The notes beneath the pieces are model-generated. The model worked only from the letters and a program-made list of their open reading frames with translations. It searched no databases and had not been told where the DNA came from. Shown piece after piece: positions 1 to 64,000 of a DNA stretch of 64,000 nt; position 1 is the first letter of the stretch; each line of letters begins with the position of its first letter. The DNA is from Thysanoteuthis rhombus (lineage: Eukaryota > Mollusca > Cephalopoda > Oegopsida > Thysanoteuthidae). Where the stretch lies: assembly GCA_963457665.1 (NCBI GenBank), contig OY735212.1:3072897-3136896 (forward strand), read 5' to 3'. Made by a program: the position numbers and the translations under genes.

Positions 1-19
1 TTTTGTGCAGCAATCAATT

Positions 20-425
20 GAAATACCCTCTAATTTGTCCTAATCATCACGCTATCTTATTCTTTGAAATTTTGCATATGATCACAGGGGATATACGTTG
101 TAAGTCGTGATGTCCAACACAGTTTGGCCATAACTATTTCACTTTTCTCATGTTCTTATTTCTTTGACCCCGTATTAAATATAATGTGGGTCCTGTAATT
201 TCTCCATGTGATGTTAAGGGTCAGTTGCCCCTATGCACTTTGCATCGTTTGCTAGCCAATCAAACCATTTTAATAATGTTGCAGTATGGATGATACCGAT
301 TCTTGCAACTGATTGAAAAGGGTCCTTGTGACTGCTTCCAGTATGCCAGTAATGATGGGTATAATTGTCACTGTCTTTAATTCTGTGGAAAAGTCCATAT
401 ATTTTCTGGCATTTTAATTCATGTC
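20..425 (-). repeat. Left arm of an inverted pair; outer end is a LINE 3' fragment
   Basis: Bases about 20-425 reappear as the reverse complement at about 4175-4640. The outer 100 bases of each arm, read in the coding sense, give RWTSRPTT..PWGHM followed by a D(D/E)LDKL-type stretch, which resembles the C-terminal tail of RTE-like reverse transcriptases (compare 34672-34985). The inner part is non-coding. Two opposed insertions of one repeat explain this better than transposon termini. Confidence 0.5.
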
Positions 426-438
426 AATTTTCAGTTTT

Positions 439-657
439 CTAGAATGAATCTTCTCCCTGGAATACAAAGCCACCACAATGATACTTTAATTCAAGGGCAA
501 CAACGTCTCCTCCTTTGATATTTGTCAACAGTCTTTCATCACCTAAATTTCGTGTACACTGATTCAGTATATCAACGGAATAGGTTCCTGTTTCTTGCAA
601 AGAAAGCATTCTCAAACCTTTGACTTGGCTATCAGCACTACAGACACGTACACACAC
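439..657 (-). pseudogene. Fragment of a repeat-borne protein, related to 32848-33165
   Basis: The minus frame reads CTRNLGDERLLTNIKGGDVV, which aligns with ARNLGDRRLSTMVSGGDIV in the plus-strand fragment at 32848. After the shared part the reading ends without the HEEADTR block. It sits upstream of, and antisense to, the plus-oriented dispersed repeat that follows, which is the same arrangement as at 33.2-30.9 kb. It is a transposon passenger or repeat fossil. It has no stand-alone gene signals. Confidence 0.4.
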
Positions 658-877
658 TTAACTTATGAGTGCACATATTCACACGCACTCACACGCACAC
701 AACTGTGCACAAAGCTGGACAGCGTGTGGTTTTATGAAACTAGTAATCTGTACAATAGTTTCGACCAATTAAAAATATAAAATTCCTTTATTCAAGGTCC
801 TTTATCTGCAGTACTATTCAGCGAAAACACATACAAATCTTTATCTGATTCTGATATACACTGATAAAAAGATAGTT

Positions 878-954
878 CTTGCTTATATAGATGTAAAATT
901 ACGTTGATTGTATGCTGTGTTTTGTTATTGTATTTTACATCCGTATAAGCAAGG
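878..954. repeat. Near-perfect 77-bp hairpin (mini-foldback), copy 1
   Basis: The left arm CTTGCTTATATAGATGTAAA pairs with the right arm TTTACATCCGTATAAGCAAG across a loop of about 35 bases. The same hairpin is at 8184-8268, and a one-armed remnant is near 27490-27530 at the equivalent repeat position. It looks like a tiny MITE or fold-back structure carried inside the dispersed repeat. Confidence 0.65.
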
Positions 955-2282
955 ATTGACAAACACCCAAATGAAGAATCTACCGCAAATACTGAAGACC
1001 ACTACAATGGAAGCATATATAACAAATCTTAGAATAATGGGCCATTGATTGGTGAAACACCCATGTATTCTTTAGTTTTCAAGTCTAGGTGTTGGTAATC
1101 TCAATATCTGTGAAAAACTGGCTTGGTAGGATGGATCAGTTCAGATGTTTATCTATAATATATAAATCTTCATAAATGTTATCGAATGGTGAGAACTGTG
1201 CTTCAATAGTGTGCAAGATATGGGACAATTCTGTGACCAATGTATCTTGCCTAAAGCTCTATAGGTGAGATCTCCAATGGCTAACGTGATTGGTATATTG
1301 AACAACCCTGGATGAATATCTGTTCAAAATTTGCTGCAGACCCCATGTTTTAGTCTTCATTAGTTTCCGAGTTAGTAAGCTTAAAATTTGGACTAGGCTG
1401 ATAGGGGTCGTTTTTCGGAAACCTCCGTGAATGCAATCAGAGAGCTTCTATAGTTTCTAACATATAGGACAATTCTCTTACCACAGCCTCCGATAAGAGC
1501 CAACTTGTTTACGGCTCTACTGGCTGATTTTCAAGCGGCTAACGTTTTCAAAATTCACTGGCCATAAAAAAGTTGCTATGTGTTAGGTAAAAAGAATGAT
1601 ACGGCAAAATTTTGCTGTTAGCAGTCCTGCGTCGCTATTGATCACAAACAACGATTAGGAATTTAATCACATAGTTGAGGTATCTCCAGCAGATTACAGA
1701 GTGGATCTGAAACAGAAAGATCTTGCATGGGACCTAAAATAGTGTGCAGAGTTCTGTTCATGTGCAATCCAGAAGAAAATTACAAAATATCACAGGAAAT
1801 TATAAATCTTCAATTATTTATACGACTATGTTATCAAAACTGGCCAGGATCCAAAGAAGAGAGCTGAAGCATTGAGTTAAATTTCTCACTCTGATTTTCA
1901 GCAAAAGCCCCTAAAAGTTTCTGTTATGAAAACCAGTAAATAAATTACCAATCACACTTAAAATCAATTATACTAGTGGGAAAATAGCGCTCACATGTGA
2001 TTATATGACGTGGCTGTCATCGTGAGATTCTCCAAGATATTAATTGTTTAGGCAAATGGAATGAATTGGTCTCATCTTAGATGTGAGTCACTCATGCGTT
2101 TATCGAGTCAAAACAAAATAGTTACAGTCTTGCCATTGTATCAGATGTTGTACTCGGAGTGTTGTGGTGGTTAGATGATGTGATATAACAAAAAGAATCT
2201 TCATTGTTCTTCATCTGACCAGAAGCTGGATTGTCAATTACTTTTGTAGATCATCATTACTGTCAAATGTCATGAATACATT

Positions 2283-2460
2283 CTATTTTCATCTTAGTTT
2301 ATTACTTAGTAAAACGGTACTTCCCTTTGGTGATGTGGGTTAGAATTCCACTTGACTCGTCATTTTCCGATAAAAATTATTTATCTATTGTCGGAGGATA
2401 TCGGCCTGAGCAAAATGTTGCAATAAGCAACTAATTTGATATGATTAAGTTAAAAGAGTG
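2283..2460 (+). repeat. tRNA-like (SINE-type) segment inside repeat copy 1
   Basis: Contains a degraded B-box-like GGGTTAGAATTCC and a conserved tail ('attgtcggag..at.ggcctgagcaaaa'). It is homologous to the better preserved copy at 9283-9440 and to minus-strand copies near 25985-26140 and 31536-31650. All four lie at the same relative place in the large repeat, so this is an old internal component and not four independent insertions. Confidence 0.45.
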
Positions 2461-4174
2461 TCATGAAAATTCAAAATAATTATAATGACCTATAAAGATA
2501 GTCGTCAATCAAATGACCTTTAAGAATAGTTGACAATGAAGTAACCCTCAAGATAGTTGACGATCAAATGATCTATAAAAAAAAAAAGTTGACAATTGAA
2601 TTCTTCCTTCTGAAAATATTTATGGTGAAAAAAACACAAATAAGAAACTTAAATTAATTTTTTGTAATGATTTGGTCATAAAAATTTAAAAGAACTGTAA
2701 AACGTTTTTTTTTTTTAGACTAAAACGGTTCACATCAATCATCATTTTAAGAATCTAGTGATTGCAGTTGATAGAGATCTATTTCCATATCATAGCATTA
2801 TAAAGAGGACAGACCTGATTCCATTTAAGTAGACATTTGAAATCACTGACTGATTAGTCATTAAACAATGACAATTAGAGTTCAAACGAGAAACTAAGGT
2901 GAGAGAGTGTCATTTGATTTTCATTTTCACACCATTGAAAATTCTAAATCGGTGACTATTTAGACAACAGCAATATCGGCAGCGGCTAGAGGACACTGCT
3001 GAAGAAGATTTGCTCAATCTGATTCCAAGTAGAAACCCCTAAATATTTCTGCCATAAAAACAGAGGTATTAATGATAACCTTCATGATTAAAATCAATTA
3101 TACTAGTCGAACAATAGCAGTCACAAGTGATTATACGATGCAACTGTTCTCATGAGAGTTTGAGGATTTAGCATGTAAATAGGTCATATATCAAGATTGT
3201 TTTGGTCGATTGAACTTTTGTTGTGATTTACCCACCCAGTTACGCTACAAATATCAAGGGCCGTGTTCTTGTACCAGATGCTGTACTTGGAGTTTTGTGT
3301 TTCTTAGATGGTGTGTTATTGAATGAAATGAAGTTAAAAAGTGTTCATGAAATTTTAAAATTACAATGATCGTAATACTTCAAGTATTAGCAAAAGACAA
3401 ATAGAAAAGTACTTATTTAAAAACTGAAATGGTCTACATACTTGAAGTTATTCTCTTTATTCATTGAAGGTAATTCTTTTTCGATTAAGACCTTCTTTTA
3501 TAATATTATAGCCTAGTATATATCTGACAGACCTGATTCGATTTAGTTTACATTTTAATCATCGATTCATTAATCTATAAACAATAACAATTAAAGTTCA
3601 AATAAAAAGCTCAAGTGAGTTAGTGTTACATGATTTCCATTTTTACATAGAGTCGACGAAAGATTTTAACAGGGTTTGACCTTTAAATCACTCATTGCAG
3701 CCACGGGCTAAACTTTTTAGACCAATTGAACAATAATGAACAGGACTTGAAAACTTATGCCTATAATTCAGATGGAGTGATAACATGTCACTTTGGTCAA
3801 ACTGTTAGACATCGACCCAGATGAAAACTTATTCTCGAGATCATATAATCTGGAAGAAAATGAGTTTTGTTAATCCACAATTTGCCGTAGGCTAAGCCAT
3901 CACGTGACCCACAGACTGGAAAATATTGAAATTTGACAATGAAATAGAGATTTTTGAAAGAAACGTATCCACTTGTATTAATTGAATATATTCATATTGG
4001 TTGGGGGAAGAGGTGATCCACTGATCCAATTGTGCAAACAATCATAAATGCACTTAAACTTTGCTTTTTTGATAGCAATTATTCGAAGACCAAATTCAAT
4101 CCTCAGATACTAAGAGAAAAATGTCGGATAATACATGTCGCTATTCCGTCAGCTAACAGAGAAAGTTGAAAAGA

Positions 4175-4640
4175 ATTGGAAAGCTGGAAAATATATGGAC
4201 TTTTTCACGGAATTAAAGAAATTGTAAATTAAGAAAGTGACAATTGTATCCATCATCACTAGTATACTTGAAACAGTCACAAAGACCCTTTTTAATCAGT
4301 TGCGAGATATGCATCATCCAGACAACGGCATTAATAAAATTTTGATCAGCACGCAAACCATCGAACGTGCACAGGGGCAAATCATCCTTAATATTGTATA
4401 GAGAGAAGACAAGACCCATGATATATTTAATAACAAACAGGATTAGTGAAATAAGAATGAAACATGAGAAACCTAAATGCTTATGGGAAAACTGAGTTGA
4501 AAAAATTTCAAACAACTGTTGGACATCACGACCTACAACGTGTATCCCTTGGGGTCATATGCAAGACTGTGGCCAAGAAAATAAAAGATAGTGTGATGAT
4601 CTAGACAAGTTGGAAGGTACTGACATTGTCTCTCAGGATC
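4175..4640 (+). repeat. Right arm of the inverted pair; ends in a LINE 3' fragment
   Basis: Reverse-complement partner of 20-425. The end at about 4525-4640 translates on the plus strand as WTSRPTTCIPWGHM and on to a DLDKL stretch, matching the tail of the RTE-like elements at 30600 and 34700. The part before it also resembles blocks upstream of genes 2-4 (about 36120-36200 and 45590-45680). Confidence 0.5.
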
Positions 4641-4950
4641 GGGGCGAAATTCGGGGAGAATCTACAGTGGTGGCCAAAAGTTCACCCATAATTATCACCG
4701 AATCCCCAGACGCATTCAACATTTTTGTGGAAAAAGAAGGACGCATTAATAAATACTAATATTTTTTAAAAATTGACGAACAGTACTTCGTTTAAGGATC
4801 CAATCCAAAAAAATATGATAGTTATCTTCCAGTAAACATGCAGGAAACGAGACCAAAATATCTAAGACGTGCTTGAGACATGAGAAAGTGAGTTCTAATC
4901 CAGCCCGTTCTTCCAACTTCTCTGTTGGTGATATGGTGGGAGTATCTAAT
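4641..4950. other. No gene seen
   Basis: AT-rich sequence between two LINE-related fragments. It has no ORF of note, no RNA gene and no simple repeat. Confidence 0.6.
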
Positions 4951-4959
4951 TTTCAGTAC

Positions 4960-5645
4960 TCTAAGGGGACAGGTTAGTTGAATTGATTAAAGGTGTTGAA
5001 AAATACAGAGCTGTAAATTTGAATGTTGGTTTCTAACTTGATACCAGCAATCTTCCATATTTTATCTAACATGTTGAAAGAAGTCCGAGCTTTCTTAATT
5101 CTACTATTAATTCGATTTACGATAGTGCCATCACTTCTGATTATTTGGCCAAGTTATCGAGATAGACTCATTTGCTGTAAACGTGCCCAATCGATATAAA
5201 CGTCTAAGAGGGAACGGAGAGGATTAGGTTGCTTCGTGTGGTGTTCGTTAATGAACTTCACTTTTGTCTCTGAGATCCAAATCTGTATCTTAACATCACT
5301 CGCATAGCAGTTATATCATCAGCATAACCAAAAACATTTCGGGTTTTTGCTGGATTGCGCATGGTAAAACTGTGAGTAATCCTCCATTAATAATACCTCT
5401 CGTACCAGTCTGGAACACAGTTGAAAAGAGACGGACCTTGGATTTCACTTTGTCTTGTACCATATGTTACTTCAAAGCAGTCGGTAAGTCTGTCACCAAC
5501 ACTAACAGCACTTTTTGTACTTGAGTAAAATGCATTGAAAATATTGATGTACTTCTTTGAAAGACTGTAATTTCAAAAAGCAGCCCACATATACTCATGA
5601 TTTACGATGTCAAATGCTGACTTCAAATCAATAAGATTGATTGAG
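4960..5645 (-). mobile_element. RTE-like LINE reverse transcriptase fragment, decayed
   Basis: Reading the minus strand from about 5640 downward gives, across several frameshifts and stops, DFKSAFDIVNHEYMW (motif A, catalytic Asp kept), then a QGP.LFN-like region, then FGYADDI (motif C, about 5329-5312), then LGQIIRSDGTIVNRINSRI. That last segment is the 'SSDGT....I..RI.KA' region that follows the polymerase core in RTE-type elements. It is 5' and 3' truncated and has no intact frame. It is a dead copy. Confidence 0.75.
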
Positions 5646-5689
5646 ACTAACTATAATAGAACAGAACATCTGCGAAAGACAATGAAGCC

Positions 5690-6310
5690 CAATGAAAATT
5701 TGAAACTTTTATTAAAAATCAATAATTTACACAAGGACATTCTCTTTTTTTCATATGTCCTCTGTGTGATGTCGACAAAATGTATTTTATGAGAAACTGT
5801 CGAACAAAACTATTGCCAAACTCGTCAGCATGAGTGCTTCCAGCTTTCAAGTGAGACTGATTGGCTGCACCAATTGAGTCAGACTTCCGACATATACTCC
5901 TTATTATTACGTCTGCAAAAAGGTTTGTTTTCGTTTGTTTTGGGCCACCTTCTCCAAGCATGTTTTTGTGGCGATTTAGTTTACAATGTAAGCTTTTATT
6001 AGTGACCATTGCCAACAACAGGCGAGAGAAGTAATGGTTCCATTGATGGCGACTAGAATGGATGTGTTCTGAGAATGGCAAAACCAATAAAGAATTTACA
6101 CCGCGTAGAACTGTATCTGTTTGCAATTATGCAAAGCTGCATGGCCCTTTCCAACAAATTTAACATCTTTCATGACATACTGGCAGAAGGTTTTTGATGT
6201 TCATGGTGCCAAGGCATTCACTAATGTTGAGGCATCAATCACAATGGCATCTGACGAAGGGTCAAGATCAGGCATCTTGACTTTGGGTTCGAAGATCTCA
6301 ACCAGTTGAG
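5690..6310 (+). repeat. Dispersed repeat block B, copy 1
   Basis: Matches 24430-25130 in the same orientation over most of its length (shared stretches such as 'agtttacaatgtaa', 'tgccaacaacag', 'gacgaagggtcaagat'). Its first 100 bases also match 57080-57170 and the DNA upstream of the beta-MSP genes ('gccatctgtgttatgtcacc' type). Copy 2 carries about 130 extra bases near 24790-24930. No coding capacity. Confidence 0.6.
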
Positions 6311-7980
6311 ATTTTTGGTTATATAAAGCTATCTATTATCAGAGAGGCAGAGTGGATTATTTTCATGCTGAAATAATTCTATTAAGTTATACTCTCTTCT
6401 TTCAGGAAAAATGGAAGTTTCCCTTCAGCACCTTTTGATCGTAGCTGCATGTCGATTCTCATGTGATAACGTGTGCCTCAGGTGGGTAGAATGCTAACAA
6501 GCAATTTTGTGCTCGACAGAGAAATGAGGTATCAGCTCGATGAGCGCTTCACGGAAGAGACTAAAATGAATATCTCTGAAATATCAAATTCGTATAAAAA
6601 TTGTCAACACCGGCTTCAACAAGAGCATGTGTCTACCCACTACCCTGAAGTAGTGTTCCCAAGGGCCTCAGGTCAGCCATGTCTATATGTAGACTACCAA
6701 ACGAATTTCTATTCCCCATAGAACTCTGGCCACTGCCAATGAATCTACTCAGCAACAGCATAAATTCATTGGCCAGCAGTTATGAAAAGTAATCGTCCTG
6801 GATTAAGGGAGCCCGATGATTCCTTGATTTTTGCCACCACTTGTCTTATTGTAACAACAAATAATTATCATCTCTAAGCAGAGTCATCAAAGATGCGATG
6901 CTCACTTCGAAATGTGAATTTCACTCTTTTGATTCATGGTAAAAAGACAATGTTATATGAGAGAACCACTCGCTTTTTCAGTTGGTCTCAACTTCTTAAT
7001 CCGTTCATAATCAAGTGAGAGTAGGGGAGAAATGTGGAGACACAGTGACAAGAAGTATCGGGTTGCAATCAGTGCAATGATCCGGAGGAATATCAATAAA
7101 TGAATCAAGAAATCTGGGGTTGTTTATTCATCACCATCTTTGCAATGGTCTCACTGGTGTGTTGGAAAATGGAAATGATTGTCCAATACGAAGACGTCTG
7201 TGCTGCTGCGAAAGCTGGTCATTATTGCCTTTGACGGCTATTCTGAGTGGACCTTTCCTAATCATGGGAGGTCAGACTACACCATCTTCATTAATCAGGG
7301 ACAATGTACCCTGTTCGTAAACGTCTGTAAAATGACGTCCGTTCAGTCATGGAAGCTGAGTTATGGTCACTGTTGTCCATGGTAGATGTTATAAGAAAAT
7401 GTTTACTCTAGAGCGATGGGCATACTACCCTATCTTCAACATACAATGTGATAAATGCATCTCAATGTTGTGCTGTTAATACTAGCAACTTGTCATATGA
7501 AACACTCAGGCTATTCTCATGAAATATTCAAACGAGACTGTAAAGACAAACAAACAAAGATAAACAAGAAACGATCTTTTTCTGTCTTCCGAACGTCTGT
7601 GATATGCAACTGCTTCTGTGATCTTAGAAGGACAATTATACTGGATGGTATTAGTTGTGATCTGCTTCATGCTCAATTGTGCAGATGAATTGGAGGAATA
7701 TCCCACAGAATGATCCAATATATCCATTTTGTAAACTTCTATCAAATTTGAACTGAGCGTTCCTGCGTATGACTTGGCTGTTTTAGCAAGAGGTATATCG
7801 TCAGTGTACCTACCAGAATTACGTATAATAAATCCAACGTCCTTATGAAAAGCAAGAAGAATAGTTCGCGCCTTCATTTGTATCATTAATATATCTTTCA
7901 GCTTGAAAAACTTGATATCTTGCCCATTAATACTAGTTGCCAAAGTCGCTACATGATTGAACATTACTGGATCAGTTCAT
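6311..7980. other. Unassigned interval, no supported gene
   Basis: The longest open frame is 152 codons on the minus strand (7506-7964). It shows no recognisable domain and has no visible splice or promoter context. It could be a decayed transposon coding region, since the dispersed repeat copy 2 begins immediately beyond it. I see no RNA gene or tandem repeat. Confidence 0.4.
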
Positions 7981-8183
7981 CCTCCCACAACCAAGAGATT
8001 CTGTTTTATTGATATAAGTGACTAGTTCGAACAATGTTATAGCTTTAATTTCGTGGTCATGAAGTGTTACATTTTCATTTTCCTAGGCTTGTTTTCTGGA
8101 ATTAACCTTCTCTCTGTAATAAAAAGCCACCAACATGATAATTTAAGTCTTCGTCCAATCCCCAAATGCACCGAAAGTCAGAT

Positions 8184-8268
8184 AATCCTTGCTTATATGG
8201 GTGTAAAGTGACGTTTGTTAGTATGCTGTATTGAGCTTTCGTATTTTACATCCGTATAAGCAAGGATT
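8184..8268. repeat. Near-perfect hairpin (mini-foldback), copy 2
   Basis: The arms AATCCTTGCTTATA and TATAAGCAAGGATT, extended by TGTAAA/TTTACA, enclose a loop of about 35 bases. It is the second copy of the hairpin at 878-954, at the same relative position in the dispersed repeat. Confidence 0.65.
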
Positions 8269-9282
8269 AACAAACTTGCAACTGAAGAACTCTCATCCCC
8301 AGCGACTAGAGACCACCACATTTGCTGCATATATAATAGAACGAATAAGTTCCAAGTGTGTGAAGAACGGGCGGGCGGGCTGAATCAGATGGTTATTTTC
8401 AAATAAATCTACACAAATGTTATCGAATGGTGAGAATTGCGTGCTTCACTGGTTTCCGAGACATAGGACAGTTTTGCGACCAATGTATCATACCAAAAGC
8501 TCAACAGTCTAAATCAGTAATGGTTGATGTGATTGATATATATATCAAGCAACCCTGGTGTAGTCTCCATTCAAAATTTGCTGCAAACCGTATCTTTCGG
8601 CCTTCATCAGTTTCCTAGTTTTTTGCTACCAACGGACCGGACCGGACCAGGCTGGGGCGTCATTTTTTTACACGTCTTTATGAATGTTATCATGCAGCGT
8701 CAATGAATTATGAGTAATGGGACAGTTCTCTTATCAATGCTTCCAATAAGAGCCATTTTTCCTACGGCTCTACTGAATGATTTTCAAGTGGCTAACGTTA
8801 CTTGTTCACTGTCGTTGCTTGTTAGGCAAAGTGAACGATTTGCTCAAAATTTGCAGTTAGTGGCCCAAAATTGCTATTGATCACAGACAAAGATAAGAAA
8901 ATTTATCGGATAGTTAAAGATTGCTGAATGGTACTGAAACAGAAGGACCTTGTATGAGAACTAAAATGTTATGCAATACTGAGTTATGTTCATGTGCTAA
9001 ATTATTTAAGGGCTAGGGGCATTCCAGAAGAGAGGAGAACCGCAAAATATCACAGGAAATTATAGATCTTCAACTATTTATATGACAATGTTATTAAAGG
9101 AGAGAGCTGAAGTATTGAGCATGATTTCTCTCTTTGATTTCCAGCAAAGCCCCTGAATGTTCCTGGTATGAAAACCAATAAATTGATCATCACTCACACT
9201 TAAAATCAATTATACAAGTTTGAAACAGTTCTCACATTTGACTATTTGAAGCTAAAATGTCAACTTAATTCCAAATTTTATG

Positions 9283-9440
9283 ACATTTGCATCTTAGTTT
9301 ATCACTTTGCTAAACAGTATTTTCTGCTGGGGATGTGGGTTCGAATCCCACCTCACTCTTCATTTTCTGATCAACATTGTTTACTCATTGTCGGAGAATA
9401 TTGGCCTGAGCAAAACATTTCAATAAAATGCAATTAATAA
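9283..9440 (+). repeat. tRNA-like (SINE-type) segment with intact B box
   Basis: Carries GGTTCGAATCC (9338-9348), an exact pol III B box, in a context like a T-arm (GTGGGTTCGAATCCCAC). I could not fold a full cloverleaf, and the A box is poor. Three homologues exist in this window, so I call it a SINE-type relic and not a tRNA gene. Confidence 0.5.
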
Positions 9441-9717
9441 ACTAAAATGAACTTAAAGCGAGTCATGAAAATTTAAAACATATATATATAAATAATGATA
9501 ACCTATAGAAATAGTGGACAATCAAATTATTTCCTCTGTGAACTGAAAACACAACAGATACAGAGAAGATGGTAGAAACAGCACAGACATTTTGACAAAA
9601 GCCATTTTCTTTCTCTGGATTATTTCTGTTGACTGACTTTGAAGACTAACTAACTCAGGCTGATTTTTTAAATTAACTCTATGATGGTTCTTATTTAATG
9701 TCTTAATATGAAAAAAG

Positions 9718-9960
9718 GGGAAAATACCAAGACCTAGCAATAGAGTTAAAGAAGATGTGGAACATGAAAACCAGGGTAGTACCGGTCATAGTGGGCGCAC
9801 TAGGAACTGTCCCCAAAACGCTGAGGGAGAGACTGGAGGAGATCGGGAATACGGGAAGGATAGAGACCGTACAGACCACAGCACTACTGGGAACTGCATG
9901 GATACTGAGGAAGGTGCTAGAGATATAAGTACTGCAACGAATTGTAGCTCTGTCATTACT
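9718..9960 (+). mobile_element. 3'-end fragment of the same LINE family, head-to-tail with the next copy
   Basis: Nearly identical to 12745-12965, the end of the endonuclease domain of the following element (DLAIELKKMWNMKTR, then an ALLGTA.ILRKVLEI terminus). It directly precedes that element in the same orientation. Either two elements inserted head to tail, or this 3' piece was attached to the 5' end of the second during target-primed reverse transcription. Confidence 0.7.
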
Positions 9961-10144
9961 ACTAGAGTTCCGCAAAAACGTAGAGAGAGACTCAGGTGAC
10001 ACACCTGAAGAATACCCCCCCCCCATCACAACTAATACCAACGACAAAACTGGAAGAATTCCACATGAGACCCCCACAGAAAACCATGCACCAGAGGGTG
10101 ACGATGAGGCACCAACGGAAGAAAAGAAAACCAAAATACAAGCT

Positions 10145-11206
10145 TTGAAAGAGATCATGCGAGGAGAGAAAACAACACTCCCCTCCCTAAGAGACAAAGA
10201 CAGAGAGAATCTCGGAGAAGTGACCGAACAGGTCAACTGCCTCTTACAGCACATAGAAACAAACACCCTCCTAGAACTCAACAACTTAATTTACGCTGGG
10301 GCGAAAATGGTAGTACAAAGCTTCACAACACAAGAAAGGACCCCGAGCAATAATAGAGAAGAGAAGCCCAACTGGGAAAGAAGATTACAAAAGCAGATCT
10401 TCCAACTACAGAGAGATGAAGTACTGCTTAGAAATACACCACACATGGACAGACCACGAGTAAGACTTTGGAACAAGTACAAGGTAACACAAAAAGGCAT
10501 CACAACTCTAGTCGAAGAGATACATCAGAAGAGATTAGCCAAAGAGGCAAGACTGAAAAGATACAGACTAAGAACGGTCCAATACACACAAAACCGCACA
10601 TTCCAAAACAACGAGAAAAAGTTTTACCAAGATTTAAACGGAGAAAGAAGGCAGAACATAAAACCAGATTCCAGGGAGGCCAAGAACTATTGGAATAGCA
10701 TATGGGGGCACACAAAAAGACAAAACGTAACACCGCAATGGTTAGGAAACATGAGAGAAGAACTAGATATAGATAATGGAGAAGCAATATTACTGAATGG
10801 AACCACATTGAAACATACTCTTAAGAAAATAGCCAACTGGAAAGCACCGGGTCCCGACGGGATCCATGGATATTGGTTCAAGAAATTCACCACTTTACAC
10901 GGCAGACTCACCCACCTACTACAAAGTTGTTTAAGCAAAGGCAAGGCACCAGAGTGGATGACCAAAGGCAGAACCACCCTCATCCAAAAAGACCCAGAAA
11001 AGGGGAACATAGCAAGCAACTATAGACCAATCACGTGCCTACCACTTATGTGGAAAATCCTGACCGGATACATGTCAATGGAAAGAAGGGGACTATTACC
11101 AGAAGAACAGAAAGGGTGTAGGATAGGAACCAAAGGGGCAAATGATTCACTCTACATAGACCAGATGATCTTAAGAGAAGTGAGGAAAAGGGGAAAAATA
11201 TCCTAA
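10145..11206 (+). pseudogene. LINE polyprotein, N-terminal and RT fingers region
   Basis: A 353-codon open stretch with a non-AUG apparent start, so it is a fragment of a longer frame. It is rich in Lys, Arg and Gln, then shows NWKAPGPDGIHGYWFKKF (RT motif 1), GRTTLIQKDPEKG and SNYRPITCLPLMWKIL (motif 2 region). These are the standard finger motifs of LINE polymerases. A stop after GKIS cuts it just before motif A. The frame continues at 11206. The element is a fossil. Confidence 0.75.
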
Positions 11207-11580
11207 TGGGATGGATAAATTACAAAAAAGCGTACGGTATGATTCCACATAGCTGGATACTCGAATGCCTTAGAATGTTCAAAATTAGCGAACCGTTGGT
11301 TAAATTCATTGGAAATTCGATGAAAAACTGGAAAGTAGACTTGACAGCCGCAGGGGACAAACTAGCAGAGGTAGGGATAAAAAGGGGAATCTTCCAAGGA
11401 GACTCCTTGTCCCCACTATTATTTGTTCTAACAATGATACCGCTCAACAGAATCCTGAAGAACAGCAAAGGGTACCATTCCTCTAAAACAAAAGAAAAGG
11501 TCAACGACCTAATGTACATGGACAATATAAAATTGTTCGCAAAAAACAGGGGAGAGCTTGAGACTCTGTTCAATGAATAA
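11206..11580 (+). pseudogene. LINE reverse transcriptase palm, catalytic residues lost
   Basis: Reads GWINYKKAYGMIPHSWI for motif A, where functional relatives have Asp at the Asn and Gly positions. GIFQGDSLSPLLFVL (motif B) is intact, and MYMDNIKLFAK stands for motif C (YxDD changed to YMDN). With the motif A Asp and the second motif C Asp gone, the polymerase would be inactive even if the frame were open. A stop at 11578-11580 ends the palm. Confidence 0.8.
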
Positions 11581-11603
11581 AGGAATATAGTGAGGACATC
11601 GGA

Positions 11604-12950
11604 ATGGAGTTTGGAATAGAAAAATGTGCAATCATGGTAATGCACAAAGAAAGGCTTTCAATGACTGAAGGAATTGAACTCCCGGACAACAGCAAGATTA
11701 GGGCATTGACTGCACAAGACCGATACAAATACCTAGGCGTCCTTGCATGTGACACGATAAAACGGGAAGAGATGAAGGAGAAAATAAAGAGAGAATACTT
11801 TATAAGGACAAGGAAAATATTAGAAACCAAATTAAACAGCAGAAATCTAATAAAAGGAATGAACACCTGGGCTGTGTCAGTAGTTAGATATACAGGACCA
11901 TTCCTAGGATGGACAAAGGAAGAGCTCCAATCAATGGATAGGCGAACAAGGAAACTTATGACGATGCATAAAGCATTACACCCTAGGGATGATACAGATA
12001 GACTATACGTTAAGAGAAAAGAAGGTGACAGGGGGCTCATCAGCATAGAAAACTGTGTCCAGAAAGCTAAAATAGTCCTAGAAAGGTATGTGCAAACGAA
12101 TAGTGAAGAAATCATAAAGAGCACGAGAGATAGTGCAACAAACAACAAAGTAGAAAACAATGGAACAGTACAGCAAACAAGAAAAGAAAGATGGGAAGAG
12201 AAGAAATTGTATGGCGAGTTTAAAAGGCAGATACAAGATGTAGCAGACAAGAAATCATGGACGTGGTTACAAAAAGGAAACCTTAAGAGAGAAACGGAAT
12301 CGCTCATCATGGCAGCTCAAAACAAAAGCATAAGGACAAACTACATAAAAACAAAAATCGACAGAACACAGACAAACAGCAAATGCCGCATGTGCAGTGA
12401 AAGAGATGAGACAGTAAACCACATAACTAGTGAATGTAGTCAACTCGCCCAGAAGGAGTATAAGCATAGACACGATAGAGTAGCAACGATGATACACTGG
12501 GAACTAAGCAAACAAATGGGATTCAACCATGTGGAAAAGTGGTACCAGCACAAGCCAGAGGCAGTTTTGGAGAATGACAACCACAAACAACTCTGGACTT
12601 TGACATCCAAACTGACCACCTCATCCAGGCAAGAAGACCGGACTTAGTAATAGTAGACAAAAAAAAGGAAGGCCTGGCAGATAGTAGACGTTGTTGTACC
12701 TACGGACCATAGAGTTAAAAAGAAGGAGAGTGAAAAACGGGAAAAATACTAGGACCTAGCAATAGAGTTAAAGAAGATGTGGAACATGAAAACCAGGGTA
12801 GTATCGGTCATAGTGGGCGCACTAGGAAATGTCCCCAAAACGTTGAGGGAGAGACTGGAGGAGATCGGGATTAGGGGAAGGATTGAGACCGTACAGACCA
12901 CAGCACTATTGGGAACTGCACAGATACTGAGGAAGGTGTTAGAGATATAA
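11604..12950 (+). pseudogene. LINE thumb, CCHC knuckle and restriction-like endonuclease
   Basis: Continues the polyprotein: KYLGVL thumb region, then CRMCSERDETVNHITSEC (CX2CX8HX4C, about 12387-12440), then in a shifted frame IQTDHLIQARRPDLVIVDK (RPD active-site motif, about 12600-12660), then IVDVVVPTDHRVKKKESEKR, and after a stop DLAIELKKMW to ILRKVLEI. RT followed by a CCHC knuckle and an RPD..D endonuclease is the layout of R2/R4/NeSL-type elements. The clade cannot be fixed by eye. Confidence 0.75.
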
Positions 12951-13188
12951 ATACTGCAACGAATTTTAGCCCTGACATAATAGGTGAAAGAGAGAGGAGA
13001 CGTTAGCCGAAGACCTGAGGAGACTTATTGCCACTCAGCCTTCAACGATAACCACTGGACAACTGGTGTGAAACTGTAAATCGCAGATTTACTGCGACCT
13101 ATGAGTACTAGGGGAGGAGGGCTGGAGACTTGAGGAGACTTGCTGTCACTCAAACTCCAGCGGTTACCACCAGGCAACTGGTGTGAGA

Positions 13189-13240
13189 TTCCAAAAAAAA
13201 AAAAAAAATAATAATAATGATAATAATAATAATAATAATA

Positions 13241-13306
<66 letters not shown>
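13189..13306. repeat. (AAT)n/(ATT)n tail and microsatellite
   Basis: A poly-A run, then AAT/GAT triplets, then about 20 ATT triplets. It directly follows the LINE 3' UTR, so it is probably an expanded 3' tail. It can form a hairpin because AAT and ATT runs adjoin. Confidence 0.8.
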
Positions 13307-14350
13307 TGTTTCATAGAAATTTAAAAAGAAAAATGTTTTCGTGGAAACTAAAACAATTTAACTCCATGATCCTTTTTCAAATTCAGTGATGGCAATTGAT
13401 AGTGAGCCTATCATATAATATTATAGCCTCGTATATTTCTTACCAGATTCCATCTAGTTTGCATTTCTAATCAATGAATAATTTATTTTTAAACAATGAC
13501 AATTAAAGTTCAAATAGAGAGCTCAAGTGAGTTAGTGTTACATGATTTCCAATTTATGCTGAGTCGATAAAAGATTTCAACAAGGTTTAACTTTTGAATC
13601 AATCAGTCATAGATTCGTTCTACTTGATTTCAAACAGGAACCCCTAAATGTTTCTGCGATTAAAATAGATGGATTAATGATAACGCCCATAATTAAAATC
13701 AATCATACTTGTCAAATAATAGCTCTCACATTTTACAATGCAGCTGTTTCCATGATATTTTGTGCTTTTAAGATTGCAGTTGTCTAAATAGTAGAAAACT
13801 GATTTATGAATAATAACGTTCATTACTAAAAATCAATTATACTGAGCGGAAAAAAGCACTCGCATTTGATTATACAATGCAGCTATTTTCATAAAATTTT
13901 GTGAATTTAGCATATAAATTGAGCATAAATTAAGATTGTTTTGTTGGTTTTAAACATTTTTTGTGATTCATCCATCCGGTTCGATTAAAGATCAAATTAA
14001 TGACTCGAGTGACTTATAATCATATGATTTCAATTTTCAAATTCAGTTGATTGAAGATTTTGTCAAAGTTTATCCTCGAAATCACTCGTTGCAGCCGCGG
14101 ACTAAACTATTAAGACGTCTTAAACTATAAGAAGAAAAAAAACAGGACTTGAAAAACTATGTCTATAATTCAGATGGTGTGACAACAAACTCCTCTGGTC
14201 AATCAGTTAGAATTCGACCCAGATAAACACCTTTTCTCAAGATCGTTCAATTTAGGCGAAAATGAGTTGTGTGAACTTGCAATTTGCTATAGCAAACAGC
14301 ATCACATAATCAGCCATGGACTGGAAAATATCATCAAATATTTACATGTA
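13306..14350 (+). repeat. Dispersed repeat, copy 2, right part
   Basis: Resumes copy 2 after the LINE. It is collinear with about 2680-3950 of copy 1 ('attaaacaatgacaatta' type block, 'gagtcgat.aaagattt', 'gactggaaaatat'). Some sub-blocks are duplicated, for example two 'aaatcaatcatact/aaatcaattatact' segments. Confidence 0.6.
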
Positions 14351-14361
14351 TATTGAAAAAC

Positions 14362-14620
14362 TTATTTTCTGACAGCGATTGTGGTTTTGGTAATGACCCA
14401 TTTTCTAGTACCATCTCTCCTGTGTCTGGTATATGAATCACTATAATACTTAATACGTAAAGTTGAAGCAAGTTCATTGAATTTATCGTGATTACTTGAA
14501 AGAGAACTAACGTTCCAAGTTCGTAAAGAAAGCGTATTTCTGATAATTTTTCTTGCGATCCTTTTTATTAGATTATATTTCATCGTGTGTAATTGTCTGA
14601 GGTTCAAAGATTTTGGCAAA
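14362..14620 (-). mobile_element. LINE AP-endonuclease N-terminal fragment (possible)
   Basis: The minus frame reads RNTLSLRTWNVSSLSSNHDKF and then ELASTLRIKYYSD. This resembles the start of APE-type LINE endonucleases (TWNVRSL..KLEEL). It is an isolated fragment with no downstream nuclease motifs visible. Confidence 0.5.
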
Positions 14621-15050
14621 GCATGTGACTACGAAGCCTTTGGATACTACTGTATATCTGTAGATTCTTCTTCTAATGCTGTTTCTGGTTTCACTAGAGG
14701 TATTAATAATGAAGACTGTAACACAGCTCCATCCATTAGCAGAAGAGCCGGTGATTTGAAAAGCAGTTGAACAGGTTCCTCTCACTATGATTGTTTAAAA
14801 TTGTGAGGAAGCTGTACCCTAGTACATACCCACCAACCAAGAATTTTATGTCAGCGTTCAAGCACATTAATTGGGGGTGCTAAGCCGTGGAGCCACTGGC
14901 TATGTACTGTTCTTTAGTCCATTGAGGATATCGAAATACACTTCTGCATTAAAACCCAATGATGAAAAATCTCCCATACAGACCTAGACTAGTTTGCGCA
15001 TTGATAAGCCTGTCTTAACGAAATCTTTGTAAACAATGAAAAAGAAGTTC
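14621..15050. other. No gene seen
   Basis: Short open frames occur on both strands but none has a recognisable motif. There is no tandem repeat or RNA gene. Confidence 0.55.
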
Positions 15051-15051
15051 G

Positions 15052-15860
15052 TTAGGTTGGTGCAAAAACAATTGCAGCGTTCCACCATCAACTTTGAAGA
15101 AGAATGTATCAGCTCAGAATAAAAGTTATCAATCGAAATGGGAACCCTCAAAATTTACATATTTTTTACCAACTATTAAAAAGGTCCATTTATTTCGGGA
15201 GCATAGTGTTCTGAAGTCTTGGGACTATTAAAATCCTGATAGGCGTTTTGAGCTGTCGTATGGTCATTGAAGACTTTCCTTTCCAGGTTGAGGTCCAAAA
15301 TGTTAGTTGGACGGAGATAGGTTTAGTGATTAAGCTTGGTGGGGTAAAGTTGTGTAGCATAGTTTATCTGATTTCTGCTGGGTCATTGCACGGCATGTCA
15401 AGCTGTCTTGTTTTTCATTCAGGGTCATTTTTGCTTTTCCAATTCTCTGCAAATGTCAAACCACTGTTGAATGATCAATGTTTGGTTCCTGAAGAAACTT
15501 TCAGAAATCACAGAGCGACATCCAAATCTGCAAGGCTCTCGTGTCTGTTTCAAAATTTGGGGAACCAATGCTGAGCAGTACGCTCGTTGATGGTTTGATG
15601 TCCAAGTTCTAGGCTGATATTGCGAGTAATTTCCACGTGTTTAAGTCTAATTTCAACCCATACAACAAACATGCTCACATTTGCTTTTCTCCAAATTTGA
15701 CTCGACAGCCTGGAATAAACCGAAATAGATAGCAAAAATAAAATGTTCAGCACGAATAAACAAAGCAAAATCCACACCTTATATTGATATAGTCTATAGA
15801 CATAGGTATATAATAGATTATTCCAATATTAAACATCAAACATTGCAATTATTCCGGTTG
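15052..15860 (-). mobile_element. Internally deleted mariner element upstream of gene 1
   Basis: TTAGGTTGGTGCAAAA at 15052 is a classical mariner inverted-repeat end. The opposite end near 15843-15860 is degraded ('gcaattattccggttgac'). Between them, on the minus strand, the transposase N-terminus is readable: HQTINERTAQHWFPKF (helix-turn-helix 1, about 15600-15550), then NIDHSTVV.HLQRIGKAK (helix-turn-helix 2, near 15440). Stops and the roughly 0.8-kb span show it is dead and internally deleted. Related remnants lie upstream of genes 2, 3 and 4. Confidence 0.7.
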
Positions 15861-16026
15861 ACAAAAAAAAAATACGCCACCTGTGTTATGTCATCAGTTT
15901 GAAAGCTTGAATATCTATTTGTTATTTTACAGCTGTCGGAAATATTCCTGGAGAATTCCTATAAAAGAGAGAAAATATCGACAAATTACGATGGTGTCCG
16001 ATTGTAAAGCTAAATATCTCATTCTT

Positions 16027-16126
16027 CTAAAGTTGTCAACAAAAGAAAGTACTTTACAGCTGTCGAATATAACCTTGAAAAGTGCAACTCTATGCAAATG
16101 CATGTTGGATTGGATCTATATAAAAA
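16027..16126 (+). promoter_or_regulatory. Gene 1 core promoter: E-box, octamer, TATA
   Basis: Within this block are the palindromic E-box ACAGCTGT (16056-16063), the POU octamer ATGCAAAT (16092-16099) and TATATAAAAA (16117-16126), about 100 bp before the ATG. The block is almost identical upstream of genes 2-4 although the surrounding DNA has diverged more. Transcription probably begins about 25-30 bp after the TATA box. Confidence 0.75.
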
Positions 16127-16227
16127 GGGGAACGTATCAAATTTTATCAGTTTTCCTCATTGACGTGAGAAACAAAAGTTGTTTTCCTTTCATCTCAGTC
16201 TGATAATCCCAAAGAAGAAAGACAACC

Positions 16228-16321
16228 ATGAAAATCTTCGTCGCTTGTATTGTCCTTGCATTGGCGATCAATGCCTCAATTGGTTGCTACACGAGTCTTC
16301 CATCGATTGCTAAATATAAAT
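16228..16321 (+). CDS. Gene 1, exon 1 (signal peptide and Cys1)
   Basis: The ATG is in the context ACAACCATGA, kept in all copies. The exon ends with one base of a codon before GTAAGT at 16322. It encodes the signal peptide plus CYTSLPSIAKYK, and its protein is identical to that of gene 4 exon 1. Confidence 0.88.
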
Positions 16322-18111
16322 GTAAGTACATTTCTCATTGGATTTCCCTCTTCCAGATCGATTCTGATATTTCCATGATTCCATGTAGTTAACCATTTGT
16401 CCATCCCAAGAATCAGTCCCTCAATACATGGAACTCCATTCTCTCTGTCAGTTCTATCCACACATTCATCTGTATATAAAGCTGTATGAATCTGTACACG
16501 TATAATTCAGTAGGTACACATAAATACACATTAATCCAGGGTATGTCCTGCAAGTTCCAATTATTTCGAAAATCTCGGGATCTTGTGATCCCATTGCACA
16601 TACATTAACTGGCAATAAGGAGCTATTAAGTAAACATTTTTACTGTTTGGCTTCCATATTCACAATTATTGATCCAGTAAAGTCTTTTGCGTCTCATATA
16701 GAGTCTTTGGCAAAACATTGCTCTACCCTTTCATCCCCTTCACCCTCAGAATTTTTTTTCGCCCCCCTGCGATTTTCAGATTTTTTTCAAAAGCTGAAAT
16801 CATCTTAAAATGGATAGTTCAGGCCCACGGAAAATAATTTCAAAAAAGTCAAATATTAGAATCTTCTATATTGTCTTTCATTTGGCGACCAATGCCTCAT
16901 CTGGTTGCTACACGAGTCTCCCATCAATTCTTAAGTATAGATTTAAGTACGTTTTTCATTGGATTTCCCTCTTTCAGATCGATTCTGATATTTCCGTGAT
17001 TCCATCATTTGTTAATCGTTTGTCCATGGTAAGAATCAGTTTCTTAATCGATGGAATGAACTCATCCTTCTCTCTGTTTCTCATTCGGACGCTTCAACAG
17101 TCAAACAGTGTATATATCGCTGCATAGTCCATCCAACTGTATCCGAAGCTGTATGAATCTGTACGTGCATACAAACACGTATCACTTACAAAGACATTGA
17201 CAGAACATGGATATTTCTAATTTGTTTATTGGATAAAACAATGAATCTGATTTCCTAAAAGCTGTACTATTCCATCACTCTGATCTTTCTCAAATATGAC
17301 ATATACCATGAAATCAACTTTTAATAATTATTCATTTTACCAGCTATCAAATTTTCTTTACAGTAAATAGGTGAACTACTTCTAATCACCAAAAGTTAGG
17401 TGTAGAAAGTTCCAATCGTTTTGGATACCTTGAGAGCGTAACGTTGATGTAACTAGGCTATCTAGCCAAGAGGTCTCAATTTCTCATACACTAACAGGAA
17501 ATCTACTGTTGGGTCATTTGGTTGGCAGTGAGAAACCGTTAAATAAGCACATGTACTGTGTGATAGTCGTTCATGTCTCGTAAAGGGCATTGGGTAAAGA
17601 AAAAACATCACAGAAACATCAACCGAGTCTGTCAGCTCCCTGCTATTTCTGGATTTTAAAAAAATCAAAATCACCTTGAAATGGAGATTTCAGGACAAGA
17701 TTGAGAAGATTATCCATTCAGGACTCTTCGTATATTGCTTCATCAGCCTCAATATTGACGAAGAACTTTCAATCATTTAACATTAAAAAAATAGTTCCAT
17801 TAAAGAAATTGATAGGTAATTTTCATTGATAAAAATGTAATTAGCATCAATATGAAAAACTAATTTGTTCAACTTATGTTCTTTCACCTGAACTTTACAG
17901 TGATGTCACTTAATCTAGAGCTATGCATACATCGGCTCAAAAATAATCATTTTGCTCTATTTAATTATTTTTCATCATGATATATGTTAAATTGAATCAT
18001 CGCTGAGGCAAAAAGAGCGCATCCTGGTTTGCTATTTTACGTATAACTGGAGGGAGAACAGATGGATTGGTAGTGATATTTTGTAATAGACATCATAGCT
18101 GCTGTAGTGAA

Positions 18112-18183
<72 letters not shown>

Positions 18184-18943
18184 CTGTCAGTCTGTCTGTC
18201 TGTGTGTGTCTGTGTGTGTGCTTGCATACCGAAGAAAGGTAAAGGAAGTGTTACCTTTAGTGGGTATTAGTTGTAGGATATGTTGGCCATTCACAGATTC
18301 CCTTACGAAAAGTTTTGGTTCGCTCGGCCAAATGGGGCTCAGCTTAAAAGTAGCTCACTCTTTTTGTTGGTTGACTCATCAAACAAAACGCCATGATGAC
18401 TGGGTGGGAGACGGTCAATCTGAGAGAAACACGCTTTGCTTACACATCTCTCCCAGCAGCAGGCTGTAAGAGATGGGGAGTAGTAGATGAATAAGCTAAG
18501 TGTCAAATCCCTCGTGACTCCCCTCATCAAACTTTGTCCAGCTTTTTTGTCATTCATTTTTGTCTTTGTTTTTTTTTTTGTTTGCTTTTTTAAGCTGCTC
18601 CTATGACTCCAACAAAGCTGTTCAAATGACAATGGCTTTCCCTAAAATTTTCAGATACGTTTTCATGCAGTTATACAACATTTCTTACTTTAGAGTATGG
18701 CTTGAAAGTAGATATTACAATTTTTTGTTGATTAATGATGTGAAATAGTAATTTATAATGATTAATCACTCATCTCCCAATATTCGTCAATGCAATTAGT
18801 GTAATCTTTACAAGAGTTTTTTTCTCTCTTTGTTTTCCTCATACTTTTTTTTTTATCATTGTACAATATGTAAATTGTCTCATGTTGGGATCATAAGTTA
18901 CTCACCTTGTAACTATTTCGGGGATTTTATTAACACACATGCA

Positions 18944-18982
<39 letters not shown>

Positions 18983-21900
18983 ACACACACACATAAATAT
19001 ATATATATATATATATATATGTCAATTAAAAATAAATAAAATAAATATATATAAAATAAATTTGATTTTTTTATCTTGTATGTATAATCCATTTTAGGTT
19101 ATTGTACATTGATTTCACTTACCACAGAATTTTCGTACATCAAAAGCTCTGTTTCAAATGATTTTCCCGAAATTCCAGTGGCGAAACTACCATCAAAATA
19201 ATGAAAAGTTTGCTGCATTCATTTGTTCCGTAATTTTCTTATTTAATTAACCGTAAATGGAAACCTAACCGTAAACTTTGACACTAAACATCAACCTTAA
19301 CTTATACCATTTGTTGTTGATTTCAATAAAGTACAGATGTGGTCTTTCTTAGTTAAATGTCTTGCAAATGTATGTGTTTCAATGTTAAGCAAGACAGTTT
19401 TAAATGGCCAAGATAGTTTGCGCCACTTCAATGTATTAACTATGCATTGTGAACTTGTTTATTCTGCTTCGATATGTAATTGTATCATTTATTTGTTTTA
19501 AGGGTCTGATGACTGGTTGATCACTTGTGAATACCAAGGAATGAAATTTATGCCAGGAAGCAAATGGGTTGATGCTACTAACTGCCAGAGTTGTAGCTGC
19601 ACTAACGATGGACTGTCATGTTGTGGGTGAGTGTGACGTAAACTCATTTTTATCAGAAGTATTATAAATCATTATAAACAAATCGCATGACTACTTTTCA
19701 ATTTCATCTTAACTTTTTAGTTCTTTAATATCGCAACGGGCCAATCTCCCTTCGGCAGGGGTTGAATGGCGTAGAACTCTCTGTCCCCATGGGGAACTCT
19801 GTTTCCCGTTATTTTTTATCCACGAACAATGGAGTTTTTGTTTTGGAAGAAGGAAAACCGGTTTGAGTGGAAGATGAAAAGCTACTGAAAAAATCAAGAT
19901 GAAAGTAAAAAAAAAATTGTCTTAAATCATAATAATCTTAATAATGAATATGCCACATCCTTAATTTAAATTCCGCTTACTATATTCCGTTGGCCATCTG
20001 GAAGAATTTATCTTAGCAGGCTAAAATTGGACACTATATTTCGATACCATACTATTACTCCCTTAAGTTACCGTGTGAGAGCAGCATATTCATTATAGAA
20101 CTGTTTTGAACGATGTTTCCTCTAATCTTTAGTACTTAATGTTGTGCCATGTTTCTTTCTTCCTGGCACGAAAGGATGTACGCACTGTATCGATAGTTTG
20201 GGACAGGGACAATTAGCTACCATTTGCAATCACGATAATTATAATATACTGAACAACCGTAGACATTAAAGATGGCACAGGGTTTTATACTGGATGTGTA
20301 CCTATGTTTGTATGTTCTTACGCTTCTAGTCGTATCGTTTCGTTGACCTTCTTGGAAATTCGCATCAGAACTTGATTAAACTCCTTCTAAGAGTGTTTTC
20401 ATCTTTATTTTTGGGGAAAAGGGTTGTTTTTCTTAGTTTCCGGGAGCCTTTTTCGCAGGTTTGATAATAACATCTAGATTTCCAGAACGTAAAGGTTTTA
20501 TTTACTCAATTCTAGATATTTTTTCAGTGGAAATGGCATCTAGATTCCCCAGGATCTAAACGCTTCTAGATTTTTTAAATTCTATTTTAAATATTCTCTT
20601 GTAAAAGATACCAATGCCATGAACATAATTTTTTTCGATCACATTTATTCTTCGATGGAAGTTTTTGCATGAATTCGAATTCAGGCGCAACGGTTGTTTT
20701 ATTATTGACCATGGAAGCGAGTAATCATTGTATATGTAATTATTTTTCAACTCTCTTATGTGAACTTTTGTAGGGATCGGTAACATTTACAATAAAAGAC
20801 CAATGAATTCTGAAAGATAAGGGAGATATTTCAGTAGGGGACAAATTGAATATTTTCTTCTTTTTTTCTTTTTCAAAGAAAAAATTGCATTCATCATGTT
20901 GGTTGCAAGACATATATGCGCTTACACGCGTGCACAGCATCTAGGTAGCTATTACTCTGAGTCAAAAATTCATAAAAAGACGTTGATTTCTATAGTGGTA
21001 TTTCATTGAAATATTTGACTGGGGAGTGAAAAATACTATTACACAAACGAATGGTGAAGTTTCCAAATTATTAAACATCACGCAACAACAACCGCCTGTT
21101 TTGTAGTAAATACGGTACGTCTAATTTTACCAAACGCGTTGATTACCTCAAAACTTAATCCTACCTCATTGACATTTAATATTACACTGAATAGATAATT
21201 TGTACCGGAAGCGCTAAGATGTAGTTGTAATAACTATGATTCGCATAGCTGCAGTAATAGTTACAATGTTCAGATAAGCACTGATTCTGCTAGTTGAGAG
21301 ATTCAAAAAAGCCATGGCTCTCTGTGTGTGGCAATGGAAATTCGTTCAGTTTCAGTTACTTCCCGTTTGTGTAGTCATAAAAACAATGAACAATGTTGCA
21401 TACGAATATTTGAACGTGGAAGATGTATATGGAATTGTGCACATTTTTCTATTCCAAACTCCTTCCCCATGTCATCACTGTATTCTTTCACTGAACAACG
21501 TTTCCAGCTCTACCCTGTTCTTTGCAAATAGTTATATGTCTTCCATGTAATTTAGGTAGTCGACTTCTCCCTTTGCTTTAAAGAATGGGTATCCTTTGCT
21601 ATTTTTCAGGATTCTCTTGAGTGGTATCATAGTTATAAAAAATAGTAGTGGGTACAAAGAGTCTCCCTTGAAGATTCCCCTTTTTTATGCTTACGTCTGC
21701 CGGGTTTTCTTCCGTAGCTGTTAAGTATTTCCAGATTTTCATTGAGTAGGCTATCAATCTCACTACTGGTTCACTGATCTCAAATATTTTAAGGCATTCG
21801 AATATCCAGCTGTGTGGAATCATGTATGCTTTTTTATAGTCTATTCATCCCATTGCAATATCCTTCTTCCCTTTTCTTCCTGTCTTGTGACGATTGTATC

Positions 21901-22238
21901 CCTAGTGTTACAAGGAGTGGAGCATGAGCAGGGGTTTTTCTTTCCTTCTCCTCCCATAACACCGATCATATCTCATATAGCAACATTTAATATTTGTTAA
22001 TACTTTTGAGGAAAAATATTTTTGTAAAAAGACTTCAACTTCGGAAACTTTTGGTATTTTTTGTCCTAACATATGGGACTGTTTTTATTCAACAAACTCT
22101 CATTCTTGATTTTTTTTTCTAATTTACAGAATTGGTTATTACTCTGGTCCCAGATACGTCAGAGGCTGCACCGTTGTCGCAGACTTCTGCAAAGCCGTTG
22201 TTTTGAACAAGGCAAAAACTGCTTTGTGCCACAAATAA
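16228..22238 (+). CDS. Beta-microseminoprotein-like secreted protein, gene 1
   Basis: Three coding exons (16228-16321, 19503-19626, 22130-22238) with GT/AG introns of phase 1 and phase 2 encode 108 aa. Residues 1-19 are a signal peptide (MKIFVACIVLALAINASIG). The mature chain starts at Cys20. Ten cysteines (20, 40, 59, 62, 64, 71, 72, 86, 93, 106) follow the PSP94 pattern. The core CQSCSCTNDGLSCC has the same CX2CXCX6CC spacing as vertebrate beta-MSP, and the next gap to Cys86 is also identical (14 residues). The family are small secreted proteins. A squid member is an egg-capsule contact pheromone that triggers male aggression, so a reproductive or signalling role is an inference. The mature chain is basic (about +4) and has no N-glycosylation sequon. 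AATAAA is at 22302-22307. Family assignment is strong; the function is not shown. Confidence 0.88.
16853..16942 (+). pseudogene. Degenerate duplicate of exon 1 within gene 1 intron 1
   Basis: Matches exon 1 ('ccaatgcctcatctggttgctacac' core, broken into smaller matches). The start codon has become ATT, about seven bases are missing in the signal peptide, and the donor GTAAGT has become TTTAAGT. The downstream DNA also repeats the start of intron 1, so this belongs to a tandem duplication of about 625 bp (16228-16852 and 16853-about 17700). A similar relic is in gene 4. Confidence 0.75.
18112..18230. repeat. (TA)n-(TG)n-(CTGT)n microsatellite
   Basis: About 28 TA units, followed by TG and TCTG runs. 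Confidence 0.9.
18932..19020. repeat. (CA)n-(TA)n microsatellite
   Basis: CA-rich run with occasional T, passing into about 12 TA units. Confidence 0.9.
19503..19626 (+). CDS. Gene 1, exon 2 (Cys2-Cys7)
   Basis: Acceptor TTTTAAG, donor GTGAGT at 19627. It encodes SDDWLITCEYQG and then the core from Cys59 to the Cys71-Cys72 pair. Its length of 124 nt equals exon 2 of genes 2 and 3. Confidence 0.88.
19627..22129 (+). other. Gene 1 intron 2
   Basis: About 2.5 kb, phase 2. The part from about 20555 onward, minus the LINE fragment, is found inverted at 30540-28650. A minus-strand LINE fragment (21330-21870) lies inside. The intron ends in a polypyrimidine tract before TTTACAG. Confidence 0.75.
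21330..21870 (-). mobile_element. Minus-strand fragment of the REL-endonuclease LINE family
   Basis: The minus frame reads MIPHSWIFECLKIFEISEPV and then IKKGNLQG, the same RT palm as 11206-11580 (MIPHSWILECLRMFKISEPL). It is frameshifted, truncated at both ends and antisense to gene 1. The inverted copy of this intron at 28.6-30.5 kb appears to lack it, so it inserted after that duplication. Confidence 0.75.
22130..22238 (+). CDS. Gene 1, exon 3 (Cys8-Cys10 and stop)
   Basis: Acceptor TTTACAG, then IGYYSGPRYVRGC, CKAVVLNKAKTALCHK and TAA (22236-22238). The conserved ending 'gctttgtgccac.aataa' is shared with genes 2 and 3. Confidence 0.88.
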
Positions 22239-22880
22239 ATAAGCAATAATTTCTCTTATCACTAAACTACAATATTTTAATGTTTCTGACTAGAAACATT
22301 CAATAAAACGAATTACAATACCGACACAATTTATCCGTTGTTTTTCCTTTCCCTTTCACCTAAAATATCCGATTTCTTTGTTTGGTTTTGGTCCTCTAAG
22401 TATGTATAAGATTACAAAATATATGTAATAACACTCAAACACAAATACTAAAGGCGTGTGCTGTTTTTAACTTCGAGTGAACGAATTTGCGGAACTTTGC
22501 AATTTAAAACTATTATTTGATACACTCAGCCATGTGTAAGGCTTGAATTACGCTTTGTGCCACAAATAAATAAGCAAAATTGTCTCTCATCACTGAATTA
22601 CGATATTTTAATGTTTCTGACTAGAAACATTCAATAAAACGAATTATAATACTGACACAATTTATCTGTTGTTGTTTTTTCTTTTTCACCCAAAATATCC
22701 GATTTCTCAAAAGGTTTTGTTGTATATGTATGAATATGTGTATAAAAAACATAAAATAACGCTCTCACACACTTGCAAGTGGCGTGTGCCGTTTTAAACC
22801 TCGAATGAGCAAATTTGTGGAACTTTGCAATACAAAACTGATATTTAATACACTCAGTCATTTGTACAGCTTAAATTATG
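22221..22880 (+). repeat. Tandem duplication of the gene 1 3' end (331-bp unit)
   Basis: The unit 22221-22551 (last six codons, 3' UTR, AATAAA at 22302) is repeated at 22552-about 22880. It includes the coding tail 'gctttgtgccacaaataaat' and a second 'caataaaacgaatt'. The copies differ at roughly one base in eight or more. The second copy gives a spare polyadenylation region and a stranded bit of exon 3. Confidence 0.85.
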
Positions 22881-24148
22881 CCCCTTTGTTTTTGCCCTTT
22901 GGTGCATCCGTAGTCGAATTCGACAATGTTTAACCTTTTGGTAAGTTTGTAATAGAGTCTTTGCAAAAAGTTTAGTTTGTCAGTCTATTCTTAGATAGAA
23001 ATTGTCCTGCAAGTTGTCCAGTTGCACACTGTGAATACAAGGATGTGGGTGTAAAAGATAAATTGATACAATTCTGGGGATGAATCGAATCGAATTTAGA
23101 GAGAACATGATCTGAATTACGGTCATTTAGTTCGCGTATTTCACCCTCTTCTGACCCAGCAAAGGCCACACTGACATTTTTCATTCTGTTACATTTTTTG
23201 AAGGGAATCTTTATTTCCACATGGTTATTATTGATTTACATGGAGATGTTACATGCACAATGGTGGCAAAATTGTACACAGAAAGTTTGATGCATTATTC
23301 TTGTTGCAACACCTATACTGATCAAAACATTACTATTATTGTTATCAAAGATGTATCACTCTTGTTCATATGTATCATTCATGTGTATTGTTCTACTTTT
23401 CAGGCGTTAGCTTTATAATTATGTTCTAAATTACAAAACCCATTTGAACAAAGAGATCAGAGGTGGAATAGGAATCCAGAAAACAGTTTACACACCGGTC
23501 TGTAATTTACTAACCATCATGTTGCGCGATAACTACCATTGATCACACATGAGTATTCAAATTAAAGGCTAATATTAATCAAGTTAAGCCTAATACAAGG
23601 CTTTTGTCACATTTGATACAAAAAGCTTTAATCTCTGGTCTGTATACTTACAAATCGTGATATTTCAACTATCTCGAAAAGTCAGTATCTGAAAATTAAG
23701 TGTGGAATAGTTTATATACTTTTCATTTTATTCTTTTGGTCTTAGTGCTATTTAGCATTAGTGGCACAAGTTGAAGAATCATCATTTACTAGCTGAAATA
23801 CCTCTCTACGCCGCGTGATATATTTAAGGAATGTGAAAAAAAAAACACCAAAGATTTTAGACTTTCCAAAAACGCCTCCCTTCGTGTTTGATCCCTCAGA
23901 GTTATGGAAGCTTTACTTTCACATTAAACTCTTCGAAAGACAAAAAAGTACCCCCTATGTTTCCACCCTTTAAAGGCAGAAGGGGATTTTCCTTTCACAT
24001 TTGACCCCTTAAATACGAAAAATTCCTTTACGTTCGACCCCTCAATGTGGGGACAGATCCTCTTTCTTTCGATCTGTTGTATAATACAAATCACAAAATC
24101 AGATAATATACACCAGATTTATCACGTGATATGTATTGAGAGAGAGAA

Positions 24149-24150
<2 letters not shown>
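22881..24150. other. Gene 1 downstream flank, no gene
   Basis: The segment near 22995-23065 ('attgtcctgcaagttgtcc') is shared with the inverted copy at 28125-28050 and marks the end of that duplication. Around 23860-24065 there are short imperfect repeats containing 'tttgaccccttaa/ttcgacccctcaa'. No supported coding sequence. Confidence 0.5.

Positions 24151-24211
<61 letters not shown>
24151..24211. repeat. (TA)n microsatellite
   Basis: About 30 TA units. Confidence 0.9.
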
Positions 24212-24214
<3 letters not shown>

Positions 24215-24429
24215 TAAATAAAAAATCTGTGAATTCCGTTCAGTTAAAAGAATTCATAAAAGAAAGTTATTTCGATTCAGAATAGAGTTATCGACCATCG
24301 TCATAGATAATATAAAATTTGAACAAAATGCAAAAACAACATTTTACTTTAATATTTGTAGTTTCCAATGAATGGTACAAAACATTCTTGGTATGGTTCC
24401 ACGGGTCTAACAGTGGTGGTTTTGGAAAA

Positions 24430-25130
24430 GATACTTGGAACTTTTACTAAAATCATTAATTTACATGATTACATTTACATATTTTTTAGGGACAAATTCA
24501 TTTGCAATCTGTGTGATGTCGACCAAAACTTTGACAATAACTTTAAACATAGGTGCCCCCAGTTTTTGAGTGGGTTTGATTGACAGCACCGATGGAGCTA
24601 GACTCTCAACATTTACTCCTTATTACTATTATTATAACTTTTTCTTAATCACCCACTCCAAGCACATTTTGATGGCGATTCAATTTACAATGTAAACTGT
24701 TAATAGTGACCGCTGCCAACAACAGAAAAGTAATGGTTCCCTTAATGGCGACCCAGGATGCATTGTACTGAATCAAGACAGGACAGAAACATTGGAACAG
24801 AGAAGCCAATAGATTTGTTCTGGAAAGGGTTACAGAAGATGAATACCACAATTATGGAGCAACATAACCCCGTTCCGTAGTATCATTCAGAAACACACGG
24901 AACAACAAAAAAAGGTAAACAACTGGGAGAAGTGAAAATTACGAAACCAATGAAGAATTTACACGGGTTAGAACTGTACCTTTGAGCAATTATACAAGGC
25001 AGCATGGGTGTTTTGAATGACATACTGACAGAAGTTTTTTTTTATATTCATGGTGCCATCCCATTCTCTAACGCTGAGGTATCAATGACAATAGCACCTG
25101 ACGAAGGGTCAAGATCTGGCATCTTGATTT
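24430..25130 (+). repeat. Dispersed repeat block B, copy 2
   Basis: Same orientation and order as 5690-6310. About 130 bases (24790-24930) are absent from copy 1. Confidence 0.6.
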
Positions 25131-25179
25131 AGATGTCTTTATCACCTGTGTGAAGGGCAAGCATCAGATTGATATCAAA

Positions 25180-27840
25180 GGTTTTTGTGACTGTTTCAAG
25201 AACTCTGGTAATGGCAGATACAATTGACACCTCCGTAATCTACTATTTCTTCAATTTTATGGAAAAGAACAAATATATTTCGACTATAATGGTAAAAACC
25301 AATCGTTTTCACAATTCCCAGTGAATCACTTCTTTCACCCAATCATGTCAATGTTATTATTCCTTCTGAACATAGATGCTCCATTTGCTTATGACATAAC
25401 GAATACGTTATTCATGAGTGGATTAGTTCTTTTTAATCTACATGCGACTATTTAGTAAATATATATTCAATAAATATGAGTGGGACACATTTCCTCGAAA
25501 ATACCCTAGTATACCATCGTCGAATTTCAATATTTTCCAGTCTGTGGCTGATTATGCAATGCTATTTGCCAAGGTGAATTGCATATTCACACAACTCATT
25601 CTCTTCAAGATTATAGGATCTTGAGAATAAGTTTTCATCTGGGTTCGAATTCTAACAATTTGACCAAAGGAGTATGTTGTCACGCCACCTAAATTATAGA
25701 CATAGTTTTTCAAATCTTTTTTTTTATATTGTTTAATGTGTCTAAATAGTTTAGCCCGAGACTGCAATGCTTGATTCAAAGGTTAGACTTCGTTAAAATC
25801 TTTCATCAGGTAAGCAAATCTTCTCCAGTACATTCCTCGTTATTCTAGACGTTTTTAATATTCCTTTTGTATGAATAGTTGAAGATTTATCATTTTCTGT
25901 GGTGTGAAAATGATAAGCAGGTGAAATTAACTCACTTGAGTTCTTCGATGGAACTTTAAAAGTCACTGTTCAAAAATTAATGAATCAGTGATTAGTTGCA
26001 ATTTATTGCAATGTTTTGCTCTGGTTGATTTCCCTCCCGTAATGAGTAAATAATGTTGATCAGAAAATGAAGAGTAAGCTGGGATTCGAAACCGAATCCC
26101 CAACTGGGAGCTCCATTTAGCTAACTTATAAACTATGATGCAGATAGAAAGAAGTAATAACATTTGAAAGAAAGAATGATCCGCTAAAGTTATTGACATT
26201 TCAGCTTCAAGTCTGATGGAGAACAATGAAGATTCCTATTATTATAACCCATCACCTAACAACCACACAACTCAAAAGACAACATCTGGTACAACGAATG
26301 CTACTATTTCATTATTGACTCAATATATGCAAGCGTAACTGAGCAAGTCACAACTGAGACGAATTCAATTTATTCCATTAGCCAAAACAATGATTATCTT
26401 GGAAAATCCCACGATGACAGCTGCTTCATATAATCACGTGTGAATGCTATTTAGCTACTAGTATAATTGATTTTAAGTGTGATTGATAATTGATTCTTTG
26501 GTCTTCATATCAGAAATATTTAGGGGCTTCAGCTGAAAATACGAGAGAGAAATTCTACTCAATACTTCAGCTCTCTACTTAGTATTCTATCTGCTTTTAG
26601 TAATACTGTCGTATGAATAGTTGAAGATCTATAATATCTCGTGATATCTTGCAGTTCTCTTCTGGAATGCTCCAAGCCCCCAAAGGATTTAACACATGAA
26701 CATAACTCACGATTGCACGATATTTTAGTTCTCATGGGAGATCCCTCTTCCTCAGTTCCTCTCTGTAATCTGCTCGAATTACCTTTACTATCTGAGAAAT
26801 TTTCTCTTCTCTGTTTGCAATCCATCGCAACGTGGGGCTGCTAAGTGCAAATTTTGGTCGAATCGTTTACTTTGCCTAACAAGCAACAACAGTTAATATA
26901 AAACGTTAGTTACTTGAAAATAAGACGGTACGGCCGTAGACGAGGTGGCTCTTATCGAAAGCATTGGTAAGAGTGGTGCCCCAGATCTCATGAACTATCG
27001 ACGCTATCTGATAGCATTGATGTGGGTTTTTAAAAAAAAACGTCACGAGAAACTAGGGAAACTAATGAAGATTGAAAGATTGGGTTTGCAGCAAAATTTG
27101 AACAGAGATTCATCCAGAGTGACTTGATATACCAATCACGTTAGTTATTGGAGATTCAACTTTTAGAACTTTAGGCGAAATGCATCGGTCACAGAACTGT
27201 CCTATATCTCAGAACCTTTTCAAGTACGCTCTACTCACCATTCAATAACATTTGTATAGACTTGAATAAAAAATAATTATTAAAAAAATATATATAAATA
27301 ATCATTCTGTTCCAGCCCGCTCCGCCCACACCGTTTTTCAAGCTTTTTGAAGCTCACTAACTCCTAAACTAGATAACTAACGACGAAAGAAACATTGGGT
27401 TTCACCGATCGATGGCCCATTATTTCAAGATGTATCATATATGCAGCAAATGTGGTGATCTTTGGTAGTGGGGTTCTTCGGCTGCAAATTTGATGATCTT
27501 TGCTTATACATATGTAAAATACTATGGAAAAATGCAGCATACAATGCCATCTTGTCTCCATATCATTGTATCATACGCCAGCGGACCGTAATGTAGTTTG
27601 ATAACAAACTGAAAAAGACCATTGATGACCAAATTATCTTTGCTTCGACCAGGGACGCTGGAAAGATTAAATTATGTTCTTATCGGCTGTTATAGATTCT
27701 TTCCAGCAAGCTAATTTCAGACTTCCAACAAATGTTGCTGGTTTGTGCATAGCTGATAAAGGTGGGAAAAATAAACAGTAAAGCATTTAAAACTACTCCA
27801 AAACTTCATGTGCTCTCCCAACTCTGATCGATTGCTAGTT
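25180..27840 (-). repeat. Dispersed repeat, copy 3 (minus orientation)
   Basis: Reverse complement of copies 1 and 2. From 27840 downward it has the putative coding remnant (27790-27560), the one-armed hairpin (27540-27490), the 'tcttatcgaa..ttggt' block, the tRNA-like segment (26140-25985, 'ggattcgaa') and the 'gtctgtggctgattatg' block (25500-25800). Confidence 0.6.
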
Positions 27841-28559
27841 ATTCCCTCTTCTGCTTCATCGTAACAAAACAAATAGTGGTTTAGGTATTAATTTTCTATT
27901 TCATTCAATTCAAAATAACAAAATAAGTAGTATTCTGAAAAAATAATTTGCTCTTGTGATTGTTTATTGTTTTGATGAATTGACCAACGAAAACACTATT
28001 ACAAACTAGTGACAAGACTATTTGTAGTACAGATACTAAAATACCATTTGATACTTATTCTTTTCCATCCACTTTCTTGTATTCACAGTGTGTAACTGGA
28101 GAACTTGCAGGACAATTGCTCTTTCTAAATGGACGGATGAATTAAACCTTTCTGCTGCGACACTATCACAAAATATATAGGTTCATCAAATATTCAACAA
28201 TCTTTTGTTTTTTGCACGCATAACATTCAACTATTGTTGGAATTGGCTTCAGATGCACGAAAAGACAGAAAGAAGAGATGAAATACAAGTGTATTGAATA
28301 ATTGTTGTAAATTGTAACGTTATTAAAATTTGCTCCCTCGAGGTTTCAAACGGCGCTCAACTTGTACATATGTGAGTCTACATATTTTCTGCATATAGAC
28401 ATACATATACAACAAAACCTTTCCCAGAAATCTGAGGTTTGGGTGAGAAAAGAAAAAACAACTGATAAATTGTGCTGATGTTGTTATTCGTTTTGGGGTT
28501 TTTTTTTTTCAATGCTTCGAATCAAAAACATTGGGATATTAAAGTTTAGTGATAACACT

Positions 28560-28647
28560 AATTAACCTTGTTCAAATCTACGGCTTTTCGTGATCCGCAA
28601 CGAGTGTGCAGTCTACATCGACTCAAGGACCGCAGTAATAACAAATT
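28560..28647 (-). pseudogene. Beta-MSP exon 3 relic on the minus strand
   Basis: On the minus strand the acceptor TTTTCAG is followed by ATTTGTTATTACTGCGGTCC, matching gene 1 ATTGGTTATTACTCTGGTCC. The relic then shares 'gactgcac', 'gcggatcac' and 'tttgaacaagg' with other exon 3 copies. In-frame TGA and TAG codons and the loss of the last codons, including Cys10, show it is non-functional. Confidence 0.8.
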
Positions 28648-28859
28648 CTGAAAATCAACAAAAGAATCAACAATCATAATTAGATGATTCTGGTTAAATA
28701 ACAACAGTTCCATATGATACAAAAGGCTGAAGAAAACTGGACGGAAAAAATCCCTTTGCCAGAGTCGTGGAACTCTTTTTTGAAATATTATTTCTTGAAT
28801 GTAACGACAAGTATTAAATGTTCCTAGATAAGATATGATTGGTGTTATGGGAAGGAAAG

Positions 28860-29200
28860 GATGAAATCAAAAAGACGGAGAAAAAAAATGAGAGAGGGAG
28901 AGAGAGAGAGGTGTTCTGCAAGATGGTATTGGTGTGCAGGGAGAACATCGATTCAACTTGAGGAAAGAAAAAAGAAAGAAAGAGACAAAATGAGAGAGAA
29001 GAGGAAGAAAAGAAGATAGAGAAAAAGAGAAAAAAGAAATATGAAAAAATAAAAATAATAATGAAATATACTAAAAAAAGTAGAGAAGAAAATAAATTTA
29101 AAAAAAATAAAAAAATAACAATGAAATATACTAAAAGAAAAAGAAAATGTGTAAGGTAAAAGAAGTCAGAAGGAAAAGGAGAAAAACGTAGACAGGCTGC
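28860..29200. repeat. Purine-rich tract (GA/AAAG-rich)
   Basis: Strong strand asymmetry of A and G. The minus strand is the pyrimidine-rich part of the inverted intron 2, equivalent to the CT-rich tracts at 41880-41960 and 50370-50440 in genes 2 and 3. Confidence 0.7.
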
Positions 29201-29504
29201 TAAGAAAAAAAATGAGTGACTTTGTATTGTCTGATGATAAAAATGAGAAATTCAAATTATTATTTCTATTTGTCAAGCACTTGCGTATTCCACTCATATG
29301 TTTAGTGAATATCAGACAACATGATTGTAAGTCTCATCGAATTTCAAACACCTTCCACAGCATTGTCATAGACCCCAACATTGTCTCCATGTGTGCAGTC
29401 TCAGTCTTTCTACAAATCCCCTAAGAGCATAGGATTTACTGCAATATCAGTAATGATGGCGATCTTAGTCTGAACATCATGATCTTAATTAAATTCCAAA
29501 AATA

Positions 29505-29645
29505 TTAATAATAATAATATTAATAATAATAATAATAAGAAGAAGAAGAAGAAGAAGAAGATAAGAAGAAGAAGAAGAATGAGAACTGTCATTATCATTA
29601 TTATTATTATTATCATTATTATTATTATTGTTGTTGTTGTTGTTG
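29505..29645. repeat. Compound trinucleotide repeat (AAT)(AAG)(ATT)(GTT)
   Basis: Successive runs of AAT, AAG, ATT and TTG triplets. It lies at the place in the inverted intron roughly equivalent to the (AAT)n runs of genes 2 and 3. Confidence 0.8.
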
Positions 29646-30599
29646 TCCGATTCTATTCTAACTTGTGTGTTTCAGATGTGACAGATTTTATCTTACATAA
29701 CCCAGATAATCACCGATCATTCTTTCTGGTCACATTTCCTCCAAAATAGACCGGGAAAGTCCAGCTTATTTCCCGAACTAATTGAATTTCGATAGTATGA
29801 CACAAACCAAGACTTGAAAAATAAAATCCTTCCAACTGATACACACACACGCACGCACTCACTTCTATAAGACTACACCAAAGAAAGATCGAAATAATAT
29901 TTATTGTCACACTCAGTAGGCCATGGCCTTCTTATATCTCCTAACCAGCAGCAGCTTGGCTTATATGAGCATAGTCACTAAATTTTTGCATCGTAGCATT
30001 TTCTGTACAAACTAATTAATCAGTGAAATAGGTGTTAACGAGGTAAGATTAAGTTTTTGGTAATCAATGTGTTTGACAGAATTAGACGTAATTTATTTGA
30101 TCCACTTCAAAATATATCTATCTTTAAACAGGCACTTGTTGTGTGATATTTAACAAGTTGAAATCTTACACCATCCATTAGTGTAATAGTATTTCGCTGT
30201 CTTCAGTCCTTTTTTAATGAAATATTTATAGAGAAATCAACATCTCTTATATACAGTGACTCACCGTCATTATTACATCTAGGCTGCATGTTCGTACACA
30301 CACACACACACACGTTTTGCAACCAACACGAAAAGGAAATGAATGTAGTCATAAGAGGTTAACATAATTATACTCATGAGTATAATAATGAATCGCCATT
30401 CACAGTCAATGACTGAACAATTGTAACATCAAAATTTGGAGTCATGCGAAAAATTCCAACGAAGATTTAATATGGTCGTAATAAATAATGACATCATTGG
30501 CGTTTTCTAATGGAAAACATTCAAAATAGAGTAAAACACATCTAACTCATCTCACAACTATACTAGTTCAAATTCAGCATCAGGAACAAATGATGATCA

Positions 30600-30775
30600 T
30601 CATCAGTCTTTTAATGTCTGTCGTTTGACACAGACCTTCCCCAGGATTTGTCACACTTCTCTATCATGGGCGTCGCGGAGCCAGTACTTCCTGAACTTGT
30701 CTAGCTCGCCTCTCCATCTAACATTCTGCCGGCTTCGGTTGCGCATGTGATCTTGGGGGATCCATGTCATGAGTC
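30600..30775 (-). mobile_element. RTE-like LINE 3' end
   Basis: The minus strand encodes NVRWRDELDKFRKYWLRDAH and then a VWQILGKVY-like tail, ending in ATGATGATC-type triplets. Nearly identical to 34672-34800. It marks the junction between the inverted beta-MSP fragment and repeat copy 4. Confidence 0.7.
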
Positions 30776-30779
30776 GTGA

Positions 30780-32690
30780 TGTCCATCGAACAACCCTAAC
30801 TATTTCATAAATGATTTGATATATACCGCGTAAATGACTGAATAAGCCATAACAAAAGTTTAAACAATCAAGACAAATTTGATTTATGCTATGTCTATAG
30901 TTAATGTTTATTCACAAGATTCCACGAAGACAGTAGCGTTCTATAATCAAATGTAAGTGATATTGTTTGACTAAAATAATTGATTATAATTATAAATGTT
31001 ATCATTAAATCATAAGTTTTCATACCACGAACATTTATGGGCTTTCGCATTAAATTAGAGAGAGCATATCTTCTCAATACTCCAGCACTCTCCTAAGTAT
31101 TCTAGCTACTTTATCAATGCTGGGTTTTTATTAATCTAATAACGCCAACTGACTTGATTTTCTCGTTTGAATTTCAATTGTCAGTTCAAAAATATACATA
31201 AATCATAGATTAAGATTGTAAATGATATCAGGTCTGACGGAAGTATAATATATCATAATATTATTAAAAAAGATTTCTTTCAAAAATAAATTGCAATCAT
31301 TGAATTTTGAATGACTTTTAGAATATGGATCGTTTCAAGCTCTATGATAATATTTTCCAATTTTGTTTTTTGTTTTTTTCAATGAAACAAACTATCATGA
31401 ATCATTATTTTAGCTTTTTAGTGGATTTTCACCAAGGATGTTTTTAGAAGAAATAATTTGATTGTCTACAATTATAACTTTATAGGTTATTACTATCATT
31501 TTGAATTTTTCATGACACCTTTTTAACTTCATCTTAGTTTATTAGGTGATTTTTATCGCAAACTTTACTCTGGCAATGAGTAAATATTGTTCATCAGAAA
31601 AAAAGAATACGAAGGGAATGGAACACACATCCCAAACGGGAGGATTCCTACTGATATAACGCATCATCTGACATCCACAAAAATCCAAATACAACATCTG
31701 ACACGAAGACACAACTGCAACTATTTCATTAATAATTGGTTATCTGATGTGTAACTGAGTGAGTAAGTCAGAACAAAAGTTTGAACAACCAAAACAAATC
31801 CAATTTATTCCATTCGCCAAAACAATATGATTATCTTAGAAAATCTCATGATGACAGCTGCTTCATATAATCAAATGTGAGTGCTGTTGCCCAACTAATA
31901 TAATTGATTTTATGTGAGCGTTAATTAATTTATCAGCGTTCATATCTGAAATAGGGAGAGAAAATCTACTCAATATTCTCCTTTGTATTCTAGCCGCTTT
32001 TAGTAATGTTACCGGCTAAATACTTGTATATTCATAATTTCCCATGGTATTTAACTGTTCTCTTTTGGATAGTTCCGGACACTCCAATAATGTTGCACAT
32101 GAATATCATCTTGTAGGGGCCGCTAAGTACATATTCTAGCTGTATCGCTCACTTTGTCTTACAAGTAGCAATTTTTATGCTTTTATTCACCAAGGGCTAG
32201 TCAATATAAAAATAATGTTTGTCACTTGAAAACCTTCCCGTACAGCTTGAGGCGGGATGGTTCTTATCAAATGCATTGGTCACAGATCTGCCACATATCT
32301 AAAAAAAAAAACTATCGAAGATAGAATTAATCAGTTTTCATGTCGGTTTTCAAAAAAAGTCCTGCCTTGGCTCGGCCCATTCGTCAACACATTAAGCTTA
32401 CTAAATCTGGAGCTAATGAAGATCGAAACATAGGGTTTCCATGGACATTCATCCAAAACTTCTTGATATAAAAACAATGTCAGCCATTTGAAAATTAACC
32501 TGTAAAGCCTTAGACGATGTTGCTCTTATCGAATGGATTGGTCACAGAACTGCCCGATATCTCCAGAACTATTGAAGACAGAAATAATTTACACCCTCGA
32601 TCACATTCGTAGACATTTAAAAAGAAACCATCTGATCCAACCCGACCATCATTCATAAAACACCAGCTGACCAAACCTTGGTGTATTGGT
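30780..32690 (-). repeat. Dispersed repeat, copy 4 (minus orientation)
   Basis: Blocks in reverse order to copy 1, with the tRNA-like segment at about 31650-31536 and two 'ttatcgaatg.attggtcacaga' blocks (32265-32290 and 32525-32550), suggesting an internal duplication. Confidence 0.55.
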
Positions 32691-32706
32691 GTATGTGCAC
32701 GTGTAT

Positions 32707-32710
<4 letters not shown>

Positions 32711-32738
<28 letters not shown>
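32711..32738. repeat. (TG)n microsatellite
   Basis: About 14 TG units. Confidence 0.85.
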
Positions 32739-32743
<5 letters not shown>

Positions 32744-32847
32744 GCTGAGAACTAAATCAAAGATTTCAGAATGCTTTCAACAAACAAATCGGGAACCTGT
32801 TTCAATGCTTTGTCAAGTCATGACAATACAACTGAATTATAGACTAA

Positions 32848-33165
32848 ATGAGTGTGTGTGCACGAAACCTAGGTGACAGGAGACTTTCGACAATGGTCAG
32901 TGGAGGAGATATTGTGAAGCTCTTCCATTTTCTGGAAGACAAAATTGGTGGTGTCCAAATACCAAATACATTTGTTTTAACCAAAGGAGATAATGCACTG
33001 TCCAATGAAGCAATTTGCCCTGGCAATGTATATTCATGTACTCATGAAGAGGCAGATACACGAATGTCTCTGCATGCAAATGGTTCAGTCAAAATGCTAA
33101 TTATTAAAACAGATGACACATATGTGATCGGAATTCCATCATCGTATTTCCAATCTATTGAATAG
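32848..33165 (+). pseudogene. Repeat-associated protein fragment with HEEADTR motif
   Basis: A 105-codon frame beginning with a true ATG. The second half reads CTHEEADTRMSLHANG, followed by VKMLIIKTDDTYVIG. A HEEADTR block followed by a DTDV-like strand is a signature I recall from multicopy, transposon-associated proteins of molluscs and cnidarians. The usual DTDV is altered to DDTYV. The frame is much shorter than such proteins, and the N-terminal part recurs at 439-657. I infer a truncated transposon gene and assign no biochemical function. Confidence 0.5.
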
Positions 33166-33719
33166 TTGGATCTTGCAGAACTGTGGATTGCCTTTCGTCG
33201 AAGATGAAGCTTGAAATAGATACCCATCCATGAATTCTGTTCGGTGAAGATTTTGTGTACAAATTCCTTACCATTGTTCATGTGATACTTCCATGTAAAT
33301 CAATATTAACCGACTGAAAATAAAGATTCCTTTTCTAAAATGTAACAGAATTAACAATGCCAATGTGATCTTTGCCGGGTTACAGAAGGATGAAATACGA
33401 GAATTAACTAATCGTAATTCTCATCATCTTCTTTCCAAATTCGCTTGGAGTCATCCTGAGTATTTTCATGATTTATGCAAAAACACATCTCAGTGCATTT
33501 AAGTTTCTATTGTGGTACTTTCTCATGCTTGCAAAGACTCATCTCGATTACTGCTTCAGGTGCTGATAGCTGATCTGTCATGAATGTATGTACTTTTTAG
33601 AATGGGATATCGATGGTTTCTGGATATGTGATAATCTTCAGAGCAGGCACATTAGTTGAGTTCGAAGTATTTCATATCTCAATGTAGCATCTGTTTGGGG
33701 AAGTTCATCTGAATGTTGA

Positions 33720-34000
33720 AATTCACGGTAGAGATGCCATTATATCTCAGTCAGTTTCATTGTATTATATGCCAGCGAACCATAATATAGATTAACGACA
33801 AATTGATGATCAAATATTCTAGATCATCTTTGCTTTCATCAAGAGTCTGAAAAGATTCGAATATGCTTTTACTGCCTATCGTAAATACTTTCCAGTATTT
33901 TGTGAGAAATTTTGCTGGTTTGGACACAACGGGAAAACCAAGCAATGCAGCACTTAAATCTGTCCCAAAGCTTCATGAACTTTCCCAAGTTTAATCGATT
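33720..34000 (-). repeat. Decayed coding remnant shared with 27560-27840
   Basis: The minus frame (33945-33757) reads SKPAKFLTKYWKVFTIGSKS and then ESFQTLDESKDDLEYL. The same DNA block is present at 27790-27560 with stops. It may be the C-terminal half of the HEEADTR-type protein, but it is on the opposite strand here, so the element is rearranged. Confidence 0.4.
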
Positions 34001-34559
34001 GCTTGTTGCTGGAGAGAGCACTTTTAGCCTATGCTCATTTAGTCAGAATGCAGCAGCCACCGCTAAAGGCTAAAATCCTGAAAACACCACAATTTCGAAT
34101 GGTTAAAATCCCATACATTTGAAATAACGAAAAGTGAAATCCTGGAAGCAGCAATTCTCTTTGAAAAACAAAATAAAAGACTAAACATGTCTGCTTAATC
34201 CCTCGGAATTGTCACGTAACCAACGACTTTAGAAGTAATCAATTGAACATTTTTTAAAAAGGGGTCTATCCATGAATAAGTGACTTCTCTTGCCTTTTGT
34301 TGGGCAGTGGGCACGGAGAAAAGTCTGAATTTACAAACATTCTAAGCAGGACACAAACTGATAAATCATTTTTAACATAAATTTAGATTAGTAGTTGCTT
34401 GCTTTCATTTCCTGTAGTAAGGAAAGAAAAAAGTTTTATATCAACACAATATGAAATAAATATTTACATTTTCAGCCATTAAACTCCATTGGTGGACGTC
34501 TAATCCACTTCGAAATAGGAGAAACCTGAGCTGATGTTGACTATGTTGCTGTTGAGAAT

Positions 34560-35525
34560 GTTAGTTGACAATTTCGAATAAGTGGGTAGGTGAATTAAAG
34601 AGATTATTGATATAAGTCTAGTAGCTATAGAGATTATTCTTTGCTCGATACTGTGTAGGGTACATAGTCATCATCATCATCAGTCTTTTAGCGTCCGTCG
34701 TTGGGCATAGACCTTCCCCAGGATTTGCCACACTTCCCTATCATGGGCGTCACGGAGCCAGTACTTCCTGAACTTGTCTAGCTCGTCTCTCCATCTAACA
34801 TTTTGCCGGCCTCAGTTGTGCATGTGAGTCGTGATGTCCATCGATTGTCTGCCATTCTTGCAACATGGCCAGCCCACTGCCATTTGAGATTTTTAATGGT
34901 TTCTATGATGTCCCTAACTCTTGTCTTTTCTCAGATGCACTGTGCTGTCTTGTGGTCTCTCCATGTGAGGCCCAGCATTATTCTCTCATTTTTTACTTTT
35001 TTATACCACTTTTTCTTAATATATTCCCTATAACCAGTCTAGTAGATAAGAATGGTCGGTGCCCTGGTTATTTATAGACATTTTCTCTGCTCGATACAGT
35101 ATCAAAGTTTTTTTTTTTTTAATTTTTATACCATTCTCGTTCATTGTTTCCCCTACAACCAATCTTGCCAAAAAGACAAGTAAGTGCACTGTTTATTCAT
35201 AGACGTTCTATGTTTTATACTGTATTGAGGGTTTTCAAACTTTTCATGTCATTCTTTCTTACTGTATTCCCTACAGCGAGTCTTGCCTATAAGAGGGGCA
35301 GTTGCTCTGGTTATTTACAGAGATATTATTTGTTTGATACTGTATTAGGTCACTATTTCTAACTGAATCCCCTATAATTAGTTTTGTCAATTAAAGAAGT
35401 AGGTGTTTGGGTTATTCTGAGAGGTTGCTCTTTGCTTGATATGGTATTGACGGTTTCTGGACATTATATGTTATTCTGTCTTACTTTATTCCTACAACCA
35501 ATCTTACCAATAAAAAAGGTAGGTT
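34560..35525 (+). repeat. Diverged tandem repeat, about 115-bp period
   Basis: Units starting near 35020, 35145, 35262, 35364 and 35484 share 'tattcccctacaacca.tcttgcca', 'ggttattta.agac' and 'tttgat.ctgtatt' in the same order. A partial unit lies at 34570-34670 and is separated from the rest by the LINE insertion at 34672-34985. No coding capacity. Confidence 0.65.
34672..34985 (-). mobile_element. RTE-like LINE 3' end inserted in the tandem repeat
   Basis: The minus strand reads IIETIKNLKWQWAGHVARMA, then DNRWTSRLT, then RWRDELDKFRKYWLRDAHDR, the conserved tail of RTE-like polyproteins. It ends in a (TGATGA)n tail at the 34672 side. 5' truncated, as usual for LINE copies. Confidence 0.8.
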
Positions 35526-36319
35526 GAGGGCACATGAAAAGAGTGACCAAATCACTGAAAATGGCAGCCTAATTCTTTATTCGGATAGGACACAGCAAGT
35601 AATATAATACGTAAATTGCTTAGGAACGCAGAAATTGAACATGACTGGGTGGAAAAGGGTTCCCACTGGGAACTGTGCAAACTATTATGATATGACCATT
35701 GCAACGAATGATAAATGCACTTAAACTAGACTTTTCTTCAACATCAGTTAATTCTGTCATTGAGCCAATTTCAGTACAGTTGGGGTGGAATTAAATTATT
35801 GATAAAATTTTGTAATAATTACATTCTCGGACATGACCCTTTCTTGTTTAGTTTTGTTTTGTTTTTGTTTTTCTCATACGCAGTTCCATAGGTTTGTTAC
35901 TCTTGCAGGAGAGAAATTCTTTCCAACACCAGCGAAAACCAGGTGTAGTCCTAGAGAATAAAAAAAAACATAATATCCAATGGGACTTTGAAATTTTGAC
36001 AAGGCACCTAATTAGAGGACCTAACTAAATCCTTGGAGACAAAGGGAAAAAGTCACATTTTTCATGTATTCAAATCAATGAACAGAGCTAAATTGAAGGG
36101 ATTTAAAAAAACTAGAATATATCTGGACTTTTTTCCACGGAAGTAAAATATTGTAGACAATGAAGATAATACTTGTACCCATCATTTCTGGCGTACAGCA
36201 TTGCTTATAAATAAGTACACCTCAACCACTTCCTTCTTTAAGATTTCTTAAATTGAAACAGATATTATCAGGTATTATTTATTACGAAACTGTACAGCTT
36301 TGGAAATAGGTAACTAGAA

Positions 36320-36990
36320 TATGTTGGAATATATCACCTTTTCTCAAGTAGATGATTGAAGGCAACATGTTTTCTTTCGGTATTTTTAACGTAATCACCA
36401 GCATTCATGATTCCGTCGATGAAATGCAGCTCATTAGTTCTATTGCAGCCATTACAACCCAAAACCATGACATTTCCCCCTCCTTGCTTAACAGTTTAGT
36501 CTAAACACTTGTCCTTTTATACCTGACATTGACGCCTGCTAACTCGTTTGATGTCATCAGACACAAATAGATTGATTTCTGTTTCATCTGGCAATAGTAC
36601 GGTGTCCTAAATCTGCTAATTTTCATCTTGATTTTCCTTGGCAAAATTTAAACGAGCCTGTTTGTGACCTATGTCAGTAGCAGTTCTCTGCTCGGACGTT
36701 GACCATGTAAGCCTATCTTGCTGAGAGCGTGTTTGATTGTTGCAATCGAAACATTCAGGCACACTTTTTTTTTACTTCATTAGCAAAAACTGACAGCCAA
36801 TTTCCGAGGGTCGTCATCGAACAATCTCTTGATACAGCGAATTGACCTTGGGGTAAACTTGCAAGGTCAACCTAGCCACTACTTTATTTTTGCACAATTT
36901 GGGCAAGAGAGTTTTTGCTTAACACCAGTCTAATAGCTATTTCTTGTAAGCTGTTTCCCTATTTGTGTCAATTAATAATACATTCCTTCA
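36320..36990 (-). mobile_element. Tc1-like transposase remnant, copy A
   Basis: The minus strand gives, across frameshifts, ALSKIGLHGQ and then a YYCQMKQKSIYLC region. This corresponds to the WSDET.I.LF motif before the first catalytic Asp region of Tc1-like transposases. Shared with copies B (45880-46320) and C (59280-60230) at the same place in the duplication units, so it pre-dates the unit duplications. Confidence 0.6.
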
Positions 36991-37539
36991 AATCAGGTGA
37001 GATTTCTTTTTTGCGTAGGGTTCTTTATAAAATCAGCGTCAGTAAACTTGAAACCATGTCTTGATAAGAACTATTTAAACATTGTATTCTCTATTTATAT
37101 CAAAATTTATTTACTCCACAAGAAAAAAAAAGGTTTGGAAATACACTTACTATATAGAATGAAATACAGCTTATTCGTGGGAGTCAACAATCTTTTTGGG
37201 TCGTACTAAATTTATATCTTATCAACAGAGTCCCAATGCTGTAGTGTTTGGTAATAGACAATACCTAATAATATCTGTTTTTGATTGAATGATGTTCCAC
37301 TAAAAATAATTCTGGTATTATTGGTTTAGAATAAAATTAACTTTAACAAAGAAATGGTATGAGTTTACTCATTGATACAGCGTGCTAAATGTGTCCAACA
37401 ACGCACTCAAAAAGATGATGATTATGATGATGACCAGAGAGCAGAGTATTGATAAGACTACCTTGACCAAAACTTTGTTAACAAGATTGGGGCATTTATT
37501 AAGTTAAGTTTTCCCATTATCATTAAAATTGTAGATTTC

Positions 37540-38620
37540 TGCTTGGAATTGAAAAATCGTGTGAAAACCTTTGAGCTCTACATATATCTGCCGACTAAAA
37601 CATGTATAGTTATTCAAGAACCAATGAATTCTTCAAAGGCGTATTCAGCTGCAGCCCCGTTGTTGAAGACCCTCCTTTACAGGAAGTGGTCAGAATGCTT
37701 GAAAAAGTGGTATAAATCGGAAGGAAGTCAGCTAAGTAAGCTGAGAGAGGTAAAGTTCCATAACCAGTTTCGTTCAATTTCGGTTGACTCTTTCGCCTGA
37801 CATGCAAACTTTTTGGGGCGTTACTTTCAGGATTATTCGCAGGACATGAGGAGTTGTTTGCTTTTCAATTTTAGTGCAAATGTTGAATAACTGTTGAAAG
37901 GTCAAAGCTTGCTTCCCCTTCAAGCTCTTGATTTGGTTTGCGTGTATCAGCCTCAATATTCATAGAATGGCGTTCCTATCTTTGAGGCTCTCCGTTTCGG
38001 AGAGAAAATTAATACCAATGTTGAGCTAGACGTTCGTTGACGATCCACTGGTTTAATACTATGTTGATATTACCAGTAGATTACATCTCAATTTACTTTT
38101 TCCATCTTCGTTTTGACAGCCTCAAATAAACCTGAATAAATAGTGCAAAAAAAACTTCAGTTCACATGAAAAGAGAAAAATTCACGGTTTAAATTGGTAT
38201 GTTACATTAGCATTGTTAAGCATTGTTAAATGATAATTTATTCCAAAAATAGACATCGAAGTTATTTTTGCAACAACCTAGAATCAAATAATAATTGTTT
38301 TTTTTTCCAGTGACTGAGCTTTCACAAAAAACACAATCTTATTCCACGCCCCGAAAGTAACGTTATTATCTAACACAGAAATTAGTATGAGCAATTAGAA
38401 AGATGGTATGTACATAACGGCTTAGTTTAGCACAAAAGTGTCGGGAAAGACAAAGGAACCTTGTAAGCGTTGGCAGGGAGGGTTGATGTCACCAGTTTGT
38501 AAAGTCAATTTTTTTTTTTTTGTCATTTTACAACTATCGATTATATTATTGGAGCAAATCTCAATAAGAAAAAGAGAAATATATAATAGGCATAAAGGTT
38601 ATTTTGTACCAATCTAATAT
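37540..38620 (-). mobile_element. Mariner remnant upstream of gene 2
   Basis: The minus strand shows NQWIVNERLAQHW near 38050, equal to the NERTAQHWFPKF of the gene 1 mariner. ITR-like ends 'ttttgcaacaacctag' (38265) and 'ttttgtaccaatctaa' (38595) flank a local tandem duplication of about 330 bp (38220-38345 and 38550-38700 share 'actg.gctttcacaaa' and 'acgcccc'). Confidence 0.6.
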
Positions 38621-39155
38621 CAAATAATGGATATTAGTTTTTCAATGACTGGCCTTTCACAAAGAGAAAAACACAATTTTATTAAACGCCCCAAGAGTAA
38701 CGTTAATAGATGAAATATTTGAATTATAGAAAAAAATGAAAACAATTGAAAAGATATGTACACGACGGCCTTGTTTGACACAAAAGGGCCCGGAACGACA
38801 AAAGAACAGTTGGCAGGGGTGAGGGTATTCAAAATCAATACTTTAAATAATTTTGGTGGACAAAGACACATGCCATCTGTGTTGCATGACCAGTTTGTTA
38901 AGTTAGATATCTTATTGTTATTCTACAACTATCGATCATATTCTTGGAGCAGATTCTAATAGAAAAGGAAAAATATCAACATATATCTGATGATGACACC
39001 AGATTGTGAAGCTAAATATGAAATCCAATTTAAATTTGAAAACCAATGAAATTACTTTACAGCTATCAAAAATAAATAGTTGATCAATAAAAGAAGAGTA
39101 AGGACAATTAAAAAGATGACATCAGATTGAAAAAATTGATATTTCATTCTTTCAA

Positions 39156-39251
39156 AGTTGTCAACAAAAGAAAGTACTTTACAGCTGTCGAATATAACCT
39201 TGACAAGTGCAACTCTATGCAAATGCATGTTGGAGTAGATCTATATAAAAA
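39156..39251 (+). promoter_or_regulatory. Gene 2 core promoter: E-box, octamer, TATA
   Basis: ACAGCTGT (39181-39188), ATGCAAAT (39217-39224) and TATATAAAAA (from 39242), same spacing as gene 1. Confidence 0.75.
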
Positions 39252-39352
39252 GGGGAACTTATCAAATTTTATCAGTTTTCCTCATTGACGTGAGAAACAA
39301 AAGTTGTTTTCCTTTCATCTGAGTCCGATAATTCCAAAGAAGAAAGACAACC

Positions 39353-39446
39353 ATGAAAATCTTCGTTGCCTGTATTGTCCTTGCATTGGCGATCAACGTC
39401 TCAATTGGTTGCTACACGAGTCTTCCATCAATTGCTGAATATAAAT
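39353..39446 (+). CDS. Gene 2, exon 1
   Basis: Signal peptide and CYTSLPSIAEYK. Donor GTAAGT at 39447. Confidence 0.87.
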
Positions 39447-41452
39447 GTAAGTACATTTCTCATTGGATTTTCCTATTCCAGATCGATTCTGATATTTCCA
39501 TGTTTCCATGTAGTTAACCATTTGTCAATCCCATGAATCAGTCCTTCAATAGATGGACCTTCATTCTGTTTGTCAGTTCTATCCGCCCATCCATCTATAT
39601 AAAAAGCTATATGAATCTTTAAATCTATAATTCAATAGGTGCACACATATGCACACATTAATTCGGGGTATGTACAGAAAGTTCCGATCATTCTGAATAT
39701 CTCGAGAACTGGTGGTTAGGTTCAGATATAATTCGTCAGTCAACCAGAGATTATCCCATTGCGCATACATGAACTGGCAATGAAAAGCTATTAAGTAAGC
39801 ATTTTTACTGTGTGGCTTCCATATTGACCATGATTGATTGAGTAAAGTCTTTCATATTTGGTGTAGAGTCTTTAGCAAAGCACTCAGTTTCTCCAGAAGC
39901 TGAAATCACCTTGAAATGAATTGCAATTTGGGGAAAGAATTGTTAGAGAATGATTCGTTCATTGCTGCATCATCTTTGATATTGACGAAGAACGTTCAAT
40001 CATTTATCAGAAAAGAAACATTTACTCAGAAGAAAGTCATATGTAATTAGCTTTTATAAAAACATTATTATAATGAAAATGATTTTTTTTTTACTAAAAC
40101 AGGATATATAAGAGATGGATTCAATCCTTCTGTACTGGCACAAGAATAAAAAGAGTTTCTGTTGGATTTTGAACTCGTCTAACCGATTCCATTGTATTAC
40201 ACATAGGATTACACATTATATAACAACTGAAATTATGTACATTTTGACAAAAATAACTTCTTGAATTATACTTATCTACTAAATATTTATAAGAAAATGT
40301 GCCTAAGACATCCATCCTACCTACATACATATCCTTCGTGTGGGACTAGGCTGTAATAACTGTGACCAACAAAACACCATTAAACCAATTTCTTTCAGAC
40401 TTATCTCTGAGAATATCGGAACTATCGTGACAATAATGAAAAGTTTGCTGCTTTCATTTGTTCCGTAATTGACTTTTATGGTAACCTTACCCATAACCCT
40501 AAACCCAAACCCTGACACTGAACACTAACTGAAACTGATATCTTCTCAGCTGTATTTGATGAAATACAGATTTAATTGCACGTCTTACCTGCTTTCATAT
40601 CTTATGTAATTGACTTCTATCTTTTCTACTTAAATGTATTGAGATGTATCAGTTCTATTGTTTAGAAGCACAAAATACTTTACGCTGATTTAATGTATTA
40701 GGTATTCATTGTGGCGTAGTCAATGCCACTTCAATATATTATTGTGTCATTCTTTTGTTTTCAGGGTCGAATGAGACGTTCCAGTATTGTGAATATCAAG
40801 GGAGACAATTCATGACAGGAAGTGAATGGATTGATGCCGAGAACTGCATGAATTGTACCTGCAGCGATAAGGGATTATCCTGCTGTGGGTGAGTATGACA
40901 TTTCCTTTTTTCATTCATCAGATGAATTATTACAAACCATTATTATTTATTTTTATTACTTTTTTAATCATTTTAACTTTTTAGTTTCTTGTCATCACAA
41001 ATTTAAATCAACCATTACAAGCACCTTTTGAAGATATACGTGTGTGAATGAAATGAAAGATATTTTGCTTTTTGCTTGCTTTGTGTTATACCTTCAAAAA
41101 TTAGTTGCGTCTAAAAAGAAGTCGGACTTTTCCCACCTATGAGACACCATTGAGCGTCCTATCACAGTATTTTGGAGTCAATGTGGCTAGAAAGAATGGT
41201 GTATTTCTTAATGCACTTGTATGTGAGGAGATAAAAGATTTAAGAGTTCCGAATTTGAAATCAACTTTTTGGATGTTTAGCAAAAATATGATCTTTATTG
41301 CATTCACTTCTTGAGCAGAGATCATCTTGCTTCACTATGTTAGAGTGACAAATACAGATTTTGAGCTTAGCTTAGTCAATCCCGATTGTGAGGCAAAGAG
41401 TGAGGATCGGATTCATTACGCTAGAAATATGTATTGTGTCATTTGAAGTATA

Positions 41453-41505
<53 letters not shown>

Positions 41506-41538
41506 TATATACATAATATGAAGAATTAATTCAACACC

Positions 41539-41589
<51 letters not shown>

Positions 41590-42265
41590 CAACAAGCTGA
41601 AATTCAGTGACGCCATGTACAAATAACAGTGACACAGTGACGTACGCTAAAGCTGATGACGAATTCACTCCAATTTCAAAAGTCCACGTCAGTTCGACTT
41701 ATTTTGCTAAAGTTAGCAAATCCAGTTGATAGGAACAACTGATAAATAAGTTGAAATGGGACACATGCTATGTTGTATGGAGAATTGAATTCTGTTCTCT
41801 TTACATTTTAGATTTTCTTTTCTATCTTTTTTTTTCATTGCTCGCTTCTTCCCACGAAATTTTTGTTTTTTATATATTCTCTCTATCTCCCTCTCCTCTG
41901 TCAGTCTGTCTTTGCATCCTGTCTTTTTTCCTCATTTCTTTCTTTCTTCCTTCCTTTTAATATGTCTGTCTTCTCCAAAACACAAAGCCCATCCCATGCA
42001 GGAACATCCTATAGTCATCATTACTTCCTAACACTTTGACTTCGTTGACTAGGGATATTTCATGTCGAATTGGACCTACTGGAAAACACGAAACAGCTTT
42101 TATCTAACACAAATCAACGAAGATTCATTCTTTCATTTTTTTTTCTTTATTCACAGAATTGGTTATTATGCTGGTATTATGAACGTCCCAGGTTGTGTTG
42201 TTGTTCCGGATCACTGCAAAGCAGTTCTTTTGAACAAGAACAAAACTGCTTTGTGCCACGAATAA
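39353..42265 (+). CDS. Beta-microseminoprotein-like secreted protein, gene 2
   Basis: Exons 39353-39446, 40765-40888 and 42157-42265 encode 108 aa with the same exon lengths and phases as gene 1. The signal peptide is nearly identical (Ala16 to Val). All ten cysteines are at the same positions, with the core CMNCTCSDKGLSCC. By my count exon 1 differs from gene 1 at 2 of 31 residues, exon 2 at 18 of 42 and exon 3 at 11 of 36. The mature chain is acidic (about -3, against about +4 for gene 1) and has three N-glycosylation sequons (Asn34, Asn61, Asn101), where gene 1 has none. AATAAA is at 42313. It is probably secreted and co-expressed with gene 1. The ligand or receptor is unknown. Confidence 0.88.
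39447..40764 (+). other. Gene 2 intron 1
   Basis: 1.3 kb, phase 1. It carries one copy of the intron-start block, not the two seen in genes 1 and 4. It keeps 'aatatctcgagaactggt', which in gene 4 belongs to the second copy, so it looks like a collapse by recombination between the two. From about 40230 on it is nearly identical to gene 3. Confidence 0.6.
40765..40888 (+). CDS. Gene 2, exon 2
   Basis: Acceptor TTTTCAG, donor GTGAGT at 40889. Encodes SNETFQYCEYQG through the Cys71-Cys72 pair. Confidence 0.87.
41459..41590. repeat. (TA)n and (AAT)n microsatellites in gene 2 intron 2
   Basis: TA run 41459-41515 and AAT run 41539-41590. The AAT run is at the same place as 49889-49951 in gene 3, with 'caacaccaataat' in front of both. 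Confidence 0.85.
42157..42265 (+). CDS. Gene 2, exon 3
   Basis: Acceptor TTCACAG. IGYYAGIMNVPGC to CKAVLLNKNKTALCHE, then TAA (42263-42265). Confidence 0.87.
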
Positions 42266-44790
42266 AATGAAATACCTTTTTCTCCTTTTCATGTCTCTGA
42301 TTCAAAGCTTTTAATAAAGTGAATTACAACAATGACACAATTCATCAGTTGTTTTGTTCCATTTCTCACTCAAGCATCCGGTTAATGGAAAAGTTTTTTG
42401 TACATGTCTGCATGTATGTTGAATCTACATTTTTTAGACCCTAAAGCTTGAGCTGTTTATGGGACTTCTCCCCGCAATCAGTGACAATATGACAACATCC
42501 AACAAGGTCCAAAGGGTCCTGCTGCCCTTGCAAAGACCACGATGCTCAAAGCGCGGAGAGTGACGTTGATGGTGTAGAGTCCTTCATGTGGCCATGCAGT
42601 AGTCCCACTTCCTACCAGCAACGAAGTCTGGGTAACTACGATTAAAATTCTTCAATGATGCTTGGGTGAGTAACCGGCTAGTTATTTACTTTTTGCTTTG
42701 AAATTCGGTGCATTCCCAAAGGTTACTCTGATATGCATACACAACAATGACAGTAAAATATAATTTCATGCATTTTGTGGTAATGTAGTTGTTAACATTT
42801 ATTACGAAAATTGGATTCTCATAATATGAGGACTATAGTGTGATGTCGAGACTCATGAGTCATCAAAAGGTTGAGAAACTTGATATACATGCATTACTGA
42901 ATGATGAAATGAAACATAGCAAATACCACAGTCAATGTAATCTTAGACACATATGAAAATACATACTGCATGAAGCCAATCTGACGAAATACTCCTTCTT
43001 CTGTTCTTCTATCAACGTATTCATGTAGAGTTTTGTCATATGAGATCTTATTCACAATGTAATTTTTTAGAGACAATATGCATAAAAAATATAGGCACTC
43101 TTCAGTTATGGGAAAACGAAATTTGTTCCTGATAAAAGATTGATTTGAGAACTCCCTTCCTGCATCACAGCTCGCGTCAGGCACAGCTGAAACGCAAAAG
43201 TAGTATTGGGAAACACTTTAATCGGATGTTGCTCACATATAACCAGAAGAAATTTTCCTTGGTTTGATAAGTAATAAAAGTATCATTTTTTAGCCCTTTA
43301 CCTCGACTGGATCGGGCTGTATGTGTGGCATGTACAGAGCAAGGTAATCAGAAAAAAGGAGGCAAAATTTTAATCTTAAGTATGTAGATATTTGAATCAG
43401 CGGACGTTTAGATCCAAGGAAAAACCATTCAAATATGAACAACCCTGTCAGAAGAGGAGTTACCGAGAAAAAATAACATACGGAAAGGGTGAACGAAATG
43501 AAGGTGCCTGCGTAGACATGCCATCATCCCTCTTATTTGAGCTTTGATATCTATGAAACTCTTCAAACCAAGCCAAGCAAGCGAGATTTCCGTTATGGTT
43601 CTAAGATTAGGTCAGTAGATATCTGGACAGGTACGATCCATGAGGTTCATATGGTTGCCTGTGGTGAGTACCTATACGCAATGATGAGAGACGGGTGAAT
43701 CAACAACCTGTGACGATGCATTGAGGAGGTAAGACATTAGGCATATGAGGGATATTAGAAGTGAGCAAAATCTTCTCCGACAAGTAAGAACCAAAAAGAC
43801 CTGAATTTCTATTTCTCATTGAGAATGCCTGTAAATTCGCGCCAAATTTGTCAGGATTAACCCACATGTATAAGGAGAATTGAAATAGGCTCAACTGAAA
43901 TAATTACTCTTCCATGTTTTTTACTCGAGAGGAGGAATGGAAAGGGGGCATTAAAGATACCAAATACTAAGCTACTGTCAAAATCCCATGAATGAAAAAT
44001 ACAGAAAAAGGAACACAAATATTCTTGTTAACCTTCTCATTGACGAATAACTAGATTCATAATATACCATGTGAATGCAGAAAGTATATAAAGGAGAAAC
44101 ACGTCGTCCTCTTGGAATCAGATGCGAAGAATACAAAAAGGCCATATCCGAAGAAAGAGTACAAAAATCTAGTGTTGTTGACTACATTTGAGGTGGAAAA
44201 TATGGACATTACATCCTCTGGGAGGAAATCTAAATAAAATGCTGAAAACATCGCTGGAGACCAAGAAAACTCTTAGGGGCGGCGTACATAAAATACCGAC
44301 TAATTGTATGTCAGATAAGCTGGTGCATAAGAAGTAAGGGTTACATTCTAAATCGAACCTTTCATCAAAAACTTGACATTTACAAAAATTAATTTGTTTA
44401 GGACAATCTCCGATGTCATATCAATACGTACAGAAAGTCCCGTGGGGGTATGTTGTGTGTCCCCTCAGTTACGCAATCAGATGAGGACAGACAAATATTT
44501 GATGATTTATAGGATAATATTATCCTTAGCTTAATGATTCGTATTTTTCGTCGAAATCCACTCCACAGAATGATCACCGGTTTTACAGATAGTCTTCAAT
44601 ACAATATGTTACAGCAACGATGTAAATCGGCATTTCTTCAATAATATTTATTATTCATAATTTTATTTTCAAATGTTTTCATTGATTCTCCTTTAAGCGT
44701 TGTGAAGAATCATCCCTTAAGTGGAATTTAACATAATGATGCATTGATACATTCGGACCATTTTCCTTTGTCTTGTCTTTGCACAACACT
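42266..44790 (+). other. Gene 2 downstream flank, no gene
   Basis: AATAAA at 42313-42318. Then blocks shared with gene 3 downstream DNA (42470-42680 with 50990-51210; 42830-43230 with 51355-51660) and with the DNA before gene 4 (43560-43960 with 57910-58180; 44340-44580 with 58240-58480). Short open frames here show no domain. Confidence 0.6.
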
Positions 44791-45879
44791 AGCCTCGTAG
44801 TTAGTGGCTAAGATCCCGTAAACACCACAATCTCAAAAGGTCGAATTAACATAAAGCTGAAAAAACGAAAATTGAAATCCTTAACGCTGCAATTTCCTTT
44901 GAAAAAATAGACTAAACTTGTCTGCTCACTCAGGAAGGAACTTTCACGTAACTAATGACTTTGAGGCGGGGGAGGGGTAATCACTTGAAAAATTCGAAAA
45001 AAGGGGTTATCAATAAATAAGTGACAATTCTTGACTTTTGTTAAGAAGTGAGCACGAAAAGGCTAAAATCTAAAAAAACAAACAAACCAAAAAACACCAT
45101 CTCGAAAGAACGAAATCCCATTAAGCTAAATTCCTCAATGGCGAAATCTTTTTGAATTTCAACATTCAGGATTTTATCTTCAGAGCTTATCACCGAAGCT
45201 TTTTCAAGAGATAAAGAAAAGGAAAGAAGATTTGCAAATACAAATATGCATATGATTGCGCAGAGAACATCTAGTGAGTGTAATTGAATCCCTTATAATG
45301 GTAGTCTAATACAACAATAACGTCCTGTAAGATAGATTGACATGACTGGGTGTAAAAGGAGATCCACTGGCAATAGCGCAAACGATTGTGATTTGAGCTT
45401 TGTAGCCAATAATATATGCAACTAATACAGACCTTTTTATAGTAGTTGATTTTGTCATTGAGCCGATTCCAGTTCAGCTAGGATGGGATTAAACTAATAA
45501 AGAAATTGGTTGTTGAATTCGTTGGGAAGAATTGTCAGATAATGCATGTCGTTGTTTCATCGGTTAACGGTGGGAAATTGAAAGGAATCGGGGAGCTATA
45601 AAATATCTGGACTACTCTCACAGAATTCAAATATTGTCATAAAGCTGACACTTGTACCCATCATTACTGGCGTATGGTATCACCCATAAATATGTACAAC
45701 CATACTATTTTTATAATAAGACGTTAATTTTCTTCTAGACCAAACATACCAGGATTTTATTTTGTTCAGGGACATTATGCAATTGAAACAGATATTATTG
45801 GGTATTGTTTATTATCGAATGCTTCAACTTTGAAATTAGGTGACCAAAAATACTAATACATAGAAGTTCAGAAAATGAA

Positions 45880-46320
45880 TACACCCCTGTGAGTTTTGCA
45901 CAAACATACGCTGGATTACTTTTAAACTCTGACTTTTGTCTTGTTGGTTTGTCGCCATTTCTCTACCTTTAAGTATATTTCCAAAATGCTCAGTTGGATA
46001 AAATAACCCGGAGTCTTCTGATCATTGTCATGTTGGAACACATCACCTTTTCCCAAGCATCTGATTGAAGGCAATATGTTTTCTTTCAGTATTTTTATCG
46101 TAATCATCAGCATTCATGATTCCGTCGATGAAATGCAACTCATCAGCTCTGTTACAGCCAATACAACCCCAAAATATGACATTTTCCTCCACCTTGCTTA
46201 GCAGTTTAGTTTAAACTAACTTATTTGTGTTTTGATATCAGTAGCAGTTTTTATCACTTAATAATAAATTCTTTCGTATCAAAAGAGAATTCTATCCGAC
46301 GTCGAGACATTTCTGAAATC
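45880..46320 (-). mobile_element. Tc1-like transposase remnant, copy B
   Basis: The minus frame reads ILPSIRCLGKGDVFQHDNDQK, split here as ILPSIRCLGK then GDVFQHDND, matching the LLPSI....FQ.DNDPKHT block that carries the second catalytic Asp of Tc1-like transposases. It is truncated relative to copies A and C. Confidence 0.75.
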
Positions 46321-46879
46321 AACGTCTGCAAACTGAAAACTATGTCTTTATAAAAATAATTGTTCAAACGTTACGTGCTCCGTTTGTATTCAAATTCATT
46401 CAAATCTCCTACAAGAAAGAATCAAGTTTGATTTGGAAATATACTTACTATGTATAATCAAGAGAAATTATTTCCTGAAGGATTCACTTATCTTCTGACC
46501 GTACAATACTTGTATGTTTTAAACAGTCTCAATGCTATCAAGTTTGATAATAAATAATACTTAATAGTATCTGTTTTTTATTGTCTGATGCTCTACTACG
46601 AATAATAAAATCCTAATATGTCTGTTATGTTTGGTTTAGAAGAGAATTAGTGTTTATCAAAAAAAAAAAAAAGATCGTACTGGTATACTTATTCACGAGA
46701 GATGTGTAAGTTTTGTTAATAACATACTCTAAAAGCAGCATGATGATGATGATTATGATGTTGATGATGTTGATGATAAGAGAGTTAAAGTGTTAATCTC
46801 AACCACATCTTCGTAAACAAGGATGGCTGCTTTTATCAAAATCTCACATGAATAATTGCAGGTTTTGAAAACCTTCAAA

Positions 46880-47290
46880 ATCGACATAATTCTCAACAAG
46901 AAACAATTTTAGAATTTCTGGGGTCATGCAACCAATGATTTCTTCGAGGGCGTTTCCAGCTGCTGTCCAGTTTTTTGAAACCTCTAGATTTTGGAACCAA
47001 TGTTCGGCTCAACGTCTGTTGACAGCCTCCCTGGCCAAATAGTTGGTTGATTTTGTGGAAAGTTTACATCCCATTTTGAGCTCATGAAACAAAGTTGCTC
47101 GAATCTGCTTTTTGTTTTTCATCTTTGATTTGACAGCTTTGAATAAAACAAAATAAACAATTTTTTTAAAGTTCAGTTTCCGAGATTAGTGTGCAATGCA
47201 TGGTTTACTTGAGAGTAGTTATATAATAGTTTATGCTTAAAATAGGTATAAAAGTTATTTTTGCGCGAACCCTACATTAAATACTGGATA
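46880..47290 (-). mobile_element. Mariner remnant upstream of gene 3
   Basis: The minus strand reads AEHWFQNLE near 46990, the HWF..F end of helix-turn-helix 1. A degraded end 'ttttgcgcgaaccctac' is at 47254. Same place in the unit as for genes 2 and 4. Confidence 0.55.
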
Positions 47291-47807
47291 TTGATTTTCC
47301 AGTGACTGACCCTTAACAAAAAAAAACATTCTTATTTCACGCCCCCAAAGTAACCTTATTATAGACAACATTTGAATAATAGGAGGAATGTAAGAACTAC
47401 TAAAAAATATGGTATCTGCATGACGGCCTGATTTAGAACAAAGGCCTCAGAAAGACAAAGGAACCCAGTAACTGTTGGGGTAGGGTACTCAAAATCAATG
47501 ATATAGATAATTTTGTTGGACAAAAACTCATGCCATCTGTGTTATGTCACCAGTTTGTAATTTTAAATATCCCATCATTGTGTTACAACTATCGATCATA
47601 TTCTTGAAGCATATACTTTTGAACAAGAAGAAATATCGACGTATATCTGATGATGAAACCAGATAGTGAAACTAAATATCCCATTCTTCTAAAGTTGCAA
47701 ACCAATGAAATTACTTTACAGCTATCAAATAGTTGATCAATAAAAGAAGAGTAAGGACAATTAAAAAGATGATATCAGATTGAAAAAATTGATATTTCAT
47801 TCTTCTA

Positions 47808-47904
47808 AAGTTGTCAACAAAAGAAAGTACTTTACAGCTGTCGAATTTAACCTTGACAAGTGCAACTCTATGCAAGTGCATGTTGGAGTAGATCTATATA
47901 AAAA
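47808..47904 (+). promoter_or_regulatory. Gene 3 promoter with mutated octamer
   Basis: ACAGCTGT (47834-47841) and TATATAAAAA (47895-47904) are kept. The octamer is ATGCAAGT (47870-47877), with a change at the seventh base. Confidence 0.7.
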
Positions 47905-49157
47905 GGGGAACTTATCAAATTTTGTCAGTTTTTCTTATTGACGTGAGAAACAAAAGTTGTTTTCCTTTCATCTGAATCCGATAATCCCAAAGAAGAAAGA
48001 CAACCATGAAAATCTTTGCGCCTGTATTGTCCTTGCATTGGCGATCAGCGTCTCAACTAATTTCTTCGAGGGTGAACTGAAAATTGCTGAATATAGATGT
48101 AAGTACATTTCTCATTGGATTTTCATCTTTCAGATCGATTCTGATATATCTATGTTTCCATCTTGTTAACCATTTCATGTAAGATAAAGATTTCTATGAA
48201 AAATATTGGTATGTCATTAGCTTTGATAAAAACAATATTACCATTATTATCAATATTGGCTTTTAAAAACTACTTTTTTACCTAATGTAATTTTTCTATC
48301 ATCATATCAAAATAAACATATTATATCACATTAAATTATTTTTGTACTCATAAGGCTAGAAAACAGAGTCTTTGTTGCTATTTTACTTATAGCTAGAGTG
48401 ATACCAGTAGGATTCATCCATTCTTTCATGGCATCAGAATATGAAAAGTTTTGGTCAGATTTCTAAACTCATCTCGTTGATTCAATTATGAGATTATATC
48501 GCGTCCTTCGGAAGCTACTGATAATAGAACAAGAAAGTAAGATAATGTATACTATATCATTTTACTTTGTGCAATTTCTGATCATAATAATATAGAATTG
48601 AAGCTCATTATATAACTATGTTGATTATGTACATTTTGACAAAAATAACTACTTGAATTATACTTACCTACTAAATATTCAAAGGAAAATGTGCCTAAGA
48701 CATCCATCCTACCTACATACATATCCTTCGTGTGGGACTAAGCTGTAATAACTGTTACCAATAAAACACCATTAAACCAATTTCTTTCAGACTTATCTCT
48801 GAGAATATCGGAAACTATCGTGACAATAATGAAAAGTTTGCTGCTTTCATTTGTTCCGTAATTGACTTTTATGGTAACCTTACCCATAACCCTAAACCCA
48901 AACCCTGACACTGAACACTAACTGAAACTGATTTCTTTTCAGCTGTATTTGATGAAATACAGATTTAAATGCACGAGTTACCTGCTTTCATATCTTATGT
49001 AATTGACTTCTATCTTTTCTACTTAAATGTATTGAGATGTATCAGTTTTATTGTTCAGAAGCACAAAATACTTTACGCTGCTTTAATGTATTAGGTATAC
49101 ATTGTGGCGTAGTCAATGCCACTTCAATATATTATTGTGTCATTCTTTTGTTTTCAG

Positions 49158-49281
49158 GGACGAATGAGTCGTTCCATTATTGTGAATATCAAGGGAGATA
49201 ATTCATGACAGGAAGTGAATGGATTGATGCCGAGAACTGCATGAATTGTACCTGCAGCGATAAGGGATTATTCTGTTATGG
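49158..49281 (+). pseudogene. Gene 3, exon 2 with premature stop
   Basis: Nearly identical to gene 2 exon 2. TAA at 49199, Tyr for Cys72, donor GTTAGT. Confidence 0.85.
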
Positions 49282-49887
49282 GTTAGTGTGACAAAATTTT
49301 TTTCATTCATCAGATGAGTTATTACAAACCATTATTATTTTTTTATGATTACTATTTTAATCTCTCTAACTTTTTATCACAAATCTTAATCAACCTTTAC
49401 ATGCATTTTTTGAAGATATACGTGTATGAATGAAATGATAGATTTTTTGCATTATGGTTTGTTCTGTGTAATACCTTCAAAAGCTAATTGGGTCTGAAAA
49501 AAAAGTTGCATTTTTCCTGCCTATGAGTAGCCATTAAGTGCCATATTACACTATTTTTTGGAGTCACTGTTGCTCGAAAGAGTGATGTCATTTGAATGCA
49601 CTTGTATATATGGAGATAAAAATGTAAGAATTCTGAACTTGGTTCTTGAAATCAACTTTTTGGATGTTAAGCAAGATTATGATCTTTATCGTGTTGACTT
49701 TTTGAGCGAAGATCATCTGGGTTCACTATGAAAGAGTGACAAATACAGATTTTAGGCGTAGCTTAGTCCATCCTGATTGTGAGGCACAGTGTGAGGATTG
49801 AATTCATTACGCTAAAAATATGTATTGTGTCATTTGAAGTATATTTTGATATACATTACCGATAATATGAAGAATAAATTCAACACC

Positions 49888-49888
<1 letters not shown>

Positions 49889-49952
<64 letters not shown>

Positions 49953-49976
49953 AGATAATAATGATGATGATGATAA
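49889..49976. repeat. (AAT)n-(GAT)n microsatellite in gene 3 intron 2
   Basis: About 20 AAT units followed by GAT units. Positional equivalent of 41539-41590. Confidence 0.85.
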
Positions 49977-50630
49977 TCAACAACAAACTAAAAAACCAGT
50001 GACGCCATGAACAAATAACAGTGACACAGAGACGTACATTAAAGCTGATGACGATTTCACTCCCACTTCCAAAGCCAATCGCTAGTTGACTTATTTTACT
50101 AAATTCATCTAATCCAATTGGCAGGAACAATGAATAAATAAGTTGAAATTGGACACGTACTATTTGATTGATTTTGAATAGAGAAATGAATTCTGTTTTG
50201 TTTGCATTTTAGATTTCTCACATTTCTTTTCTTTGTTTTTTCTGTATATCGTTTTCTTTTTCTTTCAAATCAAATTGATTTGCTCAAAGCAAACTTTTAC
50301 TGTGCTGTTTTTCAGTCTTGCTAGCCTCTTCACTTGGAAAGATTTTTTAAAAATACATTCTCTCTTCGTGTCTGGCCCCTCCTCTCTCTCTCTCTCTCTC
50401 TTTCTGTCTGTCTCTTCTTTTTTTACTTTCTTCCTTTCTTTCTGATTAACACTAAGCTCATTCCATGCAGAAACATCCAATACTCATTATTACTTCCTAA
50501 CAAAAAAACTTAGACTCCGTTGACTTTGGGTATTTTATATCGAATTCGAACTATTGAAACATATGAAACAGCTTTTATTTAACCAAAATCAACTGAGATA
50601 CATTCTTTGATTTTTCTTCTTTATTCACAG

Positions 50631-50739
50631 AATTGGTTATTATGCTGGTATTATGAATGTCCCAGGTTGTGTTGTTGTTCCGGATCACTGCAAAGCAGTT
50701 CTTTTGAACAAGAACAAAACTGCTTTGTGCCACGAATAA
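50631..50739 (+). pseudogene. Gene 3, exon 3 (frame intact)
   Basis: Acceptor TTCACAG. Protein identical to gene 2 exon 3, ending in TAA. AATAAA at 50786-50791. Confidence 0.85.
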
Positions 50740-51699
50740 AATGAAATACTTTTTCTGCTTTTCATGCCTCTGATTTGAAGTTTTCAATAAAGGGAATTAC
50801 AACAATGACACAATTCATTCGATTTTATTTTTTCACCCAGAAAACAGATTTCTGTATATGTTTTTTTTTTTTTTTTTTGTATTTGTCTGTATGTATATTC
50901 GCAGAAAAATATATAGAATCATACAGTGGTGAACTTACATATTGAGGACTCTGAAGCTTGAACTAACAATGGATGCTCTTCGTAAACCAGCGACAGTACG
51001 GTAACATCCAACAAAGGCCGAAGCACCCTGCTGCCTTTGCAAGGATCACGAGGCTCAAATGGCGGAGAGCGTGGTTGATGGGGTAGAGTCCTTCAAAATG
51101 TAATCATGTAACCATGCAGTACTCCACCTTTCCTACCAATAACGAAATCTGGGTAACTAGTGTTGTCTTTTTCAATAGGGTTCGGGCGAGTAAACGGTTA
51201 TTCTTTTGCTTAGAATGCAATTTACGATGCATCCCCCAAGGTTTTCTTTTGTATGCGCAGACCACAACGACAGAATCACAAACATTCATGTATTTTGATG
51301 TAATGTAGTTGTTAACATTTGTAAACAAAAATTGATTAGTTCTCATTTTATTTGTATATAGTATAGTGCCAAGACTCTTGAGTCATCAGAAGGTTGAGAA
51401 ACTTAATATACATACATTATTAAATGATGAAATAAAACATAGCAAATACCACGGTCAATGTAATCTTAGATACCTATAAAAATTGACAAAATACTCTTTC
51501 TTCTAGAGACAATGTGTACCAAGAATGTAAGCATTCTTTAGTAGTGGGAGACCGAAATTTATTACTCATAAAAGATAGCTTTGAGAACCCCCTTTCTATC
51601 GTACATTTCGTATCAGGCACTGTCAGGTACACTTGGAATGCAATTTGGGAAACACTTTAATTGGACGCTGCTCACAGATACGCCAAAGCACTTCACATT

Positions 51700-52330
51700 T
51701 TAGATCGCGTGTTTTTTTCTTGATTTGCTGCAAAATACCAAAATAGTCCACAACTTCAGATACAGAAGACGTTGCCTATTCTCCAACAAGGCTGAGGTGA
51801 TGCACAGCATATCATACAGGTCTGCATACTTGTACATGTTTTTAACTCCTAAATTTTCCCCATTAATTTATCCTGTATCTCGTGCGATCTCAATTCATCA
51901 TAGTTATTCTCAATACTATCTAAATTTGTTCTTTTTTTTTTTTACCGTGAACAATTCCAGTATTTCAGAATTCTTTTGGAGAATAAATGAATTTTTTTCG
52001 CAACGAAGTTTTCATCAAAAACGTAGCAAGTAAAATTGTCGTCCAATCTGACTCATTGAAGAGTAGAATTCCGTAATTGCAAAACCATTTGTTATCTTGA
52101 ATGTTTCAATTAAGTCTCCTCTCGCCCTCTTCTCAAGCAATGTAGGCTTAACTGACTTTTCTTGTTCATCTTTATAACTTAAATCTCCCATGGTACTTAT
52201 CATTCTGGTAAATGTTCTTAAACCGTCTCCAATTTCGAAATTAAATCCAATTACTATGTCTAGTACGTGGGGCTTGGGCCTGTACACGATACTCAAAATT
52301 ATATCATTGCTTCATACATTCTTTGCATAA
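51700..52330 (-). mobile_element. CR1/Rex-like LINE reverse transcriptase C-terminal fragment
   Basis: The minus frame reads LRTFTRMISTMGDLSYKDEQ, then LLEKRARGDLIETFKITNGF. This is the FT..I.....LSY..R.....L..LE.RR.RGDLIE.FKI.NG tail typical of CR1-, Rex1- and Jockey-type elements. 5' truncated and not followed by an intact end. It is part of the extra DNA in the gene 3 unit. Confidence 0.75.
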
Positions 52331-53040
52331 CAAACGGATCTTTTGATGAAACATTTTTTCTAAGCCAACCAATTTTTACAACAATCTTTTTGCAAAGGAT
52401 CAAGATTTTCGGATGAATGAACAGATTGAACGAATTACCGAGTATCTCTGCAATTCTCTTTGGTGAATTTGATTGGAAACCTTTTTCATTTATTTTGATA
52501 GATTGATAGACAGATAGTTTTTGTCTGTTCTGTTTTTAACTCCGAATAGTCAAAAAATACCCTTAGTTGTCGGGGTTAAAAATCTTTAAACATGATAAAA
52601 CTGGAAAACAAATAATATTTTTAAAAGATTTCATAAAAACACGGTTCAGGTTTTCGTAGCCAGTTCTTGAACCTTTAAGATTATTTTTCTGAAGACTGGG
52701 AAATCATTTGATTACTTCTGGCGTCAGTACTTCGCATGCTAAAGCAGGCTGTGGGATTTAAGTTGTTCTCATGTTTTATTGTTCTCTTTGGATTTGGTTT
52801 CGGGTCAAATTATGCTAATTGTTTTTTGTTCCGAGAAAAATATTTTCAACTGTCTTTAAGGTTGGATTTTTAAAAACTGGTATCTGTGCTGACAGAATGA
52901 GAAATTCATGTCCATGGTCACTTATGTGAAATTTTTACAAACAGTTCTGGGTCCGGTCTGCCGATTGTATTTACTGCGTTTCTAAACACTGGTGTATTGT
53001 AGTTCTCACTGATTTCGTTAGTGCTAAAATTAATTTTTGT
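52331..53040. other. No gene seen
   Basis: AT-rich DNA with no recognised repeat or coding region. Confidence 0.5.
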
Positions 53041-53059
53041 TATATGAACATGAACACAG

Positions 53060-54060
53060 ACACTACTCCACCAAGAGTAAAATTCAATTTGACCTTAATA
53101 TGTGACTGGCAGGTAAATTGCGATCTGCTGATAATGGATATGCCTTTGTTTTTACTCTTTGATACTTCACCACTCTGTCCAGTACACACTCGAAAGCAGA
53201 CAAGTGCATACGACCTCACAACCTTAGCCAAATTGGTACAAACACTGAGAGAAAGAGGAATTCACATCCATGGTCACTTAAAACGGATGGAAATTAAGGT
53301 TGCAATTCACAATTATAGCTACAATGTAAATAGAAACCCCTCTTGTACAAACTTGAAATATTTCCTTTCTCAAACCTGCCAAATTTTAAAAAAAGGATTG
53401 AAGGTTTAATAGATTGAAAGCATTTAACATTTAAGTGCTTCATATATTATAGACGCACCCAAAATTATATCAGTATTAAGAGGAAACTTTATCTGAATCT
53501 GAGTTTCAGTCCGTGAAATCCATTCACCGAGGCTTTTCCCACCCGGCTACTGAACAGTTGTGACTTTGGAACAGCAAATTACAGACTCCCAAATCAAAAA
53601 TGACCATTCACTTATTTTCACAAACGTAGACCCCTTAGAAAACGTCGATCTTCTCGTAAAACTCTACCTTAAAATGTGTACTGCAGGCAAATTATGATCT
53701 ACATTCGAATATGCCTATTTTCTGTGGTTTTAACCACTTAACTATTGCATCACCACGACTTCGAAAAAACGATGTATTGTCTAAAAATTTAGAAAAGCAT
53801 TGACCCCCCACCCCACATATGAAGACGTTCAAATAAACAGTGAACTGAACCTCGACAGATGATGCTGACTCAAAATATACGAATATTTTGATTTTATTGA
53901 TAGTTTTGAAAGAGCACATATTTTTTTCGACAGATTTGTCCTCTGAGTGCATAAACGCACATCCAATAGAAGTCGTCGTTTTTTGTGAAATTCATCCTTA
54001 AAATATGTGTTCTATGCAAGTTGAGAGCTGCTGATTTTGGATATGCCTTAAGTGAAGGTC
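53060..54060 (+). repeat. Three diverged copies of a repeat block
   Basis: A block with 'aaatt.a.cttaa.atgtg', then 'gatctgctgat...ggatatgcct' occurs at about 53080-53150, 53665-53735 and 53985-54055, with related flanks. The 121-codon frame at 53044-53409 overlaps the first copy and has no recognised domain, so I do not call it a gene. Confidence 0.5.
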
Positions 54061-56980
54061 CAAGCATTATAACTGCATTGTCTATACAGAGCTCCCCCAC
54101 CGCAAAAAAAAATAAACTGAAAAAATATTTCGTCAAAACAGACGTATTTCAATGAGGTTTAAAGATCAAATAGTTTGAAAGCATGTAAAATTGAAAAGAA
54201 AAAAAGCTACCACTGACGGAGTTTGAACTGTGAACTGCTATTTCTATCTAAATTTGTGTTTGACTTCGAGCACGTTACATATTTGCCCCGCTTGAAAGAT
54301 CTGTTCAACTTATCCTTATTTATACAAATGGTACTCTTTTTTATTTCGATGGGCAAAATGGTCTGTAATTGTTCTTGGAAAGTAAAAGAAACAATGTTCT
54401 CATTCTTTAAAAACAAATTCAGTTCTTCCTACAAAAAAAATGATGGTGATTTTTAGTCCATAAATTGTTCATATCTCCTTCCGAAAAAAAATTATTTTCT
54501 ACACTTTAAGGAAAGACGATTTTTTTTCTTCAGAAAAAATATCCATAAATTTCGCCTATTTCCTTCCGTTTTTGTATTTCCTTCAAGTGAAAAGAAAGAG
54601 TTTTCAATTTGTTTGCTTCATTTCTTCCTTCTTCGTTTCCTCTTTTGTCTGTTTCTTTCATGAAATTGTCGAGTGGTGTAGAAAGAACCTATTTTCACGA
54701 TGTAAATTTACTTGCCTTGGTATAATTTCAAACTCTTGGTTTGATTATAATCATAGTGCGTTAGTCACGCACGCTAAAACTTGTTGTCAAACCAAACGCA
54801 AACATATTTGCACCGGTACCAAAAAACTGTTGTGTGTCAAGACGACTTTGTTGAAATTTACAAGCGCAACTTTATAAAAATATATCGATGACAATAACAT
54901 ACGAAAAGCTGGACAAAGATCTGAAGTGGGAAATGAAGTTTCGAATTCGACAAAAGTAGAATTGTCAAGCCGATTTTGCTTTTTGTTGTTTTGGGGTTTT
55001 TTTCAACGAAATCCCTACGTCCAAAACCAACGACTCAAAGTTTGAACGTACTCATGACGAATTCCAGTGAAATTAATAAGATTTTCAAACAATTTTTAAA
55101 AAGCCATGACTACATATCATGGTCCTTCAAAACTATAAATAAATAATTGTAAGAATCAGAGGATATGCTAAAAAGAACATAAAAATAGAATCAATGTATA
55201 TTAGACCAAATATTTTAAAATTGATGTTATGGGAATTAGGTAACGAAAAGAGATGGATTTAGTCTTTGTCAGAGTGAATGACTATTAAATTGACTAGAAA
55301 CAGGGAAAGGGGAAAACATTTGGCTTCAGTCTGTTTGTTAGTGATAGGTAATTGGAAGGATGAACATTGGACATGTGATGCTATGTTACAATTGTCCAAG
55401 TATATTAATGAAATAGCATATTGAGATGTTACTACCGGCTAGAATGTTCTTAGCATTAATCTCAACTATATATATATATAAGGCAAATTGATTTGATGAT
55501 TCAGAAATTAAAATGTTGATGGAATCAAGATGATGTACAACGATGAAAAATTAGGTTTAAGGTTATTGAAAAAATGATCAAATTATTTGGTTGAATTTGT
55601 TGATAGAAAATCAACAAGAGGAAGTTTTTGCTTGTAACTGGTATCCTCAAAAATGATATCATAAGTTGATTCGCATGCAGTCTGAGATTAAAACCGACAC
55701 AACTGATTTAGTATTCACATAGATGGACTCTCAATAGAAGTGACACGAAAAACAAATCACGTCTGTTGTACTTATTGACCCCTCGTGATCAAATAATTTG
55801 GAAAGGGGGGTAACTTACGTAAGTTAAGCCTGTATTCCAGATTATCACATAATCTATAGTACAAATAACATTCATATACAATACATTATGATAATATCCT
55901 ATATGAAATAACAAACTAAATAAGTATGTATCAAAATCATAACTGAAGGTGGGGTTAATCAACACTACTTCGGAGCCACGTTAACATAAAGGTTTTGTTT
56001 TCAAATCCCTGAAACTGTTACACGGTGAACAATTGATGATTTCAACAAGAATAAAATCACTATTCCATAACATCAAATTCTCTGAAAAACACTGAGGGAA
56101 ATTACATCAATTGCATTAACCGATGCTGGGAAATAAGTGTTTGAAATGATACTTTTTTTTTTTCAAATTTTCCTCATAATTCGTGCTTAAAGCTTTCTAG
56201 ACTAAATATATTATTATTATTATTTTGAAGGGTGTATTTATCTATACATGTAGAGTGTTCATGTGTAAATAGGTGAACAAAGAAAATGAATCTCTTCGTA
56301 ATGACTCTGAGTTTCATGTCAGTGGTGCAACCGTCAGACTCTCTACTAGAAATACGTATATGTATATATTTATATTTAACGGAAAGTCAATCGTTACATT
56401 GAAAATATAATCCTGTCTCTGAAACCATTTACATTTTTTCTGATGATCTTTTTACTTTAAACGTTTCCTAAGGTCCATTGGGCATGCATCTTAAATTTGG
56501 TTGGACTGCGCCAATGTTTAGGTAGTTTCTCTGGTATAACATACAAACAGATGGTCAGAAACCTTTCACTCATACGTAGAGATTTAAAATACTAGAAAGG
56601 CTTTTTTCTCCGGTCTTCTTCGGGAAAAAACTTTTTGGTATTGATTCGACCGTGTTTTGGGGTTGTGTGCAAAATGAAACAAAATTAATGGATCCAACTT
56701 GAAGATGGCCGAATAATCAACTTGCTGAAACATAGTGGAAAAAATGTGATAGTTCTCAATGAAAGCCTCCAGTAGCGATCCCATTTTTCTACTTAAGGAG
56801 GAGACCAATCTCGTAATTCTGCTCAATTATGAAAGCCTAGAAGCCCACGCCCTTACCGACTTCAACCTTCTGAATGAACCAAATGTTTGCAAACAAAGAA
56901 AAAAATGAATTGCATTAAGGATCTTATTCCATCATCTGAGCTTTAAAAAATGCAAGCCTTCATCTGATGTCCATAAAATA
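54061..56980. other. Unassigned repeat-poor interval, no supported gene
   Basis: T-rich and AT-rich DNA. Short frames (for example 54572-54877 and 56826-56584 minus) show no domain or splice context. Present only in the gene 3 unit. Confidence 0.45.
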
Positions 56981-57200
56981 CCGTTCTAAATAAAAGTATT
57001 TGAACAATAGTAGAAAAAGTACATTACCGCCTAGATTGGCAAAAAATGTCCGAGGAAGACAAAGAAACCCAATAAATATGTGGAAGTTTTATCAAAAATC
57101 GATGATTTTTATAATTACATTTACAAAAATTTTAGGGATAAATTCATATGCCATCTGTGTGATGTCAAAAAGTTATTTCGTTCATACATCGGTGTTATTA
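56980..57200 (+). repeat. Copy of the gene-upstream / block B sequence
   Basis: Resembles the DNA before genes 2-4 ('gaa.gacaaa..aaccca' to 'catatgccatctgtgtgatgtc') and the starts of 5690 and 24430. Confidence 0.5.
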
Positions 57201-57545
57201 GAAAACGTCAGCAAAAACAATCAACAAACCTGTGATCCTGGATTTCTTCAGCTTGGCTGGCTGGTTATGTAAGTGTCATATGTACACACCGTGGCAATGG
57301 GGCTAGATTTGAATTGATATCAATTATTATGTCAACAAAACTTTTTTTTCTTTGATATTTCTAAAATTAACCCAGCATCAAATAAGCTCGTAAACACGAT
57401 TAAATCTATAATATGGGCTTATGCTTAAGTGTTACTATTTACGATTGTTTCTTTGGAAATTTCGTCTTCTGCTCAACGAAAGGTAGAAAGTAAGTTGTTA
57501 TGTGATCACTGCATTCTATTACGAGTAACTCACCAGAAGTATATA

Positions 57546-57551
<6 letters not shown>

Positions 57552-57590
<39 letters not shown>
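57552..57590. repeat. (TG)n microsatellite
   Basis: About 19 TG units. Confidence 0.85.
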
Positions 57591-57592
<2 letters not shown>

Positions 57593-59279
57593 CTGATATA
57601 TTTCTATAAATTATTCACTTTATTTATATCCACAATATATGCTCATAAGATTTTCAACAAGCCCAATCTTGTTTAAGTTCAAGGCTATTTAATTAAATAA
57701 TTTAGCAATTTTTCCAAATAACAATGTCAATTAGCTTTTAATATCTTAATTGGTTCTTGACCAGGATCGAAAAACAATTTTTGATTTGACAATTCAATTC
57801 AACTTTTAAATTCCCCTGAAATATGACGCTCAGAACGACAAAACGTCCCTGAATACCTGCATCATTATGCTGATTGCAAAAGTTTGGTTGTCCTTGCGTG
57901 AAATTACTGTTCAAAGTCTTAAAACCAAGCCATGCAGGCAAAATCTTTTGTCATGGTCAGAAGATTAAGTTAATGCATGTCCGGAACGGAACGATTTGTG
58001 AGGTTCCCGGGTTCAGCTATGGTGAATACCTATCCACAATGGTTAGAGAGAGGAAAATCATCAACCACGGACAAGGCACTGGGCGGGCAGGACCTATACA
58101 TTTTAGAAGTAAACGGGGCTTTTCTAAGTGCAAGCTAAGAGGATCTGAATTTCTAAATCGACCTGTCTCTTTTTAGGAGTGCCAACAAAACTGAGAAAAA
58201 AGTCAGCTAGGCTGGTAAGCACAAAACGAGGGAGTTAGATTAATATTCTCAATCGAACTTTCCTCCCAAAACTTGAAATGTTCTAATATTTACAAGAAAT
58301 ACCTTGTTTGAAACAATTCTCACTGTCCTATTGGCACACACGCAAAATCTCATTATAGTTTGTTTTGTGTCCCTTGATTTCCGTCATCACTTCAAGACAG
58401 AAAGACATTCGTTGATTTATAGGATGATATTATCCTTAGTCCAATGATTCGTACTTTTGGTCAAAATCCTCTCTTTAAGAAGGCTGCCGTTTTTCCTGCA
58501 AATTCTCATTTAAATTAGGTGTTGTGGAGAATTTCCACCAAAGTGAAATATTATAAAGTAATAATTGATACATTTGTACCGTTTCCCTTGTCTTTGTTCA
58601 TTTAATCATAATCCTAGCCTCGTCGCTAAAGGTACCAATTGGAAAAATCCTGAATTCAAAAGAATCTGGGAATGTATACTTCGAATAATGAGCTGAAACT
58701 TTTCAAAGGATAAAGGAAATGATCTGTAGATATGGACATTCTTGCGTAGAGAATGTCAGAAAAAGTAATTGAATCCCTAATTACAGGTGTCCAGCACTAT
58801 ATTTACGTTATATGAGATAGGAAACGACAAATCGTATGGTAAGCAAATGAAGAATATTTGCTCAGATGGAACACAAAATTTGACATGACTGGGTTGGAAA
58901 GGGAATCCATTGTGAATTGTGCAAAGCAGTTGTTGCAATTGCAACCAATAAAATATGCACTTGAAATAGGTCTTTGGACAACATTTGATTGCGTCATCAA
59001 GCCAGCCTTAACTCAGTTGGAGCCAAATTAAACTGAGAAGATTGGTAGCTAAATTTGGTATGATATATATCAGAATATATGTTTGTTTTATTTAATATCA
59101 ATTTTCTCAGATTGATCGTTTTTTAAACTCAGTCAGTTCAATGATTGTGCTACTCATTTGGAGAAGAGATTCCAGTGGAAACCAGAATCAGTCCAAGAGG
59201 ATAGACGGGTTTCTTTAATCAAAAATAGGATTATATATTAGTCCAAAGTGCACCCCTCTGAAATAAGTTATTGATAATA

Positions 59280-60230
59280 AATATATGACGTGGTCGCCTG
59301 TATCTTTTATTACTGCTTGTAGTCTTGATGATATTGACCTAATTAGATTTACACTAACATTCACTGGATTGTTTTTCCGCTCCGACATTATACAGTCTTT
59401 CTATTTTGTCTCGATGGACAGTCGTTGTTTTTCTACTTTCCGTTTAAGTACATTTCCCCAAGTGCTCACTTGGATTCAAAGCTAGTGACATCTTAGGTCA
59501 ACTGAGCTCATTTAACTCCTGCTTCTTGGGAAGCTCTACTGTCATCTGAGTAGATTATCTTTTGATCATTGTCATGCTTGAAAACATCACCTTTTCTCAA
59601 GCATTTGATTGAAGGCAACATGTTTTATCTCAATAGTTTCAATGTAATCTTTAGCACTCATGATTCTATTGATGAAATGCAACTCACCAGTTCTATTAAA
59701 GCTCAAACAACTCTAAACCATAACATTTACCCCTACCTTGTTTAACAGTTTAGTCTAAACACTTGTCCTTTTTTACCTGACAATAACGCCTGCAAACTCG
59801 TTAGATACCATCGGACACAAATAGATTAATTTCTGTTTCATCTGACAATAGTACGGTGCTACAAATCTTTTAATTTCTATCTTGATTATCCTTGGCAAAA
59901 TTCAAACAAGCCTGTTTACGTCTCAGTTTCAGTGGCGTTTTCCTGCACGATGTAAGCCTATCTTGGGGAGGGCACGTTTAAATGTGTTAGTCAAAACATC
60001 TACTCAGATTGATTCATACTATCCACAGTCAATTTTTTTCACCAACCAATCCAATGATATTGAGAATGAAGTTTGGTTTCAGCATGCAAGGTCAACCGGG
60101 TCGCTCCTATACACTAATTCCACTTTCCTTGTAAGTTTGCACAATTTAGACAAGAGAATTTTTGCTTAACATCAGTCTAGTAGTTGTTTTTCGGTAGCTG
60201 TTCTTAATAAAATGTTCCATCAAATAAGGA
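59280..60230 (-). mobile_element. Tc1-like transposase remnant, copy C (most complete)
   Basis: On the minus strand, across frameshifts: a region equal to copies A and B, FKHDND-like (about 59585-59570), then ALNPSEHLGKC (PDLNPIE.LW motif with the terminal catalytic Glu), then SRLQAVIKDTGDHV (C-terminal QAVI...GGH.KY). This order is that of Tc1-family DD34E transposases. No open frame remains. Confidence 0.75.
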
Positions 60231-60719
60231 GAGGATTCTTTTTCATGTGGAAGCATTTCTGAAATCAACGTCTATGCACTGAAAACTGTCTTCATGAGAA
60301 CTCTAAACATTGTGCGCTCTATTTATTCAATTCCCCTACAAGAAAAATTCATGCTTGGTCAGGAAATAAACTGACTGTACAAAATCAAATGAAATCATTT
60401 CCGTAAGAGTGTATTTATCTCCAAACTGTACTATATTTATATTTTGTGAAAAGAGTCTCAATGCTGTAGAGTTTGGGAATGATAAAATCCTGATATGTTT
60501 GGTTCAGAAGTAAATTAGATATTCATTAACAATTCATAAAGGTATACTTATTTATGGGATATGCTGACCTTTTGGCCTCTGCCCTTTGTTCAGTGGTATA
60601 CTCTAAAAAGATGATGAGAAGGATGATGACTGAGCTGGGGTATGTATTGATGAGACAGTCTCGACCAAATCCTTGCAAAACTTGGAAATGAAAATATCGA
60701 AATGATAACTTTTGGAATT

Positions 60720-61025
60720 GACACATTTTGACCAGTTTATCCTGGGGTTATGGAACCCATGAATCTTTCGAAGGTGTTTTCTGCTGTTGTTTTGTTGTTT
60801 CATTTGTGTTCATAAATTAAAGTTTCTCGTATTTGCTTTTCTTCCCACTTTGATTTGACCACCTCAAAAATCAAAAACTAAACAGAATGAACAGTGAAAA
60901 AAAAACTTTCGATATAAATGAATAGAGCACAATTCATGCTTTAAAATGGTACATAATAAAAGCATAATTACATAATAGTTATTCCAAAAATAGGCATAAA
61001 AGATATTTTTGCACCAACCTAATAT
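60720..61025 (-). mobile_element. Mariner remnant upstream of gene 4
   Basis: The 5' inverted-repeat end TTTTGCACCAACCTAA lies at about 61007-61022 and is the exact reverse complement of the end at 15052. Little transposase sequence is readable. Confidence 0.6.
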
Positions 61026-61556
61026 TAGAGACTGGATATTGGTGTTCCAATGACTGAGCTTTCACAAATAAAACTCAATTTTACTTTACACCCTGAAAGT
61101 AACGTTATCATAGAAAACATTCCAACAATAGTAAAAAAGTGAAAACAATTAAATCAATGATACGTACATGTTAGCCTTATTTGGCACAAAGGGTCCAGAA
61201 CGACAAAAGATCCCAATGAGTGTTGGGGTTGTACTCAAAATCAATGGTTTGAATAATTCTTTTGGACAAAAACATGCCATCTGTGTTATATCACCGCATT
61301 ATAAAGTTAAATGACTTTTTTGTTATTTTACAACTGCTGATCATATTCTTGGAACATATCCTAACAAGAAGAAATATCGACGTATATTTGATGATGACAC
61401 CAGATTGTGGAACAAAATTTTTTCATTCTTCCAAAGTTGCAAACCAATGAAATTACTTTACAGCTATCAAATATAAATAGTTGATCAATAAAAGAAGAGT
61501 AAGGACAATTAAAAAGATGACATCAGATTGAAAAAATTGATATTCCATTCTTCTAA

Positions 61557-61652
61557 ACTTGTCAACCAAAGAAAGTACTTTACAGCTGTCAAATATGACC
61601 TTGACAAGTGCATCTCTATGCAAATGCATGTTGGAGTAGATCTATATAAAAA
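61557..61652 (+). promoter_or_regulatory. Gene 4 core promoter: E-box, octamer, TATA
   Basis: ACAGCTGT (61582-61589), ATGCAAAT (61618-61625) and TATATAAAAA (from 61643). Confidence 0.75.
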
Positions 61653-61752
61653 GGGGAACTTATCAAATTTATCAGATTTCTTCATTGACGTGAGAAACAA
61701 AAGTTGTTTTCATTTCATCTGAGTCCGATAATTCCAAAGAAGAAAGACAACC

Positions 61753-61846
61753 ATGAAAATCTTTGTCGCCTGTATTGTCCTTGCATTGGCGATCAATGCC
61801 TCAATTGGTTGCTACACGAGTCTTCCATCAATTGCTAAATATAAAT
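61753..61846 (+). CDS. Gene 4, exon 1
   Basis: 94 nt, ATG context ACAACCATGA, CYTSLPSIAKYK after the signal peptide. Confidence 0.86.
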
Positions 61847-63415
61847 GTAAGTACATTTCTCATTGGATTTTCCTCTTCCAGATCAATTCTGATATTTCCA
61901 TGTTTCCATCACTTGTTAACCATTTGTCCATCCCAAGAATCACTCCCTCAATACATGGAACTCCATTCTCTCCGTCAGTTCTATCCACCCATCCATCTGT
62001 ATATAGAGCTGTATGAATCTCTACATGTATAATTCAGTAGGTACACATAAATACACATTAATCCGGGGTATGTCCTGCAAGTTCCAATTATTTTGAAAAT
62101 TTCCAGATCTTGTGATCCCATTGCACATACATTAACTGGCAATAAGGAGCTATTAAGTAAACATTTCTACTGTTTGGCTTCCATATTCACAATGATTGAG
62201 CGAGTAAAGTCTTTTGCATCTCGCGTAGTCTTTGGCAAAACATTGTTCTACCCTTTCAGCCTATTCCACCTCGGAATTTTAGATTCGTCCCCCTGCGATT
62301 TTCCGTTTTTTTAAAGCTGAAATCACCTTAAAATGGTTATTTCAGGCCGTGGAAAATAATTTCAAAAAAGTCAAATATTAAAATCTTCTTTTCCTATATT
62401 GTCTTTCATCTGGTTGCTACACGAATCTTCCGTCAATTGTTAGATATAAATGAAAGTACATTTTTCATTGGATTTCCCTCTTTCAGATCGATTCTGATAC
62501 TTTGATAATACCATCTAGTTAATCGTTTGTCCATCCAAATAATCAGTCCTTCAATCCATTAATGGAACATTCTTTCGCTCTCATTTTAAATATCTCGAGA
62601 ACTGGTTGTGTGGTCCTTATGTAATTTGACTACCAACCAGAGTATCCTACTGCACACACATAAACCGGCAATGAGAAGTCATAGAGTAAGAAATTTTACT
62701 GAGTAGCTTTCATCTTCACAATGAATGAACGAGTTCAGTCTTTAAAGTCTCGTATAAGGTTTTTGACTATAAGCATCAAATTACCTAGATCTACCGGTTC
62801 CCACGAGTCTAAATTTGTCTCAATGCGATTTCAGACTTTTTGTAAAACTAACATAGCCTTGAAATTGAGATTGAAGGTAGCGGAAAAGATTAAGGAGAAT
62901 ATTTACCAAGAAAGCTTCATAATTGCCTAATCAGCCTTGATATTAACAAAGAACTTTCGATCATTTATTATTGAAAAAATATTTCCATCCAATGTGTAAC
63001 TAGCTTTGATTACAAAAGATTATTACCATCAAAATGAAAAATTATTTTTTGAAACTTTTAAGGCTTTGAAATGATTATTATTTTATCCTGTGAATTTTTT
63101 CATGATAAGATATATTAAATGAAATCCCTGTTTGTGCTAATAAGACTAAGGATCGCAGTGTTCCCAGCTATTTCAATTATTGCTAGGGTCATGATGGATT
63201 CCGCCCTTCTCAGGGGGAATTCGGGCATAAACAGGCTCGATCAGATTTCGAACTTGCCGATTCCAATATTCTAATATTTCGAGTCTTTCTGAAGCTACGA
63301 ATGATAGAACAATAAATTAGCATTATTTTATTAAAAAGTTTTTATTTTACTACGTCAATTTTTTCACCATAATATTACAAAGAGAATTAAAATACATTTT
63401 ATGACTAGATGAATC

Positions 63416-63490
<75 letters not shown>

Positions 63491-64000
63491 GAGAAATATT
63501 TACTTAAATAAAAGTTTTCTACGAATGGTTAGTAAAAAAAAAATAAACAAATAAAAACAGCCTAATACATGCTTTCCACCTTCCAAACTCTCTTTACCTA
63601 GAACGTATCCCTCGTCCGATGCTAGGCTGTGATAATTATGACCATCAGAAAATCGCTTGATCGAATTCGTTTCAGACGTATCTCTGTGAATTTCAGTGGC
63701 AAAACTACCTTGATGATTATGAAAAGTTTTCTGCTTTCATCTGTTCCGTAATTGACTTATATAATAGCCTTTACTGTAACCCTAAACCTAACCCCAAACT
63801 CTATGGATTTAAATAGACAAGTTTTCTGCTTTCATTTCCTCCAGGATTGACTTATATCCTTTGGAGTTAATTGTATTGAAACGTACGTCTTTTATTGTTG
63901 AGAAACATATAATAGTTTACGCTGCTTCAAATTATTAGGAATAGGTTGTCCCTTTCAATATATAACTCATTTCTTTATTTTCAGGGTCTGATAAGTTTTT
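61753..64000 (+). CDS. Beta-microseminoprotein-like secreted protein, gene 4 (partial)
   Basis: Exon 1 (61753-61846) encodes a signal peptide and mature N-terminus identical in protein to gene 1. Donor GTAAGT is at 61847. Exon 2 starts at 63985 after TTTTCAG and reads (W)SDKF before the window ends. Exon 3 must lie beyond the edge. The promoter is intact and no defect is seen in the visible coding part. Like gene 1 it has a degenerate second exon 1 in intron 1, unlike genes 2 and 3. SDKF differs from both SDDW (gene 1) and SNET (gene 2), so it is likely a third distinct mature protein. Confidence 0.82.
62380..62451 (+). pseudogene. Degenerate duplicate of exon 1 within gene 4 intron 1
   Basis: Shares 'ctggttgctacacgaatctt' with exon 1 but lacks the start codon and most of the signal peptide. 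The donor is TGAAAGT. Preceded by the same 'ggaaaataatttcaaaaaag' sequence as the relic in gene 1, so both descend from one event. Confidence 0.7.
63418..63486. repeat. (TA)n microsatellite
   Basis: About 34 TA units in gene 4 intron 1. Confidence 0.9.
63985..64000 (+). CDS. Gene 4, start of exon 2 (cut by window edge)
   Basis: Acceptor TTTTCAG, then GGTCTGATAAGTTTTT. With the T from exon 1 this gives W-S-D-K-F. Confidence 0.75.

What the first reader, a model, noticed from the sequence alone, without database searches (positions are those of the whole stretch)
16228..64000. Tandem array of beta-microseminoprotein genes, candidate pheromone locus
Four plus-strand copies with identical exon design encode secreted ten-cysteine proteins with the beta-MSP spacing. 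A beta-MSP is the egg-capsule contact pheromone of loliginid squid (established knowledge). A clustered, expanding family suggests a multi-component reproductive or chemical signal. The family match rests on cysteine spacing and the signal peptide seen here. The pheromone role is inference.
Basis: partly seen in the sequence, partly recalled or inferred. Interest (0 to 1): 0.9.

Follow-up and report, generated by a model that had tools for sequence, protein, structure and literature searches.

The report
Tandem microseminoprotein-like secreted protein genes
An animal DNA stretch carries a small row of related genes for secreted, disulfide-bonded proteins resembling beta-microseminoprotein (two look intact, one is dead, one runs off the end); this is a known kind of gene family, and a role as a mating or egg signal is possible but unproven here.

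Summary
The array is real. Four gene copies lie on the + strand with the same exon borders. Only two are intact in the window: c1 (16228-22238) and c2 (39353-42265), each 108 aa with a signal-like leader and ten cysteines after it. c3 (48006-50739) is a pseudogene (frameshift, in-frame stop, lost cysteines). c4 (61753-) leaves the window after 16 bases of exon 2. Two dead exon-1 relics accompany c1 and c4. The cysteine spacing (19-18-2-1-6-0-13-6-12) resembles human beta-microseminoprotein (15-18-2-1-6-0-13-8-13), and the PDB hits are all of that kind. Pfam PSP94, however, scores only 12.6 and 13.3 bits against a cut-off of 22. I call it beta-MSP-like, judged by framework and exon layout. The promoter and signal exon are 88-100% identical between copies apart from two stretches, while c1/c2 exons 2-3 are 69-75% identical. 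A 96%-identical intronic tract between c2 and c3 points to gene conversion. dN/dS of c1/c2 exons 2-3 is about 0.3, so there is no sign of positive selection. Nothing here shows the species, tissue or a pheromone role. Clusters of this family are already in print (opossum, zebrafish, sea cucumber).

The parts
16228..16321 (+). c1 exon 1: start codon, signal-like leader, first mature residues (first Cys)
   Evidence: donor GTAAGTAC
19503..19626 (+). c1 exon 2: Cys 2-7 core (CEYQG...W...NCxxCxC......CC)
   Evidence: acceptor TTTAAG, donor GTGAGTGT
22130..22238 (+). c1 exon 3: C-terminal domain, Cys 8-10, stop
   Evidence: acceptor TTACAG; AATAAA at 22302
39353..39446 (+). c2 exon 1
40765..40888 (+). 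c2 exon 2
42157..42265 (+). c2 exon 3, stop
   Evidence: AATAAA at 42313
48006..48098 (+). c3 (pseudogene) exon 1: one-base deletion, first-Cys stretch replaced
49158..49281 (+). c3 (pseudogene) exon 2: in-frame TAA, CC changed to CY
50631..50739 (+). c3 (pseudogene) exon 3: frame still open, 108 of 109 bases as in c2
61753..61846 (+). c4 exon 1 (31 encoded residues identical to c1, 91 of 94 bases)
63985..64000 (+). c4 exon 2, first 16 bases; the rest lies beyond the window
16116..16130 (+). TATA box CTATATAAAAAGGGG of c1 (same in c2 39241, c3 47894, c4 61642)
   Evidence: sequence match only
16092..16099 (+). octamer ATGCAAAT of c1 (same in c2 39217 and c4 61618; ATGCAAGT in c3 47870)
   Evidence: sequence match only, factor binding not shown
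16870..16944 (+). exon-1 relic downstream of c1: without the homologous start codon and first residues, donor GTAAGT changed to TTAAGT
62403..62450 (+). exon-1 relic downstream of c4: without the homologous start codon and first residues, donor GTAAGT changed to GAAAGT
39040..39404 (+). identity island c2/c3 over promoter and exon 1 start (345 of 358 aligned bases)
40232..41056 (+). identity island c2/c3 over the intron 1 end, exon 2 and intron 2 start (769 of 813), likely gene-conversion tract
41342..41671 (+). identity island c2/c3 wholly inside intron 2 (263 of 288)
42126..42345 (+). identity island c2/c3 over exon 3 and 3' UTR (208 of 218)

Best explanation
This is a tandem array of beta-microseminoprotein-like (MSMB/PSP94-type) genes that evolves by birth-and-death and gene conversion. 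Each working copy would be transcribed from its own near-identical TATA promoter. It makes a small secreted protein of about 89 residues held by five disulfides: an N-terminal Greek-key-like domain from exons 1-2 and a C-terminal domain from exon 3. The likeliest use is as an exocrine secretion product, from a reproductive-tract or mucosal gland, that acts outside the cell by binding partner proteins or surfaces. The shared promoter and signal exon would place the copies in the same gland, while the mature exons differ between copies. Shown: gene structure as read from the sequence, intact frames, cysteine framework, promoter and exon 1 identity, the conversion-like tract. Inferred: expression, secretion, fold, disulfide pairing, gland, partner binding.
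For: Gene models with GT...AG splice sites. Ten mature Cys, with six consecutive spacings (18-2-1-6-0-13) identical to human and pig beta-MSP. PDB search by sequence returned 3 of 3 and 5 of 5 hits (E up to 1) from the beta-MSP/SSP-2 kind, best E 0.0023 and 0.0025. Local profile comparison of c1/c2 with human, pig and partial chicken MSP: E 5e-05, probability 67.5. The exon 2/3 border falls in the codon after the CC pair, between the N- and C-terminal domains; PMC3268785 describes exon 4 of MSMB as encoding the C-terminal domain and MSMP as having three coding exons (passages). The promoter core -270 to +150 is 88-100% identical between copies, apart from c1 pairs before -210 and c3 pairs over the replaced part of exon 1; further upstream than -330, pairs of c2, c3 and c4 are 63-85% identical. 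Exon 1 dS 0.22 against 0.93 in exons 2-3 for c1/c2, Fisher P 0.015 on rounded counts. The c2/c3 island at 40232-41056 includes about 530 intronic bases at 96%, while c4 differs there by 22-26% from c2 in the two longest alignable pieces and by 23% from c3. c1/c2 exons 2-3 dN 0.27, dS 0.93.
Against: Pfam PSP94 is below its cut-off, and VWC scores about as well for c2. With cysteines held fixed and the other residues shuffled, the match to human beta-MSP is only modest (61 of 2000 shuffles reach it for c1, 13 of 2000 for c2) and to pig weak (134 and 274 of 2000), so the similarity is largely the cysteine framework. Global profile alignment gives probability 3.5. The exon-2 structure model is poor (pLDDT 59.4) and matched nothing convincing. 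Protein database searches found no homologue. No transcript, tissue or protein data.
Confidence: 0.62

Rival explanations
1. The array is a reproductive contact-signal locus: several beta-MSP variants laid into egg capsules and sensed by conspecifics, as with Loligo beta-MSP.
For: Family resemblance. A beta-MSP-like contact pheromone of squid egg capsules is described (Cummins 2011, not read; seen only as cited in PMC4500399 and PMC3268785 passages). The mature part varies between copies while promoter and signal are shared.
Against: Host unknown. No Loligo sequence could be compared. dN/dS is about 0.3, not above 1. Only two copies are shown intact. Other family members have other roles.
Confidence: 0.15
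2. The proteins are mainly innate-defence or mucosal secretions (antimicrobial, or neutralising CAP/CRISP-type proteins).
For: Chicken MSMB3 is an egg-white protein reported to be antibacterial (PMC8167871, passages); PSP94 binds CRISP2 and blocks its sterol binding (PMC8857485, abstract and outline); a clam beta-MSP transcript is listed at -3.03 in a table of a Vibrio-challenge study (PMC4234419, one passage).
Against: No expression or activity data for these genes.
Confidence: 0.25
3. The proteins belong to a different cysteine-rich family (a single von Willebrand C-type domain), and the beta-MSP match is convergent.
For: Pfam VWC E 0.067 for c2, about equal to PSP94 E 0.13; cysteine-fixed shuffles show only modest residue similarity.
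Against: c1 lists PSP94 only. All PDB hits with E up to 1 are of the beta-MSP kind. The spacing follows beta-MSP through the CC pair and the 13-residue gap and nearly so to the last cysteine.
Confidence: 0.08
4. The identity islands reflect purifying selection (promoter, splice enhancers, exons) with no gene conversion.
For: Three of the four strong c2/c3 islands include exons or promoter; the shuffle control there does not allow for selection.
Against: The exon-2 island runs about 530 bases into intron 1, where c4 is only 74-78% like c2 in its two longest alignable pieces, and the fourth island lies wholly inside intron 2. Synonymous sites in exon 1 are also less diverged than in exons 2-3 (c1/c2).
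Confidence: 0.3

Closest known systems
Vertebrate MSMB/PSP94 (human 3ix0, pig 1xhh, chicken MSMB3 6rwc)
   Same: Ten cysteines; spacings 18-2-1-6-0-13 identical to human and pig; secreted; intron between the N- and C-terminal domains (PMC3268785 passages)
   Different: Other spacings differ (19 against 15 or 12; 6 against 8; 12 against 13); weak residue similarity; below the Pfam cut-off; three coding exons with the start codon and leader in one exon, whereas MSMB is described with four exons and the start codon at the end of exon 1
Vertebrate MSMP (prostate-associated microseminoprotein)
   Same: Three coding exons (PMC3268785 passage)
   Different: MSMP is described as showing the strongest conservation among vertebrates, whereas c1 and c2 differ at 30 of 89 mature residues; no MSMP sequence was compared
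Molluscan MSMB-like genes including Loligo beta-MSP (PMC3268785 section 10; Cummins 2011, not read)
   Same: Presumably the same family, if the host is a mollusc (inference)
   Different: No sequence was found in the tools; no alignment made
PSP94-like tandem cluster of Apostichopus japonicus (11 genes, PMC5638244 passages)
   Same: Tandem array, assigned to PSP94 by cysteine topology as here
   Different: Described as up-regulated after evisceration; no sequence compared
Snake small serum protein 2 (6imf chain B)
   Same: PDB hit, E 0.0038 with the c1/c2 profile; CxxCxC......CC core
   Different: Next spacing 11 instead of 13 (partial segment)

Membership tests
beta-microseminoprotein / PSP94 family | Ten mature cysteines in the family order, with an adjacent CC as the 6th and 7th | tested here: met
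   c1 and c2 19-18-2-1-6-0-13-6-12; human 15-18-2-1-6-0-13-8-13; pig 12-18-2-1-6-0-13-8-13; c3 does not keep it and c4 cannot be read
beta-microseminoprotein / PSP94 family | Pfam PF05825 above its curated cut-off (a detection threshold rather than a biological feature) | tested here: not met
   12.6 and 13.3 bits against 22
beta-microseminoprotein / PSP94 family | Best solved-structure relatives are beta-MSPs | tested here: met
   3 of 3 and 5 of 5 PDB hits with E up to 1 are beta-MSP or SSP-2, best E 0.0023
beta-microseminoprotein / PSP94 family | Residue similarity beyond the cysteines | tested here: inconclusive
   Cysteine-fixed shuffles reaching the score: human 61 and 13 of 2000, pig 134 and 274 of 2000 (c1 and c2)
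[quoted passage not shown]
   Intron 2 falls in the codon after the CC pair in c1 and c2 (CY in c3); exon 4 of MSMB encodes the C-terminal domain (PMC3268785 passage)
beta-microseminoprotein / PSP94 family | Signal peptide, secreted | tested here: inconclusive
   Hydrophobic N-terminus MKIFVACIVLALAIN and small residues before the first mature Cys, seen in the sequence; no signal-peptide predictor was run
beta-microseminoprotein / PSP94 family | beta-MSP fold and disulfide pairing | tested here: inconclusive
   Only the 41-residue exon 2 was modelled, pLDDT 59.4; best PDB match E 7.3
Squid egg-capsule contact pheromone (Loligo beta-MSP) | Orthology with Loligo beta-MSP | not testable with these tools
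   No Loligo sequence at hand; the protein searches gave no homologue
Squid egg-capsule contact pheromone (Loligo beta-MSP) | Made in female accessory glands, present in egg capsules, evokes aggression | not testable with these tools
   No expression, proteomic or behavioural data
Single VWC-domain proteins | Pfam VWC above its cut-off | tested here: not met
   c2 13.9 bits against 27.6; c1 not listed

The most novel reading that the evidence does not exclude
A cephalopod contact-signal locus in which copies share one promoter-plus-signal-exon cassette, kept uniform by gene conversion, while exons 2-3 diverge. Females would then coat eggs with a species- or individual-specific blend of beta-MSP variants, and copies would be lost and regained by conversion with pseudogenes such as c3.
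Probability: 0.1. Interest if true: 0.75.

Novelty: new member of a known kind. Interest (0 to 1): 0.35.

Why it matters
Beta-MSP-like proteins turn up repeatedly in reproductive secretions and egg coats of distant animals, and one is reported as the squid egg-capsule aggression pheromone. A mapped array with exact exons, a pseudogene and a conversion tract gives testable gene models: which copies are expressed, where, and whether several variants are laid down together. If the host proves to be a cephalopod, this would be a concrete candidate locus for a multi-component egg signal. If not, it is one more lineage-specific expansion of a fast-evolving secreted family.

Tried and rejected
Four intact genes: rejected, because c3 is broken and c4 is truncated by the window. 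Positive selection on the mature part: not supported (dN 0.27, dS 0.93 for c1/c2 exons 2-3; one pair only and few sites). c3 read from another start: no in-frame ATG in the upstream bases shown in the frame that keeps its exon 1 residues. A donor for the replaced c3 exon-1 stretch: within the window only matches of 14 bases or less touch the replaced bases. Further copies or minus-strand copies: exon-wise tblastn at E below 1 found only the copies and relics listed, plus scattered matches with E of 0.036 or more. Host identity: base composition and a LINE-type reverse-transcriptase remnant (RVT_1, and zf-RVT just below its cut-off) do not name a host; of 1713 homologues of its third piece the best 120 were listed, without names. 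Of the 8 open frames given to Pfam, only the RVT_1 piece passed a cut-off. Rfam 0 matches, tRNA 0. The bacterial promoter scan does not apply to an animal gene and found nothing. An exon-2-only fold was uninformative. Literature: 0 papers hold both 'microseminoprotein' and 'gene conversion'. I saw no paper on a cephalopod microseminoprotein gene array in the listings; these are open-licence papers only, judged by title and abstract start except where passages are cited, and three lists were capped (25 of 5,164, 10 of 357, 12 of 66).
Full report
What is there. Six-frame reading, self-comparison of the window and inspection of splice borders show four related gene copies on the + strand, with start codons at 16228 (c1), 39353 (c2), 48006 (c3) and 61753 (c4). 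c1: exons 16228-16321, 19503-19626, 22130-22238. c2: 39353-39446, 40765-40888, 42157-42265. Both run from ATG to stop through GT...AG introns of identical phase (phase 1, then phase 2) and encode 108 residues: a hydrophobic leader, then 89 residues with ten cysteines (the cleavage site before the first of these cysteines is my assumption). c1 and c2 share 59 of these 89 residues (49 of 79 without the cysteines) and the same spacing.

What is not there. c3 is a pseudogene: one base is missing early in exon 1, a stretch that holds the first mature cysteine is replaced by other bases, exon 2 has an in-frame TAA, and the CC pair reads CY. Its exon 3 is still open and 108 of 109 bases match c2. c4 gives exon 1 and the first 16 bases of exon 2 before the window ends. 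So two of the four copies are shown to be intact here. Two exon-1 relics (16870-16944 and 62403-62450), each about 0.55 kb downstream of the first exon of c1 and c4, lack the homologous start codon and first residues and have a ruined donor. Exon-wise tblastn at E below 1 gave no other convincing copy on either strand.

More than chance. The stop-free pattern C-x18-C-x2-C-x-C-x6-C occurs in the six frames of the window only at exon 2 of c1 and exon 2 of c2; 100 order-2 Markov simulations gave none. The exons line up among copies with conserved splice sites, and the promoter is conserved.

Family. The spacing 19-18-2-1-6-0-13-6-12 compares with 15-18-2-1-6-0-13-8-13 in human and 12-18-2-1-6-0-13-8-13 in pig beta-MSP. 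A PDB sequence search with c2 gave three hits with E up to 1 (two beta-MSP sequences and snake SSP-2; best E 0.0023); a c1/c2 profile gave five, all of this kind (best E 0.0025). Local profile comparison with human, pig and partial chicken MSP gave E 5e-05 and probability 67.5, but the global one gave probability 3.5. Against the reading: Pfam PSP94 is below cut-off (12.6 and 13.3 bits against 22), and VWC scores about as well for c2 (13.9 against a cut-off of 27.6). When cysteines are kept and the rest shuffled, 61 of 2000 (c1) and 13 of 2000 (c2) shuffles reach the human score, and 134 and 274 of 2000 reach the pig score. The kinship therefore rests mainly on the cysteine framework, plus the intron that separates the N- and C-terminal domains, as PMC3268785 describes for MSMB (passages). 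The sea cucumber genes were assigned to PSP94 on the same ground (PMC5638244, passages). I call it beta-MSP-like. Chicken MSMB3 disulfides are given as C2-C43, C12-C35, C30-C66, C33-C42, C57-C80 (PMC8167871, passage); by order, the same pairing would link Cys 1-7, 2-5, 3-9, 4-6 and 8-10 here (inference).

Control region. All four copies carry CTATATAAAAAGGGG starting 111-112 bases before the ATG. An octamer ATGCAAAT starts 24 bases before it in c1, c2 and c4 and reads ATGCAAGT in the pseudogene c3. In 60-column steps from about -270 to +150, copy pairs are 88-100% identical, except c1 pairs before -210 (65-68%) and c3 pairs over the replaced part of exon 1 (67-73%). Further upstream than -330, pairs of c2, c3 and c4 are 63-85% identical (82-92% in the step at -330). 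Downstream of +150, c1/c4 stays at 74-100% while c1/c2 and c2/c4 fall to 76-90%.

How the array evolves. c1/c2 synonymous divergence is 0.22 in exon 1 but 0.93 in exons 2-3 (Fisher P 0.015 on rounded counts). Between c2 and c3, four stretches are more alike than any found in 1000 shuffles of the alignment columns: 40232-41056 (769 of 813), 39040-39404 (345 of 358), 42126-42345 (208 of 218) and 41342-41671 (263 of 288), against 81% overall; two weaker ones are within the shuffles' range. The shuffles do not allow for selection. The first stretch, however, includes about 530 intronic bases (528 of 551 identical at 40214-40764), where c4 differs by 22-26% from c2 in the two longest alignable pieces and by 23% from c3, and the fourth lies wholly inside intron 2. 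Constraint alone is therefore a poor account, and gene conversion is likely. dN/dS of c1/c2 exons 2-3 is 0.27/0.93: purifying on average, with no sign of diversification, though from a single pair.

Mechanism. Shown: gene layout, intact frames, framework, shared promoter. Inferred: secretion by one gland type, a five-disulfide beta fold, action by binding outside the cell. For the last step there are family precedents: PSP94 binds CRISP2 and inhibits its sterol binding (PMC8857485, abstract and outline), and chicken MSMB3 is an egg-white protein reported to be antibacterial (PMC8167871, passages). Loligo beta-MSP is cited as an egg-capsule contact pheromone (PMC4500399 and PMC3268785 passages; the original paper was not read). 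A snail MSP-like precursor, called the first MSP in a molluscan brain, rises in abnormally maturing animals (PMC10036341, passages), and a starfish member is among secreted genes most highly expressed in testes (PMC9759900, passages). The reproductive theme is common in the family but not universal.

Host. Not established. The window is 32-40% G+C in 4-kb blocks and contains a LINE-type remnant (10145-12647) whose third piece has 1713 homologues, the best 120 listed without names. The protein searches for c2 and for the c4 exon-1 frame found nothing. The genome search did not complete in nine tries.

Novelty. Clusters of this family are in print: 14 opossum MSMB paralogues flanking each other, a zebrafish cluster of three USM homologues (PMC3268785 passages) and 11 tandem PSP94-like genes in sea cucumber (PMC5638244 passages). 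Molluscan members including cephalopods are described (PMC3268785 section 10). So this is a new member of a known kind. The uniform promoter-plus-signal cassette and the conversion tract are the less expected parts.

Noticed in passing
10145-12647: Interrupted LINE-type retrotransposon remnant on the + strand in three open pieces; the second hits RVT_1 and the third hits zf-RVT just below its cut-off.
   Followed up: partly
9709-9956 and 12731-12978: Direct repeat of 248 bases at 93% identity on either side of the LINE remnant.
   Followed up: no
22221-22550 and 22552-22878: Tandem duplication (82%) starting in the last bases of c1 exon 3 and covering its 3' UTR.
   Followed up: no
36321-36663, 46030-46216, 59574-59917: A segment shared at 82-87% about 1.8-3 kb upstream of c2, c3 and c4, with no match upstream of c1 in the listing (150 bases or more); either part of the duplication unit or a transposon.
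   Followed up: no
48057-48082: Part of c3 exon 1 is replaced by bases unlike the other copies, with shared sequence on both sides; within the window only matches of 14 bases or less touch it.
   Followed up: partly
11205-11630 and 21438-21854: A second, inverted piece of the same LINE lies in intron 2 of c1 (78%).
   Followed up: no
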